NCBI RefSeq assembly: GCF_000378145.1
Contig: NZ_KB899296.1
Coordinates: forward strand, 1 to 64,000
Reading direction: 5' to 3'
Length of the DNA stretch: 64,000 nucleotides
Origin: Saccharibacillus kuerlensis DSM 22868
GTDB lineage: Bacteria > Bacillota > Bacilli > Paenibacillales > Paenibacillaceae
The notes under the pieces are model-generated. The model worked only from the letters and a program-made list of their open reading frames with translations, did not search any database and was not told where the DNA came from. Made by a program: the position numbers and the translations under genes. Of the stretch, positions 1 through 64,000 are shown piece by piece. Each line of letters opens with the position of its first letter. Position 1 is the stretch's first letter.

Positions 1-1430
1 TTTTAAATAAAAAAGGTGATACCGTATCCGACCAAACGTTGTGGAATCCGACAGTGACTTTTACTGCCGCTAGCATCACGCCAACACCGGAACCAACACC
101 AACGCCGGAACCAGCACCAACACCGGAACCAGCACCAACGCCGGAACCAACACCAACACCAACGCCGGAACCAGCACCAACACCGGAACCAGCACCAACG
201 CCGGAACCAACACCAACGCCGGAACCAGCACCAACACCGGAACCAGCACCAACGCCGGAACCAGCACCAACACCGGAACCAGCACCAACGCCGGAACCGA
301 CACCAGCACCGGAACCAGCACCAACACCGGAACCAGCACCAACGCCGGAACCAGCACCGACACCAGCACCAGCACCAACACCGGAACCAACGCCAGCACC
401 GGTACCAGATGCGAATGCACTTTCGGTCACCAGCTTCGGCGCTGTGGCAAATGATGGCCAAGATGATTTGAGCGCTTTCCAGGCAGCAGCTAAAGCAGCG
501 AAATCCCAAGGCAAGACGCTGACAATTCCAGAAGGCGAGTTCACATTGAGCAGCATTTTTGTTATCGACAGCATCAAGGTAGTGGGCGCAGGCAGGTCGT
601 CGACCGTACTGATGTCTACAAATCCGGAAAAAGGTTCAATCGATCTTAAAGGCGACAAGGTTGAAATTCGAAACTTTAAACACCAATACCAAACGACCGT
701 ACCTAGAGGTAACGGCGCTCATGAGAAAAACAGCATTACGGTACGCAGTGCAAGCAACTTCGTAATCGATAATATTCATGTCAGCAAGTCCAGCACAGCA
801 GGTATTATGATGGCATACGGTTCGAATAATGGGGTCGTTACCAACAACTTGGTTGAAAACACAGGAGCAGACGGCATTCATATGACGACTCAAAGTCATC
901 ACATTTCAGTTGAAAACAATACAGTGATGGGTGTAGGCGACGATGGTGTCGCAGTAGTCAGCTACGGAACAAGCCCGACACCTGTCAACAACATTGTTAT
1001 TCGCGGCAACGACATTGGAAACTTCTCCAAAGCTCGCGGAATTTCGGTAGTAGGCGGTATGGACGTTTTGATTGAAAATAATAAGATAGCCGATACGATG
1101 ATGGCCGGTATCTATATTTCAGTCGAAGGTTCGTACAACACATTGAACGTAGACCGCATTAACGTCAACAATAATACGATTCATCACACAGGCATTCAAT
1201 CACCACAAAACCACCCGAACGTGCTCGTTTACGCTTCGCAGGGTACGATCGACAATGTCGTGTTCTACGGAAACGTCATTACGGATGGTGCGCATCGTGG
1301 TATCGGAGTATGGGGCGACGCCACAATCAAAAATGTTACCTTTGAGCGTAACACTTTGGTCAACACAAATGGCGCAGCAACAACCTTCAAAAACGGGATC
1401 ATCAAACTCATCGATAACATCGGCTTTTAA
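1..1430 (+). CDS. Secreted right-handed beta-helix protein with PT/PE-repeat linker, 5' end outside window
   Basis: The frame is already open at the first bases, so the N terminus lies upstream; the TTG at 39 need not be a start. After about 25 residues comes a linker of roughly 110 residues made of (A/T)PTPEP units. From about residue 140 the protein reads [12 protein letters not shown] followed by many short Asn-rich turns (NNTV, NNKI, NNTI, GNVI, RNTL) at regular spacing. This is the pattern of the pectate-lyase/polygalacturonase-type parallel beta-helix fold (family knowledge). Such proteins usually bind or cleave polysaccharide outside the cell; the substrate cannot be read from the sequence. 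The PT/PE linker is typical of extracellular Gram-positive proteins. A clear terminator follows at 1512. Sure of the fold class, unsure of the function. Confidence 0.8.
80..405 (+). repeat. 18-bp tandem array encoding PT/PE linker
   Basis: About eighteen degenerate copies of an 18-bp unit (ccaacaccggaaccagca and variants) encode the (A/T)PTPEP linker of the beta-helix protein. Most unit-to-unit changes are third-position or swap Ala for Thr, as expected for a translated linker. Confidence 0.85.
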
Positions 1431-1511
1431 TAGATCTTCAAATGAGTTATCCTCATTAATCTGAAGTCTATCGATCATCATCCAATCTTCTCTCACAAAG
1501 ATTCGATTTCG

Positions 1512-1545
1512 CAGGAACCAGCTCGCAACTGGTTCCTGTTTTTTT
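1512..1545 (+). terminator. Rho-independent terminator after beta-helix gene
   Basis: A perfect 10-bp stem (CAGGAACCAG at 1512-1521 with CTGGTTCCTG at 1529-1538), a 7-nt loop, then seven T. Confidence 0.92.
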
Positions 1546-1773
1546 ATGCCGATATCCCGTTATTCAAGGTTATATGCTGCGCCATTGCGGATCAACATTT
1601 GTTTGTTTAAAATCTCTATGTATAGTTATAACCTCATAACAGAGGAGTGAAACACAACTTTTAAAAAAACAAAGAATAAGTTAAAAAGTTTTAAATATAG
1701 TATAACAGAGTATCGTTTGAATCCGCTAATCCGTTTAAGCTGATGAATCCGACAGAAAGGAGGAGACGAATAA
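1546..1773. other. Spacer upstream of sigma-factor gene
   Basis: AT-rich spacer. Overlapping TATAGT and TATAAC hexamers near 1696-1706 could serve as a -10, but no convincing -35 lies 16-18 bp upstream. A strong Shine-Dalgarno (GAAAGGAGGAG, near 1755-1765) precedes the sigma ATG. Confidence 0.4.
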
Positions 1774-2601
1774 ATGAAGATGAAGCTTGGCGAGCGGGAA
1801 TTTGGCATAGAGGAACAATCAACCGACGGTAATGCGTATCTTATAGAGAGCCGCAGTAAGTTTATGAAATTGATTGGAGAACATAATGAAGCATTGAGTA
1901 AATACTGTCGCTTTCTGACTGGTTTCAGAGAAGATGGAGAAGATCTGCTGCAGGAAACCTGGCTCAAAGCATGGTCCGCGTTCTGCAAAGACGGTCATAC
2001 ATGGAATCGTACCTATTTACGGAACATAGCGTATCATGCCTGGATTGATCGGATACGAAAAGGACGGGAGAGAACCAGGCTCAACATTGGATTCGATAGC
2101 GAAGGCGATAACGGAATTGAAAAGGCTGCTGCCGACTCATGCGATCCGCTGAAATTATGGTCTGCGGCGGAACGTTTGGTGAATGTTCTAACACCAGAGC
2201 AGCGCACCATATATCTCCTGATGGAATACTTGCGGTTTACTGCAGCGGAAACGTCAGAGCTGCTGGGTACAACGGAGGGCGGAGTCAAGGCTTCCCTGCA
2301 CCGAGCCAGAAGAAAGCTCGACAGATACCGGAAAGCGGAAAATGAAGGGCCGAGCAGTATGGAAAAGAATCGGATCGAAGACGAGCAAACGATCTTCGCT
2401 TATATGGAGGCGATCCGTCTTCAAGATGTACGGGCACTGCTTATCCTTCGAAATGGAGGCAGCGGTGAAGAGGCGGCTCTTGCAATCCGCTGCACATCGA
2501 CAGCCCAGCCTGATCGGTCGGTACAATCTTTGCTCAAGCCGGACTTGTACCGCAGCAGCCGAACATGCTTCTCTCAGATACGTCTCCGCCAGGCGGCCTG
2601 A
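1774..2601 (+). CDS. ECF-like RNA polymerase sigma factor with C-terminal tail
   Basis: The 275-residue protein has sigma region 2 (about residues 36-97, with DLLQETWLKAW matching the conserved D-L-x-Q-E-T-x-x-x-A-W core) and sigma region 4 (about 136-185, LTPEQRTIYLL followed by a helix-turn-helix ending VKASLHRARRKL). It would direct RNA polymerase to a small regulon. The start has an excellent ribosome binding site. Beyond residue 190 there is an unusual tail of about 85 residues (QTIFAYMEAIRLQDVRALL...) ending in a Ser/Arg/Cys-rich stretch. ECF factors normally stop soon after region 4, so the tail may be an extra regulatory segment or a decayed domain; no anti-sigma gene is adjacent. clpP follows 48 bp later in the same direction, suggesting co-transcription. 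The exact ECF group is not identified. Confidence 0.85.
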   Translation: MKMKLGEREFGIEEQSTDGNAYLIESRSKFMKLIGEHNEALSKYCRFLTGFREDGEDLLQETWLKAWSAFCKDGHTWNRTYLRNIAYHAWIDRIRKGRERTRLNIGFDSEGDNGIEKAAADSCDPLKLWSAAERLVNVLTPEQRTIYLLMEYLRFTAAETSELLGTTEGGVKASLHRARRKLDRYRKAENEGPSSMEKNRIEDEQTIFAYMEAIRLQDVRALLILRNGGSGEEAALAIRCTSTAQPDRSVQSLLKPDLYRSSRTCFSQIRLRQAA

Positions 2602-2649
2602 CAACGGTCGTGATGTCGCGGATTCAATCTTTCCAAGGAGGGACAGCGG

Positions 2650-3243
2650 ATGAGCACATTTATTCCTTATGTCGTGGAGCAAACCGGCCGCGGCGAAAGA
2701 TCTTACGATATTTACTCCAGATTGCTGAAGGACCGGATTGTTTTTCTGGGCTCTGCGATCGATGACCAGATTGCCAACAGCATTACCGCGCAGCTGCTGC
2801 TGCTGGAAGCCGAGGATCCTGAGAAAGACATTCACTTTTATATTAACAGTCCTGGTGGAGTCACTACGGCAGGCTTTGCGATTTACGACGCTATGCGTCA
2901 CGTTAAGCCGGATGTGCATACAATCTGCACGGGTATGGCGGCATCTTTTGCAGCGATTCTGCTGCTGGCCGGAGCTCCGGGCAAGCGCTGCGCGCTGCCA
3001 AATAGCGAGATTATGATCCATCAGCCGCATGGCGGCGCACAAGGTCAGGCCAGTGACATTGCGATCAGTGCCAAACGGATCATTCGAACTCGAGAACGCT
3101 TGAACGAAATTGCCGCCGCGCATACGGGACAGCCTATCGAGCGGATTGCAAAAGATATGGATCGGGATTACTTCATGTCTGCGGAGGAAGCTTTGAACTA
3201 CGGTGTAGTGGACCGGATCATCGACCACTCCAAACGTCTTTGA
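2650..3243 (+). CDS. clpP: ATP-dependent Clp protease proteolytic subunit (ClpP paralogue)
   Basis: The 197-residue serine peptidase has the full ClpP catalytic triad: Ser99 in GMAAS, His124 in MIHQPHGG and Asp173 in DRDYFMS. The family forms a double heptameric chamber fed by ClpX or ClpC, which unfold tagged proteins in the cytoplasm. The YINSPGG motif (about 64-70) and the R-x-L-N-x-I-x-A-x-H-T-G-Q segment are conserved. Length is normal. The start has a strong ribosome binding site (AAGGAGGG near 2636). The gene lies directly behind a sigma factor, not in the usual housekeeping clpP context, so it may be a second copy with a regulated role; this is an inference, because the other copy would be elsewhere. 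Confidence 0.95.
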
Positions 3244-3418
3244 AGGAAGAAAGCAGAAACGCAAAAACGGAAAGAACTAGAAATGAAAATAGAAAGAAAT
3301 AGAAGTAAAAGCGACGAAGACAACGACACTGGGAACAACTTGTTACCAAGGAACGACTATGAAAGTATCAATAGAAGTATCATAGAAGCAGCGATAGAAT
3401 CGATAATAGAAATATTCT

Positions 3419-3452
3419 AAAGATCCGCCATATGGTAGGGGGATCTTTTTTT
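3419..3452 (+). terminator. Terminator after clpP
   Basis: AAAGATCC (3419-3426) pairs with GGATCTTT (3441-3448) around a 14-nt loop, with a T tract to 3452. The 175 bp before it are A/G-rich imperfect repeats (tagaagta-like) with no gene. Confidence 0.8.
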
Positions 3453-3542
3453 GCGGAAAGAAGTACAGTCTCTCGCAGGAATTCGGCTCTTCGGTGGAGA
3501 AGCATCAGATGAACCCAATGACCGAAGGAGGCAAGAAAGCCA

Positions 3543-4742
3543 ATGGAAATCAAGCGGCTGACCGATCAGGACTTTGATGCGAATATTGAGTTGGCGGAAT
3601 ACGCGTTTTTATACAAATTGAGCGCGGAGCAAAAAGAGGAGCGGCGAACCCGATTTGCCGACGAACCGGTTTGGGGCGTATTCGAGAATGGCGAGCTGTG
3701 TGCAAAGTTGGCACTGCTTCCTCTTGAAGTCTACATACACGGACAGCAGATTAAGATGGGCGGAATCGCCGGAGTTTCTACTTGGCCGGAGAAGAGGCGG
3801 CAGGGCATGGTATCCCGGCTTCTTCGCCGCGCGCTTGAAGAGATGAAGGAACAGGGACAGCTGCTCTCGTATCTGCATCCGTTTTCCGTTGCCTTTTACC
3901 GTAAATACGGTTGGGAATTGTTTACTGAAAACAAAAACATTTCGATTCCCGTCGATAAGCTTCCCGCCCGTAAAAACGTACCGGGACGCGTTGTACGTGA
4001 AGTTCGCGACATCGACGTGCTAAAGTCCATCTACGACCGTGCCGTTGTGCGTTATAACGGAGCAATGGCGCGAAGCGGCAGTTGGTGGAAGAATCGAATC
4101 ATGAACGACATTTCGTATACAGCCGTTTATTATAACGAAGCTGGTGAAGCGGAAGCTTATGTCCTGTATGAAATCGAAAACCGACTATGGATCACCGAAG
4201 AAATCTTTTGGCTGAATGAGACGGCCCGGCAGGGTCTATGGGATTTTATTATTAACCACGATTCCAAGCTCAAAGAAGTACAGCTCAAACTGCCAGTCGA
4301 TGATCCAATGCCGCTTCTTCTTTCCAATCCGATGGTCAAGCAGGAGATCGAACCGTATTTTATGGGCCGGATCGTAGATGCAGCAGAATTTATCAAAGCT
4401 TATCCATTTGCCCAAATCGGATCTTCTTCCCGTTTCGCTCTGCGAATTGAAGACCGTGATGCTCCATGGAATGAAGGAACATGGATCTGGACCGTTTCTC
4501 CGGAAGGGGAAGGGAAACTGGAAGCCGTGAAGCAAAATGATGAATCAAATTCGGAAGGGATAGAGCAGCTCGGTGATCAAGAGATCTCTGTGCCAATCGG
4601 AATCCTGACCTCGATGCTGCTTGGCTACCGCCGACCTTCCGATCTTCAGCGCTTTGGTCTGCTGAATACTTCCGAAGTACTCGCAGAACAGCTGGATGCG
4701 CTTATTCCGACCCGTACACCTTACCTGCCCGACTACTTCTGA
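3543..4742 (+). CDS. Eis-like GNAT N-acetyltransferase
   Basis: The 399-residue protein has an N-terminal GNAT domain with an acetyl-CoA loop at residues 79-94 (STWPEKRRQGMVSRLL, matching R/Q-x-x-G-x-A/V). A second GNAT-like half follows, then a C-terminal region resembling the sterol-carrier-type domain of the Eis family. The length (about 400) and the opening I-K-R-L-T-D-x-D-F are typical of the predicted acetyltransferases of this family in Bacillus and Paenibacillus. Family members acetylate amines, including aminoglycosides in mycobacterial Eis; the substrate here is unknown. A ribosome binding site (AAGGAGGC) precedes the ATG. It is flanked by terminators, so it is probably monocistronic. 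Confidence 0.85.
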   Translation: MEIKRLTDQDFDANIELAEYAFLYKLSAEQKEERRTRFADEPVWGVFENGELCAKLALLPLEVYIHGQQIKMGGIAGVSTWPEKRRQGMVSRLLRRALEEMKEQGQLLSYLHPFSVAFYRKYGWELFTENKNISIPVDKLPARKNVPGRVVREVRDIDVLKSIYDRAVVRYNGAMARSGSWWKNRIMNDISYTAVYYNEAGEAEAYVLYEIENRLWITEEIFWLNETARQGLWDFIINHDSKLKEVQLKLPVDDPMPLLLSNPMVKQEIEPYFMGRIVDAAEFIKAYPFAQIGSSSRFALRIEDRDAPWNEGTWIWTVSPEGEGKLEAVKQNDESNSEGIEQLGDQEISVPIGILTSMLLGYRRPSDLQRFGLLNTSEVLAEQLDALIPTRTPYLPDYF

Positions 4743-4824
4743 ACAGCTTACTCACATATAAGGGATAACTCGTGAAAAAAACGCAATTTCAAAAGTTACC
4801 CACATGTGCATAACTTAAAAACCA

Positions 4825-4858
4825 AGCAAACCGCAGCCTGTTCTCTGCGGTTTTTTGC
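4825..4858 (+). terminator. Terminator after acetyltransferase gene
   Basis: AGCAAACCGCAG (4825-4836) faces CTGCGGTTTTTTGCT (from 4845); the 9-bp core AAACCGCAG/CTGCGGTTT is perfect and merges into a run of T. Confidence 0.88.
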
Positions 4859-5228
4859 TATCTCTGATCAGTCCAATTGTTAATGCACAGAAACAGCCTT
4901 AAAGATTCGGATTACGCGTAAGTGCCTGTCGCCGAACACACTGAAAAGTCAAGTAGTGGACTATCTTAGACTTACAAACCCGGAACGAGCGCAGCAGACA
5001 CATACTGTATAGCAGACTGGAATCGAAATTGAAGGGTGTATCCGGATTAGTGCAAAACATTTGAAGACTGACCTTAGTTCAGGTCCTAAGAAAGCGGACT
5101 TGACGATATAGGCGGAGCGGTATGATTCGTATTATAATAGCGGGAGATCGGCTCTGCTGCGAGGTGAAATAGTATCGCTGCAGCTTGAACATTTGTTCCA
5201 CAGCGGATTTCGGATATGGGGGATAAGA
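4859..5228. other. Gene-free spacer with possible promoter
   Basis: No coding sequence is supported. A TTGACG hexamer (5100-5105) is followed 15 bp later by TATGAT (5121-5126) and by TATAAT at 5133-5138 (27 bp). Both spacings are off the optimum, so this is only a weak promoter candidate for the DUF1294 gene. Confidence 0.35.
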
Positions 5229-5525
5229 ATGACGGTTACAATTCCGATGATCGATCTCGTATTGGCGGGATTTCTGATTGTACTGAATATTGCTGCTTAC
5301 ATAGTTATGGCGTCGGACAAGCGGCGGACGAAAAAGGGCAGACGCAGAGTGCCGGAGCGTACGCTGTTCACCTGGGCATTCGTGGGCGGCGCGCTTGGAA
5401 TCTGGGCGGCGATGCGGAAAAAGCGTCACAAGACGCAGCATGCTTCATTCCGCTTCGGTGTTCCTGCGCTGCTGCTGTTCAATATCGCCATATATAGCGG
5501 TTTATTTTATTTAATCAACCGTTAG
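5229..5525 (+). CDS. DUF1294 family small membrane protein
   Basis: A 98-residue protein with an N-terminal hydrophobic helix (about 7-27), the conserved MASDKRRTKKGRRRVPE basic segment, TWAFVGGALGIWAAM, and a C-terminal transmembrane helix ending FYLINR. This K-R-x-A-x-x-G-x-x-R-I/V-P-E-x-x-L layout is the DUF1294 signature; its function is unknown. The ATG at 5229 was chosen over an upstream TTG because GGGGG sits 7 bp before it and homologues start at this hydrophobic segment. It is 151 bp upstream of the usp gene and in the same direction. Confidence 0.85.
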   Translation: MTVTIPMIDLVLAGFLIVLNIAAYIVMASDKRRTKKGRRRVPERTLFTWAFVGGALGIWAAMRKKRHKTQHASFRFGVPALLLFNIAIYSGLFYLINR

Positions 5526-5676
5526 AAATCTTTACTAAAGAAGGAAAAGCAAGCAAGGAAGTTTGATTCTCCTTTTCGAAAGGGTAATAAGGAATGTAAA
5601 CGGATATCCGGCTTCAGATTTGAATGCGCAAGGAACCGGATGGAGTCCGAATTCGAAAAGAAGAAAGAGGTGCTTG

Positions 5677-6114
5677 ATGATGCTGTTTTCCAAAATTCTC
5701 GTAGCCTATGACGGTTCCAAAGCGTCCAACAAGGCGCTTGATCGGGCAATCGCGCTGACGAAAGCTTCGCCGGATGCCCAGCTGGAAGTGCTGCATATTT
5801 ACGATTACCCGCGTTTCTTCGTGGGTGACGGAATTGCACCTGTACCGGGCAGTGTGAACAAGGAGTTCTTTGACTTGGCCGAACAGACGGTGGAAGAAGC
5901 ACGCCGCCGCGTCAATGAGGCAGGCATCAACGCACGGATTGAAATGCGGCAGGGTGCTCCGGCTGTATTAATCTTGGAGTATGCAAAGGAGCTGGGTGTC
6001 GATCTAATTATCATTGGCAGCCGCGGACTTGGTGCAATTCGCGAATTCGTGCTCGGCAGCGTCAGTCACAACGTGGTACAGCAGGCTCAAATTCCTGTGC
6101 TGGTTGTGAAGTAA
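5677..6114 (+). CDS. Universal stress protein UspA family
   Basis: The 145-residue cytoplasmic protein opens FSKILVAYDGSKASNKAL, the standard Usp N terminus with the Asp that binds adenine nucleotide. It ends with the ATP-binding loop GSRGLGAIREFVLGSVS, fitting G-x2-G-x9-G-S. It is therefore expected to be an ATP-binding Usp. Length is normal. Two tandem ATGs (5677 and 5680) follow an AGAGGTG ribosome binding site; the longer upstream frame lacks such a site. A long hairpin terminator at 6224 ends the unit. Confidence 0.92.
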   Translation: MMLFSKILVAYDGSKASNKALDRAIALTKASPDAQLEVLHIYDYPRFFVGDGIAPVPGSVNKEFFDLAEQTVEEARRRVNEAGINARIEMRQGAPAVLILEYAKELGVDLIIIGSRGLGAIREFVLGSVSHNVVQQAQIPVLVVK

Positions 6115-6223
6115 GAGCTACAGGTTAAAAGCAATAAAGTAATAGTAGTAAAGTGATAATAATAGAAGAAAAGAGTCAGAAAAGAACGGATAAGAGAAAA
6201 TCAGCAGGGAAAACAAGAGAAAA

Positions 6224-6260
6224 GGTTCGGAAAACGCACTGCGTTTTTCGGGCCTTTTTT
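6224..6260 (+). terminator. Terminator after usp gene
   Basis: A 14-bp stem including G-T pairs (6224-6237 with 6241-6254), a 3-nt loop and six T. Confidence 0.85.
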
Positions 6261-6361
6261 GTAGAAAAAGGAAAAAGAAGCAATTCCCAATATTTGATGA
6301 ACATACACCGATTTGACCGAAGATCGGACACATTTCTCAGCTTCTCGCTTGCCTGCCGTTT

Positions 6362-6406
6362 AAAAACGAACATTTAGATTTTACATTTTTGAAATGTTCG
6401 GTTTTA
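6362..6406 (+). promoter_or_regulatory. PurR operator: two inverted PurBoxes
   Basis: AAAAACGAACATTT (6362-6375) and the inverted AATGTTCGGTTTT (6393-6405, which reads AAAACCGAACATT on the other strand) match the PurBox consensus AWWWCCGAACWWW. The second is perfect and the first has one mismatch in the core. The boxes are separated by 17 bp, the spacing known for Bacillus PurR (16-17 bp), and lie just upstream of the -35. Known mechanism: PurR binds here and PRPP releases it. Confidence 0.9.
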
Positions 6407-6408
6407 AT

Positions 6409-6438
6409 TTGACATGACGTGTACGGAATTGTTAAACT
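6409..6438 (+). promoter_or_regulatory. Candidate promoter of the pur operon
   Basis: A consensus -35 TTGACA (6409-6414) is followed after 18 bp by TAAACT (6433-6438) with an upstream TG (extended -10). It adjoins the PurR operator and lies about 55 bp before the riboswitch. Confidence 0.72.
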
Positions 6439-6493
6439 GGAACTGAAGTCGGGCGCGTGTAAACCGTGTCCCGAAGACGAATTGAATAGTGAG

Positions 6494-6558
6494 CCGTATA
6501 AAGCCGGGGATAGGGCCCGGCAGTATCTACCCGGGAACCGTAAAATTCCGGACTACGG
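6494..6558 (+). ncRNA. Purine riboswitch, guanine class
   Basis: The conserved three-way junction is visible: J1/2 ATAAAG; P2 GCCGGG (6503-6508)/CCCGGC (6516-6521) with loop GATAGGG; J2/3 AGTATCTA; P3 CCGGGA (6531-6536)/TTCCGG (6546-6551) with loop ACCGTAAAA; then ACTACGG. The specificity base in GACTAC is C (6553), which pairs with guanine or hypoxanthine; adenine aptamers have T there. P1 is short (CCGT/ACGG). In Bacillus the same aptamer heads the pur operon and causes premature termination when guanine is abundant. Confidence 0.93.
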
Positions 6559-6632
6559 AATAAACGACGGGCCATCGCGGTAGTCGGCTGTGAAGCCGGC
6601 ATCTCGAGAGTTCCGGCGCCGACTTGGTCGGC

Positions 6633-6817
6633 AGTCCGGTTCTGCCCTGCTTTCTCGAACGAGAATCCATTCTTCGCCGGCTTGTGCCGGGCAGATGCGT
6701 ATTTTCGTCTTTGCACGCCTGCTCCGGCAGGTTGTGGGAATAGTGAGGGTGCCCCGTTTTTCCGAGTTCGGATTCCCGAAAGATCGTAAAGATTTTGCGG
6801 AATACCGGACTTTTTTT
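6633..6817 (+). terminator. Putative riboswitch expression platform (attenuator)
   Basis: ACCGGACT at 6804-6811 runs into seven T (6811-6817), 28 bp before the purE start. Its only perfect 8-bp partner is AGTCCGGT at 6633-6640, which would close a long branched stem. An alternative hairpin ATTCCG/CGGAAT (6545-6550/6556-6561) overlaps P1 and P3 and could be the competing fold. The folding is inferred, not computed. Confidence 0.4.
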
Positions 6818-6845
6818 ATATAAAAAGATCAATGGAGGGTGGATC

Positions 6846-7328
6846 ATGTCTTTGCAGGTAGCGGTCATTATGGGCAGCACATCCGACTGGGAAACGATGC
6901 AGCATGCTTGTCAGATTCTCGAAGAACTCGAAATTCCGTATGAGAAGAAGGTCGTTTCGGCTCATCGTACGCCTGATTTGATGTTCGAATACGCAGAGAA
7001 AGCGCGTGAGCGCGGCTTCAAGGTCATTATTGCGGGTGCAGGAGGCGCAGCCCACCTGCCAGGTATGGTCGCAGCCAAGACGCCGCTTCCGGTGATCGGC
7101 GTGCCGGTTCAATCGGCTGCGCTCAACGGGTTGGATTCGCTGCTCTCGATTGTACAGATGCCGGGAGGCATTCCGGTGGCAACAGTTGCAATCGGTAAAG
7201 CCGGCGCAGTTAACGCCGGCCTTCTGGCGGCGCAGATTGTCGGTGTTTCTGACGATGCGGTGTTGGACCGCGTTGCAGCCCGCCGGGCGAGAATTGAGCG
7301 CGAAGTGCTGGAGGCGGAGCTTCCATGA
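6846..7328 (+). CDS. purE: N5-carboxyaminoimidazole ribonucleotide mutase
   Basis: A 160-residue class I PurE that shifts the carboxyl group of N5-CAIR to give CAIR. It has [12 protein letters not shown] (about 7-18, phosphate binding), the SAHRTPDLM catalytic loop, [13 protein letters not shown] and the PVIGVPV segment. The ATG at 6846 follows GGAGGGTG at 6834 and is the start expected for the family. It is the first gene of the pur operon, behind the PurR operator and riboswitch. It overlaps purK by 4 bp (ATGA), so the two are translationally coupled, fitting successive steps. Confidence 0.98.
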
Positions 7329-8608
7329 CGGGAGACAAAAGCGGAATGGCGGCGGAGGAAACGATGCGGACAAACGGGAACGCGGAACACTCGAAAGCCG
7401 GAGACATACCGGCCGGACAAACGGTGAACGCAGGCCGGAAGGCGCGTATCATCGCGCCGGGCGCATCGATCGGCGTGCTTGGAGGCGGCCAATTGGGCCG
7501 CATGATGGCGCTGGCCGGAGCGCCGCTCGGTTACCGCTTCGTGGCGCTGGACCCGGCGCCTGAAGCGCCCTGCGGTCAGGTGGCGGCGCAGATTGTTGCC
7601 GCCTATAGTGACAAGGACGCGGCAGCGGAACTGGCTGAGCGGACGGATGTGATCACATACGAGTTCGAGAATGTGGATGCGGAAGTGGCCGCTCTGCTCG
7701 AGGAGCGGTCGTACGTGCCGCAGGGCAGCCGGCTGCTGTACACGACGCAGCATCGGCTGCGCGAGAAGGCGGCACTGGAAGCGGCGGGAGCGACGGTCGC
7801 TCCTTATGCGGCCATTGGGAGCGAAGCGGAGCTGGATGAGGCTGTAAAGCGTCTGGGCACACCGTGCGTACTGAAAACGGCGACCGGAGGCTACGATGGC
7901 AAAGGCCAGTTCGTCATCCGTAACGGCAGCGAAGTGGCATTGGCTTATGCGGAACTGTCTGTAACTGGAGCGGAATTGGTGCTGGAACAGTTCATATCGT
8001 TCCGGTGCGAAATTTCGGTAATCGCGGCACGCAGCTCGATGGGCGAGACAAGCACATTCCCGCCGGCAGAAAATATTCATCGCGGCGGCATCCTGCACGC
8101 TTCGATCGTTCCAGCCCGTGTTCCTGCGGATGTGCTTGCCGAAGCGGAGCGGCTGGCAGCGAGAATTGCCGAGTCGTTTGGCGCAGTCGGGCTGCTTGCC
8201 GTCGAAATGTTCTACGGCGAAGACGGTCGGTTGTATGTGAACGAAGTAGCGCCGAGACCGCACAATTCGGGGCACTATACGATGGAAGCTTGTGCAACTT
8301 CGCAGTTCGAGCAGCATGTGCGGGCAATCTGCGGTCTGCCGCTCGGCAGTCCCGAGCTGCGGACACCGGTCGTTATGGTCAACGTGCTGGGTGAACATCT
8401 GGATGGTGTAACAAAGCTAATGCTGTCTCCAGACAGCGTGGGAGTCGAACCGACCGAAACGGCTGCCGCGATTCGGCCGAAGTTCCATCTGTACGGCAAA
8501 GACGAAGCCAAGACCGGGCGCAAGATGGGGCATATCAATCTGCTCTGCGGCGATACGGCGGATGCGCTGGCTTGGATCGACCGTACAGGCCTCTGGCCGG
8601 TGGAGTAA
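7325..8608 (+). CDS. purK: N5-carboxyaminoimidazole ribonucleotide synthase
   Basis: A 427-residue ATP-grasp enzyme that makes N5-CAIR from AIR, bicarbonate and [19 protein letters not shown] lies at about 49-64, the ATP-grasp core includes [13 protein letters not shown], and [15 protein letters not shown] is the C-terminal catalytic motif. The family is usually about 380-390 residues. The extra length is a polar N-terminal segment of about 45 residues with no recognisable domain, created by starting at the ATGA overlap with purE; no better-placed start codon with a ribosome binding site was seen before the core. A 902-bp repeat-filled spacer follows before purB. Confidence 0.96.
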
Positions 8609-8802
8609 CGATTTTTGGTGCTGTGGTTAGCTGTGACGAAAGTGTCGGCGTCGTGACCGAAGCGAGAGTCGCTCGACCGTGACCGAAGTCAGGAGCGGGT
8701 GGGCATGAAGTGCCGGTGTCGGCGTTGAAGACATTGACCGCAAAGTATTAGCATCAGCCGCCGGCAGCTATCTGTTGTATTCATCAGGCGGATGATATGC
8801 GT
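8609..8802. other. Spacer after purK
   Basis: No gene is supported. It holds a short direct repeat (gaccgaagc twice near 8657-8690) and a lone TGTTGTAT at 8773 resembling half of the modules in the next element. Confidence 0.5.
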
Positions 8803-8990
8803 AAGCTGCACTTTTTACAACAATAATGAGAGTTAGGCGGAGATTGAAAAGGCAAAGTTGTAGAATATACAACATTTTGACTTGGCTTCGGCAGAATTCA
8901 TGCTTTTTCAGCCGTAATGTTGTAAAAAGTACAACTTCGGCCAAGATAAGACCTGTTTTTGGTCAAAATGTTGCAGTTTTTGCAACTTGG
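8803..8990. repeat. 188-bp four-module inverted element A (type I)
   Basis: Four quasi-palindromic modules sharing TGTTGTA-N5-TGCAGCTT lie at 8803-8826 (minus), 8854-8879 (minus), 8916-8940 (plus) and 8966-8990 (plus). Offsets are 0, 51, 113 and 163, total 188 bp, symmetric about 8896. Each module can also form a small hairpin (for example GTTGTA/TACAAC). It lies inside the pur operon and should be transcribed. Confidence 0.8.
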
Positions 8991-9012
8991 CTTGATATGG
9001 ATTAAGCGCCTG

Positions 9013-9372
9013 GCCATGCAGTTAGCTGAGCCATGTGCCATGCAGTTAGCGGAACCATGTGCCATGCAGTTAGCGGAACCGTGTGCCATGCAGTTAGCTG
9101 AGCCACGTGCCATGCAGTTAGCTGAGCCACGTGCCATGCAGTTAGCTGAGCCATGTGCCATGCAGTTAGCGGAGCCATGTGCCATGCAGTTAGCGGAACC
9201 GTGTGCCATGCAGTTTGCTGAGCCACGTGCCATGCAGTTAGCTGAGCCACGTGCCATGCAGTTAGCTGAGCCACGTGCCATGCAGTTAGCTGAGCCGTGT
9301 GCCATGCAGTTAGCTGAGCCACGTGCGATGGTGTTAGCTGAACCACGCGCCATGCGGTTAGTTGAACCATGT
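9013..9372 (+). repeat. 24-bp tandem array, 15 copies, upstream of purB
   Basis: Fifteen copies of a 24-bp unit; the last two are degenerate. In the purB frame each encodes AMQLAEP(R/C). Three of the four commonly variable positions (15, 18 and 21 of the unit) are third codon positions in that frame; the fourth makes Cys/Arg. The array begins 22 bp after element A. The frame is open from 8959 into purB, but the ribosome binding site lies just before 9511. Confidence 0.9.
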
Positions 9373-9446
9373 GCCTGTGCCACGCCGCTGCCGCTCGCCA
9401 CACCACGTGACTATTGGAGTCAGTCCCGTCTAGCCCGCATTCCCTA

Positions 9447-9452
9447 TATAAT
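9447..9452 (+). promoter_or_regulatory. Possible internal -10 box before purB
   Basis: A perfect TATAAT lies 59 bp before the purB ATG. No good -35 stands 16-18 bp upstream (tcccgt), so an internal promoter is only a possibility. Confidence 0.3.
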
Positions 9453-9510
9453 GAAAGAAGGCTCGCCCAGCGGCGGACCTCAAACTTTACCCTTGGAGGC
9501 CATACCCCTT

Positions 9511-10809
9511 ATGATCGAACGTTACAGCAGACCGGAAATGCGCAGTATTTGGAGCGAAGAAAACAAATTCAAAGCATGGTTGGAAGTCGAAATTTGCGCT
9601 TGCGAAGCCTGGGTTGAACTCGGCGTAATCCCGCAGGAAGACGTCAAATTGATCCGCGAAAAAGCGACTTTCGATATCGACCGAATCTACGAGATCGAGC
9701 AGGAAACGCGTCACGACGTGATCGCGTTTACCCGTGCGGTATCCGAAAGCCTTGGCGACGAGCGCAAATGGGTGCATTACGGCCTGACTTCGACGGACGT
9801 TGTCGATACGGCGCTCGGTTACCTGCTGCTGCAGGCTAACCAGATTCTTGAACAGGATATCCTGAATTTTATCGAAATTTTGAAAGATAAAGCGATCGCC
9901 TACAAGAGCACTCCAATGATGGGCCGTACTCACGGCGTACACGCGGAGCCGACTACATTCGGTCTGAAAATGGCACTGTGGCACGAAGAGATGAAGCGCA
10001 ACCTGGAGCGTTTCCGCCATGCGGCAGACGGCGTACAGTACGGCAAAATGTCCGGCGCGGTCGGCACATATGCCAATATCGATCCCCGCGTCGAAGAGAT
10101 TGTCTGCGCGAAGCTTGGCACGAAAGCGGCGCCGATCTCGACCCAAACGCTGCAGCGCGACCGTCATGCGGAGTACATGGCTTCGCTCGCATTGATCGCG
10201 ACATCGCTCGACAAGTTCGCAACAGAAGTGCGCGCCCTTCAGAAGAGCGAATTCCGTGAAGTGGAAGAAGCGTTTGCGAAAGGTCAAAAAGGTTCGTCGG
10301 CTATGCCGCACAAACGCAATCCGATCGGCAGCGAGAACATCTCCGGCTTGTCCCGCGTAATCCGCGGTCATATGCTGACGGCATACGAGAATGTAGGGCT
10401 TTGGCATGAACGCGATATTTCGCACTCCTCCGCAGAACGCGTGATTCTGCCGGATGCGACAATGCTGCTCAACTATATGCTGAACCGGTTCGGCAATATC
10501 ATCAAGAATCTGACCGTGTTCCCGGAAAATATGAAGCGCAACATGGAACGCACTTACGGCGTGCCGTTCTCCGGCCGCATTATGACCAAGCTGATCGACT
10601 CCGGCATGAGCCGCGAGCAGGCCTATGATACTGTGCAGCCGAGAGCGATGCAGGCGTGGGAAGAACAGCGCAGCTTCAAAGAGATTGTGCTGGATAGCCC
10701 TGCAATTACCGATGTGCTGAGTGCGGAAGAGATCGAAGACGCGTTCAACCCGGCTTGGCATCTGAAGCATGTGGATACGATCTTCGCAAAACTGGGTCTG
10801 AACGAGTAG
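9511..10809 (+). CDS. purB: Adenylosuccinate lyase
   Basis: The 432-residue enzyme of the fumarase/aspartase superfamily splits SAICAR to AICAR plus fumarate and adenylosuccinate to AMP plus fumarate. The start [20 protein letters not shown] is the canonical PurB N terminus, and GGAGG at 9495-9499 lies 11 bp before it. [11 protein letters not shown] and [14 protein letters not shown] carry active-site residues, and the superfamily signature [11 protein letters not shown] holds the flexible catalytic loop Ser. Length fits the family. An in-frame 184-codon upstream extension exists (repeat array) but is unlike any PurB. The spacer to purC is 145 bp. Confidence 0.97.
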
Positions 10810-10954
10810 TCCGAAAACCCTGTGAACGGACCGTGCGCGCTCCTCTTCGATGCGGCACTTCAAAACGCCGGAGAGGATGCGAGCCGTGCGGATAACCGCA
10901 GGCTTCGGCAGCCGCAGAATCATCGCTAGCATTTCATTGTAAAGGGGGAGAATT

Positions 10955-11860
10955 ATGTTCGTATCTTCGCAGGCTCTGTCCACTGCCGAACATTTGGTGG
11001 ACGCGCCGCTGCTGTATAAAGGAAAAGTACGCGAGCTGTACGATCTCGGCGAGCATTATCTGATCGTCGTGACCGACCGTATTTCCGCATTTGATTATGT
11101 GCTTGATCCCGCTATTCCGTTCAAAGGCGATGTACTGAACAGCCTGAGTGCTTATTGGTTCGAACAAACAGCCGATCTGCTGGAAAACCATGTGGTTCAT
11201 ACCGATGTCCTGAAGCTTGGAGCGATCATTAAAGACCCCAAACTGCTTAAGAACCGCATTATGGTGACACGCAAAGCGGCACGGATCGATATCGAATGCG
11301 TCGTGCGCGGGTATATTACCGGCGGCGGCTGGCGGCAGTATCAGTCGGATGGCAGTATCAATGGCATTCCGCTGCCGGAAGGTCTGCGCAAGAATGCAGC
11401 ATTCCCGGAACCTCTGTTCACTCCTGCGGCCAAAAATGATGTCGGTCACGACGAAGACATTTCTTTTGCCAAGATGGAAGAACTTGTTGGAGCCGACTTG
11501 GCTGCCGAGCTGCGGGACAAAAGCCTTGCGCTTTATGATTTCGCCCTTAAACGCTGCGCCGAAAAAGGTATCATTCTCGCCGACTGCAAATTCGAGTTCG
11601 GTAGAGTCGACGGCAAAATCATTCTGATCGACGAGATTTTCACGCCGGATTCTTCCCGCTTCTGGGCAGAAGACAAGTATGCGCTCGATATCGAGATCGA
11701 CAGTATGGACAAAGAGCCGGTTCGCCATTACTTGTCCAGCACGGATTGGGACAAGAACAGTGCACCGGACCCGCTTCCTGCACATGTCGTTGAAGAAACG
11801 TCCAAACGCTATCTCAGCATTTACGAGCGGCTGACCGGCGAAAGCCTGATGGGTCTTTAA
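10955..11860 (+). CDS. purC: SAICAR synthetase
   Basis: The 301-residue enzyme condenses CAIR with aspartate using ATP. YKGKVRELYDLG at about 20-31 and VTDRISAFDYVLDPAIPFKG are the ATP-binding motifs of the long PurC form also found in yeast and in some Firmicutes. VRGYITGGGWRQY and LIDEIFTPDSSRFW are the two signature motifs. An AAGGGGGAG ribosome binding site precedes the ATG. It is about 60 residues longer than the short Bacillus subtilis type, which is normal for this subfamily. The gene sits in the expected order after purB, with a 226-bp spacer to purS. Confidence 0.97.
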   Translation: MFVSSQALSTAEHLVDAPLLYKGKVRELYDLGEHYLIVVTDRISAFDYVLDPAIPFKGDVLNSLSAYWFEQTADLLENHVVHTDVLKLGAIIKDPKLLKNRIMVTRKAARIDIECVVRGYITGGGWRQYQSDGSINGIPLPEGLRKNAAFPEPLFTPAAKNDVGHDEDISFAKMEELVGADLAAELRDKSLALYDFALKRCAEKGIILADCKFEFGRVDGKIILIDEIFTPDSSRFWAEDKYALDIEIDSMDKEPVRHYLSSTDWDKNSAPDPLPAHVVEETSKRYLSIYERLTGESLMGL

Positions 11861-12086
11861 AAGCTGAAGCCGCCCGAGAGACATATTCGTTCTTTCAGGT
11901 AGGCGTCCCGCATCACTCGTCAGTGTCGGCAAATTAATCCCTGCACTATCGTTCAAGCGTGTCCCGTATGGGACGAAAGCGGCTCGCCGTCTAACTCACC
12001 ACTATAAAAACGGCCAACTCCCCGCCTCCACTAGCCTTTTATAAGGAAGAAAGAGAGTCGGGAGGGCCTCATTCAGGAGGATATCC

Positions 12087-12329
12087 ATGAAAGCCAAAGT
12101 CTACGTCACCATCAAGCAAAGCGTACTCGATCCGCAGGGGGTTGCCGTTCAAGGCGCACTGCACTCGCTCGGTTTCAATGAAGTGGAAAGCCTGCGTATC
12201 GGCAAATATATGGAGCTCGAGCTGGGCGACGTGAACAAGGAAGAGGCCGAAGGACGCGTAAAATCGATGTGTGAAAAGCTGCTCGCAAACACTGTCGTTG
12301 AAGACTACCGCTACGAACTGGAGGGTTAA
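12087..12329 (+). CDS. purS: FGAM synthase subunit PurS
   Basis: The 80-residue small subunit of the three-part formylglycinamidine ribonucleotide synthase (PurS-PurQ-PurL), which transfers ammonia from glutamine to [22 protein letters not shown] and V-x-S-L-R-I-G-K-Y are family hallmarks. PurS forms a dimer that bridges PurQ and PurL. A very strong ribosome binding site (CAGGAGGATATCC) precedes it. purQ begins 4 bp after the stop, giving tight stoichiometric coupling. Confidence 0.97.
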
Positions 12330-12333
12330 TCGC

Positions 12334-13023
12334 ATGAAATTTGCAGTTCTCGTGTTTCCCGGTTCCAACTGCGACATCGACTGCTATAAAGCGGTGGAAA
12401 GCGTGCTCGGCGAACCTGTCGATTACGTGTGGCATACCGCAACCGACCTGTCCCCTTACGACTGCATTCTCGTACCTGGTGGATTCTCGTATGGCGATTA
12501 TCTGCGCTGCGGCGCGATCTCGCGTTTTGCTCCCGTCATGAACGAGGTGGCAAAAGCGGCTGAAGAAGGCAAGTTCGTTCTCGGCATCTGCAACGGTTTC
12601 CAGATCCTGACCGAAGCCGGACTGCTCCCTGGCGCGCTGCGCCGCAATATGTCCATGAAGTTTGCCTGCCGCGATACGGTATTGAAGGTGGAGAACAACC
12701 AGACGCCGTTCACCCGCGATTACGAAGCTGGCGAAGAGATCATCATTCCGATCGCGCACGGCGAAGGCAACTATTACTGCGACGAAGAGACGCTTGAAGA
12801 ACTGCGGGCCAATGGTCAGATCGCGTTCCGCTATAAGAGCAATCCGAACGGTTCGGTCGACGATATCGCAGGCGTTACGAACAAACAGGGCAACGTACTC
12901 GGCATGATGCCTCACCCGGAACGCGCTGTAAATGAGATTCTCGGTACAGTAGACGGCAAGAAGATGTTCACATCGATTATAAACGCTTGGAGGGAACAAC
13001 ATGACGCAGCAAATGTCCGTTAA
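12334..13023 (+). CDS. purQ: FGAM synthase glutaminase subunit PurQ
   Basis: A 229-residue class I glutamine amidotransferase that supplies ammonia to PurL. The N terminus [16 protein letters not shown], the nucleophile elbow GICNGFQ with Cys86, and the His/Glu pair in MMPHPERAV are all present. The ATG at 12334 follows GGAGGG at the end of purS and matches the family start. Its last 23 bp overlap purL, an arrangement common in Bacillus-type pur operons. Confidence 0.98.
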
Positions 13024-15262
13024 GGAACCGACGGCGGAGCAAATCGCGGATCAGCAAATTTACAAACAGATGGGTGTATCGGACAGCGAGTTCGAGCTCA
13101 TCTGCGGTTTTCTCGGCCGTAAACCGAACTACACGGAAATCGGCGTTTTTAGCGTCATGTGGTCGGAGCACTGTGCGTACAAAAACTCGAAGCCGCTGCT
13201 GAGAAAATTCCCGGTAACCGGACCTCGCGTCCTGATGGGACCGGGCGAAGGCGCGGGCATCGTCGATATCGGTGACAACCAAGCGGTCGTATTCAAGATC
13301 GAGAGCCATAACCACCCTTCGGCAGTCGAGCCTTTCCAGGGCGCGGCAACCGGTGTGGGCGGCATCATCCGCGACATTTTCTCGATGGGCGCACGCCCGA
13401 TTGCAACACTGAACTCGCTGCGCTTTGGGCGTCTTGAAAGCGACCGCGTCAAATATCTGTTCGAGCACGTGGTCAGCGGCATCGCTGGATACGGCAACTG
13501 CATCGGTATCCCGACGGTAGGCGGCGAAGTGGTCTTCGATGAAAGCTACGAAGGTAACCCGCTCGTTAACGCGATGTGCGTCGGCCTGATCGATCACGAC
13601 AAGATTCAGCGCGGCGTAGCAAAAGGCATCGGCAACCCGGTGTTCTACGTTGGCCCTCCGACGGGACGCGACGGCATTCACGGGGCGACATTCGCATCGG
13701 AAGAACTGACGGAAGATTCGCAGGAGCGCAAAACGGCGGTTCAGGTCGGCGATCCGTTCATGGAAAAGCTGGTCATGGAATCGTGCCTGGAGCTGATCAA
13801 CAGCGGCATCGTCATTGGTATTCAGGACATGGGCGCAGCGGGTCTGACCTGCTCCAGTGCGGAAATGGCGAGCAAAGCGGGCAACGGCCTGGAGCTGTAT
13901 CTCGACCAAGTGCCGCAGCGCGAAGAAGGAATGACGGCGTACGAAATGATGCTGTCGGAATCCCAGGAGCGCATGCTGTTCGTCGTCGAACCAAAGGATG
14001 AAGCGCAGGCGATGGAAATCTTCGAACGCTGGGGCGTGATCTGCGCGAAGGTTGGTAAAGTAACGGATACCGGACGCCTGCAGCTGCTGCATCACGGCGA
14101 AATCGTCGGCGATATGCCGGTGCACGCACTGGTCGACGAATGCCCGATCTACAACAAGCCATCGAGCGTACCATCTTATTACGAGAAGAACGCTGCAGTT
14201 GATACGACAGCTTACAACGAAGTGACGGATCTGGGCGGTGCTCTGAAAAAGGTTCTCGGTTCTCCAAGTGTGGCAAGCAAAGCATGGGTCTACGAGCAGT
14301 ATGATTACATGGTACGTACAAACACGGCGGTGCGTCCGGGTTCGGATGCGGCAGTCGTAACGATTGACGGTACGCGCAAAGCGCTGGCGATGACAACGGA
14401 TTGCAGCGGACGCTTCGTCTACCTCGATCCTGAAGTAGGCGGACGCATCGCGGTCAGCGAAGCGGCGCGCAATATCGTCTGCTCCGGCGCGGAGCCGCTG
14501 GCGATTACGGACAACCTGAACTTCGGCAGCCCGGAGAAGCCGGAAATCTTCTGGCAGATGGAAAAAGCGGTCGATGGCATGGCGGAAGCGTGCCGCGAGC
14601 TGGATACACCGGTTATCGGAGGCAACGTCAGCCTATACAACGAAAACGCCAAAGGTTCGATCTACCCGACGCCTGTTGTCGGCATGGTCGGTCTGGTGCA
14701 TGATGTGGATCATATTACGACGCAGCACTTTAAAGGCGAAGGCGATATTCTGATCCTGACGGGCGTGACCAAAGCTGAGCTGGGCGGTTCCGAGTTTCAG
14801 CAGGTGGTACACGGCGTAACGGAAGGACGTCCTCCGCAGCTTGATCTGGCGGTGGAGAAGAAGCTGCTGAGCGGCGTGCTTGAAGCCATCCAGAGCGGAC
14901 TCGTACGTTCGGCGCACGATCTGTCCGACGGTGGTCTGGCAGTTGCATTGGCGGAAAGCTGCATCGGCGGCGGGTTCGGCGCGCAGGTAAGCCTGCACAC
15001 GGGCGAGATCGGCGAAGAAGGACTGCGTCCAGACTTTGCACTGTTCAGCGAAAGCCAGTCGCGTATTCTGCTGTCGGCGACGCCTGAAAATGCGGACGCG
15101 CTGCTGAGCGGACTGAAGGCGCATGGTGTACCTGCGGTGAAGATCGGACGCGTGTCCGGACTGCAGCTGCATATTACGGTAGATGGCAAGGAAGTTATGA
15201 GCGAAGAAGTACACACACTCAAACAGGTCTGGGAGGATGCGATTCCATGTCTGATGAAGTAA
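13001..15262 (+). CDS. purL: FGAM synthase large subunit PurL
   Basis: The 753-residue ATP-dependent synthetase subunit of the short, Gram-positive type that needs PurS and PurQ. It shows [20 protein letters not shown] near the N terminus, the [25 protein letters not shown] active-site segment, and two AIRS-type halves ([10 protein letters not shown] and AHDLSDGGL mark the second). A TTGGAGGG ribosome binding site inside purQ precedes the ATG. It ends 16 bp inside purF. Confidence 0.98.
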
Positions 15263-16722
15263 AGCAGCCGTTGTGGACCGGGGACTACTACAACGAGGGA
15301 GCGGGTCATATTGACCCGTTCGACACCCTGCGCGAAGAATGCGGCGTATTCGGAGTCTATGGACATCCGGACGCTGCGTCCCTGTCCTACTACGGCCTGC
15401 ATGCACTTCAGCACCGGGGAGAGGAAAGCGCGGGGATTTGTGTCAGCAACACGGTAAACTTCAATTATCATCGCGGTTTGGGTCTTGTTAAGGAAGTATT
15501 CGACAAAGATACGCTCGCCGGACTTCAAGGAAGCCATTCCATTGGGCATGTACGTTATTCGACGAGCGGAGGCGGCGGTCTGACCAACGCTCAGCCGCTT
15601 GTGTTCAAATACAAGGGCGGCGATCTCGCCGTCGCAACAAACGGCAATATCGTCAACGCGCCGCAGATCCGGCGTGAGCTGGAGATGAGCGGTTCGATCT
15701 TCCAGACGACGAGCGACACGGAAGTCGTCGCGCATCTGATCGCCCGTTCGGAGAAAGACTTTGTCGAAGCGGCAAAAGACGCGATGAACCGGATGGTCGG
15801 CGGCTATGCATTTATGCTGCTGACTCACGACAAACTTCTTGTTGCCTGCGATCCGAACGGTCTGCGTCCGCTGACGATGGGCCGTCTCGGCGACGCGTAT
15901 ATTTTCACTTCGGAGACGTGTGCGCTCGAAGTCATCGGCGCAGAAATTGTCCGCGATGTTCGTCCCGGAGAAATGCTCGTTCTGGATCAAGACGGCCTGC
16001 GCGAAGACCGCTTCGCGGAAGTGCAGCGCAAGGCGCTCTGTGCGATGGAGTATATTTACTTCGCACGCCCAGACAGCGATATGAACGGCTCGAACCTGCA
16101 CTCCGCCCGCAAGCGGATGGGCAGTGTGCTGGCACGGGAGCAGTTCGTCGATGCCGATATCATCACCGGCGTGCCGGATTCCAGTATCTCGGCTGCGATT
16201 GGCTATGCCGAGCAGACGGGAATTCCGTACGAACTCGGATTGATCAAGAACAAGTATACCGGCCGGACGTTTATCCAGCCGAGCCAGGAACTGCGCGAGC
16301 AGGGCGTTAAGATGAAGCTCAGCGCGGTTCGCCGCGTTGTCGACGGCAAGCGTGTCGTCATGATCGACGATTCGATTGTACGCGGGACCACATCCCGGCG
16401 AATCGTTAACCTGCTGCGCGAAGCGGGAGCGACGGAAGTGCATGTATGCATTACGTCGCCGCCTTTTAAAAACCCGTGCTTCTACGGTATCGATACACCG
16501 GACAGCCGCGAACTGATCGCGTCTTCCCGTACGGTCGAAGAGATTCGTGAAGAGATTGGAGCGGACTCGCTGGCGTTCCTCAGCTACGAAGGATTGATCG
16601 AAGCGGTGGACGGAGACGATCGGGATTCCTACAAGGGCGGCATGTGTATGGCCTGCTTCGACAACGATTATCCGACGCAGGTGGATTTTGGTGGGGAAGA
16701 GAAATTCGGCTGCGGCTGCTAA
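15247..16722 (+). CDS. purF: Glutamine PRPP amidotransferase
   Basis: The 491-residue enzyme catalyses the first committed step, PRPP plus glutamine to phosphoribosylamine. A 31-residue propeptide precedes Cys32 ([11 protein letters not shown]), which would become the N-terminal nucleophile after self-cleavage, as in the Bacillus enzyme. The glutaminase domain has HRGEESAGI and TNGNIVN; the phosphoribosyltransferase domain has [13 protein letters not shown]. Cysteines in [16 protein letters not shown] and GGMCMACF fit the [4Fe-4S] ligands of this class. Product nucleotides feedback-inhibit the family. An 855-bp spacer follows, unusual inside a pur operon. Confidence 0.98.
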
Positions 16723-16784
16723 GGAGTCTGTTGCTGCTACGTGCTTGAAGCGCTTCGGGTGGAGGGGCCTTCGATCGCTGTTTC

Positions 16785-16835
16785 AATCCGATTCCTTTTA
16801 TTGAAGTAAAACATTTCAGAGGTGGGAATCGGATT
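16785..16835. repeat. Inverted repeat after purF
   Basis: AATCCGATTCC (16785-16795) and GGAATCGGATT (16825-16835) form a perfect 11-bp stem around a 29-nt loop. No T tract follows, so it is not a classical terminator; it may be a processing or stabilising structure at the 3' end of the purF message. Confidence 0.6.
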
Positions 16836-16997
16836 TCAAAGGCGAACTGTAGCGTATGCTTCCGATGCAGCTTTCCTAAGGAAAGCTTTTAGCTTCTCCG
16901 GCTCTCTCCACCCTCCGCTTACTGCGGCGCACCTTCAACCGTTCCCGCCCCCAATTTTGGGTAGAGAGTAGGACTGCTTTTTCTCCTTTGGGAAAAA

Positions 16998-17125
16998 GCG
17001 GGTAAGGTGAAGAGTTTGAGCTCAGCTTTGCCGAAGCCGGGTTAGGAGCAGGTAAGGCGAAGAGCATGGCTCAGCTTTGCCGAAGCCGGTTAAGGGCTGG
17101 AAGAGATGGGCTTGGCCTTGCCATG
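16998..17125 (+). repeat. Degenerate 45-50 bp direct repeat in purF-purM spacer
   Basis: GGTAAGGTGAAGAG...CTCAGCTTTGCCGAAGCCGG recurs at about 16999 and 17051, with a third partial copy ending CCGAAGCCGGG near 17135. No coding potential was recognised. Confidence 0.65.
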
Positions 17126-17206
17126 CCGAAGCCGGGAGGTTTGAAATAGGGCTGGTGTTCAGGCAGCAGGTATTCGAGGATATTAGCGGATATCGGCGGG
17201 GTATGT

Positions 17207-17395
17207 ATGCTGCAGTTTCTGCAATATTTTCGTGTGCAAAAGGCAGATTGAAGCGATGAAAGTGTATTTTATACAACAATTTTAGTGGGAACAGGCTGAA
17301 TTAAGCGGGGATGCAGCATTTATGTTGTATTTCTTGCAGTATTTGCTCGTAATCCTTGTTAGATCGGCTCAATATGTTGTAAAATCTGCAGCTTC
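17207..17395. repeat. 189-bp four-module inverted element B (type I)
   Basis: Modules of the same type as element A lie at 17207-17230 (minus), 17260-17285 (minus), 17320-17345 (plus) and 17371-17395 (plus); offsets are 0, 53, 113 and 164. The left spacer shares AGGC..AGATTGAA with element A, so A and B are true copies. The element lies inside the pur operon and its right end runs into the 9-bp array. Confidence 0.8.
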
Positions 17396-17473
17396 ACCCG
17401 CTTCACCCGCTTCACCCGCTTCACCCGCTTCACCCGCTTCACCCGCTTCACCCGCTTCACCCGCTTCACCCGC
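17393..17473 (+). repeat. 9-bp tandem array (ttcacccgc), 9 copies
   Basis: Nine perfect copies that begin within the right end of element B. They would encode Ser-Pro-Ala if translated, but no start with a ribosome binding site supports translation. Confidence 0.95.
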
Positions 17474-17577
17474 TTTCACAGCAGTTACAGCTCCTATTGC
17501 CGTAGCCCTCAACTACGCCGCTGTGCTGCTTTCATTATTTTAGAAGAAACCATTTTAATATAAAGGATGTGTCGGTT

Positions 17578-18618
17578 GTGTCTGAAGCCTACAAAAACGC
17601 CGGAGTCGATATCGCGGCAGGCAACGAAGCGGTCGAACGGATGAAGAAGCACGTCAAGAAAACGTTCCGTAAGGAAGTCATGACGGATCTGGGCGGGTTC
17701 GGTGCCTTGTTCGGACTGAACAAAGATGCTTATGAAGAGCCGGTGCTCGTCTCCGGAACGGACGGCGTCGGCACGAAGCTCAAAATCGCGTTCGCGATGG
17801 ACAAGCACGACACGATCGGCATCGATGCGGTTGCCATGTGTGTAAACGATATTATCGTACAGGGCGCGGAGCCGCTGTTTTTCCTTGACTATCTGGCGAC
17901 GGGCAAAGTCGTGCCAGAGAAGATCGAAGATATCGTCGCAGGCATCGCGGACGGCTGTCTGCAGGCTGGATGCGCACTGATCGGCGGCGAAACGGCGGAG
18001 ATGCCGGATATGTACAGCGAAGGCGAATACGACATCGCGGGCTTCACGGTCGGCGTAGTCGACAAAAAGAAGATTATCAGCGGTCAGTCGATCTCGGCAG
18101 GTGACGCGGTGATCGGTCTCGCTTCGAGCGGCGTGCACAGCAACGGCTTCTCGCTCGTGCGGAAACTGCTGTTGGAGCAGCACAGCTACAAGCTGACGGA
18201 CGAAGTGGAGGAGCTTGGTGGAACGCTGGGCGCGACACTGCTGGAACCGACCAAGATCTATGTGAAGCCGCTGCTGCAGCTGCTGAAGTCGGTCGAAGTC
18301 AAAGGCATGGCGCACATTACGGGCGGCGGCTTTATCGAGAACATTCCGCGGATGCTGCCGGAAGGCGTGAACGTGGAAATTGAGCACGGTACATGGCCGG
18401 TGCTGCCGATCTTCAAGCTGATGCAGTCCAAAGGCAGCATCTCGGACAGCGACATGTACACGACATTCAACATGGGCATTGGGCTTGTACTCGTTGTAGC
18501 CGAGGCCGATAAGGAAGAAACGCTGCGCCAACTGAAAGAAGCCGGCGAAGAAGCTTATCTGATCGGCACTGTAACGGAAGGCGAGAAAGTCGTGACGTTT
18601 AAAGGAAATGCGCAATGA
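17578..18618 (+). CDS. purM: AIR synthetase (phosphoribosylformylglycinamidine cyclo-ligase)
   Basis: A 346-residue ATP-dependent enzyme that closes the imidazole ring of FGAM. GTG at 17578 gives (M)[11 protein letters not shown], the usual PurM start, 9 bp downstream of an AAAGGATGTG ribosome binding site; a GTG at 17569 lies too close to that site. It has [13 protein letters not shown], the [17 protein letters not shown] motif and [11 protein letters not shown], all hallmarks of the AIRS superfamily. It overlaps purN by 4 bp (ATGA). Confidence 0.97.
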
Positions 18619-19697
18619 GTCGGGGCGGAGAAGAAATTCATACGGGAAAAGACAGGACTGTCATTGAACCGATGAATCATGCGGAAGAGGACGGAGTTGT
18701 CATCGAATCGTTGGACCATATAGAGGAAAACACAGAGCCGACGGATCGTGCAGCAGAAGACGCAGCTGTCACTGAGTCGATGAGTTTTGTCGGAAGTTCC
18801 TCTCCGGATGCTTCTGACGAGCAGGTGCCGCAGAAGCCGGGGCCAATGCCTTCGCTGCCGGACGAACCGGCTCCGGTTGTCCCGACAGCTCCTCCTGCCG
18901 AGCCGCAGCCGGTGACCCCGAACACGGAGCCTGTACCGCAGCCGCTCGTTACCGAGCCGGACGGCGGTCTTTCCGTAGGCCGTGTCGATGTCGGAGGAAC
19001 CGACTCCGGCGACCTGCTGGAGCTGGAAGATGATCCTGCCGCGCAGCTGCTCGGTCTGGAAGAGGCGCTCCCGGAAGGTGAAGGCCCGGATCGTCCCTAT
19101 CGCATTGCAGTATTCGCCTCTGGCACGGGCAGCAATTTCCAAGCGCTGCTGGATGCTTCGCGTGCCGGCAGACTTGGTGCCCAGATTGCGCTGCTCGTCT
19201 GCGACAAGCCGCAGGCGAAAGCCGTAGAGCGAGCCAAGGCTGCGGGTGTGCCGGTTTTCGCTTTCACGCCGAAAGAGTACGACTCGCGAGAAGCTTACGA
19301 ACGCATTATTCTTAGCGAACTGGAACGTGCGAAGATCGATCTGATCGTGCTGGCCGGCTATATGCGTTTGATTACGAGCGTACTTGTCGAACCTTACGAA
19401 GGCCGAATGATCAATATTCATCCTTCACTGCTTCCGGCTTTTCCCGGCAAAGATGCGCCTCTCCAAGCTATCGAACATGGTGTACGGGTTAGCGGTGTAA
19501 CGGTGCATTTTGTCGATGGAGGCATGGATACAGGTCCTATTATCGCCCAGCGTGCAGTTGAAGTTATGCAAGAAGACACGGCGATCGAACTGCAGGCGCG
19601 TATTCAGGACATGGAGCGGTTGCTGTATCCGGAAGTCGTCTCTTGGTTTGCGGCTGGCCGGGTGAAGCTGGAAGGACGCAGGGTTATCCTTTTTTGA
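18615..19697 (+). CDS. purN: GAR transformylase with long N-terminal extension
   Basis: The catalytic core begins near residue 162 ([19 protein letters not shown]) and carries the folate/GAR site [12 protein letters not shown] and the catalytic Asp in [10 protein letters not shown]. It transfers a formyl group from 10-formyl-THF to GAR. The family is about 190-210 residues, but this protein has 360. The first 160 residues are acidic and Pro/Glu/Thr-rich, with no recognised domain and an appearance of disorder. They are entered by an ATGA overlap with purM, and no in-frame ATG, GTG or TTG with a ribosome binding site lies just before the core. Either the extension is translated or initiation is unusual; the former is more likely. 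Confidence 0.95.
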
Positions 19698-19739
19698 TAT
19701 TGGAAAGCTGCTTTCGGACGCTTCATGTTGCCGAGCGAG

Positions 19740-19860
19740 CATAGCGAATGAACCTATTGAATGAACGTATTGAACGAAGAACGTATTGAACGAACATATC
19801 GAATAAACGCATTGAATGCACGCAATGAATGAATATACCGAATGAATGTATCGAGTGATC
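19740..19860 (+). repeat. Imperfect 12-13 bp repeats in purN-purH spacer
   Basis: Variants of attgaatgaacgt and attgaacgaacat recur about eight times between purN and the purH ribosome binding site. No gene is supported. Confidence 0.6.
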
Positions 19861-19895
19861 ATCCTATTCCACCATTCTAAGGAGGACTTTTCATC

Positions 19896-21443
19896 GTGAG
19901 TATCAAAAGAGCGCTGGTCAGCGTATCGGACAAAACAGGCATCGTAGACTTCTGCCGTGAGCTATCACAGCTTGGTGTAGAGATTGTATCGACAGGCGGA
20001 ACGAAAAACCTGCTGGCGCAGGAAGGCGTACCGGTGATCGGGATCTCCGACGTTACAGGTTTCCCGGAAATTTTGGACGGACGTGTCAAAACGCTGCATC
20101 CCGCCGTACATAGCGGTCTGCTCGCCGTACGCGATAGCGAAGAGCATCAAAAGCAGATGGAAGAGCTGGGCCTCGGCTACATCGATCTAGTCGTCGTAAA
20201 CCTGTACCCGTTCCAGGAAACGATCGCCAAACCGGACGTAGCTTATGAAGATGCGATCGAAAACATTGATATCGGTGGTCCGACCATGCTGCGTTCCGCT
20301 GCGAAAAACCATGCGTTCGTGAGCGTAGTGGTCGACGCGGCGGATTACGGCAAAGTCATCGAGGAAGTTCGCGCAGACGGAGACACCACACTCGATACCC
20401 GTAAAAAGCTTGCAGCCAAAGTCTTCCGCCACACTGCATCTTACGACGCGCTGATCGCCGATTACCTGGCCAAGCAGACAGGCGACCCGCTGCCAGAGCG
20501 TTACACAGTCACTTACGAGAAAATTCAGGACCTCCGCTATGGAGAAAATCCGCATCAGAGCGCTGCTTTTTACCGTGCGCCGCTGGCGCCGAACGGTACA
20601 CTGACGACTGCGGAACAGCTGCACGGCAAAGAGCTGTCCTATAACAATATCAACGATGCCAACGCGGCACTGCAGATCGTCAAGGAATTCGAAGAGCCGG
20701 CTGTTGTAGCGGTCAAGCATATGAATCCTTGCGGCGTAGGCGTAGGCGCAGCAATCGCGGAAGCTTACAACAAAGCCTATAACGCTGATCCGGTGTCCAT
20801 CTTTGGCGGTATTGTTGCGGCGAACCGTACGATTGACGCTGAGACGGCACAGCCGCTGAGCGAGATCTTCCTGGAAATCGTGCTGGCTCCGGACTTTACG
20901 CCGGAAGCGCTCGAGATTCTGACGAAGAAAAAGAATATCCGCCTGCTCAAAATGGGCGAGCTGACTTCGTCGAAAGATCGTTCGTCCGTCCATGTCGTGA
21001 CGTCGATTGAAGGCGGCATGGTCGTACAGGACAGCGACGTTCATTCTCTTGGCGAAAGCGACCTGAAAGTCGTAACCAAGCGTCAGCCGACGGAAGACGA
21101 AATGAAGCAGCTGCTGTTCGGATGGAAAGTTGTGAAGCATGTGAAGTCGAACGCGATCGTATTGGCGGCGGACAACATGACGGTAGGCGTTGGCGCGGGC
21201 CAGATGAACCGGGTTGGTTCGGCCAAAATTGCGATCGAGCAGGCCGGCGACAAAGCGAAAGGCTCTATCCTCGCATCCGATGCGTTCTTCCCGATGGGAG
21301 ACACGGTTGAGCTGGCGGCAAGCCACGGCATTACGGCGATCATCCAACCGGGCGGCTCGATCAAGGACGAAGAGTCGATCAAAGCGGCCGACGAAGCGGG
21401 TATCGCGATGATCTTCACCGGCGTGCGCCACTTTAAGCACTAA
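19896..21443 (+). CDS. purH: Bifunctional AICAR transformylase / IMP cyclohydrolase
   Basis: A 515-residue enzyme for the last two steps to IMP. The N-terminal cyclohydrolase (MGS-like) domain opens [21 protein letters not shown] and has STGGTKNLL and [14 protein letters not shown]. The C-terminal transformylase domain has the Lys-His pair in [22 protein letters not shown] and a terminal [19 protein letters not shown] at 19896 follows TAAGGAGG. Length is standard. A 362-bp spacer separates it from purD. Confidence 0.98.
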
Positions 21444-21649
21444 GAGTCCAACAGAGCGAGCACACGAGAAGCAAATGGGAACGCAAGAAGCAGGACAGAA
21501 CGAAGTGCAGGCTGAGTACGAAATCTTCATTTCTGTCATCGCTGGGTCTGTTTCTGGTTGGTCTGTTTCTAGTTGGTTTGCTTCTACTCGCTGGCCTGTT
21601 TCTAATAGAAAGAACTCGTCATGGGCAGGCAATAACAGCAATCGAATCG

Positions 21650-21723
21650 ACGCGCGGCGCGCCGGAGAAACGGATTCTGCGGATAGGCGGACCGTTCCCG
21701 GAGCGGCGCGCGTTTTCTTTTTC
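21650..21723 (+). terminator. Possible terminator or attenuator between purH and purD
   Basis: ACGCGC...GCGCCGG (21650-21664) faces CCGG..GCGGCGCGCGT (from about 21697), followed by TTTTCTTTTTC. The stem has internal mismatches. If active it would lower purD expression relative to purH. Confidence 0.5.
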
Positions 21724-21805
21724 ATGTGAATCGATCGGTATTGGGGAAAGAGACATATCAGTGTTGGAAAAAGGAACACACAAGAGAGTGAAAGGGGCAG
21801 TTCTG

Positions 21806-23077
21806 ATGGATATTCTGGTTGTGGGAGGCGGCGGCCGCGAGCATGCAATCTGCCAATCGCTGTCGCAGTCGCAGCGAGCCGGGAAAATTTACTGTGCGCC
21901 GGGCAATGCGGGCATCGCAAATGTAGCGGAGTGCGTGGATATCGGCGTATTCGACTTTGATGCGCTGACCGCGTTTGCGCTGGAGAAAGGGGTCGGCCTA
22001 GCCGTAATCGGCCCGGATGACCCATTGGCCGGAGGCATCGTGGATGCGTTCGAAGCAAAAGGCATTCCGGTTTTTGGCCCGCGCAAAAATGCGGCAGAGA
22101 TTGAAGGCAGCAAAGCCTTTATGAAAGATCTGCTCAAAAAGTATGACATCCCGACAGCCGCCTACGAGACGTTCGACGACTACGAAACGGCGCTGGCTTA
22201 CCTGCGGACACAGGGAGCGCCGATTGTGGTCAAGACCGATGGACTGGCCGCAGGCAAAGGCGTAACGGTCGCCCAGACGCTCGAAGAAGCGGAAAAGGCA
22301 CTGCACGACGCCATGATCGGCGGTACGTTCGGTACGGCAGGGAGCACAGTCGTGATCGAAGAGTTCATGATGGGACAGGAGATGTCGATTCTGGCATTCG
22401 TGGACGGCGAGACGGTACGTGCAATGCCTGCGGCACAGGATCATAAGCCAGTCTACGACGGCGACAGAGGACCAAACACCGGCGGCATGGGCACGTATTC
22501 GCCGCTGCCGCATATCGATCCCGCGATTATCGAGCGTGCAGTTGAGGAGATCGTTAAGCCGACGGCGCGCGCGATGGTCAGCGAGGGCCGGCCGTTTACA
22601 GGCGTTCTGTTCGCCGGTCTGATGATCGAAGACGACGGCACGCCGCGCACGGTCGAGTTCAACGCACGCTTCGGCGATCCGGAGACGCAGGTCGTACTGC
22701 CGCGTCTGAAGAGCGATCTGCTGGAGATCTTCCTCGCCGCTGTGAACGGCACGCTGGCAGATGTGGAAATTGAATGGAGTGACGAGGCGGCTGTCTGCGT
22801 TGTACTCGCTTCCGAAGGATACCCGGCTTCGTATCCGAAAGGCCGGGTCATTACCGGCATCGCGGAAGCCGAAGAAGGCGGCGGTCTGGTGTTCCATGCG
22901 GGAACAGCACGTAATGACGCCGGCGAGCTGGTGACGGCAGGAGGCCGTGTACTCGGCGTTGTCGGACGCGGTACCGGCATTGCCGAAGCTCGAGATGCCG
23001 CCTATGCGGCGGCAGAACTCATTGCGTTCGAAGGCGCGCATATGCGCAGCGATATTGCGGCGAAGGCGTTGACTTAG
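21806..23077 (+). CDS. purD: Glycinamide ribonucleotide synthetase
   Basis: A 423-residue ATP-grasp ligase joining phosphoribosylamine and glycine. It opens MDILVVGGGGREHAICQSL (glycine-rich N-terminal domain), has PIVVKTDGLAAGKGV as the ATP-grasp motif and RFGDPETQVVLPRL as the family signature. The ATG at 21806 follows AAAGGGG at 21791 and is the family start, although the frame is open further upstream. It is the last gene of the operon; a spacer with repeats follows. Confidence 0.97.
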   Translation: MDILVVGGGGREHAICQSLSQSQRAGKIYCAPGNAGIANVAECVDIGVFDFDALTAFALEKGVGLAVIGPDDPLAGGIVDAFEAKGIPVFGPRKNAAEIEGSKAFMKDLLKKYDIPTAAYETFDDYETALAYLRTQGAPIVVKTDGLAAGKGVTVAQTLEEAEKALHDAMIGGTFGTAGSTVVIEEFMMGQEMSILAFVDGETVRAMPAAQDHKPVYDGDRGPNTGGMGTYSPLPHIDPAIIERAVEEIVKPTARAMVSEGRPFTGVLFAGLMIEDDGTPRTVEFNARFGDPETQVVLPRLKSDLLEIFLAAVNGTLADVEIEWSDEAAVCVVLASEGYPASYPKGRVITGIAEAEEGGGLVFHAGTARNDAGELVTAGGRVLGVVGRGTGIAEARDAAYAAAELIAFEGAHMRSDIAAKALT

Positions 23078-23271
23078 CGCGGATAATATAATGTAGCGCG
23101 GGTGGGGCATGACGTAACGCAGATGGCATTGAGGCCGCGCAGGTAGGCAGATACAGCGTTGATAAAGCTCGGAATGTGACTTAGTTGGCGCAGCACTTTG
23201 CAAGTCGGCATCGCCACCTGCTGCCGCTCTACTCTCTAGCGCTGACAGTATCAACAATATCGATGATAGTG

Positions 23272-23352
23272 ACAGCACTAACAGCACTAACAGCACTAAC
23301 AGCACTAACAGCACTAACAGCACTAACAGCACTAACAGCACCGACAGCTCTA
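23272..23352 (+). repeat. 9-bp tandem array (acagcacta), 7 perfect plus 2 degenerate copies
   Basis: It lies after purD and its last degenerate copy merges with the left end of element C. It mirrors element B, where the array touches the right end. Confidence 0.95.
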
Positions 23353-23535
23353 ACGAACCTCAGTCACTCTATTTAGCTGATTTAGTCGATTTTCTTGCTC
23401 TAACGAATCATGAGAACGTTATTTGATGATTCCGTGCGATTTTAGAGAAGAAATCTAAGAATAGCGTTGTGGTGATTCGTTAGATTTTCAAAACAGACAA
23501 AATGAACTGATTAGCGTGATAAGGATTCGTTAGAA
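23348..23535. repeat. 188-bp four-module inverted element C (type II)
   Basis: Modules sharing CTAACGAATC-N6-AACGTTATTT lie at 23348-23374 (plus, weakest), 23398-23425 (plus), 23460-23484 (minus) and 23511-23535 (minus); offsets are 0, 50, 112 and 163. The second and third modules agree at about 21 of 26 positions when paired. Confidence 0.8.
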
Positions 23536-23660
23536 TGTTCGGGACAGGCAGCGAGCGTACAGTTGAGGCGGATCTGTACGGTTTATAAGAATACACGTAC
23601 ACGGTGCTTTTGGCTTGATTCGGGTTTAAACAGTCTTTTATAGGCTATGGATTGCATATA

Positions 23661-23700
23661 ACAGCGAAGCCCGGACCGATAAAGGTCCGGGCTTCGCTGT
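23661..23700. terminator. 17-bp perfect hairpin, likely bidirectional terminator
   Basis: ACAGCGAAGCCCGGACC (23661-23677) pairs perfectly with 23684-23700 around a 6-nt loop. Neither side has a strong T run. It lies between the end of the pur operon and the convergent AraC-type gene. Confidence 0.65.
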
Positions 23701-23923
23701 AACTCGGCGGCATAATGTCGATTCTTGGCTGATGCTTGCACAGCCTACGGCTGACGCTTCAGAACCAACGTTTTACGCAGTTGGTTCATGCGAGACAGCA
23801 TGCCGTGGCCCTGAATGTTACACAGCTTGCTCTTGCATAAGAGCATCTCACAGCTTTCATGTCACACAGCTTGCTCTTGTGCCTGAGTAGGCAGCTGCTC
23901 GCTGCTGGACTCACTACTGTCTT

Positions 23924-24823
23924 TTATTCCGCTTTCTTCTCTATCGGAACGTACAGATCCATCTGCAAATCCCTATCTCCGCTGCTGCGTTCGTCATACA
24001 GCTCGAAGTCCACGCCGCCTGTGGAATAGGCGTAGCCCGAACTCGGGAACCACTCATTATAGACGTAAGTGGTCATACCTTGGATTGCGCTGCTGAAAGC
24101 CCCCTCCGCTCGGTCGGCTTTGGGCGAGGTAAATACGGCGTAGGTCGAAGCTGGAATAATCGCTTGGTGTACGCCTTCAGGAACGTTATCAAAGGTTTCG
24201 ACTTCGAAGCCGATCACGTACAGGAAATGATCAGGCTTATCAGGAAGCATAATGCAGGCGCCGTACTCTGCGTTGTGGAGGGGTTTGACCTGCTCATACA
24301 GCTTCCGTCCCCACTGCTCTTCGATGTAACGGTTCCAGAAAGCGGGGATTTCCGTGAAATTTTCGCCATGCATTCGGGTTTCCAGGGCATAGCCTACCAG
24401 CTTGAATTCGGGTCTGATTACAATCGTCGGTCTCATCATCATTCCTCCGGTCATGTTATAGTTGGAGAGCTTTGCAAGGTCCACCCGCTCGGGAACACGG
24501 CCGGTGGCATGGATGCGATACTGCTCGGGAGTCAGCCCGTATGTTTTTCGAAAAGCCTTGGTAAAGCCCGCATGCGTTTCAAAACCATAATCGAGGGCAA
24601 TATCCAACAGGGTGCGGCCGCTGGTCAGATCCGCTGCCGCGTAGGCAAGTCGGCGCCGGCGAATGTAGTCCATAACGGGCAGCCCAGTTCGAGACTGGAA
24701 TACTTTGTAGAAGTGATACAGCGAAAAACCGGCCAGCGCAGCCAGTTCCTCGGCCGTCAACGGCTCTTTGAGATGATCCTCGATATGGTCCAGCGTGCGC
24801 TGGATGCAGGTCGTATAGTCCAT
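23924..24823 (-). CDS. AraC family regulator with GyrI-like effector domain
   Basis: The 299-residue protein has an N-terminal AraC-type double helix-turn-helix (about residues 1-105; IEDHLKEPLTAEELAALAGFSLYHFYKVF, then ALDYGFETHAGFTKAFRKTYGLTPEQYR). A GyrI-like/SOUL effector-binding domain follows (about 130-299; PEFKLVGYALETRM ... YDERSSGDRDLQMDLYVPIE). This combination is typical of Rob/SoxS-like multidrug-sensing regulators in Firmicutes. The ATG at 24823 is preceded by GGGAGGGA 7 bp away; a longer frame upstream lacks a site. It is divergent from ilvA. The target is unknown. Confidence 0.9.
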   Translation of the reverse strand: MDYTTCIQRTLDHIEDHLKEPLTAEELAALAGFSLYHFYKVFQSRTGLPVMDYIRRRRLAYAAADLTSGRTLLDIALDYGFETHAGFTKAFRKTYGLTPEQYRIHATGRVPERVDLAKLSNYNMTGGMMMRPTIVIRPEFKLVGYALETRMHGENFTEIPAFWNRYIEEQWGRKLYEQVKPLHNAEYGACIMLPDKPDHFLYVIGFEVETFDNVPEGVHQAIIPASTYAVFTSPKADRAEGAFSSAIQGMTTYVYNEWFPSSGYAYSTGGVDFELYDERSSGDRDLQMDLYVPIEKKAE

Positions 24824-25129
24824 GTTTTGTTCCCTCCCGATCGGTGATTTCATCTTAACAGAACGAAAAAGCGAACGCTTGTCCGTTTTTGCGGTTTTCG
24901 ATAGATCTTGGGACACTCCAATAGAGACTGAGATCATCGCTTGCCGGACACATGAACGCAGATGGATTTGGTGCCCTGCATCGATAGGTGAACGTTGGAG
25001 AACCGGCAGTGGGAGGACGCTTCTTTTCGGCGCAATGCTTGAATTTTATCCGAAATCGCGTTACCTTTAAGTTTAATTCAAATATAGCCGTTATATAGAT
25101 AAGACGAAATCAGGAGCGAGGAGAACGAC
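24824..25129. other. Divergent spacer between AraC gene and ilvA
   Basis: A small palindrome AAGCGAACGCTT (24869-24880) sits about 45 bp before the regulator start and could be an operator. No T-box (AGGGTGGnACCGCG) was found before ilvA. Weak promoter-like hexamers (TTGAAT at 25039, TATATA at 25092) are not properly spaced. Confidence 0.4.
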
Positions 25130-26419
25130 ATGAAAACCGAACCTACTGCACAAGTGGACGATATGAATAACAGCGGTATTGTAACAATGGAAGACATCGT
25201 ACGGGCTCATCACCGGCTGCGCGAAGCGATTGTGCGTACGCCGCTGCATCGTGATGCGACTCTATCGGCCAAATATGATTGTGATGTGTATCTGAAGCGC
25301 GAAGATCAACAAGTAGTCCGCTCGTTCAAGATTCGCGGCTCTTATAACAAGATTCGCAGTCTTAGCGCAGAGCAGTGCGAACGCGGCATCGTCTGCGCCA
25401 GCGCAGGCAATCATGCTCAAGGCGTAGCTTTTTCCTGTCATGCGCTCGGCATTCACGGGAAAATCTATATGCCGAGTACGACACCGAACCAAAAAGTGAA
25501 GATGGTGCGCAAATTCGGCGGTCAGAGTGTTGAAGTCATTTTGATTGGTGATACCTTCGACGATGCCTACGAAGAAGCAATGAAAGTGTGCACGGAGCAG
25601 GGACTGACATTTATTCATCCTTTTGACGATCCGATGATTATTGCGGGTAACGGCACCGTCGGCATGGAGATCATGGAAAGCCTGGAACAGCCGGCCGATT
25701 ATGTATTTGTGACAATTGGCGGAGGGGGCCTGGCGGCCGGAGTGGCCCAGTATATCAAAACGATGAGTCCGTCCACACGTCTGATCGGAGTCGAACCTCT
25801 TGGCGCCGCTTCGATGAGCGAGGCGATGGCGCGCGGCGGCGTGGTGACGCTTGATACAATCGATAAATTTGTAGATGGCGCAGCCGTGAAGAGAGTCGGG
25901 CAGCAGACCTATGAGATTTGCAAAAAGATGCTCGACGAAGTGGTCAAAGTGCCGGAAGGCAAAGTCTGCACAACGATTCTTGATCTGTACAACGAAAATG
26001 CGATCGTGGCCGAACCGGCCGGAGCGATTTCGGTCGCTTCGCTTGATCTGTACCGCGATGAGATTAAAGGCAAAACGGTCGTCTGCATCATCAGCGGCGG
26101 CAACAACGATATCGACCGAATGCAGGAGATCAAGGAACGCTCGCTTATTTTCGAAGGGCTGAAGCATTACTTCCTGATCAACTTCCCGCAGAGAGCAGGA
26201 GCACTGCGCGAATTTCTGGAGAAAACGCTCGGTCCCGACGACGATATCGCGCGTTTCGAATATACGAAGAAGAGCGATAAAGAGAACGGTCCGGCATTGG
26301 TCGGAATCGAACTCACAGCGAGGGAAGATTACGAGCCGCTGATCGCCCGCATGGACGCGCACGGCATTAACTATACCGAGCTGAACCGTGATCCGAGTCT
26401 GTTTAGTTTGTTGATCTAA
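25130..26419 (+). CDS. ilvA: Threonine dehydratase, biosynthetic
   Basis: A 429-residue PLP enzyme converting threonine to 2-oxobutanoate and ammonia, the entry to isoleucine. Lys67 in SFKIRGSYNK binds PLP; SAGNHAQGVA and TIGGGGLAAG are cofactor-binding loops, and IISGGNNDIDRM closes the catalytic domain. One C-terminal ACT-like domain follows (about 335-425, HYFLINFPQRAGALREFL), as in the short Bacillus type. It may therefore be regulated by isoleucine, as in the family. The ribosome binding site is AGGAGCGAGGAG. It stands alone, ended by a strong hairpin shared with the convergent mscS gene. Confidence 0.95.
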   Translation: MKTEPTAQVDDMNNSGIVTMEDIVRAHHRLREAIVRTPLHRDATLSAKYDCDVYLKREDQQVVRSFKIRGSYNKIRSLSAEQCERGIVCASAGNHAQGVAFSCHALGIHGKIYMPSTTPNQKVKMVRKFGGQSVEVILIGDTFDDAYEEAMKVCTEQGLTFIHPFDDPMIIAGNGTVGMEIMESLEQPADYVFVTIGGGGLAAGVAQYIKTMSPSTRLIGVEPLGAASMSEAMARGGVVTLDTIDKFVDGAAVKRVGQQTYEICKKMLDEVVKVPEGKVCTTILDLYNENAIVAEPAGAISVASLDLYRDEIKGKTVVCIISGGNNDIDRMQEIKERSLIFEGLKHYFLINFPQRAGALREFLEKTLGPDDDIARFEYTKKSDKENGPALVGIELTAREDYEPLIARMDAHGINYTELNRDPSLFSLLI

Positions 26420-26442
26420 AAAAGAGAGTAGAAATAAAAAGC

Positions 26443-26490
26443 AAAAAGGCATGCGCAGCGGAGTAAACTCCGAGACGCATGCCTTTTTTT
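26443..26490. terminator. Bidirectional terminator between ilvA and mscS-type gene
   Basis: AAAAAGGCATGCG (26443-26455) and CGCATGCCTTTTTTT (26476-26490) enclose an inner CGGAG/CTCCG stem. T tracts stand on both strands. Confidence 0.93.
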
Positions 26491-26512
26491 GAAATCGACC
26501 GCAGTGAGCGGA

Positions 26513-27721
26513 TCAATCTCTCTGTTTGTACAAGTTGACGGAAGGAGTGGGTGGGGCGGCCGGTTCCGCTGGATTGATGCCGCGGGGCTTGGATAGGTTT
26601 GTTTTGTCCGCCTGGGATTCCGGTTGGAGAGAACCATCGAAGAACGACGCTTGGCCGTCCTCGCTGCTAACTCTAATACGTCTTGCCGGGAAGGCCAGTG
26701 CGATTTCCTCGTCTTTGAGAACCTGCAGAATCATCAGATTGACTTCCTGCAGAGTGACCAGATATTCTCCCCATACGGTCGTTCGGGCGAAACAGTTGAA
26801 CAGGATGCCGAGCGAGTCTTTCGAGAATGAATTGAACTTGACCTGCACCGTATCTTCTTCGACTCCTTCGTTATTTTCGACTTCCTGCTGCATCCGCTTG
26901 ATCGCTCGGCGCAGTCTTACGGGATCGGCGTCGGAAGCGACAGCGAGTGTGAAATTGATTCGGCGATGTCCCATTTGGCTCCAGTTGGTGATCGATTGAT
27001 CGGCAATTTTGGAGTTTGGAATAATGACCAGAGAATCGTCAAATGTCCGGATTTTTGTGCTTCGGAATGTGATGTCTTCGACTATGCCTTGTGTTTCCGG
27101 TGACTGAATCCAATCGCCGCGTACGAAAGGCTTCTCCAAAATCAGCACAACTCCGCCGAAAATGTTGCTCAATGTATTTTGCGCCGCCAAGGCGACAGCG
27201 AGACTGCCGAGGCCCATACCGGCGACGATCCCGTTAACATTGAATCCCCATTCCGACAGAAGAGCGGCAGCAGCAAAAAGTACGACTACAATGCGAAGCA
27301 AGCGTGACAGAAATGGAATCAGCATGCTGGTGCTGTCCTGCCCGAAATGTTTGCCCACACGTGCGAGCAGGAACGAGGAGGAAGCTGTTAGATTGTATAA
27401 AGCCCAGCCTACCAGGATAATGGCAAAGCTCCGCAGAAACGGAAGTGTCCAATGGTGATTGGTCCAGGTGTCGCCGACAAAATAACGAATTGCAATATAA
27501 GCTCCCAAGAGTACAAACAATAAGCGCAGCGGTTTGTTAAACGCTTCAAGCGTAGTGACGATTCCGTTGAAATTGTTGAATCTGCGAAGAAGATAAGCAT
27601 ACAGATAGCGGATAAACAACCTGCGGAAGATCAGAAAAAGCAGAAAAATTCCCAGAGAAATCAGGGCGTCGATCCATCGGAATTGTTGAAACCATAACGT
27701 CAAGCTGTTGATCATCGGCAT
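26513..27721 (-). CDS. MscS family mechanosensitive channel
   Basis: A 402-residue membrane protein with four or five hydrophobic helices in the first 185 residues. The pore helix TM3 carries GLGSLAVALAAQNTLSNIFGG, the Gly/Ala-rich signature of MscS. A beta domain follows (VLILEKPFVRGDWIQ ... VEDITFRSTKIRTFDDSLVIIPNS) and then a soluble alpha/beta vestibule domain. Channels of this type open on membrane tension and release solutes on osmotic downshock. The C-terminal 50 residues are polar and Pro-rich. GGAGG lies 7 bp before the ATG. Confidence 0.95.
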   Translation of the reverse strand: MPMINSLTLWFQQFRWIDALISLGIFLLFLIFRRLFIRYLYAYLLRRFNNFNGIVTTLEAFNKPLRLLFVLLGAYIAIRYFVGDTWTNHHWTLPFLRSFAIILVGWALYNLTASSSFLLARVGKHFGQDSTSMLIPFLSRLLRIVVVLFAAAALLSEWGFNVNGIVAGMGLGSLAVALAAQNTLSNIFGGVVLILEKPFVRGDWIQSPETQGIVEDITFRSTKIRTFDDSLVIIPNSKIADQSITNWSQMGHRRINFTLAVASDADPVRLRRAIKRMQQEVENNEGVEEDTVQVKFNSFSKDSLGILFNCFARTTVWGEYLVTLQEVNLMILQVLKDEEIALAFPARRIRVSSEDGQASFFDGSLQPESQADKTNLSKPRGINPAEPAAPPTPSVNLYKQRD

Positions 27722-27980
27722 TCGTTATCCTCCAGTGCATGTTGTAGGAAAGCTGTCAGAAAATAAAACTCTACTTCTTACATACCCGAAGCGGCTCTTT
27801 CGAAAAACGGAGGAGTTCGGTGAGGCTTCATGAAGGAAACAGGAAGGGGAGGAGAAGAAGAAAGAAAAGAAGGAGAAAAGAAGGAGGTACAGCAGTTAGT
27901 TATCGGAGCAGAGGCAGGATTCGAGATAAAGGCAAGGTTCGGAAAAGAAGCAGGATTTCGAAGATCAGATATAGAAGACC

Positions 27981-28040
27981 GTATCAACAAAGGTCTCAAC
28001 AAAGGTCTCAACAAAGGTCTCAACAAAGGTCTCAACAAAG
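27981..28040 (+). repeat. 12-bp tandem array (gtctcaacaaag), 5 copies
   Basis: Four perfect copies and one degenerate copy lie just upstream of the S66 peptidase gene. They are in frame with it (Asn-Lys-Gly-Leu), but the ribosome binding site lies after the array, so translation is not expected. Confidence 0.92.
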
Positions 28041-28078
28041 GATTCTTCAAGCCCCAATTTTCGAAAGGAGCGCTGTTC

Positions 28079-29119
28079 ATGATTCGTTATCCACTGCTGC
28101 AGGAAGGTACGACGATCGGCGTTACGGCTCCTTCCTCCGGACTGGAGCCTGAGCTGCACGAACTGCTTAAGCAGGCAATCCGCCGAATGGAAGAGGAAGG
28201 CTTTGAAGTGTCCTGCGGTGATACCGTCTGGATGCAGCACAAAGCCAAGTCTGCGCCCGCCGACCATCGTGCCGAGGAGCTGAACCGTATGCTGCAGGAT
28301 GACCATATCGGAATGATTCTGCCGCCCTGGGGCGGCGAACTGTTGATCGAAGTGCTGGAACATATCGATTACGGCGGGATCGGCGAAAAATGGATACTCG
28401 GTTACTCAGATATTAGCCTGCTGCTGCTGGCTGTTACCCTGAAGACCGGATTGGCAACAGCTCACGGCACTAATCTGGTCGATCTGCGAAGCGGCACAAT
28501 CGATGAAACGACTGTCAAATGGCGTGATGCTCTAACGACGCCGGCCGGTGGGGTAGTAGAGCAGTACTCATCCGTACGTTATCAGACGCGGTGGAAGCAT
28601 GAGTTGGAGGAGGATCAGCAGGCTGAGTTGGACAATAGAGTGTTTAACCTGACAGAACCGACCGTCTGGAAAAGTGTCTCGGGTAACGATGTCGGGCTTA
28701 AAGGTAGGCTGCTCGGCGGCTGTATTGATGTCATTCGGCATCTGATCGGCACGCCGTACGGCGATGTGCAGAGGTTTCGGAAAACTCATATACCGGATGA
28801 GCCAGTGCTGTGGTTTCTTGAAAACTGCGAACTGAATGCGGCAGACCTGCGTCGTTCGCTTGTACAGATGAAGCTGGCCGGCTGGTTTGAAAACTGTTCG
28901 GGTCTCCTATTCGGCCGGAGTGCCGCAAATACAGCCGTTAGCGGATATACGGCTGAGGACGTGTATCGGGATATAGCCGGAGAGCTTAGGGTGCCAGTGT
29001 TGTACGATATCGACTGCGGCCATATGCCGCCCCAGCTGACGCTCATTAACGGAGCGCTGGCGCAGGTGGAGTTTTCCGCGGAAAAAGGAAAAGCTGTGGT
29101 AAGGCAGCAGCTTGTATAA
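28079..29119 (+). CDS. LD-carboxypeptidase-like peptidase S66
   Basis: A 346-residue serine peptidase of the LdcA/MccF family. It has the nucleophile elbow GYSDIS (Ser110), the Glu region FLENCELNAADLRRSLVQM and the His in IDCGHMPPQLTLING, giving the Ser-Glu-His triad. The opening PLLQEGTTIGVTAPSSG is typical. Members cleave L,D bonds in muropeptides or hydrolyse microcin C-type compounds; which applies cannot be told. The ATG at 28079 follows AAAGGAG by 8 bp; the open frame upstream is a low-complexity repeat and is excluded. Confidence 0.9.
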   Translation: MIRYPLLQEGTTIGVTAPSSGLEPELHELLKQAIRRMEEEGFEVSCGDTVWMQHKAKSAPADHRAEELNRMLQDDHIGMILPPWGGELLIEVLEHIDYGGIGEKWILGYSDISLLLLAVTLKTGLATAHGTNLVDLRSGTIDETTVKWRDALTTPAGGVVEQYSSVRYQTRWKHELEEDQQAELDNRVFNLTEPTVWKSVSGNDVGLKGRLLGGCIDVIRHLIGTPYGDVQRFRKTHIPDEPVLWFLENCELNAADLRRSLVQMKLAGWFENCSGLLFGRSAANTAVSGYTAEDVYRDIAGELRVPVLYDIDCGHMPPQLTLINGALAQVEFSAEKGKAVVRQQLV

Positions 29120-29176
29120 ATTTAAGGAAATAGATCTGTGTATCGGAGAAAAGATGAGGCGATAAGCCTGCACGTC

Positions 29177-29206
29177 AAACCCAAACCCAAACCCAAACCC
29201 AAACCC
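29177..29206 (+). repeat. Hexamer array (aaaccc), 5 copies
   Basis: Five perfect aaaccc units lie just after the S66 peptidase gene. A 9-bp hairpin (AAAGGCCGA/TCGGTCTTT, about 29211-29241) follows and may end that transcript, but it has only a short T run. Confidence 0.9.
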
Positions 29207-29278
29207 AACTAAAGGCCGACGGCTCTGATCGATCGGTCTTTTCGAACTGTTCAAAAACTCGATTTGCTTTAAGGAGTA

Positions 29279-29466
29279 CAAAATAGATGCTAGAATGCAA
29301 CTAAATAACGACTTTAGCCATGGTTTTTTGAAATAAGTGCTGAGATACATCTATTTATATAAAAAAACAAGATGCAGAAGCAAAAAGGGTTATTTAGTTG
29401 TATAGGCGCACCTATTTCGTAAAAGACGGAAAAAAAGACTAAAATAATTGTACAGACGCACTTATT
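29279..29466. repeat. 188-bp four-module inverted element E (type III)
   Basis: Modules sharing GTTGTA-N5-GCACCTATTT lie at 29279-29304 (minus), 29330-29354 (minus), 29394-29419 (plus) and 29444-29466 (plus); offsets are 0, 51, 115 and 165. The sequence is AT-rich and differs from types I and II, but the architecture and total length are the same. It lies between two convergent genes. Confidence 0.75.
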
Positions 29467-29555
29467 AATACATATTTATTGATTTGATCGCTGCTTATAA
29501 CCTAGGCAATACCTGTATGGAGGACTTGTATTTCTGCCATCAAAAAGATGCTCAA

Positions 29556-29589
29556 CAAAAAGCCCAGCCGATATCATCGGCTGGGCTTT
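29556..29589 (-). terminator. Terminator of ugp operon
   Basis: AAAGCCCAGCCGAT (29559-29572) pairs perfectly with ATCGGCTGGGCTTT (29576-29589) around a 3-nt loop. On the minus strand a run of five T follows. Confidence 0.92.
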
Positions 29590-29690
29590 GGCTTGCTGTG
29601 CGGATCCGGAATATAAGATCCTGCAAAATCTGGGTTCTTGATCGCCTTTAAGTGTTGATTGCTTTTAAATGTTGATCGCCTTTATAGTTT

Positions 29691-31106
29691 TTATTGAGCG
29701 ACTGTGCTGTTGTAATCCTGGATCTTCTGCGTAATTTCTGCAGAGGCGCGATCCAGCGCTTCCTGCGGAGAAGCGGTTCCGGTCAGTGCTTCTTCGATCG
29801 CGGTTTCCGTCAGCTGACGAGCTTCCGGGAACACGCCCATTACGGCACCTTTAGTAGCAGGCGTCAGTTCGGAATTGTGCAGCTGATCGATTGCAGTCTG
29901 GAACTGCGGATACTTCTCCAGGTTTTCTTTGACCAGATCTTCATTATAAGCTTCTTTCGTGATCGGGAAGTATCCTGTGTTAACGTGCCATTGAGCTTGT
30001 GTAGCCGGCTCAGCCAGGTACTTGATGAATTTCCAAGCGGCCTGCTGCTCTTCTTCCGGACGGTCGTTCAGAATCCAGAGACTTGCGCCGCCTACAACTA
30101 CGCCGCCTTTTCCGGCATCGGCTTCTGTCGGTTTAGGCAGTGGAGCAGTGCCGACTTCGAACTTGCCTTCGGCTGCTTTTACAATCCCGCGCAGGGAAGC
30201 GGTGCTGTCGAGCGTCATCGCGATCTGACCTGCAGCGAAAGCTTTTTTCGTATCGTCCGTTTTACGGCCGAGGTTCAGCATGACGCCATCGTCGACCATC
30301 TTTTTCCACCATTCTAGCGTGTTAACGATTGCCGGTTGTCCCAGCAGTGCTTCGTCAGCCATACCGTCGCGGCCGTTGCTGTGGTTCAGCAGTTCCGCGC
30401 CCTGATTGGCAGTAAGCTGCTCCATGAACCATCCGTAGATCGCAAACGATCCGCCGGTCATGCCGTCTTTGGTCAGTGTCTTGGCGGCTTCTGCCACTTC
30501 TTCGTAAGTCTTCGGCGGGTTCTCTGGATCAAGTCCAGCCGCTTTGAAGGCATCTTTGTTATAGTAGAGAATTGGGTTCGACGTGTTGAAAGGCATCGAA
30601 TACAGGCGGTCGTCGAACGTATAGTAACCGAGAATGTTTTCTTCAAGATTCGAGACGTCATAGCTTTCGGCATCGATGAACTGCTGCATCGGCGTAATCG
30701 CGCCGGAATCGATCATGAATCGGCTGCCGATCTCATAGGTCTGAATCATTGTCGGACCCGTGCCGGAGCCCATTGCCGTTTTCAGCTTGTTCAGACTCTC
30801 ATCGTATGTACCTTGGAAGACAGCTTCAACTTCTACCTCGTCCTGGGATTCGTTAAACTGCTTAACCAGTCCGTCGACAACCGTTCCCAGCTCGCCGCTC
30901 ATAGCATGCCACCAGACAACTTTGACAGGTTCGCCGCTTGTCTGTGTATCGCTGCTTCCTTCAGTGCCTGCTGCGGCAGCTGTAGGGGCAGCATCCGCCG
31001 TACCATTACCGCTTGCCGACTGTCCGCCGGTTCCTCCTCCACAGGCGGTCAAGACCACCATCAACATGCACAGGCAGGCGAACATCCACTTTCGGCTCGT
31101 TTGCAT
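29691..31106 (-). CDS. ugpB: Glycerol-3-phosphate ABC transporter substrate-binding lipoprotein
   Basis: A 471-residue extracellular lipoprotein with a signal peptide (MQTSRKWMFACLCMLMVVLTAC) whose lipobox LTAC places the lipidated Cys at position 22. Strong UgpB features are WWHAMSGELGTVVDGL, the PFNTSNPILYYNKDAF segment, GRKTDD, VVGGASLWIL and WHVNTGYFPITK, all close to Escherichia coli UgpB in order and wording. It should capture sn-glycerol-3-phosphate or glycerophosphodiesters. The ATG at 31106 follows GAGGGAG. It is the last gene of ugpA-ugpE-ugpB, separated from ugpE by 358 bp holding a long stem-loop. Confidence 0.93.
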   Translation of the reverse strand: MQTSRKWMFACLCMLMVVLTACGGGTGGQSASGNGTADAAPTAAAAGTEGSSDTQTSGEPVKVVWWHAMSGELGTVVDGLVKQFNESQDEVEVEAVFQGTYDESLNKLKTAMGSGTGPTMIQTYEIGSRFMIDSGAITPMQQFIDAESYDVSNLEENILGYYTFDDRLYSMPFNTSNPILYYNKDAFKAAGLDPENPPKTYEEVAEAAKTLTKDGMTGGSFAIYGWFMEQLTANQGAELLNHSNGRDGMADEALLGQPAIVNTLEWWKKMVDDGVMLNLGRKTDDTKKAFAAGQIAMTLDSTASLRGIVKAAEGKFEVGTAPLPKPTEADAGKGGVVVGGASLWILNDRPEEEQQAAWKFIKYLAEPATQAQWHVNTGYFPITKEAYNEDLVKENLEKYPQFQTAIDQLHNSELTPATKGAVMGVFPEARQLTETAIEEALTGTASPQEALDRASAEITQKIQDYNSTVAQ

Positions 31107-31350
31107 GAAACTTTCCACTCCCTCTTCTGAATAAGTATTTGTATAGGTTGAAGCATTGAAGCTGTAAAAAGAACCCGGCGGAAGGCGAAGCCGCAGATAT
31201 CTCCGCGTGTCCGTCCGGGTTATCCGGAGATCCGATGCGCACCGCACAAGGTAGGGGGATGCCGGGGCGCGAGCCGGATTCCACGAGAACCGCAAGCTGC
31301 ACAAGGCACCATGCGGACCGTTTCAATTGGAGGAATCAGCCGTTCTGGCA

Positions 31351-31414
31351 CCGATTCCGATCCCGGAGCGAAGAGGCGGGATGCTCCGTGTCTTCGCTCC
31401 GGCAGCGGAATCGG
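31351..31414 (-). other. Large intercistronic stem-loop between ugpE and ugpB
   Basis: An outer stem CCGATTCCG (31351-31359)/CGGAATCGG (31406-31414) and an inner 12-bp stem CCGGAGCGAAGA (31363-31374)/TCTTCGCTCCGG (31391-31402) fold into one hairpin. There is no T tract on the minus strand. It would sit 5' of ugpB in the message and could protect it or stop exonucleases. Confidence 0.75.
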
Positions 31415-31464
31415 CGAAGCCGTCCTTTTCCGTTGGCAGGTTAATATCGGGTTAACATCAGATC

Positions 31465-32289
31465 TCAGCCTTTAAGCGCACCGGCCGTCAATCCTCCGAC
31501 GAGCCGCCCAAGACCGAGCGCCAGCATGATCAGCGATGGCAGAAGTACGAGCACAAGGCCTGCCATTACAAGGTTCCAAGCTGTCATTTCAGAGAATTGA
31601 AGCATACTGACGCCAATCTGTACTGTCCGCATCTTCTCGCTGCTTGTGACAAGCAGCGGCCACAGGTACATATTCCAGTGATTCAGGAACGAATATACGC
31701 CGAGGGTGGCAAGACCCGGCATGGACAGAGGAACGGCCAGACGCAGGAACATCCGAATATGACCGCATCCGTCGATCCGGGCAGCTTCCATTAACTCCTT
31801 AGGAAGCTGGAGAAAGAACTGACGCATCAGGAACACGCCGAAAGCGGTGGCCAGGAAAGGAATAGTCAGTCCCGCATAAGTGTCCAGCCAACCCCAGCTG
31901 CGTACAGTCAGGTAATTCGGGATAACCGCAACTTCCCAAGGAATCATCATCGTGGACAAGAACAGGGCGAAGATGATCTTTTTGGCGGGAAAACGCAGGA
32001 ATGCAAATGCATAAGCCGCCATGCATGATGTGATCAGACAGCCGATTGTAATAGCGCTGCTGACAACGAAGCTGTTCGTAATGAAGCGTACAATCGGAAT
32101 CGAAGCCAGCACGCCCGAGAAGTTGTCCAAGTGAAGCCCGGTTGGCCAGAGCTTCGGCGGATATGCTGCCGATTCCGCTTCGGTCATCAGAGCGTTCGAA
32201 AGCGTAATCCAGAATGGAAATAGGATAAATATTGCGGCGATTGTAGACAACAGGTAAGCCAGAGTACGGGATAGGCGAATCGATGTCAC
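31465..32289 (-). CDS. ugpE: Glycerol-3-phosphate ABC transporter permease
   Basis: A 274-residue inner-membrane permease with about six helices. The ABC-coupling loop ELMEAARIDGCGHIRMFLRLAVPLSMPGLATLGVYSF carries the EAA motif (E-A-A-x-I-D-G). It forms the channel with UgpA. The start is GTG and overlaps the ugpA stop as GTGA; an AAGGAAGGTG ribosome binding site lies upstream, so translation is coupled. The C terminus LGLGRLVGGLTAGALKG is typical of sugar-type permeases (CUT1). Confidence 0.93.
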   Translation of the reverse strand: MTSIRLSRTLAYLLSTIAAIFILFPFWITLSNALMTEAESAAYPPKLWPTGLHLDNFSGVLASIPIVRFITNSFVVSSAITIGCLITSCMAAYAFAFLRFPAKKIIFALFLSTMMIPWEVAVIPNYLTVRSWGWLDTYAGLTIPFLATAFGVFLMRQFFLQLPKELMEAARIDGCGHIRMFLRLAVPLSMPGLATLGVYSFLNHWNMYLWPLLVTSSEKMRTVQIGVSMLQFSEMTAWNLVMAGLVLVLLPSLIMLALGLGRLVGGLTAGALKG

Positions 32290-33281
32290 TGGTAATGCAC
32301 CTTCCTTTCGGCGACTACGAATTGCAGCACCGTGATAACCAATACGATGGCGAACAGGACAAGTGCCTGGGCGCTTCCGATGCCGAAACGGAAATTCACG
32401 AACGCATCTTCATACAATTTGAACACGAGCACATTAGTGCTGTTCACCGGACCGCCTTTTGTCAAAATGTTGATCTGACCGAACGCCTGGAATGCGCCGA
32501 TCACCGAGGTGACGGAAGCAAAGAACAGCGTTGGGGAGACGAGAGGCAGTGTCAGGCGCCAGAAGGTGCGCACCGGTCCGGAGCCGTCAATCTTGGCGCT
32601 TTCGTAGATTTCTTCCGGAATACTCTGCATGCCGCCGAGCAGCAGGATGAAGAGGAAGCCTATATTCATCCAGACGGTCATAAGCGAGATCGACAGCAGC
32701 GCCATATTGGGATCAGTCAGCCACTGAACGGGCGCTATGCCCATTTTGCCGAGAAAATAATTGAGGGTGCCGAGTGTCGGATGAAACAGAACCATCCACA
32801 TGATCGAACCCGTGCTGACCGATACGGCGATCGGAAGTGCAAAGACGAAACGGAAGATCTTCATGCCGCGGATGCGGCTTCGGCAGACAGCTGCGAAAGC
32901 CAGTGCGAAAGCCAGGCTGGCCGGAACGGTCAGCAGAATGAATTTCAATGTAACCATTAAGCTGTTCGGGAATCCCGGCGAATTAAACAAATTGCGGAAG
33001 TTCGCAAGCCCTACGAAATTCGCCACTTGTCCGCGCGGATTCGTCGAATGCAGACTCAGGTATACCGATTGAATCAACGGATAAAAAAGGAAAATTCCGA
33101 ACAGCAGCAGGGCAGGTGCAATAAAAATCGCCGCAAGTGCCGCTTCGCGAAACCGTCCTAAGCTTGCCGTGCGGGACGAATTGCCGCTGGTGCGGGAACT
33201 GGACTCCGCGTTTGCATCCAAGGTGCCCTTTTGAAGCGGAACCGGAGCGGTTTCGTCGGTATTCTCAATGCGGTTTTCCAT
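32286..33281 (-). CDS. ugpA: Glycerol-3-phosphate ABC transporter permease
   Basis: A 331-residue permease with a polar N-terminal segment of about 45 residues and six hydrophobic helices. The coupling loop is EEIYESAKIDGSGPVRTFWRLTLPLVSPTLFF (EAA motif with E-S-A-K-I-D-G). The ATG at 33281 follows AAGGAGG; a longer upstream frame lacks a site. It is the first gene of the operon. No ATPase gene is adjacent, so energy probably comes from a shared MsmX/UgpC-type ATPase encoded elsewhere, as is common for CUT1 systems of Firmicutes. Confidence 0.93.
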   Translation of the reverse strand: MENRIENTDETAPVPLQKGTLDANAESSSRTSGNSSRTASLGRFREAALAAIFIAPALLLFGIFLFYPLIQSVYLSLHSTNPRGQVANFVGLANFRNLFNSPGFPNSLMVTLKFILLTVPASLAFALAFAAVCRSRIRGMKIFRFVFALPIAVSVSTGSIMWMVLFHPTLGTLNYFLGKMGIAPVQWLTDPNMALLSISLMTVWMNIGFLFILLLGGMQSIPEEIYESAKIDGSGPVRTFWRLTLPLVSPTLFFASVTSVIGAFQAFGQINILTKGGPVNSTNVLVFKLYEDAFVNFRFGIGSAQALVLFAIVLVITVLQFVVAERKVHYQ

Positions 33282-33403
33282 TCGTATGCCGTGCCTCCTT
33301 ATGTATATCCATCTATCCAGGATGCCGATGGTGTTCCGGCCAAACATGTTTAGCCTAACAGCGCTTTGTTAAATAAAACCCCATTCTTTTGTAAAAATTA
33401 GTT

Positions 33404-33455
33404 TTTACGGTAAAGGTTTTCGTTTAACATCGGGTTTACGAAAGGCTGGTATAGT
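33404..33455 (+). promoter_or_regulatory. Promoter-like region of GDPD gene with TTTACG/TTTAAC repeats
   Basis: An extended -10 TGGTATAGT ends at 33455. Upstream, TTTACG (33404), TTTAAC (33423) and TTTACG (33435) vaguely resemble PhoP half-sites (TTTACA-like direct repeats), but only one pair has near-11-bp spacing. Pho control of this divergent ugp/GDPD region is plausible by function and unproven by sequence. Confidence 0.35.
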
Positions 33456-33519
33456 GGGAGGGACTTGTCGACATAAATCATGGTCGGCCGAAGGCTGGCC
33501 TGGAGAAGAGGCGATTCAA

Positions 33520-34338
33520 ATGAACGAAACGATTCAAGGCATGACTGCGGCACACGAGGGAAAACGTAAAGCGGCCGGGAAACCGGGGGCTCCGATCATT
33601 TTTGCACACAGAGGAGCTTCGGGATCACGTCCCGAAAATACGATGTCAGCCTTCCAACGGGCGGTAGAGCTCGGGGCGACGGGGATCGAAACCGATGTGC
33701 AGTTGAGTGTGGACGGGGAACCGGTGCTGATCCACGATGAGACGCTGTCCCGTACGGCCGGCGCGTCCGGTTGGGTAGGCGACAAGACGTACGAGGAACT
33801 GAGCAGTCTTGATGCCGGGAGCTGGTACCATCCGGAATTTATGGGCGAGCGCATCCCGCATCTGGACGAGCTGCTGCAGCTGGTACGGAAAACGGGAATC
33901 GTCGTCAATCTGGAATTGAAAAATACGGTTCGGGTTTACGAGGGATTAGAGCAGAAAGTGATTGCGGCTGTGCGCGAGCATGGAGTGGAGAATCAAACGA
34001 TCATTTCGAGCTTCAATCATTATTCGCTGGTACTGTGCAAGAAGCTGGCGCCGGAAATTCGGACAGGCATTCTCTATATAGAAGGGCTGTACCGACCATG
34101 GGATTATGCAAAGTCGCTCGGTTCCGATGCCCTGCACGCTTATGATCCGGCTGTGCGAGCGGAATGGGTTCAAGAGGCGCTGGAAGCGGGGACGGATTAC
34201 CACCCCTTCACAGTGAACGACGAATCGCGTCTGCGCGAATTGATTGCGATGGGCGCGGCGGGAATTATTACGGATCATCCGGATCGGGTTGTGCGGCTGC
34301 TTGCGGAACGGCGCGCAAACGACGAAATGATCCGATAA
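33520..34338 (+). CDS. ugpQ: Glycerophosphodiester phosphodiesterase
   Basis: A 272-residue TIM-barrel enzyme that hydrolyses glycerophosphodiesters to glycerol-3-phosphate and an alcohol. FAHRGASGSRPENTMSAFQRA (His, Arg, Glu), IETDVQLSVDGEPVLIHDETLSRT (metal-binding Glu/Asp and His) and VNLELKN are the GDPD motifs; FTVNDESRL and GIITDHPD mark the C-terminal end. No signal peptide is seen, so it is cytoplasmic like UgpQ. The ATG at 33520 follows GGAGAAGAGG. It is divergent from ugpABE, whose product would be imported as its substrate. Confidence 0.92.
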   Translation: MNETIQGMTAAHEGKRKAAGKPGAPIIFAHRGASGSRPENTMSAFQRAVELGATGIETDVQLSVDGEPVLIHDETLSRTAGASGWVGDKTYEELSSLDAGSWYHPEFMGERIPHLDELLQLVRKTGIVVNLELKNTVRVYEGLEQKVIAAVREHGVENQTIISSFNHYSLVLCKKLAPEIRTGILYIEGLYRPWDYAKSLGSDALHAYDPAVRAEWVQEALEAGTDYHPFTVNDESRLRELIAMGAAGIITDHPDRVVRLLAERRANDEMIR

Positions 34339-34373
34339 GCAGCGCTATTGAAAACATGAAAGTAAAAATGATG

Positions 34374-34412
34374 TAAAAAAACAGGGCGACGCGCATTGCG
34401 TCGTCCTGTTTG
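34374..34412. terminator. Terminator after GDPD gene
   Basis: AAACAGGGCGACGC (from 34379) pairs with GCGTCGTCCTGTTT (to 34412) with one G-T pair. The T run is strongest on the minus strand (A7 at 34374-34380). Confidence 0.75.
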
Positions 34413-34512
34413 GTTTGCTAAGGTTAAGGCTAATGAAGAGGTAAAGAAACCGGCCTTCAATCAACATCCGGCAGCCTATGTGAGCGCCGGGGACAAGGAG
34501 CTGTCCATTTTC

Positions 34513-36081
34513 ATGACCACCCTACCCGAAACGACTCCGCGCGAGGCGGAACAGACAAGCCTGAGAGCGGGCATTATCGATATCGGATCGAACTCGATCC
34601 GTCTCGTTGTATACGAAAGCGACAGCGGCGGTTCATACCGTGTATTAACTGAATCGCGTGAAGCCGCGCGGCTTAGTGCACTTGTCACACCCGATGGAAT
34701 TATGCCTTCTCCGGCTATTTATTCCGTCGTGCCGGTCCTCAGGCAGTTTATCGAAATTTGCGAAGCTTATGGAGCTACCAAAGTCCGTGCTGTCGCTACG
34801 GCAGCGATTCGGAATGCTTCGAATTCCAGTCAAATTATTGAGATTTTGAACCGGGAGACCGGACTTAATATTGAAGCTTTGCCAGGCGAAATGGAAGGCC
34901 ATTATGGATTTATCGGCGTCGTGAACAAGATCGATATTGCCGAAGGGTTTATTGTCGATATCGGCGGCGGCAGTACGGAAGTGACATTGTTTCAGAAACG
35001 CCGCCGGGTCTCAAGCTTTTCCTTCCCGTTCGGCGCTGTCAATATGAATGTGCGCTTCGGCGGAAGCGGAAGCTGGAGTGAAGAGCGCGTACGCGAATTG
35101 GAAGATTTCGTTCTTGCTGAGGCGCGCAAGCATCCGTGGATCTCGGAGCATCCGGGACTTGATCTGGTCGGACTCGGAGGAACAATTCGAGGAATTGGCA
35201 AGATGGATCAAAGGCGGCGCAATTATTCGCTGCCCTACACGCATAATTATGTGATGCAGGCAGGTGACGTAGATCACTTCTACCGTTCGCTTCCGGGAAT
35301 GGACAACAACGGCCGCAAACAGGTTCCGGGATTGTCGAAAAGTCGGACGGATATTATGGTGCCGGGCCTGATTATTTTGCGAACGCTGTTTCTTCATATG
35401 AAGGCGGAGCGCTATATTGTCAGCGGAACCGGTCTGCGGGAAGGGTTGTTTTTCGAACTGCTTCATCCGGAGCAGGCGGTGCACGAAAATGTGTTGGAAT
35501 TCGAGCTTCGGGCGCTCCTGTCGAAGATGCCGAAGCAGCGCCAACGTCATCTTCGTCATACGGAACATTTTGCGCGCCTGCTGTACGAAGCACTGGAAGA
35601 AGGCGGAGAAAGCAAGTGGAACGGTAAACTGCTGCGTGTCGCAGCTTGGACCTATCAGACGGGGACGGAGATCGGCTACATCGACTACGAGGAACATACC
35701 CAGTATCTGCTGACCAAGCGTCCGCTGGCGGGACTTACGCATCGTGAGATCATCTTAACTGCGCTGATCGCAGGCATTGCCGGCAAAGTGAAATGGCGCA
35801 AAAGCGTCACGGCACAGACCTACAAAGACATTCTGCTGCCAAAAGATGAAGAACGGACCCGTCGTCTCGGAGCCGTGCTGCAGATGGCGGCTGCACTGGA
35901 CGCTAGCGAAACGCAGGCGGTCACCGAATTGTCGGCCAAACGCAGCGGAGATCGCTTTGAGTTGGAGCTGACCTGCCGGACGGAAGCGTTTATGGAAATT
36001 CGCGACCTTAAAGTTGCGGCAAAAGAGTTCGAGAAAGAATGGAACGTTAAGATCGAGCTGAGGATCAAGTCGGCAGGATAA
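34513..36081 (+). CDS. ppx: Exopolyphosphatase, Ppx/GppA family
   Basis: A 522-residue member of the sugar kinase/HSP70/actin fold. AGIIDIGSNSIRLVVYE is the phosphate-1 motif, FIVDIGGGSTEVTLF the phosphate-2 motif, and the catalytic Glu lies in the LPGEMEG region. The C-terminal helical HD-like domain (about 300-430) fits full-length Ppx. It removes terminal phosphate from polyphosphate; a GppA-like pppGpp activity is possible. The ATG at 34513 follows AAGGAG. It is convergent with ppk, the enzyme making the substrate. Confidence 0.92.
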   Translation: MTTLPETTPREAEQTSLRAGIIDIGSNSIRLVVYESDSGGSYRVLTESREAARLSALVTPDGIMPSPAIYSVVPVLRQFIEICEAYGATKVRAVATAAIRNASNSSQIIEILNRETGLNIEALPGEMEGHYGFIGVVNKIDIAEGFIVDIGGGSTEVTLFQKRRRVSSFSFPFGAVNMNVRFGGSGSWSEERVRELEDFVLAEARKHPWISEHPGLDLVGLGGTIRGIGKMDQRRRNYSLPYTHNYVMQAGDVDHFYRSLPGMDNNGRKQVPGLSKSRTDIMVPGLIILRTLFLHMKAERYIVSGTGLREGLFFELLHPEQAVHENVLEFELRALLSKMPKQRQRHLRHTEHFARLLYEALEEGGESKWNGKLLRVAAWTYQTGTEIGYIDYEEHTQYLLTKRPLAGLTHREIILTALIAGIAGKVKWRKSVTAQTYKDILLPKDEERTRRLGAVLQMAAALDASETQAVTELSAKRSGDRFELELTCRTEAFMEIRDLKVAAKEFEKEWNVKIELRIKSAG

Positions 36082-36160
36082 AGCTGTCGGCGTTCCAGCA
36101 GATCATTAAGAATTAGATCATTTCGAACACAGTTGAAATGCAGGATAGGGTGGATGTGAA

Positions 36161-36203
36161 AGAAGCCTGTTTCTCCGAACACTCGGAGAAACAGGCTTCT
36201 TTT
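36161..36203. terminator. Bidirectional terminator between ppx and ppk
   Basis: A perfect 18-bp stem (36161-36178 with 36183-36200), a 4-nt loop and a short T run on both strands. Confidence 0.92.
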
Positions 36204-36247
36204 GGTGTTGTTTTCACTATCACTCGAGTATGGTGCCGACATCTTAA

Positions 36248-38350
36248 TTAACTCAGCGTCGATTTCCATGCCCGGATATCTTCCGCACGGAACTGGCTGC
36301 GGAAAGGCTCTTCGCCGTTCCTGAAAAACTCATAGCCGCCGCTGGACGTCAGCATACGTGCTTTGACATTGTCTTTCAGATACAGCTTCAAAATATTCAG
36401 CAGTGTATCCTGACAGCCTGGATCGAGGATCGGACACATTAATTCGACGCGGCGTGTCAAATTTCGTGTCATCCAGTCGGCACTGGAGAGAAAGATCTCG
36501 GAATCGCCGCCATTCTCGAAATAGTAAATTCGGGAATGTTCCAGATAGCGATCGACAATACTGCGAACCGTAATGTTTTCGCTCAGGCCAGGTACTCCCG
36601 GACGCAGGCAGCAGACGCCGCGCACGATCAGATCAACTTTTACGCCGGCTTTTGACGCTTCGTACAGTTCGTCGATGATCTGCTGATTGGACAGCGAATT
36701 GAATTTGGCGATAATGCGCGCAGGCCGGTCAGCTTTGGCATGGTCGGCTTCACGGCGAATATTGGTTACGAACGTACCCATCATCGTATCCGGCGCAACC
36801 GAAATTTCCTTCCAGTCTGGGTGAGTGGAATAACCGGTGATGTGATTAAACAGCTCCGAAGCATCTTCTCCGATCGAAGTGTTGGATGTCAACAGACCGA
36901 CATCCGTGTACAACCGGGCTGTCGCATCGTTGTAGTTACCCGTGCCGACGTGCACATAGCGGCGCAGTCCATCTTCTTCGCGGCGAACGACGAGTATGGC
37001 TTTAGCATGCGTTTTGAGACCGACAAGTCCGTAGACAACGTGGCAGCCAGCCTGCTCCAATGTACGAGCCCAGCTGATATTGCGTTCTTCGTCGAAACGG
37101 GCTTTCAGCTCGACAACCACCGTAACCTGCTTGCCGGCTTCGGCAGCCGCGGCAAGCGAACGAATAATCGCCGATTTGCTGCTGACCCGGTAGAGCGTCA
37201 TTTTGATCGCCATGACATTCGGATCTTCGGCAGCCTGTTCAACAAAATCGCTGACCGCATCGAAGGATTCGAACGGATGGTGCATCAGTACGTCGCGCTC
37301 TTTCAAGACGCTGAAGTAGTCGGTATCTCCTCCATCGCCAAACTCCGGAGGGTAAATGGACAATCTGGACGGATACCGGAGCGCCTCGCGATTTTTGACA
37401 GAACCGCTGAACGACGTCAGGAAGCCGAGGTCGATCGGCCCATCGATTTCGTAAACGGCATCCTGAATTTCGAATTCTTCCTGCAGCAGCTGCAGAGCGT
37501 ATGGGTGAAAGTCTTTCTGCACTTCAAGCCGCACTGGCGCGCCGCGGCGGCGCTTGCGAAGCTTCTTCTCAATTTCTTCGAGCAGATCTTCCGCTTCTTC
37601 CTCGTTGATCTCCAGATCGGCGTCTCGAGTGAGACGGAAACTGTGTACGGTTACCGCTGTATAGCCGCTGAACAGAGTCTGGATATGATGGCAGATCAGC
37701 TCGTCGATCAGAACATAATTCTGCTTTTTGCTGTGGGAGCGCTGCGAAACGGAGACCAGTCTTGGCAGAATTGAAGGTACCTGTACGATAGCAAAATAAT
37801 ACCGTTCTTCGTCAGGCAGATCTTCCGGTGTGTTGTCGCGCTCGAGCAGCACGGCCAAATAGACGTTCTGGCTGTGCACGAGCGGGAACGGACGGCTCAG
37901 GTCGACCGCCATCGGTGTCAGGACAGGGAAAATGACATCATGAAAATAATCATCCGCCGACTTTTGCTGGGCAGCGCTCAGATCATCATAGCGATTCAGC
38001 ACAAGTCCTTCCTTCGTCATCAAGCGAATTAAATCGCGGTATGTACGATATTCCGCTGCCACCATCTTTTCGATGCGTTTGGTGAGACGTTTGTAGAGAA
38101 CGGGCGGTGTATAGCCGGAAAAGTCTTTTTTGGTAATGCCTGCTTTGAGCTGATTGCGGATTCCTGCTACACGGACACTCATGAATTCGTCCAAGTTGCG
38201 TGAGACAATCCCGAGAAACTTGGCGCGTTCCAGAAGGGGGGTATCCGGGTCCTGTGCTTCTTCAAGTACGCGATAATTGAATTCGATCCAGCTGAGGTCA
38301 CGATTAATGTAATACGGGGAAGTTCCCCGGTAAGCAGTTTGGTTATCCAT
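36248..38350 (-). CDS. ppk: Polyphosphate kinase 1
   Basis: A 700-residue PPK1 that polymerises ATP gamma-phosphate into polyphosphate. YINRDLSWIEFNYRVLEEAQDP opens the N domain. HHPFESFDAV, the autophosphorylated His in GLKTHAKAILVVRRE and the second phospholipase D-like motif near LSSADWMTRNLTRRVE follow in order. Length is normal. GGAGGAATT precedes the ATG at 38350. It is convergent with ppx and divergent from the beta-galactosidase gene. Confidence 0.96.
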   Translation of the reverse strand: MDNQTAYRGTSPYYINRDLSWIEFNYRVLEEAQDPDTPLLERAKFLGIVSRNLDEFMSVRVAGIRNQLKAGITKKDFSGYTPPVLYKRLTKRIEKMVAAEYRTYRDLIRLMTKEGLVLNRYDDLSAAQQKSADDYFHDVIFPVLTPMAVDLSRPFPLVHSQNVYLAVLLERDNTPEDLPDEERYYFAIVQVPSILPRLVSVSQRSHSKKQNYVLIDELICHHIQTLFSGYTAVTVHSFRLTRDADLEINEEEAEDLLEEIEKKLRKRRRGAPVRLEVQKDFHPYALQLLQEEFEIQDAVYEIDGPIDLGFLTSFSGSVKNREALRYPSRLSIYPPEFGDGGDTDYFSVLKERDVLMHHPFESFDAVSDFVEQAAEDPNVMAIKMTLYRVSSKSAIIRSLAAAAEAGKQVTVVVELKARFDEERNISWARTLEQAGCHVVYGLVGLKTHAKAILVVRREEDGLRRYVHVGTGNYNDATARLYTDVGLLTSNTSIGEDASELFNHITGYSTHPDWKEISVAPDTMMGTFVTNIRREADHAKADRPARIIAKFNSLSNQQIIDELYEASKAGVKVDLIVRGVCCLRPGVPGLSENITVRSIVDRYLEHSRIYYFENGGDSEIFLSSADWMTRNLTRRVELMCPILDPGCQDTLLNILKLYLKDNVKARMLTSSGGYEFFRNGEEPFRSQFRAEDIRAWKSTLS

Positions 38351-38937
38351 AATTCCTCCAAAGTAAAGCGTGTAGGCAGAATACAATTGCACCGCACACG
38401 CCGAGTATTTCGTATAAATTCGTTCTTGCTTATCTCGTTAGTCAAGCTGTTCCGGCGGGCACGAAACGATTTGAATGTAATAACGAACGCAGATTAAAAG
38501 GCATTCGTACTTTTCATTTACCCGATCGATTAAGCTCAAATCGGACCGGTTAAGCATGATAACGTCTTCCAGACACTTATCTACTAGTATAGCGTTCTTT
38601 TGTTAAGTGAATGTAAAAAAACCCTTTTTCCATATTAATTCCATTCTATGAGCTGCTGTAAGGATTAAGCGTTATCATTCCCTTTTCCCTGTATCTGTCA
38701 TCTAATTATAGACTAAATCTGATACAAAATATTAACAGAAAGTAAAATGATGGACAAGATTAGCTTAATGCTTATTCGTTTTAAGGAGAGCAAAACAGTC
38801 GAGATCCAACTGCCCGATAAAAAAGTAGAATTTCCACGATTAAACTATTGCAATTAAAATAAAGCGTTTGCAGGACATGCGGGTGATAAACGCGAAAGGT
38901 GTACGGACAGGCACGAAAAGAAAGGGTGGAAATCGAC
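38351..38937. other. Divergent spacer between ppk and beta-galactosidase gene
   Basis: An AT-rich 587-bp spacer with no gene. AATAAAGCGTTTGCA (38858-38872) agrees with the cre consensus at 8 of 10 fixed positions, and attaagcgttatcat (38664-38678) resembles the cre-like site upstream of fucI. Several AACGAA-like words occur but do not form the four-module layout. Catabolite control is therefore possible, not shown. Confidence 0.4.
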
Positions 38938-41004
38938 ATGGAACGTCTGCATTACGGAGTCGCTTATTATGACGAATATATGCCTTATGATCGATTGGAC
39001 GAAGATATTAAAATGATGAAAGCAGCGGGAATTACAGTCGTGCGCATCGCGGAATCGACATGGAGCACACACGAACCGCAAAATGGGGTCTTCGATTTCA
39101 GATCGGTGGATCGCGTGCTGGATGGCATGCATGCAGCGGGCATCTCCGTGATCGTCGGCACGCCTACTTATGCTGTGCCAGCTTGGATGGTGCGCGAACA
39201 TCCTGAAGTACTGGCCGAAACGAGCAGGGGACCTGGCAAATACGGTGCACGTCAGATCATGGATATTACAAGTCCGGCGTACCTGTTCTATGCCGAGCGG
39301 ATTATTCGCAAACTGATCGGACGCGTGTGCAGTCATCCGGCGGTAATCGGCTACCAGATCGATAACGAGACCAAGCATTACGGCACTGCGGGCCCCAACG
39401 TGCAGCTGCGCTTCGTCAAAGCGATGCGAGAAAAGTTCGGCGGCGACCTTAACGAACTTAACCGCCGTTTCGGCCTGGCTTATTGGAGCAATCGGATTGA
39501 CGCTTGGGAAGATTTTCCGTCTGTGCTGGGTACAATTAATGGCAGTCTCGGCGCAGAATTTGCCCGCTTCCAGCGGCAGTTGGTGACGGATTTCCTCGCC
39601 TGGCAGGTCGGGATCGTAAATGAATACAAGAAGCCCGGACAGTTTACGACCCACAACTTCGATTTCGATTGGCGCGGCCATTCGTACGGCGTGCAGCGGG
39701 ACGTAAACCACTTTGAAGCTTCCAAGCCTTTCGATATTGCGGGTGTAGATATTTATCACCCATCGCAAAGCGAACTGACAGGCGCAGAAATTTCGTTTGG
39801 CGGCGATCTGACGCGTTCGCTCAAGCAGTCGAATTACCTTGTACTGGAGACACAGGCGCAGGCATTTCCGCATTGGACACCGTATCCGGGACAGCTTCGA
39901 CTGCTGGCGTTCAGCCATCTGGCTTCGGGAGCGAGCATGGTGGCGTATTGGCATTGGCATTCCATTCATCATTCGTTTGAGACGTATTGGAAAGGACTGC
40001 TCAGCCATGACCTGCAGCCAAATCCCGTATACAACGAAGCAAAGACAATTGGAGCCGACTTTGCACGTTTGAACGAATCATTGGTCGGTCTGCGCAAAAC
40101 CAACCGGACAGCAGTGTTCGTAAGCAATGAAGCGCTCAGTGCGATCGACTGGTTCCCGCTGCCGGGCGGCATACTTTATAACGACATTGTGCGCCGCTGC
40201 TATGATGCGCTGTACAAGCTCAATGTCGGATGTGATTTCATCTATCCGGACACGGATTATAAAGTGCTGACCGAATACGATCTGATTGTCGTTCCTGCAC
40301 TGTACAGCGCGCCTGATACACTGCTGGAAAAGCTGAATGATTTTACAAAACAAGGCGGGCACGTCGTGTATACGTTCAAAAGCGGATTTGCGAACAGCGA
40401 TGTACAGGTGCGCACAAGTGTACAGCCGGGAATTATCGAACGTTCCTGCGGCGTAAACTATCAGCTGTTCGTCGAACCGAAAAACGTACGCGTTCAGCTT
40501 ACAGGCGAATTATTCGATACAGTTGAAGAAGATTGCATTGTAGAAACGTGGATGGAGCTGCTGACGCCGACAACGGCGGAAGTATGGGCACGCTACGAGC
40601 ATCCGCAGTGGAAAGACTACGCGGCCATTACAACCAATCGCTTTGGCGAAGGCAGAGCGACATATATCGGGTTCTTCCCAAGTGAAGGGCTGCTGCTGGG
40701 AGTGTTCAAGCGGGTGCTGCGCGAAGCGGGAGTATGGGGACAGGATCAGAAGCTTTCTTTCCCACTGATCGTCAAATCTGGCGTGAATGCGGCGGGCTGC
40801 CGCGTGCGTTATTTCCTGAACTATTCCGGCGAACCGGTGGGGTTTGAGTATGGCTACCGCGACGGTCGCGAGCTGCTGTCCGGCACCGACCTGCGCCACG
40901 GCCAACTGCTGCGGCTGCCGGCCTGGGGCGTTGCAATCGTCGAGGACCGCGAGAGTGCAGCCTGTTCGGCGGCGGCAACGGAGGAAGGTGCGGCAAGAGA
41001 TTGA
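38938..41004 (+). CDS. GH42 beta-galactosidase
   Basis: A 688-residue glycoside hydrolase of family 42. It opens MERLHYGVAYYDEYMPYDRLDEDIKMMKAAGITVVRIAESTWS, the family TIM-barrel start. The acid/base is Glu144 in GYQIDNETKHYG and the nucleophile Glu304 in YLVLETQAQAF. A trimerisation domain (about 375-590) and a small C-terminal beta domain follow. No signal peptide is seen, so it should act on imported beta-galactosides in the cytoplasm. The ATG at 38938 follows AAAGGGTGG. It is an orphan: no transporter is adjacent. lacZ is avoided as a symbol because GH42 is unrelated to E. coli LacZ (GH2). Confidence 0.94.
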   Translation: MERLHYGVAYYDEYMPYDRLDEDIKMMKAAGITVVRIAESTWSTHEPQNGVFDFRSVDRVLDGMHAAGISVIVGTPTYAVPAWMVREHPEVLAETSRGPGKYGARQIMDITSPAYLFYAERIIRKLIGRVCSHPAVIGYQIDNETKHYGTAGPNVQLRFVKAMREKFGGDLNELNRRFGLAYWSNRIDAWEDFPSVLGTINGSLGAEFARFQRQLVTDFLAWQVGIVNEYKKPGQFTTHNFDFDWRGHSYGVQRDVNHFEASKPFDIAGVDIYHPSQSELTGAEISFGGDLTRSLKQSNYLVLETQAQAFPHWTPYPGQLRLLAFSHLASGASMVAYWHWHSIHHSFETYWKGLLSHDLQPNPVYNEAKTIGADFARLNESLVGLRKTNRTAVFVSNEALSAIDWFPLPGGILYNDIVRRCYDALYKLNVGCDFIYPDTDYKVLTEYDLIVVPALYSAPDTLLEKLNDFTKQGGHVVYTFKSGFANSDVQVRTSVQPGIIERSCGVNYQLFVEPKNVRVQLTGELFDTVEEDCIVETWMELLTPTTAEVWARYEHPQWKDYAAITTNRFGEGRATYIGFFPSEGLLLGVFKRVLREAGVWGQDQKLSFPLIVKSGVNAAGCRVRYFLNYSGEPVGFEYGYRDGRELLSGTDLRHGQLLRLPAWGVAIVEDRESAACSAAATEEGAARD

Positions 41005-41186
41005 GCGTGATAATGCTGCGCCGCATTTTATGGAATTCTCCGAAGTGGGAAAAGACTTTTTTGCGGCGCCGTTTAAAGCAGAAAGGTTGAATATAGTAAA
41101 TTTGCAGCACGCTAAAGTGTTGAATAAGTGAAAATGAAAGAATGTGCAGAGCAGAAGCTGTGTAGATTTCGGTAGGGAGGCATCGT

Positions 41187-41840
41187 ATGGACGGGAAAAA
41201 GGTCAATCTTTATATGGTCAGGCACGGCGAGACGTATCTGAATCGCTACGGAAGAATGCAGGGCTGGGCGGACAGTCCGCTTACGGAGGAAGGCAAGGTT
41301 GTAGCCGTTGAGGTCGGCAAAAGGCTGTCGGACGTTCACTTTGCCTATGTGTATACGAGCGATTCCGGCAGGACACTCGAAACGGCCGAGATTATGCTGA
41401 AAGAGAACCGGCACAATATCCCCATGATCCATCGCACCAAAGCTTTTCGAGAAACTTTTTTCGGGAGCTTTGAAGGAGAGATCTCGGCGGTCGCCTGGAA
41501 CAAAATTGCTCAAGAGAACGGTGCAGGAAGTTTCCGTGAACTGATCCAAACGTATACGGTAGCGGAAGTGGCAGATATGACCAAAAAGGCCGATCCGTAT
41601 CACCACGCGGAAAACTTCGACGAGCTCTGGACGCGTATCGGCGGGGGGCTGGATGCGGTTGTCGGGCTGGATTACGAGGACGGCGCGAACATTCTGATTG
41701 TCACTCACGGCAATACGATCCGCAATATTGTGAATCGGCTGTGCGAAGGAATCGACGTTACCATCGATATTCGCAATGCGAGCGTGACGATTATCGAGTA
41801 TTCGGATGAAGCGTATAAAATGATCAGTTTTAATCAGTGA
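41187..41840 (+). CDS. Histidine phosphatase (phosphoglycerate mutase-like)
   Basis: A 217-residue protein with the RHG motif LYMVRHGETYLN (phosphorylated His13), YTSDSGRTLETAEI, and the second His in LIVTHGNTIRNI. This is the branch 1 histidine phosphatase fold. Members include phosphoglycerate mutases and broad phosphatases; without metabolic context the substrate is open. GGGAGGCATCGT precedes the ATG. A low-complexity tail follows (gaagtaaatg repeats, 41837-41901) and then a shared terminator. Confidence 0.9.
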   Translation: MDGKKVNLYMVRHGETYLNRYGRMQGWADSPLTEEGKVVAVEVGKRLSDVHFAYVYTSDSGRTLETAEIMLKENRHNIPMIHRTKAFRETFFGSFEGEISAVAWNKIAQENGAGSFRELIQTYTVAEVADMTKKADPYHHAENFDELWTRIGGGLDAVVGLDYEDGANILIVTHGNTIRNIVNRLCEGIDVTIDIRNASVTIIEYSDEAYKMISFNQ

Positions 41841-41901
41841 AGTGACGTGAAGTAAGTGAAGTAAAATGAAGTGAAGTAAATGAAATGAAGTAAATGAAGT
41901 G
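41837..41901 (+). repeat. Imperfect gaagt(a/g)a(aa)t array
   Basis: About nine imperfect copies of a tgaagtaaa/tgaagtg unit begin at the stop codon of the histidine phosphatase gene. Confidence 0.75.
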
Positions 41902-41963
41902 GGATAACCGGATTCTGAAAGTAGGACAGCGAATGATCGCAGATTGGGTGCCGTTTAATTCGA

Positions 41964-42015
41964 TCATCTACCAAAAAGGAGAGAGGCCCAGAAGGCTCTC
42001 TCTTTTGGTAGATGA
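41964..42015. terminator. Long inverted repeat, bidirectional terminator
   Basis: TCATCTACCAAAA and TTTTGGTAGATGA flank an inner GAGAG(a)GGCC/GGC(t)CTCTC stem with T runs on both strands. It serves the convergent histidine phosphatase and fucU genes. Confidence 0.88.
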
Positions 42016-42061
42016 CTTGTATGACAGTGCAAAGCTGGGGTTAGACTTCGAGTTCTGTTTT

Positions 42062-42484
42062 TCAGATCACGCCTTTTTTCAAAATAATATTCCCGTATAG
42101 GGCCTCTTCGCCGGTTAAGACGACTGCATAGGCTTGCTTGGCGCGTTCGTAAAAGGCAAAACGATCCTCGAACGAAAGCTGTGCGGAAGCATCGTAGCGT
42201 GCGATAATTTCGCGGTATGTGTCCCAAATGGTCGGTACGACCGGATCGCCGGGTACGACGCTCATCATTGCACCTTGATAGTCGGCGTACGGATCAAGCG
42301 GCAGCAGTTCCAGAATAGCATCAAGCAGCGGAGGGATACCGAGACCGTCGCAGCGAATCACACGTTCATGCAGGGAGTGTCCAGGGAAATTCGCATCCGC
42401 AAGAACGATTTCGTCACCGTGTCCCATTCGCATCAAGGCGTAAAGAAGGTCGGGAGAGAGGATTTTAGGGATTTTTTTCAGCAT
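42062..42484 (-). CDS. fucU: L-fucose mutarotase, RbsD/FucU family
   Basis: A 140-residue protein that interconverts the anomers of L-fucose so that the isomerase receives its substrate. It opens MLKKIPKILSPDLLYALMRMGHGDEIVLADANFPGHS, with the catalytic His in MGHGDEIVLADANFPG, the signature of the family. It is the last gene of the fuc operon, 18 bp after fucA, which supports FucU over RbsD. A ribosome binding site (GGAGGAG) precedes the ATG. Confidence 0.94.
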   Translation of the reverse strand: MLKKIPKILSPDLLYALMRMGHGDEIVLADANFPGHSLHERVIRCDGLGIPPLLDAILELLPLDPYADYQGAMMSVVPGDPVVPTIWDTYREIIARYDASAQLSFEDRFAFYERAKQAYAVVLTGEEALYGNIILKKGVI

Positions 42485-42502
42485 GTCTGTATCTCCTCCG
42501 TT

Positions 42503-43180
42503 CTAGAATCCGTAAAATGAACGCAGCGCGACCAACTCGTCGATCCGGTGCTTCGGCAGCTCGCGTTCGCCGTCGATCATACGCGTGAGGAAGGTCAGCT
42601 TGGCTGTATATTCCAGACGCTCCATGTTCATGTAGGCGTCCATTACGCTTTTGCCCCAAGTCAGCGCACCGTGGCTTTCAAGCAGAACGGCCGTTTTCTT
42701 GCCGAGGAAAGGCATGATCGAATCCGGAATTTCTTCGGTCGAAGGGGTGCCGTACACAGCCAGTGGAATATCGCCCATGGCGATTACGGATTCCGGCATC
42801 ATCATTTTGTCGAGCGCTTCCCCCTTGATCGCAAAAGCGGTCGCATAGGGAGGATGGGCATGGACAACGCCGTTCATTTCCGGGCATTCGCGGTATACAC
42901 GCAGATGCATTTTCACTTCGGTAGACGGGCGATAGCCTTCGGCAGCTTCGACGATCTCGCCGTCCAGATTAACCCGGACCAGCATATGCGGTTCGAGATA
43001 GCCTTTGCTGACACCGGTCGGGGAAGCCAGAATCTCTGTTTCCGACAAACGGGCAGAGATATTGCCGTCGTTGGCGGCGATAAAGTCTTTGTTGAACAGA
43101 TTGCGGCCGATATCGCAGATTTGCAGGCGCAGCATCCGCTCGCGTTCGATGAGATCGGCAGTCTGATATAGTTGGGTCAT
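42503..43180 (-). CDS. fucA: L-fuculose-1-phosphate aldolase, class II
   Basis: A 225-residue zinc aldolase that splits L-fuculose-1-phosphate into DHAP and L-lactaldehyde. NDGNISARL, the TGVSKGYL phosphate site, PSTEVKMHLRVYRE with the catalytic Glu, zinc His pair in GVVHAHPPYA and the third His in ESHGALTWG are all present. The ATG at 43180 follows AAGGAGG by 7 bp; a longer frame upstream is low-complexity repeat. It lies between the kinase and fucU, although nearly 600 bp of repeat-rich spacer separate it from the kinase. An L-rhamnulose-1-phosphate aldolase is less likely in length and context. Confidence 0.92.
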   Translation of the reverse strand: MTQLYQTADLIERERMLRLQICDIGRNLFNKDFIAANDGNISARLSETEILASPTGVSKGYLEPHMLVRVNLDGEIVEAAEGYRPSTEVKMHLRVYRECPEMNGVVHAHPPYATAFAIKGEALDKMMMPESVIAMGDIPLAVYGTPSTEEIPDSIMPFLGKKTAVLLESHGALTWGKSVMDAYMNMERLEYTAKLTFLTRMIDGERELPKHRIDELVALRSFYGF

Positions 43181-43289
43181 AGAAGAGCCTCCTTTTGGTC
43201 GATTGAATGGGTGAGGCTTTTTGAGTAAAGTTGTAGGCCTCCGGCTGCAGGCTAACAGATACAGGTGCAAGTACCGACCGTGGCGTGAA

Positions 43290-43425
43290 TATAGAAATAG
43301 AAATAGATATAGATATAGATATGAGTAGGTGTATAAATAGAGGTGCAAATTGAGGTGCAGGTAATAGATACAATCATAATCAGAAGGAAAAGGACAAGGA
43401 CAAGGATAAGGATAAGGATAAGGAT
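43290..43425. repeat. Two hexamer arrays in rhaB-type/fucA spacer
   Basis: atagaa/atagat, five copies at 43290-43319, and aaggac/aaggat, six copies at 43390-43425. Between them are degenerate aggtgyaa words. No gene is supported. Confidence 0.92.
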
Positions 43426-43589
43426 AAGTGTAGGTGCAAGGGCAGGTACACAGGTACAAATATAAGTAAAAATGTAATTTGTAAATTTGAATTATAGGTA
43501 GAAACGAAGTTGCCGGTAAAGTTATAAATATTGCTATCGCTATTGGTATAGGCGCCGATAGGTGTGCTGAGTTGAGCGGTAAGCAGTGA

Positions 43590-43777
43590 GCTAACGAATC
43601 CTAAGAACGTTATTCGACCGAATATTGAAGTTTTGATATTCTAACGAATCTGGATATCGCTATTTCGTGTTTCCACAGCAGTTTTGGACGAATAAGGAGA
43701 AATAACGTTCTCAGGATTCGTTAGAAATGGAAACCGGCATTTTGGGCTCTTTTAACGTTATGAGGATTCGTTAGAAG
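43590..43777. repeat. 188-bp four-module inverted element D (type II)
   Basis: CTAACGAATC-type modules lie at 43590-43617 (plus), 43639-43667 (plus), 43697-43727 (minus) and 43748-43777 (minus); offsets are 0, 49, about 109 and 158. The last module ends at the base next to the stop codon of the kinase gene. Inner modules agree best. It lies inside the fuc transcription unit. Confidence 0.82.
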
Positions 43778-45766
43778 TTATAATCCTGACGATCCAACGG
43801 GCAAATAGCGTTCGAGCGTAAACGAGCGCTCGATAATCTCTGCCCGGCAGGCGAAATCCAGTTCGCCAAGTGCGGCGAGCTGAATCAGCGCGCTGCCCGC
43901 GGCGCTCGCTTCAACCGGGCCGGCAATGACTTCGCGGCCGGTTCGCTCTGCCGTCAGGCGGCAGAGCAGGCGATTGCGGCTGCCGCCTCCGACGAGATGG
44001 ACCGCGGATATGTCGCGGCCCGAGATCGCTTGCAGCTCGTCGATGGCCCGGCCGTAGGCATCGGCCAGGCTCTCGAGCACGACGCGCGCGATCTCGCCCG
44101 GGCTGCCGGGAATCGGCTGCCCGGTATCCCGGCAGTACTGCCGGATCCGCTCCGGCATATTGCCCGGAGCGGCAAAGCGCGGATCGTCAGGATCGATCCG
44201 CGCGGCGGCGGGGCCGGCAGCTTCGGCCAGCGCCGCCAGATCTGCGTGGCTCAAAGCCTCGCCCGCGGCATTCCAGTGTCTGCGGCATTCCTGCAGCAGC
44301 CACAGACCGGTAATGTTCTTCAGCAGGCGGCTGCCTCCGCCGAAGCACACTTCATTGGTAAGGCCGCGTTCGAAAGCGGCCTCGGTCAAGACCGGCTGCG
44401 GGGTTTCGATCCCCGCAATGGACCAGGTGCCGCAGCTGATGAAGGCTGCGGCGGGAGCACTGCCGTCATCCGTTCTAAGCGCAGCGGACAGGCCTGGGGG
44501 ATCTACAGCCGACAAATTGGCAGCATCCATAGCGGCCAGGCCTAGGATATCTACAGTGGACAGATCTGCAGCATCCACAGTGGATAGGCTCAGGGCATCG
44601 GCAGCGGACAGATCTGCAGCATCCACAGCGGATAGGCTCAGGGCATCGGCAGCGGACAGATCTGCAGCATCCACAGCGGATAGGCTCAGGGCATCGGCAT
44701 CGGACAGATCTGCAGCACCTTCAGCGGATAGGCCTAGGGCATCCACAGCTGCTGCTTGGCTTAGATTCCGCTTGTAAGGCACCGCCGCTACGGCGGAAGC
44801 CGTATCGTGCGAGGCACCGGCTACGACGCGCAGCGGACCACAGCACAGTTCGGCCTGCAGCTCCGACCGCAGCTCGCCGAGCACCGTGCCGGCCGGTATG
44901 ATCGGCGCAAATAGTCCAGACGGAATGCTCAGCCGATCCAGTACAAGAGCCGAAGGCTCACCGCTGCCAGCCGCCAGCAGTCCTCCGGTGCTGAGGATAG
45001 TCCGCTCCGCAGCCATAATGCCTGACAGCTGATAATGAAACAAGTCCGGCATCATGAGGAAGTGCGCCGCTTTCCCGCGCAGCTCCGGCTCTTCTTCCAG
45101 ATCGGCGAAGAGCTGGTACACTGTATTGATCGTGCTCGGCTGATTGCCGGTCAGAAGGAACTGATCACTTGGCGGCAGTCGGCGCTCCAGTTCCGAAGCG
45201 TGCCGCGCCATGCGGGTGTCGCGATAATGATGCGGTGCGCGCAGCAGATGACCATCGTGTCCAATCCAACCGTAATCGACGCCCCAGGTATCAACGCCGA
45301 TACTGAGGATCGGCATGACTATCGGATTGTCCGAACTATTGCCCCTGTCTGTATTATCGACATTGTCAGTGTTAGCGGTGCTGTCGGAACTATTGCCAGT
45401 GCCTGTATTGTCGACACTGTCGGTGCTATCGATATTGATACTACTGTTGATACTCTCAATGCTGTCGGCAGCGATACGTATACCGGTCTTGATCTCCGTC
45501 AGCAGGGAGTCAGTATCCCAATATAGACCGCCGTCTTCCTCGAGCGGTACATTGTCGAAACGGTGAATTTCGCGCAGCGCCAGCTTGATTCCGTCGTAAC
45601 GTGCAAGCATGACCCGTCCGGAGCTGGCCCCAAGGTCGACGGCCAATACGCTTCTAACCTCGGAATCATTTTGCTGGATTTGCATCCGATCGTTTCGCAA
45701 GTCTCGTTTGTTTCGCGAATCCCGTTCTTCCGGTCGCTCCGACTCTGAATACATATTTTCACTCAT
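43778..45766 (-). CDS. FGGY carbohydrate kinase, RhaB type, with two repeat insertions
   Basis: The RhaB-type core is clear: SVLAVDLGASSGRVML, SIGVDTWGVDYGWI, HHYRDTRM, AGASHDTASAVAAVP, FISCGTWSIAG, FERGLTNEVCFGGGSRLLKNITGLWLLQECRRHW and VHLVGGGSRN. It should phosphorylate L-rhamnulose or, in this operon, L-fuculose; RhaB-like kinases serve fucose in some bacteria. The family is about 470-490 residues, this one 662. The excess is an Asp/Ser/Thr/Asn-rich insert (about residues 103-147) and a 16-residue-period insert rich in ADALSLSAVDAADLS (about 332-437) placed right after the catalytic DTASAVAAVP. ATG 45766 follows AGAGGG; a TTG at 45835 overlapping the fucI stop is an alternative. Confidence 0.88.
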   Translation of the reverse strand: MSENMYSESERPEERDSRNKRDLRNDRMQIQQNDSEVRSVLAVDLGASSGRVMLARYDGIKLALREIHRFDNVPLEEDGGLYWDTDSLLTEIKTGIRIAADSIESINSSINIDSTDSVDNTGTGNSSDSTANTDNVDNTDRGNSSDNPIVMPILSIGVDTWGVDYGWIGHDGHLLRAPHHYRDTRMARHASELERRLPPSDQFLLTGNQPSTINTVYQLFADLEEEPELRGKAAHFLMMPDLFHYQLSGIMAAERTILSTGGLLAAGSGEPSALVLDRLSIPSGLFAPIIPAGTVLGELRSELQAELCCGPLRVVAGASHDTASAVAAVPYKRNLSQAAAVDALGLSAEGAADLSDADALSLSAVDAADLSAADALSLSAVDAADLSAADALSLSTVDAADLSTVDILGLAAMDAANLSAVDPPGLSAALRTDDGSAPAAAFISCGTWSIAGIETPQPVLTEAAFERGLTNEVCFGGGSRLLKNITGLWLLQECRRHWNAAGEALSHADLAALAEAAGPAAARIDPDDPRFAAPGNMPERIRQYCRDTGQPIPGSPGEIARVVLESLADAYGRAIDELQAISGRDISAVHLVGGGSRNRLLCRLTAERTGREVIAGPVEASAAGSALIQLAALGELDFACRAEIIERSFTLERYLPVGSSGL
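44475..44755 (-). repeat. 48-bp in-frame minisatellite inside kinase gene
   Basis: A 48-bp unit (ctgcagcatccacagcggat and flanking words) recurs about five times with decay at both ends. Its length is a multiple of 3 and it encodes a 16-residue period in the kinase frame. Confidence 0.88.
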
Positions 45767-45831
45767 AGGCAGCCCTCTGCTTTCCGATAAGATTTCACTC
45801 AGCCGTTCGCCTGAATATGATTTCTTATCGT

Positions 45832-47610
45832 TCAATATAGAGGTCCGAAATTTCGGCAGGCCGCATAATCCGCCGCTTCCAGATTGTCCGTGCCGAACAG
45901 CGACCAGACGCGCGGGCGGAAAACTCGCTTTTCGTCTACGTTGTGCATGCTGACCGGAATGCGGAGGATGGAGGCAAGCGTAATCAGGTCGGCGCCGATA
46001 TGACCGTAGCTGATTGCCCCGTGATTGGCGCCCCAGTTATTCATGACATCATAGACGGAAGAGAATGATCCTCTGCCCGTCAATGTTGGCGCGAACCAAG
46101 TGGTCGGCCATGTTGGATCGGTACGTTCGTCGAGCGTACGATGCACGTCTTCCGGGAGATCGACGGTATAGCCTTCTGCCAGCTGCAGCACGGGACCGAG
46201 TCCTTTGACCAGATTAAGACGAGCCATTGTGACCGGCATCCCGCCGCGTGTCAGATAATCCGTCGAAAAACCGCCGCCGCGGAAATACTCCTGCGAAGCC
46301 GGGCGGAAGAGTGTTTTTTCCAGACATTTCGCTGCTTCTTCGTCCGTCACATCCCAAAAAGGCTTGATTGCGGGTTTGCCGTCAATCTGCTGCTCGCCGG
46401 TTCCGTCTAATGCCGCCGAACCGGAATTGATCAAGTGCAGCAGTCCGCCTTCCGCCGGTCCTTCCAGTCTGTGTCCCGTTACACGTTCTACCGCTGCCGG
46501 GCTCCAGAATGTACGCACGTCTGCAAAGATCTGCGCCGTTCCCGTTAGCAGATGGTTGAACAGCATCACGACACCGTTAAGACTGTCATTCTCGGTAGCG
46601 ACGATGTAGGGCACCCGCCGTCCGTTCCAATCGAACGAAGAATTGAGGATCGTCTCCATAAAGTCAGCATTCGGAAAATGATCCGTCCAATGCCGCTGTC
46701 CCTGGAATCCGCCCGCAATCGCAAAATGTCCGCCCGCTTCTTCTTCGAAGCCAAGCTCCGCCAGACGCGGATTGCCGACCATGAGGTCGCGCGCGATTAG
46801 CGTCATTTTGACGACAAATTCCCACTGTTTCTCCTGTTCTTCGTCACTGATGATCAGATGCTCCGGATTGTTATTGGCGCCTACCTTGCAGTTTTCACGG
46901 GTCCACTTGAGCGCTTTTTCGTACTCGTCCTTGTCGTAAATTTCTTCCTCGACGCGGCGAACAAACTCCGACATATCCACATATTCGTTGCGCATACCGA
47001 GGTAACGTTGGAAAAGATCTTCGTCGATGATCGAACCGGCGATGCCCATTGAGACGGACCCCATAGATAAATATGCTTTGCCTTTTATGATCGCGGCAGC
47101 CAGGGCAGATTTTGCAAACTGAAGCAGCTTGGTCTGCACATCGCCCGGAATGTTTTCGCTGTCCGATTCCTGCACGTCCTCACCGTAAATGCCGAATGCC
47201 GGAATGCCTTTTTGCGCGTAAGCCGACAGCACTGCTGCCAGATAGACTGCACCGGGCCGTTCCGTACCGTTGAAGCCCCATACCGCGTGCGGGATCGAAG
47301 CGTCCATGTCCATCGTTTCCGAACCGTAGCACCAGCAGGGAGTGACCGTAATCGATACGCCTACATTTTCGGTTTTAAACTTGGCGACCGCCGCGGATGC
47401 TTCCGCAATGCCTCCGATTGTCGTATCCGCGATCACACACTGTACAGGCGAGCCGTCGGGGTAACGTAGATTATCCTGCAAAAAAGCGGCTGTCCGCCGT
47501 GCCATGCCCATGGTCTGTTCTTCCAGCGATTCGCGAACCCCTCTTCTTCTGCCGTCGATGGTAGGACGAATTCCGATTTTCGGATACTGCTGTAAAGTGT
47601 TGGCTGACAT
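45832..47610 (-). CDS. fucI: L-fucose isomerase
   Basis: A 592-residue Mn-dependent isomerase of L-fucose to L-fuculose. It opens [29 protein letters not shown], the FucI N terminus. The metal site region [21 protein letters not shown] (Glu and Asp) and the late His in [13 protein letters not shown] are present, along with [14 protein letters not shown]. Length is normal. The ATG at 47610 follows AAGGAGG. It is the first gene of the fuc operon, divergent from the DeoR gene; the kinase start lies 66 bp downstream or overlaps. Confidence 0.97.
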
Positions 47611-47837
47611 AACCTTCCTCCTTAAATGTAGGTAGAGTGGCAGGCTGAACTTCGATGAATAAATCTCGGACAAACGGAAAGCTTTCGGCAGACATCCTAA
47701 TGGAGTAGGCGATCTTGCGGATTGAACAGGGAGTCTTACCGAGCTGGTGAAGCGATCATACTGAAGACGTTATTAAGCCACCATCACAAGTAAGCGGGAC
47801 ACAAGCAAGCGGGATACCAATGAGCAGCTTTCAAAAA

Positions 47838-47852
47838 TAAAGCGTTATCATT
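47838..47852 (-). promoter_or_regulatory. Possible cre site upstream of fucI
   Basis: On the minus strand AATGATAACGCTTTA fits the CcpA consensus WTGNAANCGNWNNCW at most fixed positions, about 230 bp before the fucI ATG. The same core aagcgttatcatt occurs upstream of the beta-galactosidase gene. Confidence 0.4.
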
Positions 47853-47945
47853 TTAGAATATACAGCCGTTCTTTTTCCGATTTCTTCCTTATCTTAAGTT
47901 TCCGATACTTAGAAGTCAACACATAATCCACATATAAATAGGTTT

Positions 47946-48012
47946 ATATTGTTGTTTTGTGGGTTTATTCTCGATTAATGGTGATTGATATTGTGGTTTT
48001 GTGATATTCATG
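47946..48012. promoter_or_regulatory. Candidate DeoR operator, two direct repeats
   Basis: ATATTGTTGTTTTGTGGGTT (from 47946) and ATATTGTGGTTTTGTGATAT (from 47988) are near-copies exactly 42 bp apart, four helical turns. They lie 40-105 bp before the DeoR start in the divergent control region. Direct-repeat operators are common for DeoR proteins. Confidence 0.55.
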
Positions 48013-48051
48013 ATACGGTAAAAGGAGTAGAGGGACAGGAGCGGATAGGCA

Positions 48052-48819
48052 ATGAAAGCGGAGCAAAGAAGAGACTGGATTATCAACGAACTGTATCGCA
48101 GCAAAAAGGTACAGGTATCGGCGCTGGCGCAAACGTTTGGGGTATCGGAAGAGACCGTGCGGCGCGACCTGGACAAGTTGGAGAAGGAAGGCATCGTACA
48201 GAAAAATTACGGAGGGGCGGTGCTTAGTGCTCCGATCAACCGTGATCCTTCGTATGCGAGCCGACACGATCTCAATCTTGAAGCCAAGCGCCGCATTGCG
48301 GAAAATACGCTGGGATTAATCCATGACGAAGACAGCATTATGGCAGATACGAGTTCGACGGCGTTTGAAGTGCTGCGCCTGCTGACCGAACGGCGGGACA
48401 ATCTGACGCTGATCACCAATTCACTCGTTGCCTTATCCGCATTTCAGCAGTCGGGACATCGGCTGATTGGAACCGGCGGAACATTGGGCGCGTCGACCAG
48501 TTCGTTTGTCGGTCCCGATGCGGCGCGGACTGTCGAACGTTATAATGCCGATGTGGCGCTTCTTGGCTGCAAAGCACTGTCCATGAACGGTGGTATCTGC
48601 GACTCCAATGAAGCGGAAAGCGAGCTGAAACTGCTGATGCGGCGCCAGGCTAACAAGACAATTCTGCTCGCTGACCATTCGAAATTTGACCGTTTGGCAT
48701 TTATTCGATTGTTCGATTTCGGAGAAATTGATTTTGTTGTAACGGACCGGCAGCCGGCGGAAGAATGGGTGAATTTTCTGCACAGACGCGGAGTGACGTT
48801 GGTGTATGGGGAAGATTGA
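48052..48819 (+). CDS. DeoR family regulator of the fucose operon
   Basis: The 255-residue protein has an N-terminal winged helix (about residues 5-57, VSALAQTFGVSEETVRRDLDKLEKEGIVQKNYGGA) and a sugar-phosphate-sensing DeoRC domain (about 75-230) with TSSTAFEVL, ITNSLVAL, GTGGTLGASTSSFVGPDA and LADHSKFDR. DeoR proteins usually repress a sugar operon until a phosphorylated intermediate binds. Its position divergent from fucI makes the fuc operon the likely target and L-fuculose-1-phosphate a likely inducer (inference). The start follows an AGGGACAGGAG site. Often named FucR in other species; function is not proven here. Confidence 0.92.
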   Translation: MKAEQRRDWIINELYRSKKVQVSALAQTFGVSEETVRRDLDKLEKEGIVQKNYGGAVLSAPINRDPSYASRHDLNLEAKRRIAENTLGLIHDEDSIMADTSSTAFEVLRLLTERRDNLTLITNSLVALSAFQQSGHRLIGTGGTLGASTSSFVGPDAARTVERYNADVALLGCKALSMNGGICDSNEAESELKLLMRRQANKTILLADHSKFDRLAFIRLFDFGEIDFVVTDRQPAEEWVNFLHRRGVTLVYGED

Positions 48820-48895
48820 TTGAGGGTTGATTTTTCTTTCCGATCGTTTTAAAGTAAGGCAGTAAGCATTATATTCGTTGAACGGCGCGAAGCAC

Positions 48896-48942
48896 GCGGA
48901 CGTTTTCTCTTCTGGTTTTAGAAGAGAGGCGTCCGCTTTTTT
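48896..48942 (+). terminator. Terminator after DeoR gene
   Basis: GCGGACG..CTCTTCT faces AGAAGAG..CGTCCGC with a 7-nt loop and six T (48937-48942). Confidence 0.88.
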
Positions 48943-49107
48943 GCGTGCATTCGATTTGAGAAGGGTTGAAGACCAAGGCAGGTTGACGACAAAATTCGAG
49001 GTTCTTTGAAAACAGAAAATGGGACTTTCCCAATTGCTGCAACCAAGCGACAATAGAAAAGATGGACCTGGCGGAAGGTGTCGGGATCTGCATAATGCGA
49101 CAGGACC

Positions 49108-49134
49108 GCAACATGCAGTAAAACTGCATGTTGC
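49108..49134. promoter_or_regulatory. 11-bp perfect inverted repeat in SLH gene leader
   Basis: GCAACATGCAG (49108-49118), loop TAAAA, CTGCATGTTGC (49124-49134), 31 bp before the ATG. No T tract. It could be a repressor operator or a 5' stabilising hairpin near the ribosome binding site. Confidence 0.65.
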
Positions 49135-49165
49135 AATAGACAAGATTGAGGGGGAGAGGATTGTG

Positions 49166-50380
49166 ATGAAAAAGAGTTGGATGAAACGAGCGGGATTGGC
49201 GTTGGCGGCGGTGCTGACAGCGGGGGCCGTATGGGGAACGGGTTACGCACCGGATGTTCAGGCTGCCAGTTCGGCATTTTCAGATGTGAAAGCGGGGCAT
49301 TGGGCCGAGAGCGCCATTGCAAAAGGGGTATCCAAAGGCTATGTCGACGGCTACACCAATGGTACATTCAAGCCTGATGCAAGTGTGACCCGGGCAGAGT
49401 TCGTGAAGATGGTCGTATCGGCGATGAAACTTGAAACGAAAGAAGCTTCGGGCAAATGGTATGTGCCTTATGTGGATGCGGCGGCAAGCAAAGGACTGTA
49501 CGCGACAAGTGATTTCGCGAATAGCGAAGCCACTTGGAACAAAACGATGACCCGCGAAGAAATGGCCCGCGTTGCGGCCCGTGCGATCGGCGAGAAAACA
49601 TCGGAAAACGACAAATGGATGTATCTCGCAACCAAAGAGGGTCTGATCAAAGGCATGGGTAAAGCGCAGCTTGCTCCAAAAGGTCTGACCACGCGTGCCC
49701 AATCCGTTGTAATCATCGAGCGTATTCTGACAAGCAATGCCGGCGGCAATCTCGATTCCGATCTGTACGCAACGGGCGCTGCGGAAATCATGTGGCACGG
49801 TACCAACATCTTTACGGTGATGCCGGAAATGTTTGTCACACCGGAATCTGACTGGAAAAACAAAGGAAAGACCGGCATTGAAGACATGTGGAACGAGAAA
49901 AATATGACGATCACGTCGAAAGACGGGCTGTACCAAGCGAAGCTTGACGCCCTGATCGCGATCGACATGGCTGATCCGAATGACCCGAACCGCGCTTTGC
50001 TGGGTGATATCAACACGCTAAAATGGTTCAATGGTAATCAAATGATGAAGAACCCAATTAAAGGTAACACCAACACTTACGTGATCTACTTCAAGAGCAA
50101 ACAGGTATTCAATAAAGATAGAACCAGATACGTAAATCGTACGTTTGCACAATTTCAGGTCACTGGATTCGGTAACGTAGATGGTGACGCATACGCAGCA
50201 GGAAAATTGAACAAAGCGGCGTATGTATATCGCAATCAGATGGGTGATGTGCCTGCCGTTATCGTACCGAAAAGCGGCACGGTACAAGGCATGAACGATA
50301 TTAGTATCGTTCTACAAACGCCAGCGAGCGGTACTTGGTTCAAAAATGTTGACCTGCTCAGACTTCGAGGTATCAAGTAA
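49166..50380 (+). CDS. S-layer homology domain protein
   Basis: A 404-residue exported protein. It has a signal peptide (KKSWMKRAGLALAAVLTAGAV, cleavage likely after VQA at about 33), then three SLH repeats (about 37-87 with FSDVKAGHWAESAI and GYTNGTFKPDASVTRAEF; 97-141; 150-188). These bind pyruvylated secondary cell-wall polymer. The C-terminal 215 residues are unrecognised. The ATG at 49166 follows GGGGGAGAGG. The last codon overlaps the next start by one base (TAATG), so the two proteins are probably made together. Confidence 0.9.
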   Translation: MKKSWMKRAGLALAAVLTAGAVWGTGYAPDVQAASSAFSDVKAGHWAESAIAKGVSKGYVDGYTNGTFKPDASVTRAEFVKMVVSAMKLETKEASGKWYVPYVDAAASKGLYATSDFANSEATWNKTMTREEMARVAARAIGEKTSENDKWMYLATKEGLIKGMGKAQLAPKGLTTRAQSVVIIERILTSNAGGNLDSDLYATGAAEIMWHGTNIFTVMPEMFVTPESDWKNKGKTGIEDMWNEKNMTITSKDGLYQAKLDALIAIDMADPNDPNRALLGDINTLKWFNGNQMMKNPIKGNTNTYVIYFKSKQVFNKDRTRYVNRTFAQFQVTGFGNVDGDAYAAGKLNKAAYVYRNQMGDVPAVIVPKSGTVQGMNDISIVLQTPASGTWFKNVDLLRLRGIK

Positions 50381-53300
50381 TGAAAGAAAATCGACAACGA
50401 AAGAAACGATTCACGCTTGTCGGACTCAGCACGCTACTCATTGCGAGTAGCGTGCTGGGTGTTTTTTTTCCACTCCAAGGAAAAATCGCCGCTGCGCCGA
50501 TTAAAAAAGTAATCACCTATTCCGGCGGCGATGACGCCCCAAGACTTCACCCCCATCGAAACGCCGTAGCTTTCGGTAAAACGCCAACCGCAACAACAAC
50601 CCGGATCAGCGAAGACGCAGGCACCGGGAAAAAGATTCGAAAAATTGTGTTTTACAAAGGAACCGAAGCGGTTAAAACCATCGAGGTTAACTCTCAAACC
50701 TATTCCGGAACCGAAACATTTACAGGCGAAGCAATTGAAGTGGCGTCAGAGAACAACGGGTCAAACGGCTCATGGTTCGCATGGAACCGAACGATTCTAA
50801 GCGGATGGGTAGCCGGACAGAGTGATTCAGCATCAGATCAAGGTCCGTCGTCATCTGCACCCGAAACTGAAACCAATATCACAACCCAAGACCCACCTCA
50901 CACAGGCAACTATAAAACAACGCCCGGCCGGAAGACTAGATTGACCGTTAAGTATCCGATCAGCAACCCATTTAAAGGGACCAGCACATTTAACGATTTA
51001 TCTTTCCCGCTGTATTTAATCGATAATCGATCAAATATTGTACAGTCAAAAAATCCACAGCTTCCTGCTAATAGAGCCAAAATCGAAATTGATGAAGATA
51101 AAGAAGTTAGTAATGCGAATTTGCAAATTACAGGTTATCCTGTTAAAAATCAAATTTCCATTGTGTCACTGTTAGTCGGATTAGAACCCGGTCAAACAAC
51201 GGTGGGTCCTACTCGCGATTTAAACTTCGCTACAATTACATTCGACCAGGAGCATGCCGATATTGGCGCGTATCGCTATTACGTTGAAAAAAACGCAGAT
51301 GGCAGCATGCGCCCGTATAACGGAAATCCGAAAAACGCGCAAATTATGGCGTTTTACTACGCGGCGTATAACTTCACCGCCGCATCGGTCACGTATCAGT
51401 ATCCAGACCGGTATTGGGTCTATACCGAAGATGCCGAAATTGAAGATCCTCAAGAACCAATCTTCGGTTGTACCGTACGAGACGGACGCGTTATCGAAGG
51501 TGAAAAAATGACGCCCGAAGCCAGTGCCGTCATTAAAGCCGATCAACGTGACCGTGAAATGTTCGATGTGCTGCAAGGCATTCCGACATCTGAAAGTTTA
51601 TACGGGAACGTAATCGCCAATAATTACCTACATCAATTCAAATTCAAAGAACAACTCACCACTTGCGTTTACGAAATAACCGTAAGCAAGACCTACGAAT
51701 TGATCTGGTACACCGACGTTCCGATAATCAATGATGACGGATCTCCGGGGGGAACAGAACGTGTCCAAGAAAAAGACAGCGAAACCAAGTTATATGAGCT
51801 TCATATCGAACGATACGGCTCGCACTGGATCGTTGATAAACTCGGCGCCTACGAGATCGACAACGCCGTTCTTCAAAACTATGCGTTTGAAGGCGAGCGA
51901 ATCACGATAAGGCCAAACGGCTATACGCCGCCCAATATGACACTTACCCGAAACGGTAAGGCCGTTGCTGATCCAGGCCCCGGTAACTGGACGGCTGACC
52001 CAGAAACGATCGACTTAGGCGGGACGTCGCCTCCACCGGTTCCCGATGAATTAGGTCGGTATGAAGGCGAAACTGAAAACAAAATCGATCAGATTAAGGT
52101 CAATAACGATAAAGTAACATTTAACGGTCAAGTCCTTATGAACGACAACGTGGTCGAGCGAAAAACGCAGGATCCACAGCGTGTACCTGAACCGACAGCC
52201 ATTACACGTGATGTTCTGTACAGTGCAAATCATATGATTCCTATGACCAAAACAAACCGGTACGCAGCGGCTTCGATGGGGGCCATTACGTATAAACCTT
52301 TAAGCGTAAATTACAATGCTGATCCCGGGGATACCTACCCCATCGGTAGCATCAACTCAGTCACCGTACATACTCCGGTCGTCAACTATTCCTCCGCCAC
52401 CGACGATCAAGCTCACAACCAGAAGACCGTGCCCAATGGCAGCCGAGCTGCATTCATTCTTGACCGGCCGTTTACGGTAAGAATACCGACCAGCGGACAA
52501 CATGCTAACTATGTTGGTTATGGGCATCGGGATTATGCCAAGTATTTCCGCGCCAAGCAGGTCCGTTTCCCGTTCGACGTGTACACGGCGGACCGGTCGA
52601 TCTTCTATGAGAAGAATACGTGGATCGACATTCCGGTCAGCCAACTGGACACGACGTTCTTCCTGCCGGTCTGGGTAGACGAAGGCGACTATAGTGTCGA
52701 GTTCCGGAATATCGCAGAGAATGCACCGGATGTGCAGCCTGCTGAGCGGGATGCCAATCTGGATTTGATTAACCATGTCGCTTCCGATACCGTTAATGTC
52801 GAGGTCATCGGCCGACTATACGACTTCCACATTACGGACATCGTTGACTACAGCTGGGAAAAGGTATTTCGGGTAAAGGAAGGCAGGCCGCTTCATACCG
52901 GAGACACCTATTGGACCGGCCTTAATGGGATTGACGGCGCCGCTCGAGGCAACACGCCGCCGTTTACCCTGCCAATTCTGCCAGGCAGCCATCCGCTGGA
53001 AGGCATGAAAAATCTTGCGGTGAAGACCGGCTATCACGTGAAGTTTGATCTGAAGACGAAAGGCAATATGTTCGGCGAACAGGACGGTATTCGCATCACG
53101 CCGAGCTTTACCTTTGTCAGCCGAGACGGCCAAAGTAAAATGCCGGTCGATCTGTATTATCACGACGATCACCGAACGTTTATTAAAGTCGGTTCGCCCG
53201 AAGATACAGAACCGCGCTATGTCATTCTTAACGACCGGCTGCGCAATGTACCGGAAGAGGAACTGAGGGACACGGCACGGTACAAATACAACCATTATTA

Positions 53301-53847
53301 CGGCTTCTCGCAGGTAGGGAACGTCAGCCGCGAGATGTTTATCAACGACTATATCTATCGGTTCACTAAAATGAAGACACCGGTGGGCGGCTATGATCAG
53401 CTTCTGCTGCCGGAACAGATTCGCACCTTAATCGGACCGAAGAGCAGCCTGCCGGCTTCGGTTGATTACGAACGAGCGAACGCTGCGGAGCAGAAATGGT
53501 ACGGGGAGTACAGTTTGCCCGGTGATCCGTATGTCGTCGCCAAAGGAACAGATCTGGCCGAGTACGGCCGAACGCATCGCGGCCTGACCAAGCGCGACCC
53601 GATCTTCCTGCGGGACGGCTATATCATCTTGAATTTCAACATTGAGAGTATTCGCAATGGGAACCTGGATCGCCCGCATCTGCAGTACATCCATGCGCCG
53701 CTGATGAATCAGTGGAATCTGGAAGGGTTCCGTCGAAGCGTACAGGACTCTTGGGGGAATACGTTCTCGCTGCAGGACGGAGACATCGTCTTTTTCCATG
53801 CAGACAAGTCATACAAAGATGACTTCCAAGTGCAGGTGCCTCATTAA
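50380..53847 (+). CDS. Large secreted protein of unknown function
   Basis: A 1155-residue protein with a signal peptide (basic start, hydrophobic LVGLSTLLIASSVLGVFF, likely cleavage after IAAA near residue 39). I do not recognise a domain. The sequence is beta-rich, with many Tyr/Asp/Pro segments such as YWVYTEDAEIEDPQEP and FHITDIVDYSWEKVFRVKEGRPLHTGDTYW, and no SLH repeat or LPXTG. Coupling to the upstream SLH gene (one-base overlap) suggests both act at the cell surface, perhaps with the SLH protein as anchor. Composition changes within the gene: 51061-51120 is 33% GC by my count, 53581-53640 is 55%. The C-terminal half looks native, the N-terminal two-fifths foreign or fast-evolving. Confidence 0.88.
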   Translation: MKENRQRKKRFTLVGLSTLLIASSVLGVFFPLQGKIAAAPIKKVITYSGGDDAPRLHPHRNAVAFGKTPTATTTRISEDAGTGKKIRKIVFYKGTEAVKTIEVNSQTYSGTETFTGEAIEVASENNGSNGSWFAWNRTILSGWVAGQSDSASDQGPSSSAPETETNITTQDPPHTGNYKTTPGRKTRLTVKYPISNPFKGTSTFNDLSFPLYLIDNRSNIVQSKNPQLPANRAKIEIDEDKEVSNANLQITGYPVKNQISIVSLLVGLEPGQTTVGPTRDLNFATITFDQEHADIGAYRYYVEKNADGSMRPYNGNPKNAQIMAFYYAAYNFTAASVTYQYPDRYWVYTEDAEIEDPQEPIFGCTVRDGRVIEGEKMTPEASAVIKADQRDREMFDVLQGIPTSESLYGNVIANNYLHQFKFKEQLTTCVYEITVSKTYELIWYTDVPIINDDGSPGGTERVQEKDSETKLYELHIERYGSHWIVDKLGAYEIDNAVLQNYAFEGERITIRPNGYTPPNMTLTRNGKAVADPGPGNWTADPETIDLGGTSPPPVPDELGRYEGETENKIDQIKVNNDKVTFNGQVLMNDNVVERKTQDPQRVPEPTAITRDVLYSANHMIPMTKTNRYAAASMGAITYKPLSVNYNADPGDTYPIGSINSVTVHTPVVNYSSATDDQAHNQKTVPNGSRAAFILDRPFTVRIPTSGQHANYVGYGHRDYAKYFRAKQVRFPFDVYTADRSIFYEKNTWIDIPVSQLDTTFFLPVWVDEGDYSVEFRNIAENAPDVQPAERDANLDLINHVASDTVNVEVIGRLYDFHITDIVDYSWEKVFRVKEGRPLHTGDTYWTGLNGIDGAARGNTPPFTLPILPGSHPLEGMKNLAVKTGYHVKFDLKTKGNMFGEQDGIRITPSFTFVSRDGQSKMPVDLYYHDDHRTFIKVGSPEDTEPRYVILNDRLRNVPEEELRDTARYKYNHYYGFSQVGNVSREMFINDYIYRFTKMKTPVGGYDQLLLPEQIRTLIGPKSSLPASVDYERANAAEQKWYGEYSLPGDPYVVAKGTDLAEYGRTHRGLTKRDPIFLRDGYIILNFNIESIRNGNLDRPHLQYIHAPLMNQWNLEGFRRSVQDSWGNTFSLQDGDIVFFHADKSYKDDFQVQVPH

Positions 53848-54072
53848 GTAAGCACAAGCGAAGTAAGCACAAGCGGTTGCTGGTACGAGCTTGAGGTACG
53901 CAGCGAAATCGGCATATGCCGGGAGTGAAAGAAGTTCAGGTAAACGGTCGGAAGATAGAAGAACATATCGTACCGGCTTATCCCAAACGGGAATTGGCGA
54001 GCGTAGAAGTCCTGCCCCAAGGAGACCTTTAATATTAATAGAGAGAAAGATAGAACTAAGCAGAAATAGACG

Positions 54073-54118
54073 AAAAGACCGCGCTGCCGAAGGGAATTCG
54101 GGAGTCGCGGTCTTTTGT
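54073..54118. terminator. Terminator after large secreted protein gene
   Basis: AAAAGACCGCG (54073-54083) pairs with CGCGGTCTTTT (54106-54116); an inner CCGAA/TTCGG stem extends it. T or A runs lie at both ends, so it can serve the convergent genes too. Confidence 0.87.
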
Positions 54119-54263
54119 TGAGGAAGAAGGATACAAGAAGCAAAAGGCTGCAAGAAGCAGGTACAGCCTATGGATGGAAAATCTGGTCTCGCCGATCTCA
54201 TGTCAGTACCGATCTTGCGATCTTATATCACTGCTCAATCTCCTATCGGTGCATGCTGCCGAT

Positions 54264-54905
54264 TCAGCGCCGACGGAACAGCAGAACCTGCCCTACAAAT
54301 CCAACTCCGGCAAGTATAAGACTTACCCAGTACGGAATCGTAATGACCGGGGTAATGCGCAGAAGCATCAAGCTTGCGGTTCCGAGAATGACCAGTGCAA
54401 TCAGCACAGTGCCGATTCCGCGAAGGTTAAATTTCGGCGGAGCCGGAATGCCTTCTTCAGGGTCCCGACGGGTTAGACGCATCAGCACTTCAATCAGAGC
54501 AAACGCCCCAATAACGACAACCAGCAGCATGCCTGTATTCGTTTCTTCCGCCTCGGGAACAATAAGAGCGGTCAGTCCAAGCAGCAGAAAAGTCCAGCTC
54601 AGTGCAGTCCAAGGAACCAAGACCGACAGACGGGCACGACCGGATACTTTGCGCTGCGGAAGGTGCAGGAGCGCTTCGGAGGCAAAAGCAACCGGATCTT
54701 CTCCAAACAATTTGGAAGCGGATTTGCCCTGCTTTTGGGCGGACAGCAGTTCCTGCCCGCGCGCCAGCAGCCATTCTTCGCCGCTGTTTTCTTGAACTCG
54801 GCTGGACCGTATGTGAACGATCACCTCATCGAAGTATTCAGCGTTTTTCTTGCTCAATTGATCGCGGATCGTGTTAATCTCGCGTATGTTCGTTCTTACG
54901 CTCAA
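54264..54905 (-). CDS. DUF1129 family membrane protein
   Basis: The 213-residue protein has a polar helical N-terminal half (EEWLLARGQELLSAQKQGKSASKLFGEDPVAFASEALLHLPQR, typical of DUF1129) and four C-terminal hydrophobic helices (about 95-110, 122-140, 160-178, 185-207). The function of the family is unknown. The start is TTG at 54905, 10 bp after AAGGAGG. It lies 50 bp downstream of the DUF2278 gene in the same direction, a likely two-gene unit. Confidence 0.85.
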   Translation of the reverse strand: MSVRTNIREINTIRDQLSKKNAEYFDEVIVHIRSSRVQENSGEEWLLARGQELLSAQKQGKSASKLFGEDPVAFASEALLHLPQRKVSGRARLSVLVPWTALSWTFLLLGLTALIVPEAEETNTGMLLVVVIGAFALIEVLMRLTRRDPEEGIPAPPKFNLRGIGTVLIALVILGTASLMLLRITPVITIPYWVSLILAGVGFVGQVLLFRRR

Positions 54906-54955
54906 AAGGGGAAGCCTCCTTGAAATCTTGAAATCTTGAAATAATGATGGAAATG

Positions 54956-55603
54956 CTAATCAGCCGCATGTCCCTGTTCGTCTGTTTGCCAAGATTGGGA
55001 CTGGAACGCGAGGAATAGACCGGTCCATCGGTCCTCACCGGTATCGTGGATCAGAATTGCTCCGTCTCGGAAAGTACCGTTGTCGTCATGCCATGGTCGC
55101 TCGTTGCCCTGGTTCATATGGATATTGTGCAGACCGTGTCCCGGCAGGAACCCGAAGTAATAATCCGGCGTCTTGAGTTCGGGACCCCAGCTGTCGCCGA
55201 AAACGTACAGCTCGGCCTTCGTTTGTATTGCCTTGTCGATCAGGGCAACAATTTTCTCGTTCAGATCATTATCCGGACCCGGCAGGCTGGCCGGCAGCGG
55301 AACCATATCCTCCCGGTGGAACAGGGGATTCCGGACGAAATCCAGACCGCGGATTGGAAGTCCGTTTTCGATCGGCGTGAAGCCGCTCGGCAGGCTTTTA
55401 AGAGACTCTGTTTCGGAAGGTATACACGGGCCAATCCAGTATAGAAGTTCGGATGGATAAGCTTTGGACTTGATATTGATCGATGAACGATACAGAACGT
55501 TCCGATCATCCTGCAGACAAATATGAAAATGAGGCTGACTGCCAAAGCCGTGAATCGAGCGCAGCGCTCTGGCTTTCAGCACGCCGTAACGATAGCGGCT
55601 CAC
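54956..55603 (-). CDS. DUF2278 family protein
   Basis: The 215-residue protein opens YRYGVLKARALRS and continues PHFHICLQDD ... VNIKSKA-like ... PSELLYWIG, the DUF2278 (YukJ) pattern. Later motifs are GLDFVR, AELYVFGDSWG and GLHNIHMNQGN...DDNGTFRDGAILIH. Function is unknown; members are soluble and often sit near stress genes. The start is GTG at 55603, 8 bp after GGGAGG; a longer reading frame from 55639 lacks a site and adds residues not seen in the family. Confidence 0.82.
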   Translation of the reverse strand: MSRYRYGVLKARALRSIHGFGSQPHFHICLQDDRNVLYRSSINIKSKAYPSELLYWIGPCIPSETESLKSLPSGFTPIENGLPIRGLDFVRNPLFHREDMVPLPASLPGPDNDLNEKIVALIDKAIQTKAELYVFGDSWGPELKTPDYYFGFLPGHGLHNIHMNQGNERPWHDDNGTFRDGAILIHDTGEDRWTGLFLAFQSQSWQTDEQGHAAD

Positions 55604-55718
55604 TGGCGTTCCCTCCCGAATGATTATCTCTCTAAGCATATCGCAATCGGGGTTAGCGGTCTACGGAATCCCCTTCGCAAATTGTACAGTCTCACTGGAC
55701 AGCGGAACAAACTCCGAA

Positions 55719-55748
55719 TTGACAATTTCCGGGTCAAAACGTTAAGAT
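55719..55748 (+). promoter_or_regulatory. Promoter of alpha/beta hydrolase gene
   Basis: TTGACA (55719-55724) and TAAGAT (55743-55748) with an 18-bp spacer, 52 bp before the ATG. Confidence 0.62.
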
Positions 55749-55799
55749 AGATGTAATTCACACCAAACAACTAGGAATTAAAAACAGGAGGCTGCTGCC

Positions 55800-56615
55800 A
55801 TGGAACGCCAAATTGTGATCCGCCACAAAACGCACGATTTGACCGCTACGATTCATTATCCGACTTCGGGAGGCTGCGAAGGGCGTCTTCCGCTGACGGT
55901 CATCTGCCATGGATTTGTAGGCAGCCGGATTGGCGTAGACCGGCTCTTTGTCGTAACGGCTCGGGAATTGGCTGCCGAAGGGCAGTTGGTCGTTCGGTTC
56001 GATTATGCCGGCTGTGGGGAAAGCGGAGGCGTATACGGCGAGGAAGGGATGGAGTCGATGATCCTTCAGACGCGTACGGTTCTTGATTACGCGATGACCT
56101 GCGCGGATATCGATCCGAGTCGGGTCACGCTGATCGGGCACAGTCTAGGCGGTGCAGTGGCGCTGTTGACGGCTGTTCGCGACCGCCGGGTCAAGAGTCT
56201 GGCAATGTGGTCTTCCGTCGGTTATCCCTTCAACGACATCGTCAAGATTACCGGACGCGAAAGATATGACGAGTCGGTTCGCACAGGCAGCACCGATTAT
56301 CTGGGCTATTCGTTTACGCCAGTGTTCTTCGAATCGCTCGGATCGTTCCAGCCTTTTCAGGAAGCGAGCAAGTTCTACGGCGACGTACTGGTCGTACACG
56401 GAACGTCGGATGATGTGATTCCTGTTGATTATGCTTTCCTGTACCAGAAATTGTTCTGGACGCGCGAAGATTCCCGCTGTGACAAAGAAATCATCTTCCA
56501 GGCGGACCATACGTACTCGTCCGGTCCGCATCGCCGACAGCTGCTCGACATTACGAAGCGCTGGCTGCAGGATCGGCATAAGAGCGAGGTCGACTGGCAG
56601 CACTGGACGATTTAA
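55800..56615 (+). CDS. Alpha/beta hydrolase, esterase-like
   Basis: A 271-residue cytoplasmic hydrolase of the feruloyl-esterase-like type. It has the oxyanion region VICHGFVGSRIG, FDYAGCGESGG, the nucleophile elbow GHSLGG (Ser115), an acid in VVHGTSDDVIPVDYA and a His in QADHTYSSGPHRRQ. Substrate is unknown. An ACAGGAGG site precedes the ATG. The last residues (DWQHWTI and stop) are encoded by the first unit of a 46-47 bp tandem array, so the original C terminus has been altered or the array grew from this gene end. Confidence 0.9.
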   Translation: MERQIVIRHKTHDLTATIHYPTSGGCEGRLPLTVICHGFVGSRIGVDRLFVVTARELAAEGQLVVRFDYAGCGESGGVYGEEGMESMILQTRTVLDYAMTCADIDPSRVTLIGHSLGGAVALLTAVRDRRVKSLAMWSSVGYPFNDIVKITGRERYDESVRTGSTDYLGYSFTPVFFESLGSFQPFQEASKFYGDVLVVHGTSDDVIPVDYAFLYQKLFWTREDSRCDKEIIFQADHTYSSGPHRRQLLDITKRWLQDRHKSEVDWQHWTI

Positions 56616-56845
56616 TGTTCGTCCAGTGCTGCGCAGCCTACTGGCAGCACTGGACGATTTAATGTTCGTCCAACATTGCGCAGCCTACTGGCAACATTGG
56701 ACAATCTAATGTTGTCCAACATTGCGCAGCCTACTGGCAACATTGGACAATCTAATGTTGTCCAACATTGCGCAGCTTACTGGCAACATTGGACAATCTG
56801 ACGTTGTCCAACATTGCGCAGCCCACTGGCAGCACTGGACGATTA
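56594..56845 (+). repeat. 46-47 bp hairpin-forming tandem array
   Basis: Units start at 56594, 56641, 56688, 56734 and 56780, plus a partial one at 56826. The first contains a perfect 14-bp stem (56597-56610 with 56619-56632) whose 8-nt loop holds the hydrolase stop codon. Later units change GCAGCACTGG to GCAACATTGG, with matching change CAACATTGC in the other arm only in part. Confidence 0.93.
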
Positions 56846-56874
56846 ATATTGAAAGAAACTTTCATTTTTCATTA

Positions 56875-56904
56875 AACCGGAAGCCTGAGGGCTTTCGGTT
56901 TTTT
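56875..56904 (+). terminator. Terminator after hydrolase array
   Basis: AACCGGAAGCC (56875-56885), loop TGAG, GGCTTTCGGTT (56890-56900) with one G-T pair, then T. The next 290 bp up to the DUF47 gene hold no gene. Confidence 0.9.
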
Positions 56905-57196
56905 ATGTTTTCTTTTGTTCAGAACTCTCAGATTAAGGTTCGTTTAATAAACGCTGTGTAAAGTGGGAAGCGGGAGAAAGAAATCGATAAACGCGAATAA
57001 AGATCAAAAAGCAGTCATTTTCCTGCTTTTGTTAATTACAGTCTATTTTTCTGTAAAAACAATGTGAAAAACGAGCGAACTTTTCTTTTAATCCCTGACA
57101 TGATTGTGCTAGAATGATTGAGGCCGCAGAAGCGGATTTAAAACTTTGCGCGGATTTCGCGTGCACGGTTTTGAAAATTTGAAAAGGGGTTTTAAA

Positions 57197-57811
57197 ATGC
57201 GTGCAAAAAAGAAAGACATTTTCTTTCAGACCTTGGAAAATATGGCCGACATCATTGTACAGGCTGCCGACTACTTCTCCATCCATGTCGCTGACCTGAA
57301 GGATGTCGAACAGTTCGCCAAAGAAATGAAAGTTTATGAATCCAAATGTGATGAATTTACGCATACGATCATTACCGAGCTTAATAAGACGTTCATCACC
57401 CCGCTTGAAAGAGACGACATCCTGAAGCTGGCTACCACCCTGGACGACGTACTGGACGGACTTGAAGCCACCGCTTCGCGTTTCTACATGTACAATTTGG
57501 GTCAGCCGGACGAATATATGATTCAGTTCGGAGAAATCTTGCGTGAATCGGCTTACGAGATCCAGAAAGCAATCCACCTGCTGTCGCAGAAAAAACTGCT
57601 GGCGATTCGCGAATACACGATCCGTTTGAACGATCTGGAGAACCAGGGCGACGAATTGCTGCGCATCTGCACGAAGGAACTGTTCGCGACAGTAACCGAT
57701 CCAATCGAACTGATCAAGCGCAAGGAAGTTTACGAGCGTTTAGAAACGACGACCGACAACTGCGAAGACGTTGCCGATATTCTGGAAACTATTATTATGA
57801 GCAACTCCTAA
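57197..57811 (+). CDS. DUF47 family PhoU-like protein (Pit accessory)
   Basis: A 204-residue all-helical protein opening KKKDIFFQTLENMADIIVQAADYF, with ESKCDEFTHTIITELNKTFITPLERDDILKLATTLDDVLDGLE, the E/D-x-x-x-D metal-binding pattern of PhoU-like helices. DUF47 genes commonly precede pit-type phosphate transporter genes and their products are thought to modulate transport. Here pit follows 172 bp downstream. The ATG at 57197 follows AAAAGGGG. Genus-level symbol (ykaA) is avoided because only the family is certain. Confidence 0.92.
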   Translation: MRAKKKDIFFQTLENMADIIVQAADYFSIHVADLKDVEQFAKEMKVYESKCDEFTHTIITELNKTFITPLERDDILKLATTLDDVLDGLEATASRFYMYNLGQPDEYMIQFGEILRESAYEIQKAIHLLSQKKLLAIREYTIRLNDLENQGDELLRICTKELFATVTDPIELIKRKEVYERLETTTDNCEDVADILETIIMSNS

Positions 57812-57983
57812 GCGGAGCCTGCCATATTAGGGCTAAAGGAGGTCTGGACCGCTTTTTCGGAATGTGTTTCCGGGCGTGGGCATTGTCTCATAATCGGCGT
57901 CTGTTTCGTAAAAGGACAACGGCACGGCATCGGCAGAACTGCGGATGCGGCGCAGCCGTCTGTCTTCGTGCGGTCAAAATACT

Positions 57984-58973
57984 ATGGATACACCTTTTCT
58001 TATACTTGCGATCGTCATTTTTCTGGCGCTCGCCTTCGACTTCATTAATGGATTTCACGACACGGCCAATGCGATTGCCATGTCCGTCTCAACCCGCGCG
58101 CTGAAGCCTCGCACAGCCATTTTGCTTGCGGCTAGTATGAACTTCCTCGGCGCGATTACTTTTACCGGGGTTGCCAAAACAATCGGAGGAAGTATCGCTG
58201 ATCCGGCCACGCTGGATAACGGTATCGAGATTGTCATTGCGACGCTTATTGCAGCGATTATCTGGAACCTTGCAACTTGGTGGTTCGGTATCCCGTCTTC
58301 TTCCTCGCATGCTCTGATCGGTGCGCTGGCAGGTGCGGTATTTGTCGGTGCAGGATCGGACAGCGTCAATTGGAACGGTTTCCTTGATATCGTCAAAGCG
58401 CTGATCTTCTCGCCGCTGATCGCTTTCGTTGTTGGCTATATCATCATGATGGTGCTCAAATGGACATTAGGACGCCGCAGCCCGCACACGGTTAACAAAG
58501 GCTTCCGCTCCATGCAGATCTTTACAGCCGCGCTGCAGTCGTTCGCGCACGGCACGAACGATGCGCAAAAAGCGATGGGTATCATGACATTCGCGCTGAT
58601 CGCAGCCGGCAGATGGGATTCGCTTGAACCCCCGCTGTGGGTTAAGCTGTCCGCGGCCACTGCAATTGCGCTCGGCACTTCGGTCGGCGGATGGAAAATC
58701 ATCAAGACGCTTGGTACGAAGATTTTCAAAATCCAGCCAATCAACGGTTTTGCGGCCGATGTCAGCTCCGCTTCCGTTATTTTCACAGCTACGCTTCTGC
58801 ATCTGCCGATCAGTACGACGCATGCTGCGACTTCCTCGATTCTCGGCGTAGGCGCCGCCAAGCGCTTCCGGGAAGTGAAGTGGGGAATGGCAGGTCGGAT
58901 TATTGTCGCTTGGTTCATTACCATTCCGGTAGTGGCCTTGTTGGCCGGATTGATGTATAAGCTGCTGTTTTGA
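57984..58973 (+). CDS. pit: Low-affinity inorganic phosphate transporter, PiT family
   Basis: A 329-residue membrane protein with about ten helices and the two inverted PiT signatures: FDFINGFHDTANAIAMSVSTRAL (about 17-39) and SFAHGTNDAQKAMGIMTFAL (about 190-209). It takes up phosphate by cation symport. The chosen ATG at 57984 gives the family N terminus MDTPFLILAIVIF, but it has no good ribosome binding site. A strong TAAAGGAGGT at 57834-57843 instead lies 140 bp upstream, in front of a short non-homologous frame. Translation may depend on coupling or on that region. A terminator follows at 58988. Confidence 0.93.
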   Translation: MDTPFLILAIVIFLALAFDFINGFHDTANAIAMSVSTRALKPRTAILLAASMNFLGAITFTGVAKTIGGSIADPATLDNGIEIVIATLIAAIIWNLATWWFGIPSSSSHALIGALAGAVFVGAGSDSVNWNGFLDIVKALIFSPLIAFVVGYIIMMVLKWTLGRRSPHTVNKGFRSMQIFTAALQSFAHGTNDAQKAMGIMTFALIAAGRWDSLEPPLWVKLSAATAIALGTSVGGWKIIKTLGTKIFKIQPINGFAADVSSASVIFTATLLHLPISTTHAATSSILGVGAAKRFREVKWGMAGRIIVAWFITIPVVALLAGLMYKLLF

Positions 58974-58987
58974 TAAAGTTTGATTGC

Positions 58988-59023
58988 AAAAGGCCTACCA
59001 GTCGTTCTGGCAGGCCTTTTTTT
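58988..59023 (+). terminator. Terminator after pit
   Basis: AAAGGCCTaCCAG faces CTGGcAGGCCTTT with one mismatch, followed by seven T. Confidence 0.92.
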
Positions 59024-59087
59024 CGAATTCCCTTGAAAATGTAACTTATTGCGCTTATCCTTCGTCTAAAGAGAAGGAGGTGTTGAT

Positions 59088-60017
59088 ATGAACAAAACTG
59101 CCAGAATGATGAGTTTGGCATCCGCCCTGCTGCTGACATTTGCTTTGACAGCCTGCGGAGAAGCTAATGCTCCGGCACCGGAACCGGGAGAAGTGCCAAC
59201 TAATACAACTCAGGAACCGCCGGCGGAGAATGGTCAGACCGATAAGACCGATCATGAAAACCACAAAGCGATCTCGGCATCGGGCGTTTACAATGGACAG
59301 GCTGATCCGCATACGATCGAGGTAGATGTGGACGGTAAGCCGATGTCGTTTCAGCTTGCTCAAGGCGTAGCGAAGCAGCTGGATGGTCTTACAGAGGGCG
59401 ACGCGATCTCGTTCGAGTATGTGGAACATCCGGTTGAAGGAAGCGATGTACCGCAGATGGAAATTCAATCATTGGAAAAAACGGATGAAACGTCTGCAAG
59501 CGAAGGTGCGAATACGTCTGGCGATTCTGCTTCGGTCTCTCAGCGTCCTGCCACGCAGTCGTTTGAAATGATGAGCGAAGGCATGCCTGACAAGCGTACG
59601 GCTCAATTGGAGCAGGGCGACGGGTACTCGCTCTACGTGTTCGACGCGTATACGTTCGATTCGGCTCAAAATCGGTTGATGCTGACGGCGTTCCCGGAAT
59701 ATCATGCGGATATCGAAGTGCTGCCCGATGATTTTGACCGGGACGAACTGCGTACGCAAGGAATGACGGAACTGGAGAAATACGGTGAAGTCAACGAATA
59801 TGAGGGGGATCAACTGTTTGAAGGTCCGATGTCGGGTGCAAATCTGTTCCTGCAGGTGTCAAATGAAGAAGGACTCCACAATTATATCGTATGGGAACCT
59901 GAAAACGGAGGCGCCTTCCTTTTCCGCGTTCATGTGCCAAGCGGCGAGCCATCGGAGACGTTCCTGACACCGGCGCTGACGTCGTTATCTTCGATCGAAT
60001 CCGATTCGAAGAATTAA
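59088..60017 (+). CDS. Lipoprotein of unknown function
   Basis: A 309-residue exported lipoprotein. The signal peptide ends LTFALTACGEA, so Cys23 is the lipidation site. A Pro/Glu/Thr linker (about 27-60) is followed by a small beta-type domain (about 65-130, HTIEVDVDGKPMSFQLAQGVAKQLDGLTEGDAISFEYVE). A Ser/Thr-rich linker and a C-terminal domain come next (about 165-300, DGYSLYVFDAYTFDSAQNRLMLTAFPEYHADIEVLP). I do not recognise either domain. AAGGAGG precedes the ATG by 8 bp. It stands alone between two terminators. Confidence 0.85.
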   Translation: MNKTARMMSLASALLLTFALTACGEANAPAPEPGEVPTNTTQEPPAENGQTDKTDHENHKAISASGVYNGQADPHTIEVDVDGKPMSFQLAQGVAKQLDGLTEGDAISFEYVEHPVEGSDVPQMEIQSLEKTDETSASEGANTSGDSASVSQRPATQSFEMMSEGMPDKRTAQLEQGDGYSLYVFDAYTFDSAQNRLMLTAFPEYHADIEVLPDDFDRDELRTQGMTELEKYGEVNEYEGDQLFEGPMSGANLFLQVSNEEGLHNYIVWEPENGGAFLFRVHVPSGEPSETFLTPALTSLSSIESDSKN

Positions 60018-60118
60018 GTCGGATTGATCGCAACGTTTTAAACGATTAATCTCATAATTTAGTACTCACACTCAACACTCAATATTTCACACTTAACATG
60101 CAACCTTTGACGTTTTAT

Positions 60119-60157
60119 AGTCCAAGTTTCGCGATGCAGCGGAATTTGGACTTTTTT
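60119..60157 (+). terminator. Terminator after lipoprotein gene
   Basis: A 14-16 bp stem with G-T pairs (60119-60132 with 60138-60151) and six T. Confidence 0.88.
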
Positions 60158-60459
60158 GTATTTATACAGAAAAAGATGCTAACAAATTCATTCATATTCC
60201 TTTCTCTTTCTATCACTCCTTGAAAACTGCTCGGAAGTTTTGGGACTTCATTAGGCATTACAACGTGAATTAGGAAAACGATGAGTGGTACTGGAGAGTC
60301 TTGAACGATCGGGTGCCTGATGTCCGAGAACCGAAGCTGGGCGCTTGGAGATATCCGTATCATAATAGCAGCAGCAGAGCTTGCCTGGAGATGTGGGTTC
60401 GACTGGGTTAGGAAAGCTGGGAGGTTAGGAGATTAGAAATCATCTATATACGAAAGAAG

Positions 60460-60512
60460 CCGGTATACGAAAAGAAGAAGCTATGCGAAAAGAAGAAGCT
60501 ATGCGAAAAAAC
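60460..60512 (+). repeat. 18-bp repeat (gaaaagaagaagctatgc), 2-3 copies
   Basis: Two perfect 18-bp copies and one degenerate upstream copy lie in the spacer after the lipoprotein gene. The rest of 60158-60460 shows nothing recognisable. Confidence 0.85.
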
Positions 60513-60540
60513 CTCTTCCTATAAAAGGAGGAGGTTTTTG
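60505..60540 (-). terminator. Terminator of LacI-type regulator gene
   Basis: AAAAACCTCTTCCT and AGGAGGAGGTTTTT pair with one G-T and enclose a short ATAAA loop. T runs stand on both strands; the gene it serves is on the minus strand. Confidence 0.87.
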
Positions 60541-60591
60541 AAACGCTGCAGCTATCGTTGTCGATGGGATGTCTGGTTGAACTTGTCGCAC

Positions 60592-61740
60592 TCAGTCGGA
60601 AAGTACCGCGTCCCCGCCGTTTTCTTCATTCCTTTGCCGGATCTCCTTCTGAACACTTTCCGTCCGAAGTTCCGCCGCCGATTCGCGAAGTTCCGAGACC
60701 GATTCTCGCAGGACCAATTCCGACAAGATCAGAATTTTTTCCAGTGGGGCTTTCGGATCGCGTACACGTTCGAGCAGACGCAGTGCAGCTCTTCGGCCCA
60801 TGGCTTCTTTCGGCACATGTACGGTCGTGAGCTTTGGTGATGATGAGCCGGACTCGTCGATATGATCGAAGCCGACCAAGGAGACGTCTTCCGGAACGCG
60901 CAGTCCCAGATCGGTCAACGTCCGTGCAGCGACAAGTGCCATATCGTCGTTGGCGCATACAAATGCTGTAGGGAAAGTTCGCCCTTTGCGATGTTTGAGC
61001 AGCCACTGCCGCAGTTCCGGCTCAAACTCTGCTTTTTCGGTGGTTGGCAGGGTGTTCATTGGATCGAGACGATCCTGCACAGGCAGTCCATGATCCTCCA
61101 TCGCAGCGCGAAATCCGCTCCAGCGGTCACGGAAGCTGCGGGAAAATCCGGTACTGCCGAGAAAATGCAGCTTGCGGTGCCCACAGCCAATCAGATGGTT
61201 GGTCAGCCGTATGCTGGCATCCATATTGTCCGCAAATACGGTATCGGATGGAACAAGGGGGTCTTCGTGATCGACGAGCACCATCGGAAGACCGATCCGG
61301 TGCACCTCCAGCAGCAGCGGCGTCGAAATCTGACCGATGCCGATCAGACCGAGGAAGCCGTCGGGATTCAGAATGCCGGTAACGGCATCTACTCGCTGTT
61401 CGGAAATAATAACGACACCCAGACCGTTCTCTTCCAGCGTCTCGGTAACACCATTCAGAATTTTCCCCCAGTAGAGGGATTCGGGGGTCTGAAAGCGTAC
61501 ATTTGGCATAAGAACGAGTACGGACTGCCGGGTCGAAGGAACCGCCGGGTCGGAAGGCTGCTTTCGATTTTTCCCGTAGCCATGAGGCTGCGTGAAATAG
61601 CCGAGCTGCGAAGCAGCCTGGATGACTCGTTCGCGGGTCGATTCGCTGACGCCGCCTTTGCCGGACAGTGCTTTGGAAACGACAAATTTGGATACGCCAA
61701 GCTGATCGGCAATTTGCTGCATCGTAACTTTTTTGGCCAT
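60592..61740 (-). CDS. LacI family transcriptional regulator
   Basis: The 382-residue protein has an N-terminal LacI helix-turn-helix (residues 1-47, KVTMQQIADQLGVSKFVVSKALSGKGGVSESTRERVIQAASQLGY) and a periplasmic-binding-protein-like effector domain (VLVLMPNVRFQTPESLYWGKILNGV ... FVCANDDMALVAARTLTDLGLRVPEDVSLVGFDHID ... TTVHVPKEAMGRRAALRLLERV). The SKALSGKGGVS wording is a subgroup trait in Paenibacillus. The ATG at 61740 follows AGAGGGG. No sugar operon is adjacent; the divergent neighbour is corA. Its target is unknown. The C-terminal 30 residues are polar and possibly disordered. Confidence 0.93.
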   Translation of the reverse strand: MAKKVTMQQIADQLGVSKFVVSKALSGKGGVSESTRERVIQAASQLGYFTQPHGYGKNRKQPSDPAVPSTRQSVLVLMPNVRFQTPESLYWGKILNGVTETLEENGLGVVIISEQRVDAVTGILNPDGFLGLIGIGQISTPLLLEVHRIGLPMVLVDHEDPLVPSDTVFADNMDASIRLTNHLIGCGHRKLHFLGSTGFSRSFRDRWSGFRAAMEDHGLPVQDRLDPMNTLPTTEKAEFEPELRQWLLKHRKGRTFPTAFVCANDDMALVAARTLTDLGLRVPEDVSLVGFDHIDESGSSSPKLTTVHVPKEAMGRRAALRLLERVRDPKAPLEKILILSELVLRESVSELRESAAELRTESVQKEIRQRNEENGGDAVLSD

Positions 61741-61978
61741 TAAGAAACCCCTCTGCCTAATAGAATAACAGAAGTATAACAAAATTTTTTTTTACACGTC
61801 TACAGAAGGAATTGTTAGCTTGAAGGAATGGACGAATGACGCAAAAATTTCGATTTAATGAAGATTGCAAGCGGACTGCCCAGCGATTACGATAGAAGAA
61901 GAGGATCGGCGTCCACGGCTGGAAGACACATGGCCGCGAAACGCCGAATCGATTCCAGATACAAGGAGGGCGGCTGCC

Positions 61979-62935
61979 GTGATTCGGACGCTTGCGGTAA
62001 CTCACGATCATCAAGTTAAACTCGATATTCCACTGAAAGAGCTTGAGCCGTCGGATTATGAATGGTTCTGGGTCGATTTTTCTGCGCCGACGGCGAAAGA
62101 AACAGAGCTGCTCGATACCTATTTTCATTTTCATCCGCTTGAAATCGAAGACTGTCTAAATGACGTGCAGCGCCCGAAAATGGACCCGCACGAAAAATAC
62201 GTATTTCTGATCACCCATGCGCTCGAAAAAGGCGGCAAGGAAGCCGGCGAAGTCGACATGTTCCTCGGGGACACTTTTTTTGTTACCTTCCATTTCGAAC
62301 GAATGAGCGAGATCGACGAAGCCTGGGAGCGGATCCGTACGCGGGCAGTCGATCCGGAGAGGAATACGAATTCGGTCATGGCGGCTTACCTGGTGCTTGA
62401 TGCGCTGGTAGATGAATATTTCCCCTGCGTATTCGGCATAGAAGATGAATTGGCCGACCTGGAGGAAAGAGGGCGCCGGGAGTCGGTAGACAAGCTGCTT
62501 GCCCAAGTGTTCGACCTGCGGGCACGACTGCTTAAATTGCATCACACGATCGTGCCGATGCGGGATCTGCTGTACCGGATTATCAATTCGCAGCATGTCG
62601 ACGATGAGCAGAGATACCGGGTGTATTTTACCGATATTTACGATCATCTGCTCAAGCTGTCGGAGATGATCGAATCAAACCGGGAAATGACCGCCGACCT
62701 GCGCGACAGTTACATCTCGCTTAATTCAAACCGGATGAACGGAATCATGAAGACGCTGACGGTTATTACGACGGTGTTTATGCCGCTGACGCTGATCGCC
62801 GGTATCTACGGAATGAATTTCGAAAACATGCCGGAGCTTCGCCATGAATATGGATACTTCATCGTGCTGGGCGGAATGCTGCTCCTAGGTGGAATGATGA
62901 TCGGCTGGTTCTGGCGCAGAGGATGGTTTAAATAG
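61979..62935 (+). CDS. corA: Magnesium/divalent cation transporter CorA
   Basis: A 318-residue CorA family channel. A large cytoplasmic alpha/beta N domain (WFWVDFSAPTAKETELLDTYFHFHPLEIEDCLNDVQRPKMD), the long pore helix, and the signature GIYGMNF (GMN selectivity motif) lie between two C-terminal transmembrane helices. It ends with a basic tail (WRRGWFK). Start is GTG at 61979, 9 bp after AAGGAGG; the longer frame upstream would add 38 residues unlike the family. It is divergent from the LacI regulator. Confidence 0.95.
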   Translation: MIRTLAVTHDHQVKLDIPLKELEPSDYEWFWVDFSAPTAKETELLDTYFHFHPLEIEDCLNDVQRPKMDPHEKYVFLITHALEKGGKEAGEVDMFLGDTFFVTFHFERMSEIDEAWERIRTRAVDPERNTNSVMAAYLVLDALVDEYFPCVFGIEDELADLEERGRRESVDKLLAQVFDLRARLLKLHHTIVPMRDLLYRIINSQHVDDEQRYRVYFTDIYDHLLKLSEMIESNREMTADLRDSYISLNSNRMNGIMKTLTVITTVFMPLTLIAGIYGMNFENMPELRHEYGYFIVLGGMLLLGGMMIGWFWRRGWFK

Positions 62936-63008
62936 AAAAATGCGATGCGCCAGCGATCAAAAGTGTCCACGAACGCATTCGGTCTGCATCGCGTGAAATC
63001 GGTAACGC

Positions 63009-63037
63009 TTGAAAAACATAACTTAGGCCGCTACAAT
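63009..63037 (+). promoter_or_regulatory. Promoter of yerC-type gene
   Basis: TTGAAA (63009-63014), 17-bp spacer, TACAAT (63032-63037). A textbook sigma-A layout, 131 bp before the GTG start. Confidence 0.75.
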
Positions 63038-63168
63038 AATAAAGTAAGCATAACTATTCTGGCCTTAGGGCTTATGACACCGGTATCGAAAGCGTTTCGA
63101 CAGCCGGAAATCTTGGCGGTTCATCGCTTTGAGTCTATAACCAGTAAACGGTAGGGGATGATCTTTCA

Positions 63169-63459
63169 GTGCAGCTGAAAAAGTTAAACGATAAAACGGT
63201 CGATCAATTGTTCGAAGCGATTCTTACGCTCAAGGACATCGAGGAGTGCTACGTGTTCTTCGACGATCTGTGCACAGTCAACGAAATTCAGTCGCTTTCG
63301 CAGCGTCTTGAAGTGGCACGCATGCTCGGCAAGGGCAGTACGTATAACCAGATTGAAGCGGAGACGGGCGCCAGTACGGCAACGATTTCGCGGGTGAAGC
63401 GCTGTCTGAATTACGGCAACGACGGCTACAAAATGTCGCTTGATCGTCTGGGAAGGTAA
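63169..63459 (+). CDS. yerC: TrpR-like protein, YerC/YecD family
   Basis: A 96-residue DNA-binding protein of the TrpR superfamily. LFEAILTLKDIEECYVFFDDLCTVNEIQSLSQRLEVARML leads into the helix-turn-helix GSTYNQIEAETGASTATISRVKRCLNYG. The family is conserved in Firmicutes; its target is not established. GTG at 63169 follows AGGGGAT. The next gene starts 5 bp after its stop, so the two are co-transcribed. Confidence 0.93.
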   Translation: MQLKKLNDKTVDQLFEAILTLKDIEECYVFFDDLCTVNEIQSLSQRLEVARMLGKGSTYNQIEAETGASTATISRVKRCLNYGNDGYKMSLDRLGR

Positions 63460-63464
63460 CGACC

Positions 63465-64000
63465 ATGATGAAAACGGGCGCTCTCCTTATCAGTCACGGT
63501 TCTCCGCAGCCCGAATGGGTGCAGGCGGTTGAAGAGGCGGCCGGCGAAGTCAGAATCAAAGAACATATGCCGGTCGCAGTGTCGTTTCTGGGCAATGTGG
63601 AAGGTGCGTCGATTCAAGATGGCATTGATGCGCTGGAGTCGGAAGGCGTCACGGATATTCTCGCCGTGATGCTGTTCGTATCGGAAGGAAGTACGCATAT
63701 CGACGAGATTGAATATGCGCTGGGGATCAAGGATGCACCGGATAAGGAAACAGATCTCGAACCTTTCCACATCGCGGCACGCATGCATGTTGGCCGCCCG
63801 ATGGGCGACGATCCGGATGTGGCACGCATGGTATGGGACAAAATATCGCCTGTTTCAGTACAGCCGGAACATGAAGTGATTCTGCTGGTCGGCCATGGCA
63901 GCATTCACGATGGATTCCGGCAGCGTTGGGAGCAGGGTGCATCTGCATTGGCGAAAAGAGTAGGCGAGACAAGCGGTCTGGTCTGTGATTACGCACTGCT
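63465..64000 (+). CDS. CbiX/SirB-type chelatase-like protein, cut by window end
   Basis: The frame is open to the last base (178 codons seen). It opens MMKTGALLISHGSPQPEWVQAVEEA, with the CbiX His in ISHGS. FVSEGSTHIDEI holds the second metal-binding His, and a second half begins VILLVGHGSIHDGFRQRW. Two CbiX halves fit sirohydrochlorin (ferro/cobalto)chelatases of siroheme or cobalamin synthesis; related family members of unknown substrate also exist. GGAAGG precedes two tandem ATGs (63465 and 63468). It is translationally close to yerC. Confidence 0.82.
   Translation, partial: MMKTGALLISHGSPQPEWVQAVEEAAGEVRIKEHMPVAVSFLGNVEGASIQDGIDALESEGVTDILAVMLFVSEGSTHIDEIEYALGIKDAPDKETDLEPFHIAARMHVGRPMGDDPDVARMVWDKISPVSVQPEHEVILLVGHGSIHDGFRQRWEQGASALAKRVGETSGLVCDYAL

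Follow-up and report, generated by a model that had tools for sequence, protein, structure and literature searches.

The pur region and its five elements

The window, that is, the whole stretch of 64,000 nucleotides of Saccharibacillus kuerlensis DSM 22868 analysed here, contains five short elements. An earlier sequence-only reading had described them as four modules in direct and inverted orientation with words that differ between elements, and the window sequence bears this out: the coordinates are correct for all five, the modules are dyad-like, measure about 25 bp and start near 0, 50-52, 110-113 and 160-165, two face one way and two are inverted, and the words fall into types A, B and C.

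Element 1 (type B, GTTGTA-N5-TACAAC dyads) is located at 8803-8990 between purK and purB, with modules at 8803-8827 (+), 8855-8879 (+), 8913-8937 (-) and 8964-8988 (-); a 24-bp tandem array of about 15 copies (9013-9375, ends approximate) lies 23 bp from it. Element 2, also of type B and the weakest of the five, occupies 17207-17395 between purF and purM (modules 17206-17230 (+), 17258-17282 (+), 17319-17343 (-) and 17371-17395 (-)) and is abutted by a 9-bp tandem array of CACCCGCTT at 17391-17475 (ends approximate). The words of both are TTGTA/TGCA dyads. Element 3 (type A, TCTAACGAATC..CGYTATT) is found at 23348-23535 downstream of purD, with modules at 23349-23373 (+), 23399-23423 (+), 23460-23484 (-) and 23510-23534 (-), and abuts a 9-bp array of ACAGCACTA at 23272-23342 (ends approximate); the equivalent gap of G009 also contains a type A element. 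Element 4 (type C, AATAAGTGC..TACAMYTATTT, at 29279-29466), with its AATAAGTGC-type word, has modules at 29282-29306 (+), 29332-29356 (+), 29392-29416 (-) and 29442-29466 (-) and is missing from the orthologous gap of G009. Element 5 (type A, 43590-43777; modules 43589-43613 (+), 43639-43663 (+), 43702-43726 (-) and 43752-43776 (-)) shares the word CTAACGAATC with element 3; it has orthologous elements in G003 and G009 and aligns without gaps to that of G003.

The ten proteins encoded next to the five elements include no DNA-binding candidate that recurs: one is an AraC-type regulator, one a solute-binding protein, and the rest are enzymes of metabolism and the cell wall. For the tandem arrays, a control by random placement (49/2980) samples mostly coding DNA, and an intergenic control was used instead. 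These nearby repeats make a polymerase roadblock a possible role; a strong one would need to be tolerated in the pur gene run, because elements sit inside it.

Detection without sequence words

The blind scan scores direct and inverted similarity among four 25-bp windows and uses no sequence words. The five elements scored 0.80, 0.74, 0.69, 0.69 and 0.61 and outrank all matches in the window other than tandem repeats; the remaining matches of at least 0.52 come from such repeats, located at about 9.0-9.2, 44.4-44.6 and 0.2 kb, and a wider scan of the window additionally found a 46-bp array at 56.6 kb. The earlier reading had raised the prospect that shuffled spacers would give equally regular four-module layouts; they do not, the top score being 0.49 when the window was shuffled locally five times. 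Across 1.244 Mb of longer stretches the shuffled peak reached at most 0.58, which makes element 2 (0.61-0.62) the least secure of the five. Matches of at least 0.60 numbered 221 in 2.65 Mb of real sequence versus 1 in shuffled sequence, those with self-identity above 0.62 at any period from 1 to 119 having been dropped from this and later counts. Reversed-pattern controls gave 0 in 59 genomes, 0 in 59, 1 match in 149 and 0 in 81. Scan, shuffles and reversed patterns rule out chance or an AT-rich artefact. Two other high-scoring candidates, a 51-bp array in L100 and a 113-bp array in L069, were rejected as plain tandem arrays.

Solitary exact module words are no commoner than chance predicts, either in 400 kb of contig C1 or in the window. 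In the former, CTAACGAATC was identified at 1 site (0.7 expected) and AATAAGTGC at 6 (2.7 expected), 4 of them clustered; in the window all sites are clustered, 7 of 7 for CTAACGAATC and 2 of 2 for AATAAGTGC.

Spacing and the A/T wave

Registration on one word gave 144 elements, with one arm at exactly 50 bp in 138 and the other in 135; many elements were found through a 50-bp pattern, which preselects one arm of each. The inner span is quantised: 84-86 bp in 129 elements, 94-95 bp in 15 and 87-93 bp in none, and the gap between the two classes is one helical turn. Type C is equally regular, with arms of 50 bp in 21 of 22 elements each and an inner span of 85 bp in 22 of 22. At 108 named loci, an inverted partner pair accompanies 184 of 200 same-strand word pairs, and its spacing is 50 bp in 172 of the 184 although 47-53 was permitted; these 200 are the pairs away from locus ends, and elements exact in both arms are counted from each side. 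The 50-bp arm is not universal, since arms are 51-52 bp in type B-like words and 52 bp in G041.

Modules and spacers together carry an A/T wave with a period of 10.0 and a power of 0.98, versus 0.019 in the flanks. When only the spacers are taken, the amplitude of the wave is 0.110 in type A (rotated controls at most 0.024) and 0.126 in type C (at most 0.046); the flank control also gives a weak 10-bp signal (0.031 versus a rotated maximum of 0.020). The wave maxima of types A and C fall 1-2 bp apart or less. Spacers are poorly conserved letter by letter, yet these two unrelated word types show a similar 10-bp wave in spacer A/T content.

Indels, orthologues and amplified copies

In the source genome, one type C subfamily has multiplied as part of a MITE that carries terminal inverted repeats of its own (TAGGGC..GCCCTA). 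Across 11 copies, 1 indel event was identified in 2078 bp of element versus 10 in 1513 bp of surrounding MITE (Fisher p 0.001), despite similar substitution rates in both. Length is unchanged in all four orthologous element pairs; modules are less diverged than spacers in three of these and both are unchanged in one, and in the L113/L121 pair the spacers are more diverged than the flanks. Exact or one-turn-shifted spacing and indel depletion support selection on layout and not on letters, as the earlier reading had proposed.

Its view that the elements do not reflect a recent transposon burst fits most copies seen, with two groups as exceptions. One is the MITE-borne type C subfamily; the other is found in G121, amplified like G000, where most word pairs have spacer sequence in common and, judged by eye, form one amplified lineage. 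Clear terminal inverted repeats are found only outside the element, in the one type C subfamily. The edges of 124 TAACGRAWC elements show no consistent target duplication: 10 have a direct repeat of at least 5 bp, with 6.1 expected from mispaired flanks, and the longest repeat averages 2.34 versus 1.95 in mispaired flanks (sd 0.13).

Distribution across genomes and chromosomes

The source genome contains dozens of further elements. Saccharibacillus, Paenibacillus and Cohnella share the four-site layout, which is short, non-coding and scattered, and about seven unrelated module words occupy it among relatives of the same order, some of these words being known from a single element. The TAACG word pair, the only word searched there, was identified in 0 of 75 genomes from other orders of the class, and the blind scan covered 379 kb in eight of them and gave one match, at noise level (0.57). 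For the TAACGRAWC word pair alone, 11 viral contigs of the collection were positive and 2 of the 11 contained the full element, which does not support phage cargo.

Copies are mostly intergenic and dispersed, and presence or absence differs between species. Divergent gaps hold 15 of 138 elements versus 175 of 694 among all gaps of at least 190 bp, on gene calls from a simple ORF script; because divergent gaps are depleted, a promoter role is not supported by these positions. In ten genomes the origin half carries 123 of 171 elements, orthologous copies in G061, G064 and G067 not being independent in this count; the exceptions are G026, G062 and G121, where the bias is missing. The enrichment hints at chromosome organisation.

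Interpretation and alternatives

A constant layout with changing sequence suggests a putative protein complex that grips and bends the DNA. Each element is probably a DNA-level assembly site for a two-fold symmetric complex in which the DNA would be bent or wrapped. One protein dimer would bind each module of about 25 bp, an imperfect dyad; centre-to-centre distances of 50, 60 (or 70) and 50 bp would place all four dimers on one face of the helix. A/T-rich and G/C-rich stretches phased at 10 bp would let the DNA bend or wrap round the complex, and the word types may correspond to related proteins that differ in specificity and use the same scaffold. Protein binding, the dimeric state and wrapping are what we infer; our guess at the role is that the elements anchor or organise the chromosome, above all in its origin half. 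More tentatively, and with rather less than even confidence, the elements may form an order-wide class defined by geometry and not by sequence, a nucleosome-like wrapping site for a protein family with diversifying words, a fixed 50/60/50 layout and an A/T wave, that would mark or organise the origin-proximal half.

Of the two options in the earlier reading, the A/T wave and the one-turn step favour the DNA element with a dimeric reader protein, while the RNA hairpin is disfavoured. As a long imperfect hairpin in transcripts, similar to ERIC or BIME, the element would draw on the complementarity of M1 with M4 and M2 with M3, on the strong folding of the two type A elements of the window (z -6.4 to -8.5) and on two elements within the pur gene run, which are probably transcribed. 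This is nevertheless very improbable. Folding is weaker in types B and C (z -1.3 to -4.8), there is no pairing between the spacers of an element (z 0.6), and variable cores are more similar to their direct neighbour (0.54, 0.53) than to their hairpin partner (0.42, 0.43); the latter similarity does not exceed that of the other inverted pairs (0.43, 0.45; 0.33 between elements), so hairpin partners do not covary. No RNA-level reason would account for the 10-bp step or the A/T wave. With Rfam at gathering thresholds the whole window gave a purine riboswitch as its sole match, none in the elements, and at E<=0.1 six loci gave no match inside any element; Rfam and limited open-access literature searches agree with the earlier statement that no named family has this layout.

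The main rival is a non-autonomous MITE-like element in which M1-M2 would form one double end and M3-M4 the other, each bound by a transposase or recombinase, the spacing being kept since two ends must meet on very short DNA. It fits that the sites are arranged like ends, two direct ones at each and the ends inverted, that copies are dispersed, mostly intergenic and present or absent depending on the species, that two amplifications are seen and that short direct repeats are slightly in excess at the edges; a short synaptic loop would likewise account for helical phasing. We consider it unlikely: the amplified type C copies travel in a different MITE while the inner element still resists indels, target duplication is not consistent, and orthologous elements persist at unchanged length. 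Half-pairs are closed at the usual inner span in 184 of 200; of the 16 unclosed ones, 11 have a partner pair with 4-5 total mismatches, five of them combining an exact partner with a lost one, and 5 have one with 6-9. Still less probable are neutral relics, old insertions kept without current function in the slowly evolving origin-proximal half, which is usually the more conserved part of the chromosome. Element turnover between species is compatible with relics, and the scarcity in divergent gaps would fit promoter avoidance; indel depletion at similar substitution rates and one layout with a similar A/T wave across unrelated words argue against them.

Relation to known systems

The DNA-level assembly site, if true, would mean that a large, well-sequenced bacterial order has an architectural DNA-protein system so far overlooked, one that keeps its helical geometry while the recognition words get exchanged. 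The several word types found in one genome would serve as built-in controls when seeking the proteins.

The BIMEs and REP (PU) sequences of enterobacteria (PMC2817692 and general background) are likewise palindromic modules in alternating orientation, intergenic, repeated and sites of protein binding, with a conserved REP sequence where the present elements have a changing word and spacing fixed to the base pair. A conserved palindromic word in alternating orientation was not found here, where about seven words are unrelated. MITEs such as TAGGGC..GCCCTA are also short, dispersed and non-coding with inverted symmetry, whereas the elements have no consistent target duplication at their own edges and their inner sites are phase-locked.

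DNA-wrapping regulators and chromosome markers of the SlmA/Noc type use dimer sites, with wrapping or with dispersed marker sites, and SlmA/Noc sites are absent near the terminus. Their sites are single or otherwise spaced, whereas the elements have four sites in a fixed layout, which to our knowledge is not described for either group. Finally, Kunst et al. (1997) reportedly found 190-bp repeats in Bacillus subtilis, in few subfamilies and confined to the origin-proximal half; by this description they would resemble the elements in their length of about 190 bp, their subfamilies and their origin-half position.

Elements in the window

The five elements that the sequence-only reading had placed at 8803-8990 and 17207-17395 (type B), 23348-23535 and 43590-43777 (type A) and 29279-29466 (type C) were confirmed at these positions. 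Their layout, two direct modules (M1, M2) and two inverted ones (M3, M4), was recovered in all five by a sequence-blind scan which demands only two similar 25-bp windows and two reverse complements near the expected offsets (scores 0.80, 0.74, 0.69, 0.69 and 0.61). Five local shuffles of the window reached 0.49 at most, below all five elements, and the remaining high matches within the window are tandem repeats. Element 17207, taken singly, is the least secure of the five, since the highest shuffled peak across 1.244 Mb of stretches was 0.58.

Distribution and module words

DNA searches identified more copies in the window's genome, where pairs at 50-bp spacing numbered 22 for CTAACGAATC and 52 for AATAAGTGC, with zero matches for the reversed-pattern control of both. 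Of 26 loci retrieved around DNA matches, 22 gave the four-module layout in the blind scan (>=0.60) and four gave none (L010, L015, L016 and L025). In a wider search of relatives, 52 genomes out of 149 sampled across the order, that of the window among them, had the type A pair TAACGRAWC-N41-TAACGRAWC, as against 0 of 75 from other orders of the class. Among the at least 108 stretches listed, the named genera are Saccharibacillus, Paenibacillus and Cohnella, and one bin is labelled no finer than Paenibacillaceae.

The layout is shared by about seven words when similar ones count once, several of them represented by a single element. It was identified with TAACGGAAC (loci L100, L083 and L081; resembling type A), TTAGCGGAAC..GTCCGCTAA (L105; 52-bp arms), AATGTTGCAT..ATGCAACATT (L192; resembling type B), TGGAT..ATCCA (L031), GTGTTC..GGAAC-like (L162), TTGTGC..GCAA (L170) and GTGATCA..TGAACAC (L122 and L107). 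No named family was found for the elements, in agreement with the earlier reading: Rfam gave zero matches on any element in the window and six loci, and in the open-access literature no title or abstract opening describes such a family in Saccharibacillus, Paenibacillus or Cohnella.

Spacing and A/T content

A wide scan (arms, that is M1-M2 or M3-M4 offsets, of 40-61 bp; inner offset 48-75) of 244 sequences totalling 2.65 Mb gave 221 non-tandem matches at >=0.60, against 1 in local shuffles of the same sequences. The first arm was exactly 50 bp in 185 of them and the second in 181. Registration on CTAACGRAWC, every module within two mismatches of the word, was obtained for 144 (124 after deduplication and with both arms at 50), duplicate records included; here the arms were exactly 50 bp in 138 (first) and 135 (second). 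The inner span between the arms was 84 (23 elements), 85 (104), 86 (2), 94 (9) or 95 (6), and none of the 144 fell at 87-93. The inner span falls in two classes one helical turn apart, and a class longer by one turn would be expected of DNA sites obliged to keep their face. Type C, registered apart (n=22), had arms of 50 bp in 21 and 21 and an inner span of 85 in 22/22.

The arm of the inverted partner is the fairer test, because the 50-bp pattern often preselected one arm. In 108 named loci, 200 same-strand pairs lay clear of the locus edges and 2 others at them; an element with both arms exact enters twice, once per side. An inverted pair was present for 184 of the 200, spaced 50 bp in 172 of these with 47-53 permitted; of the other 16, 11 had a partner pair that differs by 4-5 mismatches in all and 5 one that differs by 6-9.

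Along type A elements, modules included, A/T content oscillates with a period of 10.0 (power 0.98; flanks 0.019). Taken alone, the 25-bp spacers of the arms, in which letter conservation is poor, have an amplitude of 0.110 (218 spacers; rotated controls <=0.024). Type C arm spacers gave 0.126 (40 spacers; controls <=0.046), and 0.128 without MITE-borne copies (28 spacers; controls <=0.061). The two main maxima agree within 1-2 bp between types A and C, which differ in A/T at the final spacer bases. The flank control carried a weak 10-bp signal (0.031 vs a rotated maximum of 0.020).

Constraint and mobility

Element 43590 has orthologues in S. qingshengii and S. deserti and aligns without gaps to the former. 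Between these two species three orthologous elements showed zero length change, one pair being identical at 186/186 bases with a flank that differs by an 8-bp tandem array. Four orthologous pairs diverged by 0, 2, 5 and 14% in modules and by 0, 8, 10 and 37% in spacers. In the L113/L121 pair the flanks (2 and 7%) diverged less than the spacers, so letter constraint is modest.

The view that no recent transposon burst is involved suits the majority of copies, but the spacer-sharing type C copies of the window's genome ride in a MITE of ~410-600 bp with ends TAGGGCRTGTACGCAAAC..GTTTGCRTACAGGCCCTA. Of 13 such copies aligned, L252_3660 and L257_10653 were left out; the other 11 gave 1 indel event in 2078 bp of element vs 10 in 1513 bp of the MITE left part (Fisher p 0.001), and substitutions per kb were similar (62 and 83). 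At the edges of 124 elements no consistent target duplication was found; repeats of >=5 bp occurred in 10 (6.1 expected), the mean slightly above expectation. The copy at L048:3137-3740 comprises terminal inverted repeats TAGGGCRTGTACGCAAAC, a type C element and a variable tandem region; its left part recurs in 13 of 20 loci (L244-L263), and several contigs terminate within or near this MITE.

Nature of the elements

A long hairpin RNA, one of the structures proposed earlier, would pair spacer 1 with spacer 3 and have module cores that match their hairpin partners best. As single strands the window's type A elements do fold strongly (z -6.4 to -8.5), and types B and C more weakly (z -1.3 to -4.8). 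Across 109 elements, however, spacer pairing was 0.380 within and 0.375 between elements (z 0.6), and core similarity of the hairpin partners (M1-M4 0.42, M2-M3 0.43) was not above that of the other inverted pairs (M1-M3 0.43, M2-M4 0.45). The most similar cores were direct neighbours (M1-M2 0.54, M3-M4 0.53), with 0.33 between different elements. Four findings jointly point to DNA gripped on one face, on which a putative binding protein would form a two-fold complex of four dimers: the module layout, the inner-span step of one helical turn, the wave in A/T content and the scarcity of indels. An origin of the layout as transposase sites is the chief rival to such gripped DNA, because a short synaptic loop would require helical phasing too.

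Gene context, chromosome half and tandem arrays

Two window elements occupy the purK/purB and purF/purM gaps, in a same-strand run of purine-synthesis genes, and a third sits after purD; a purine riboswitch lies upstream of the pur genes at 6474-6575. The purF/purM junction is occupied in Paenibacillus sp. GM2 too, and the pur runs of relatives carry elements at other junctions. The gap matching window 11860-11949, probably purC/purS as judged by position, is without an element in the window and holds one, with different words, in the relatives G009 and G036. By simple ORF calls in sequences of >=5 kb, 138 of 175 elements were intergenic, 18 overlapped an ORF and 19 lay at edges. Of these 138 elements, 39 lay in convergent, 15 in divergent and 84 in co-directional gaps; all gaps >=190 bp, those with elements included, number 139, 175 and 380.

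Taking dnaA as the origin and TAACGRAWC-type pairs, the one word type mapped, 123 of 171 elements in ten genomes lay in the origin half: G002 31/37, G019 31/46, G036 10/12, G068 5/5, G067 (two contigs) 15/15, G064 7/7, G061 5/7, and, with no bias, G026 3/7, G062 1/3 and G121 15/32. Genome lengths were mostly rounded, and the p-values (overall 4e-9) are too small because orthologous copies are present. From this bias, a role in chromosome organisation is our guess. The 190-bp repeats of B. subtilis are located in the origin half of the chromosome; they are, by their description, the nearest known system.

Short tandem arrays lay within 40 bp of 23/139 elements vs 38/1098 control placements in gaps lacking elements (odds 5.5, p 2e-8), and could be a consequence of polymerase stalling. 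The window has a 46-bp tandem array of dyads GTCCAACATTG..CAACATTGGAC at 56584-56862, in a gap where G008 (L045) and G003 (L112) carry type C-like elements. In Paenibacillus sp. GM2 whole elements form arrays with units of ~211 bp (L143:3276-4306), ~242 bp (L217:2178-3089) and ~200 bp (L224:4036-4820). In G019, a ~51-bp tandem array at L100:11620-13020 repeats the perfect dyad CAAGTAACTTTTNTTACTTG 23 times, with a spacing near that of the elements. Four TTAGCACCAATATTNGTTGCTAACCC-like dyads, three of them ~55 bp apart, adjoin a four-module element at L105:19355-19870, and a 113-bp tandem repeat of ~10 units was identified in G002 (L069:1600-2700).
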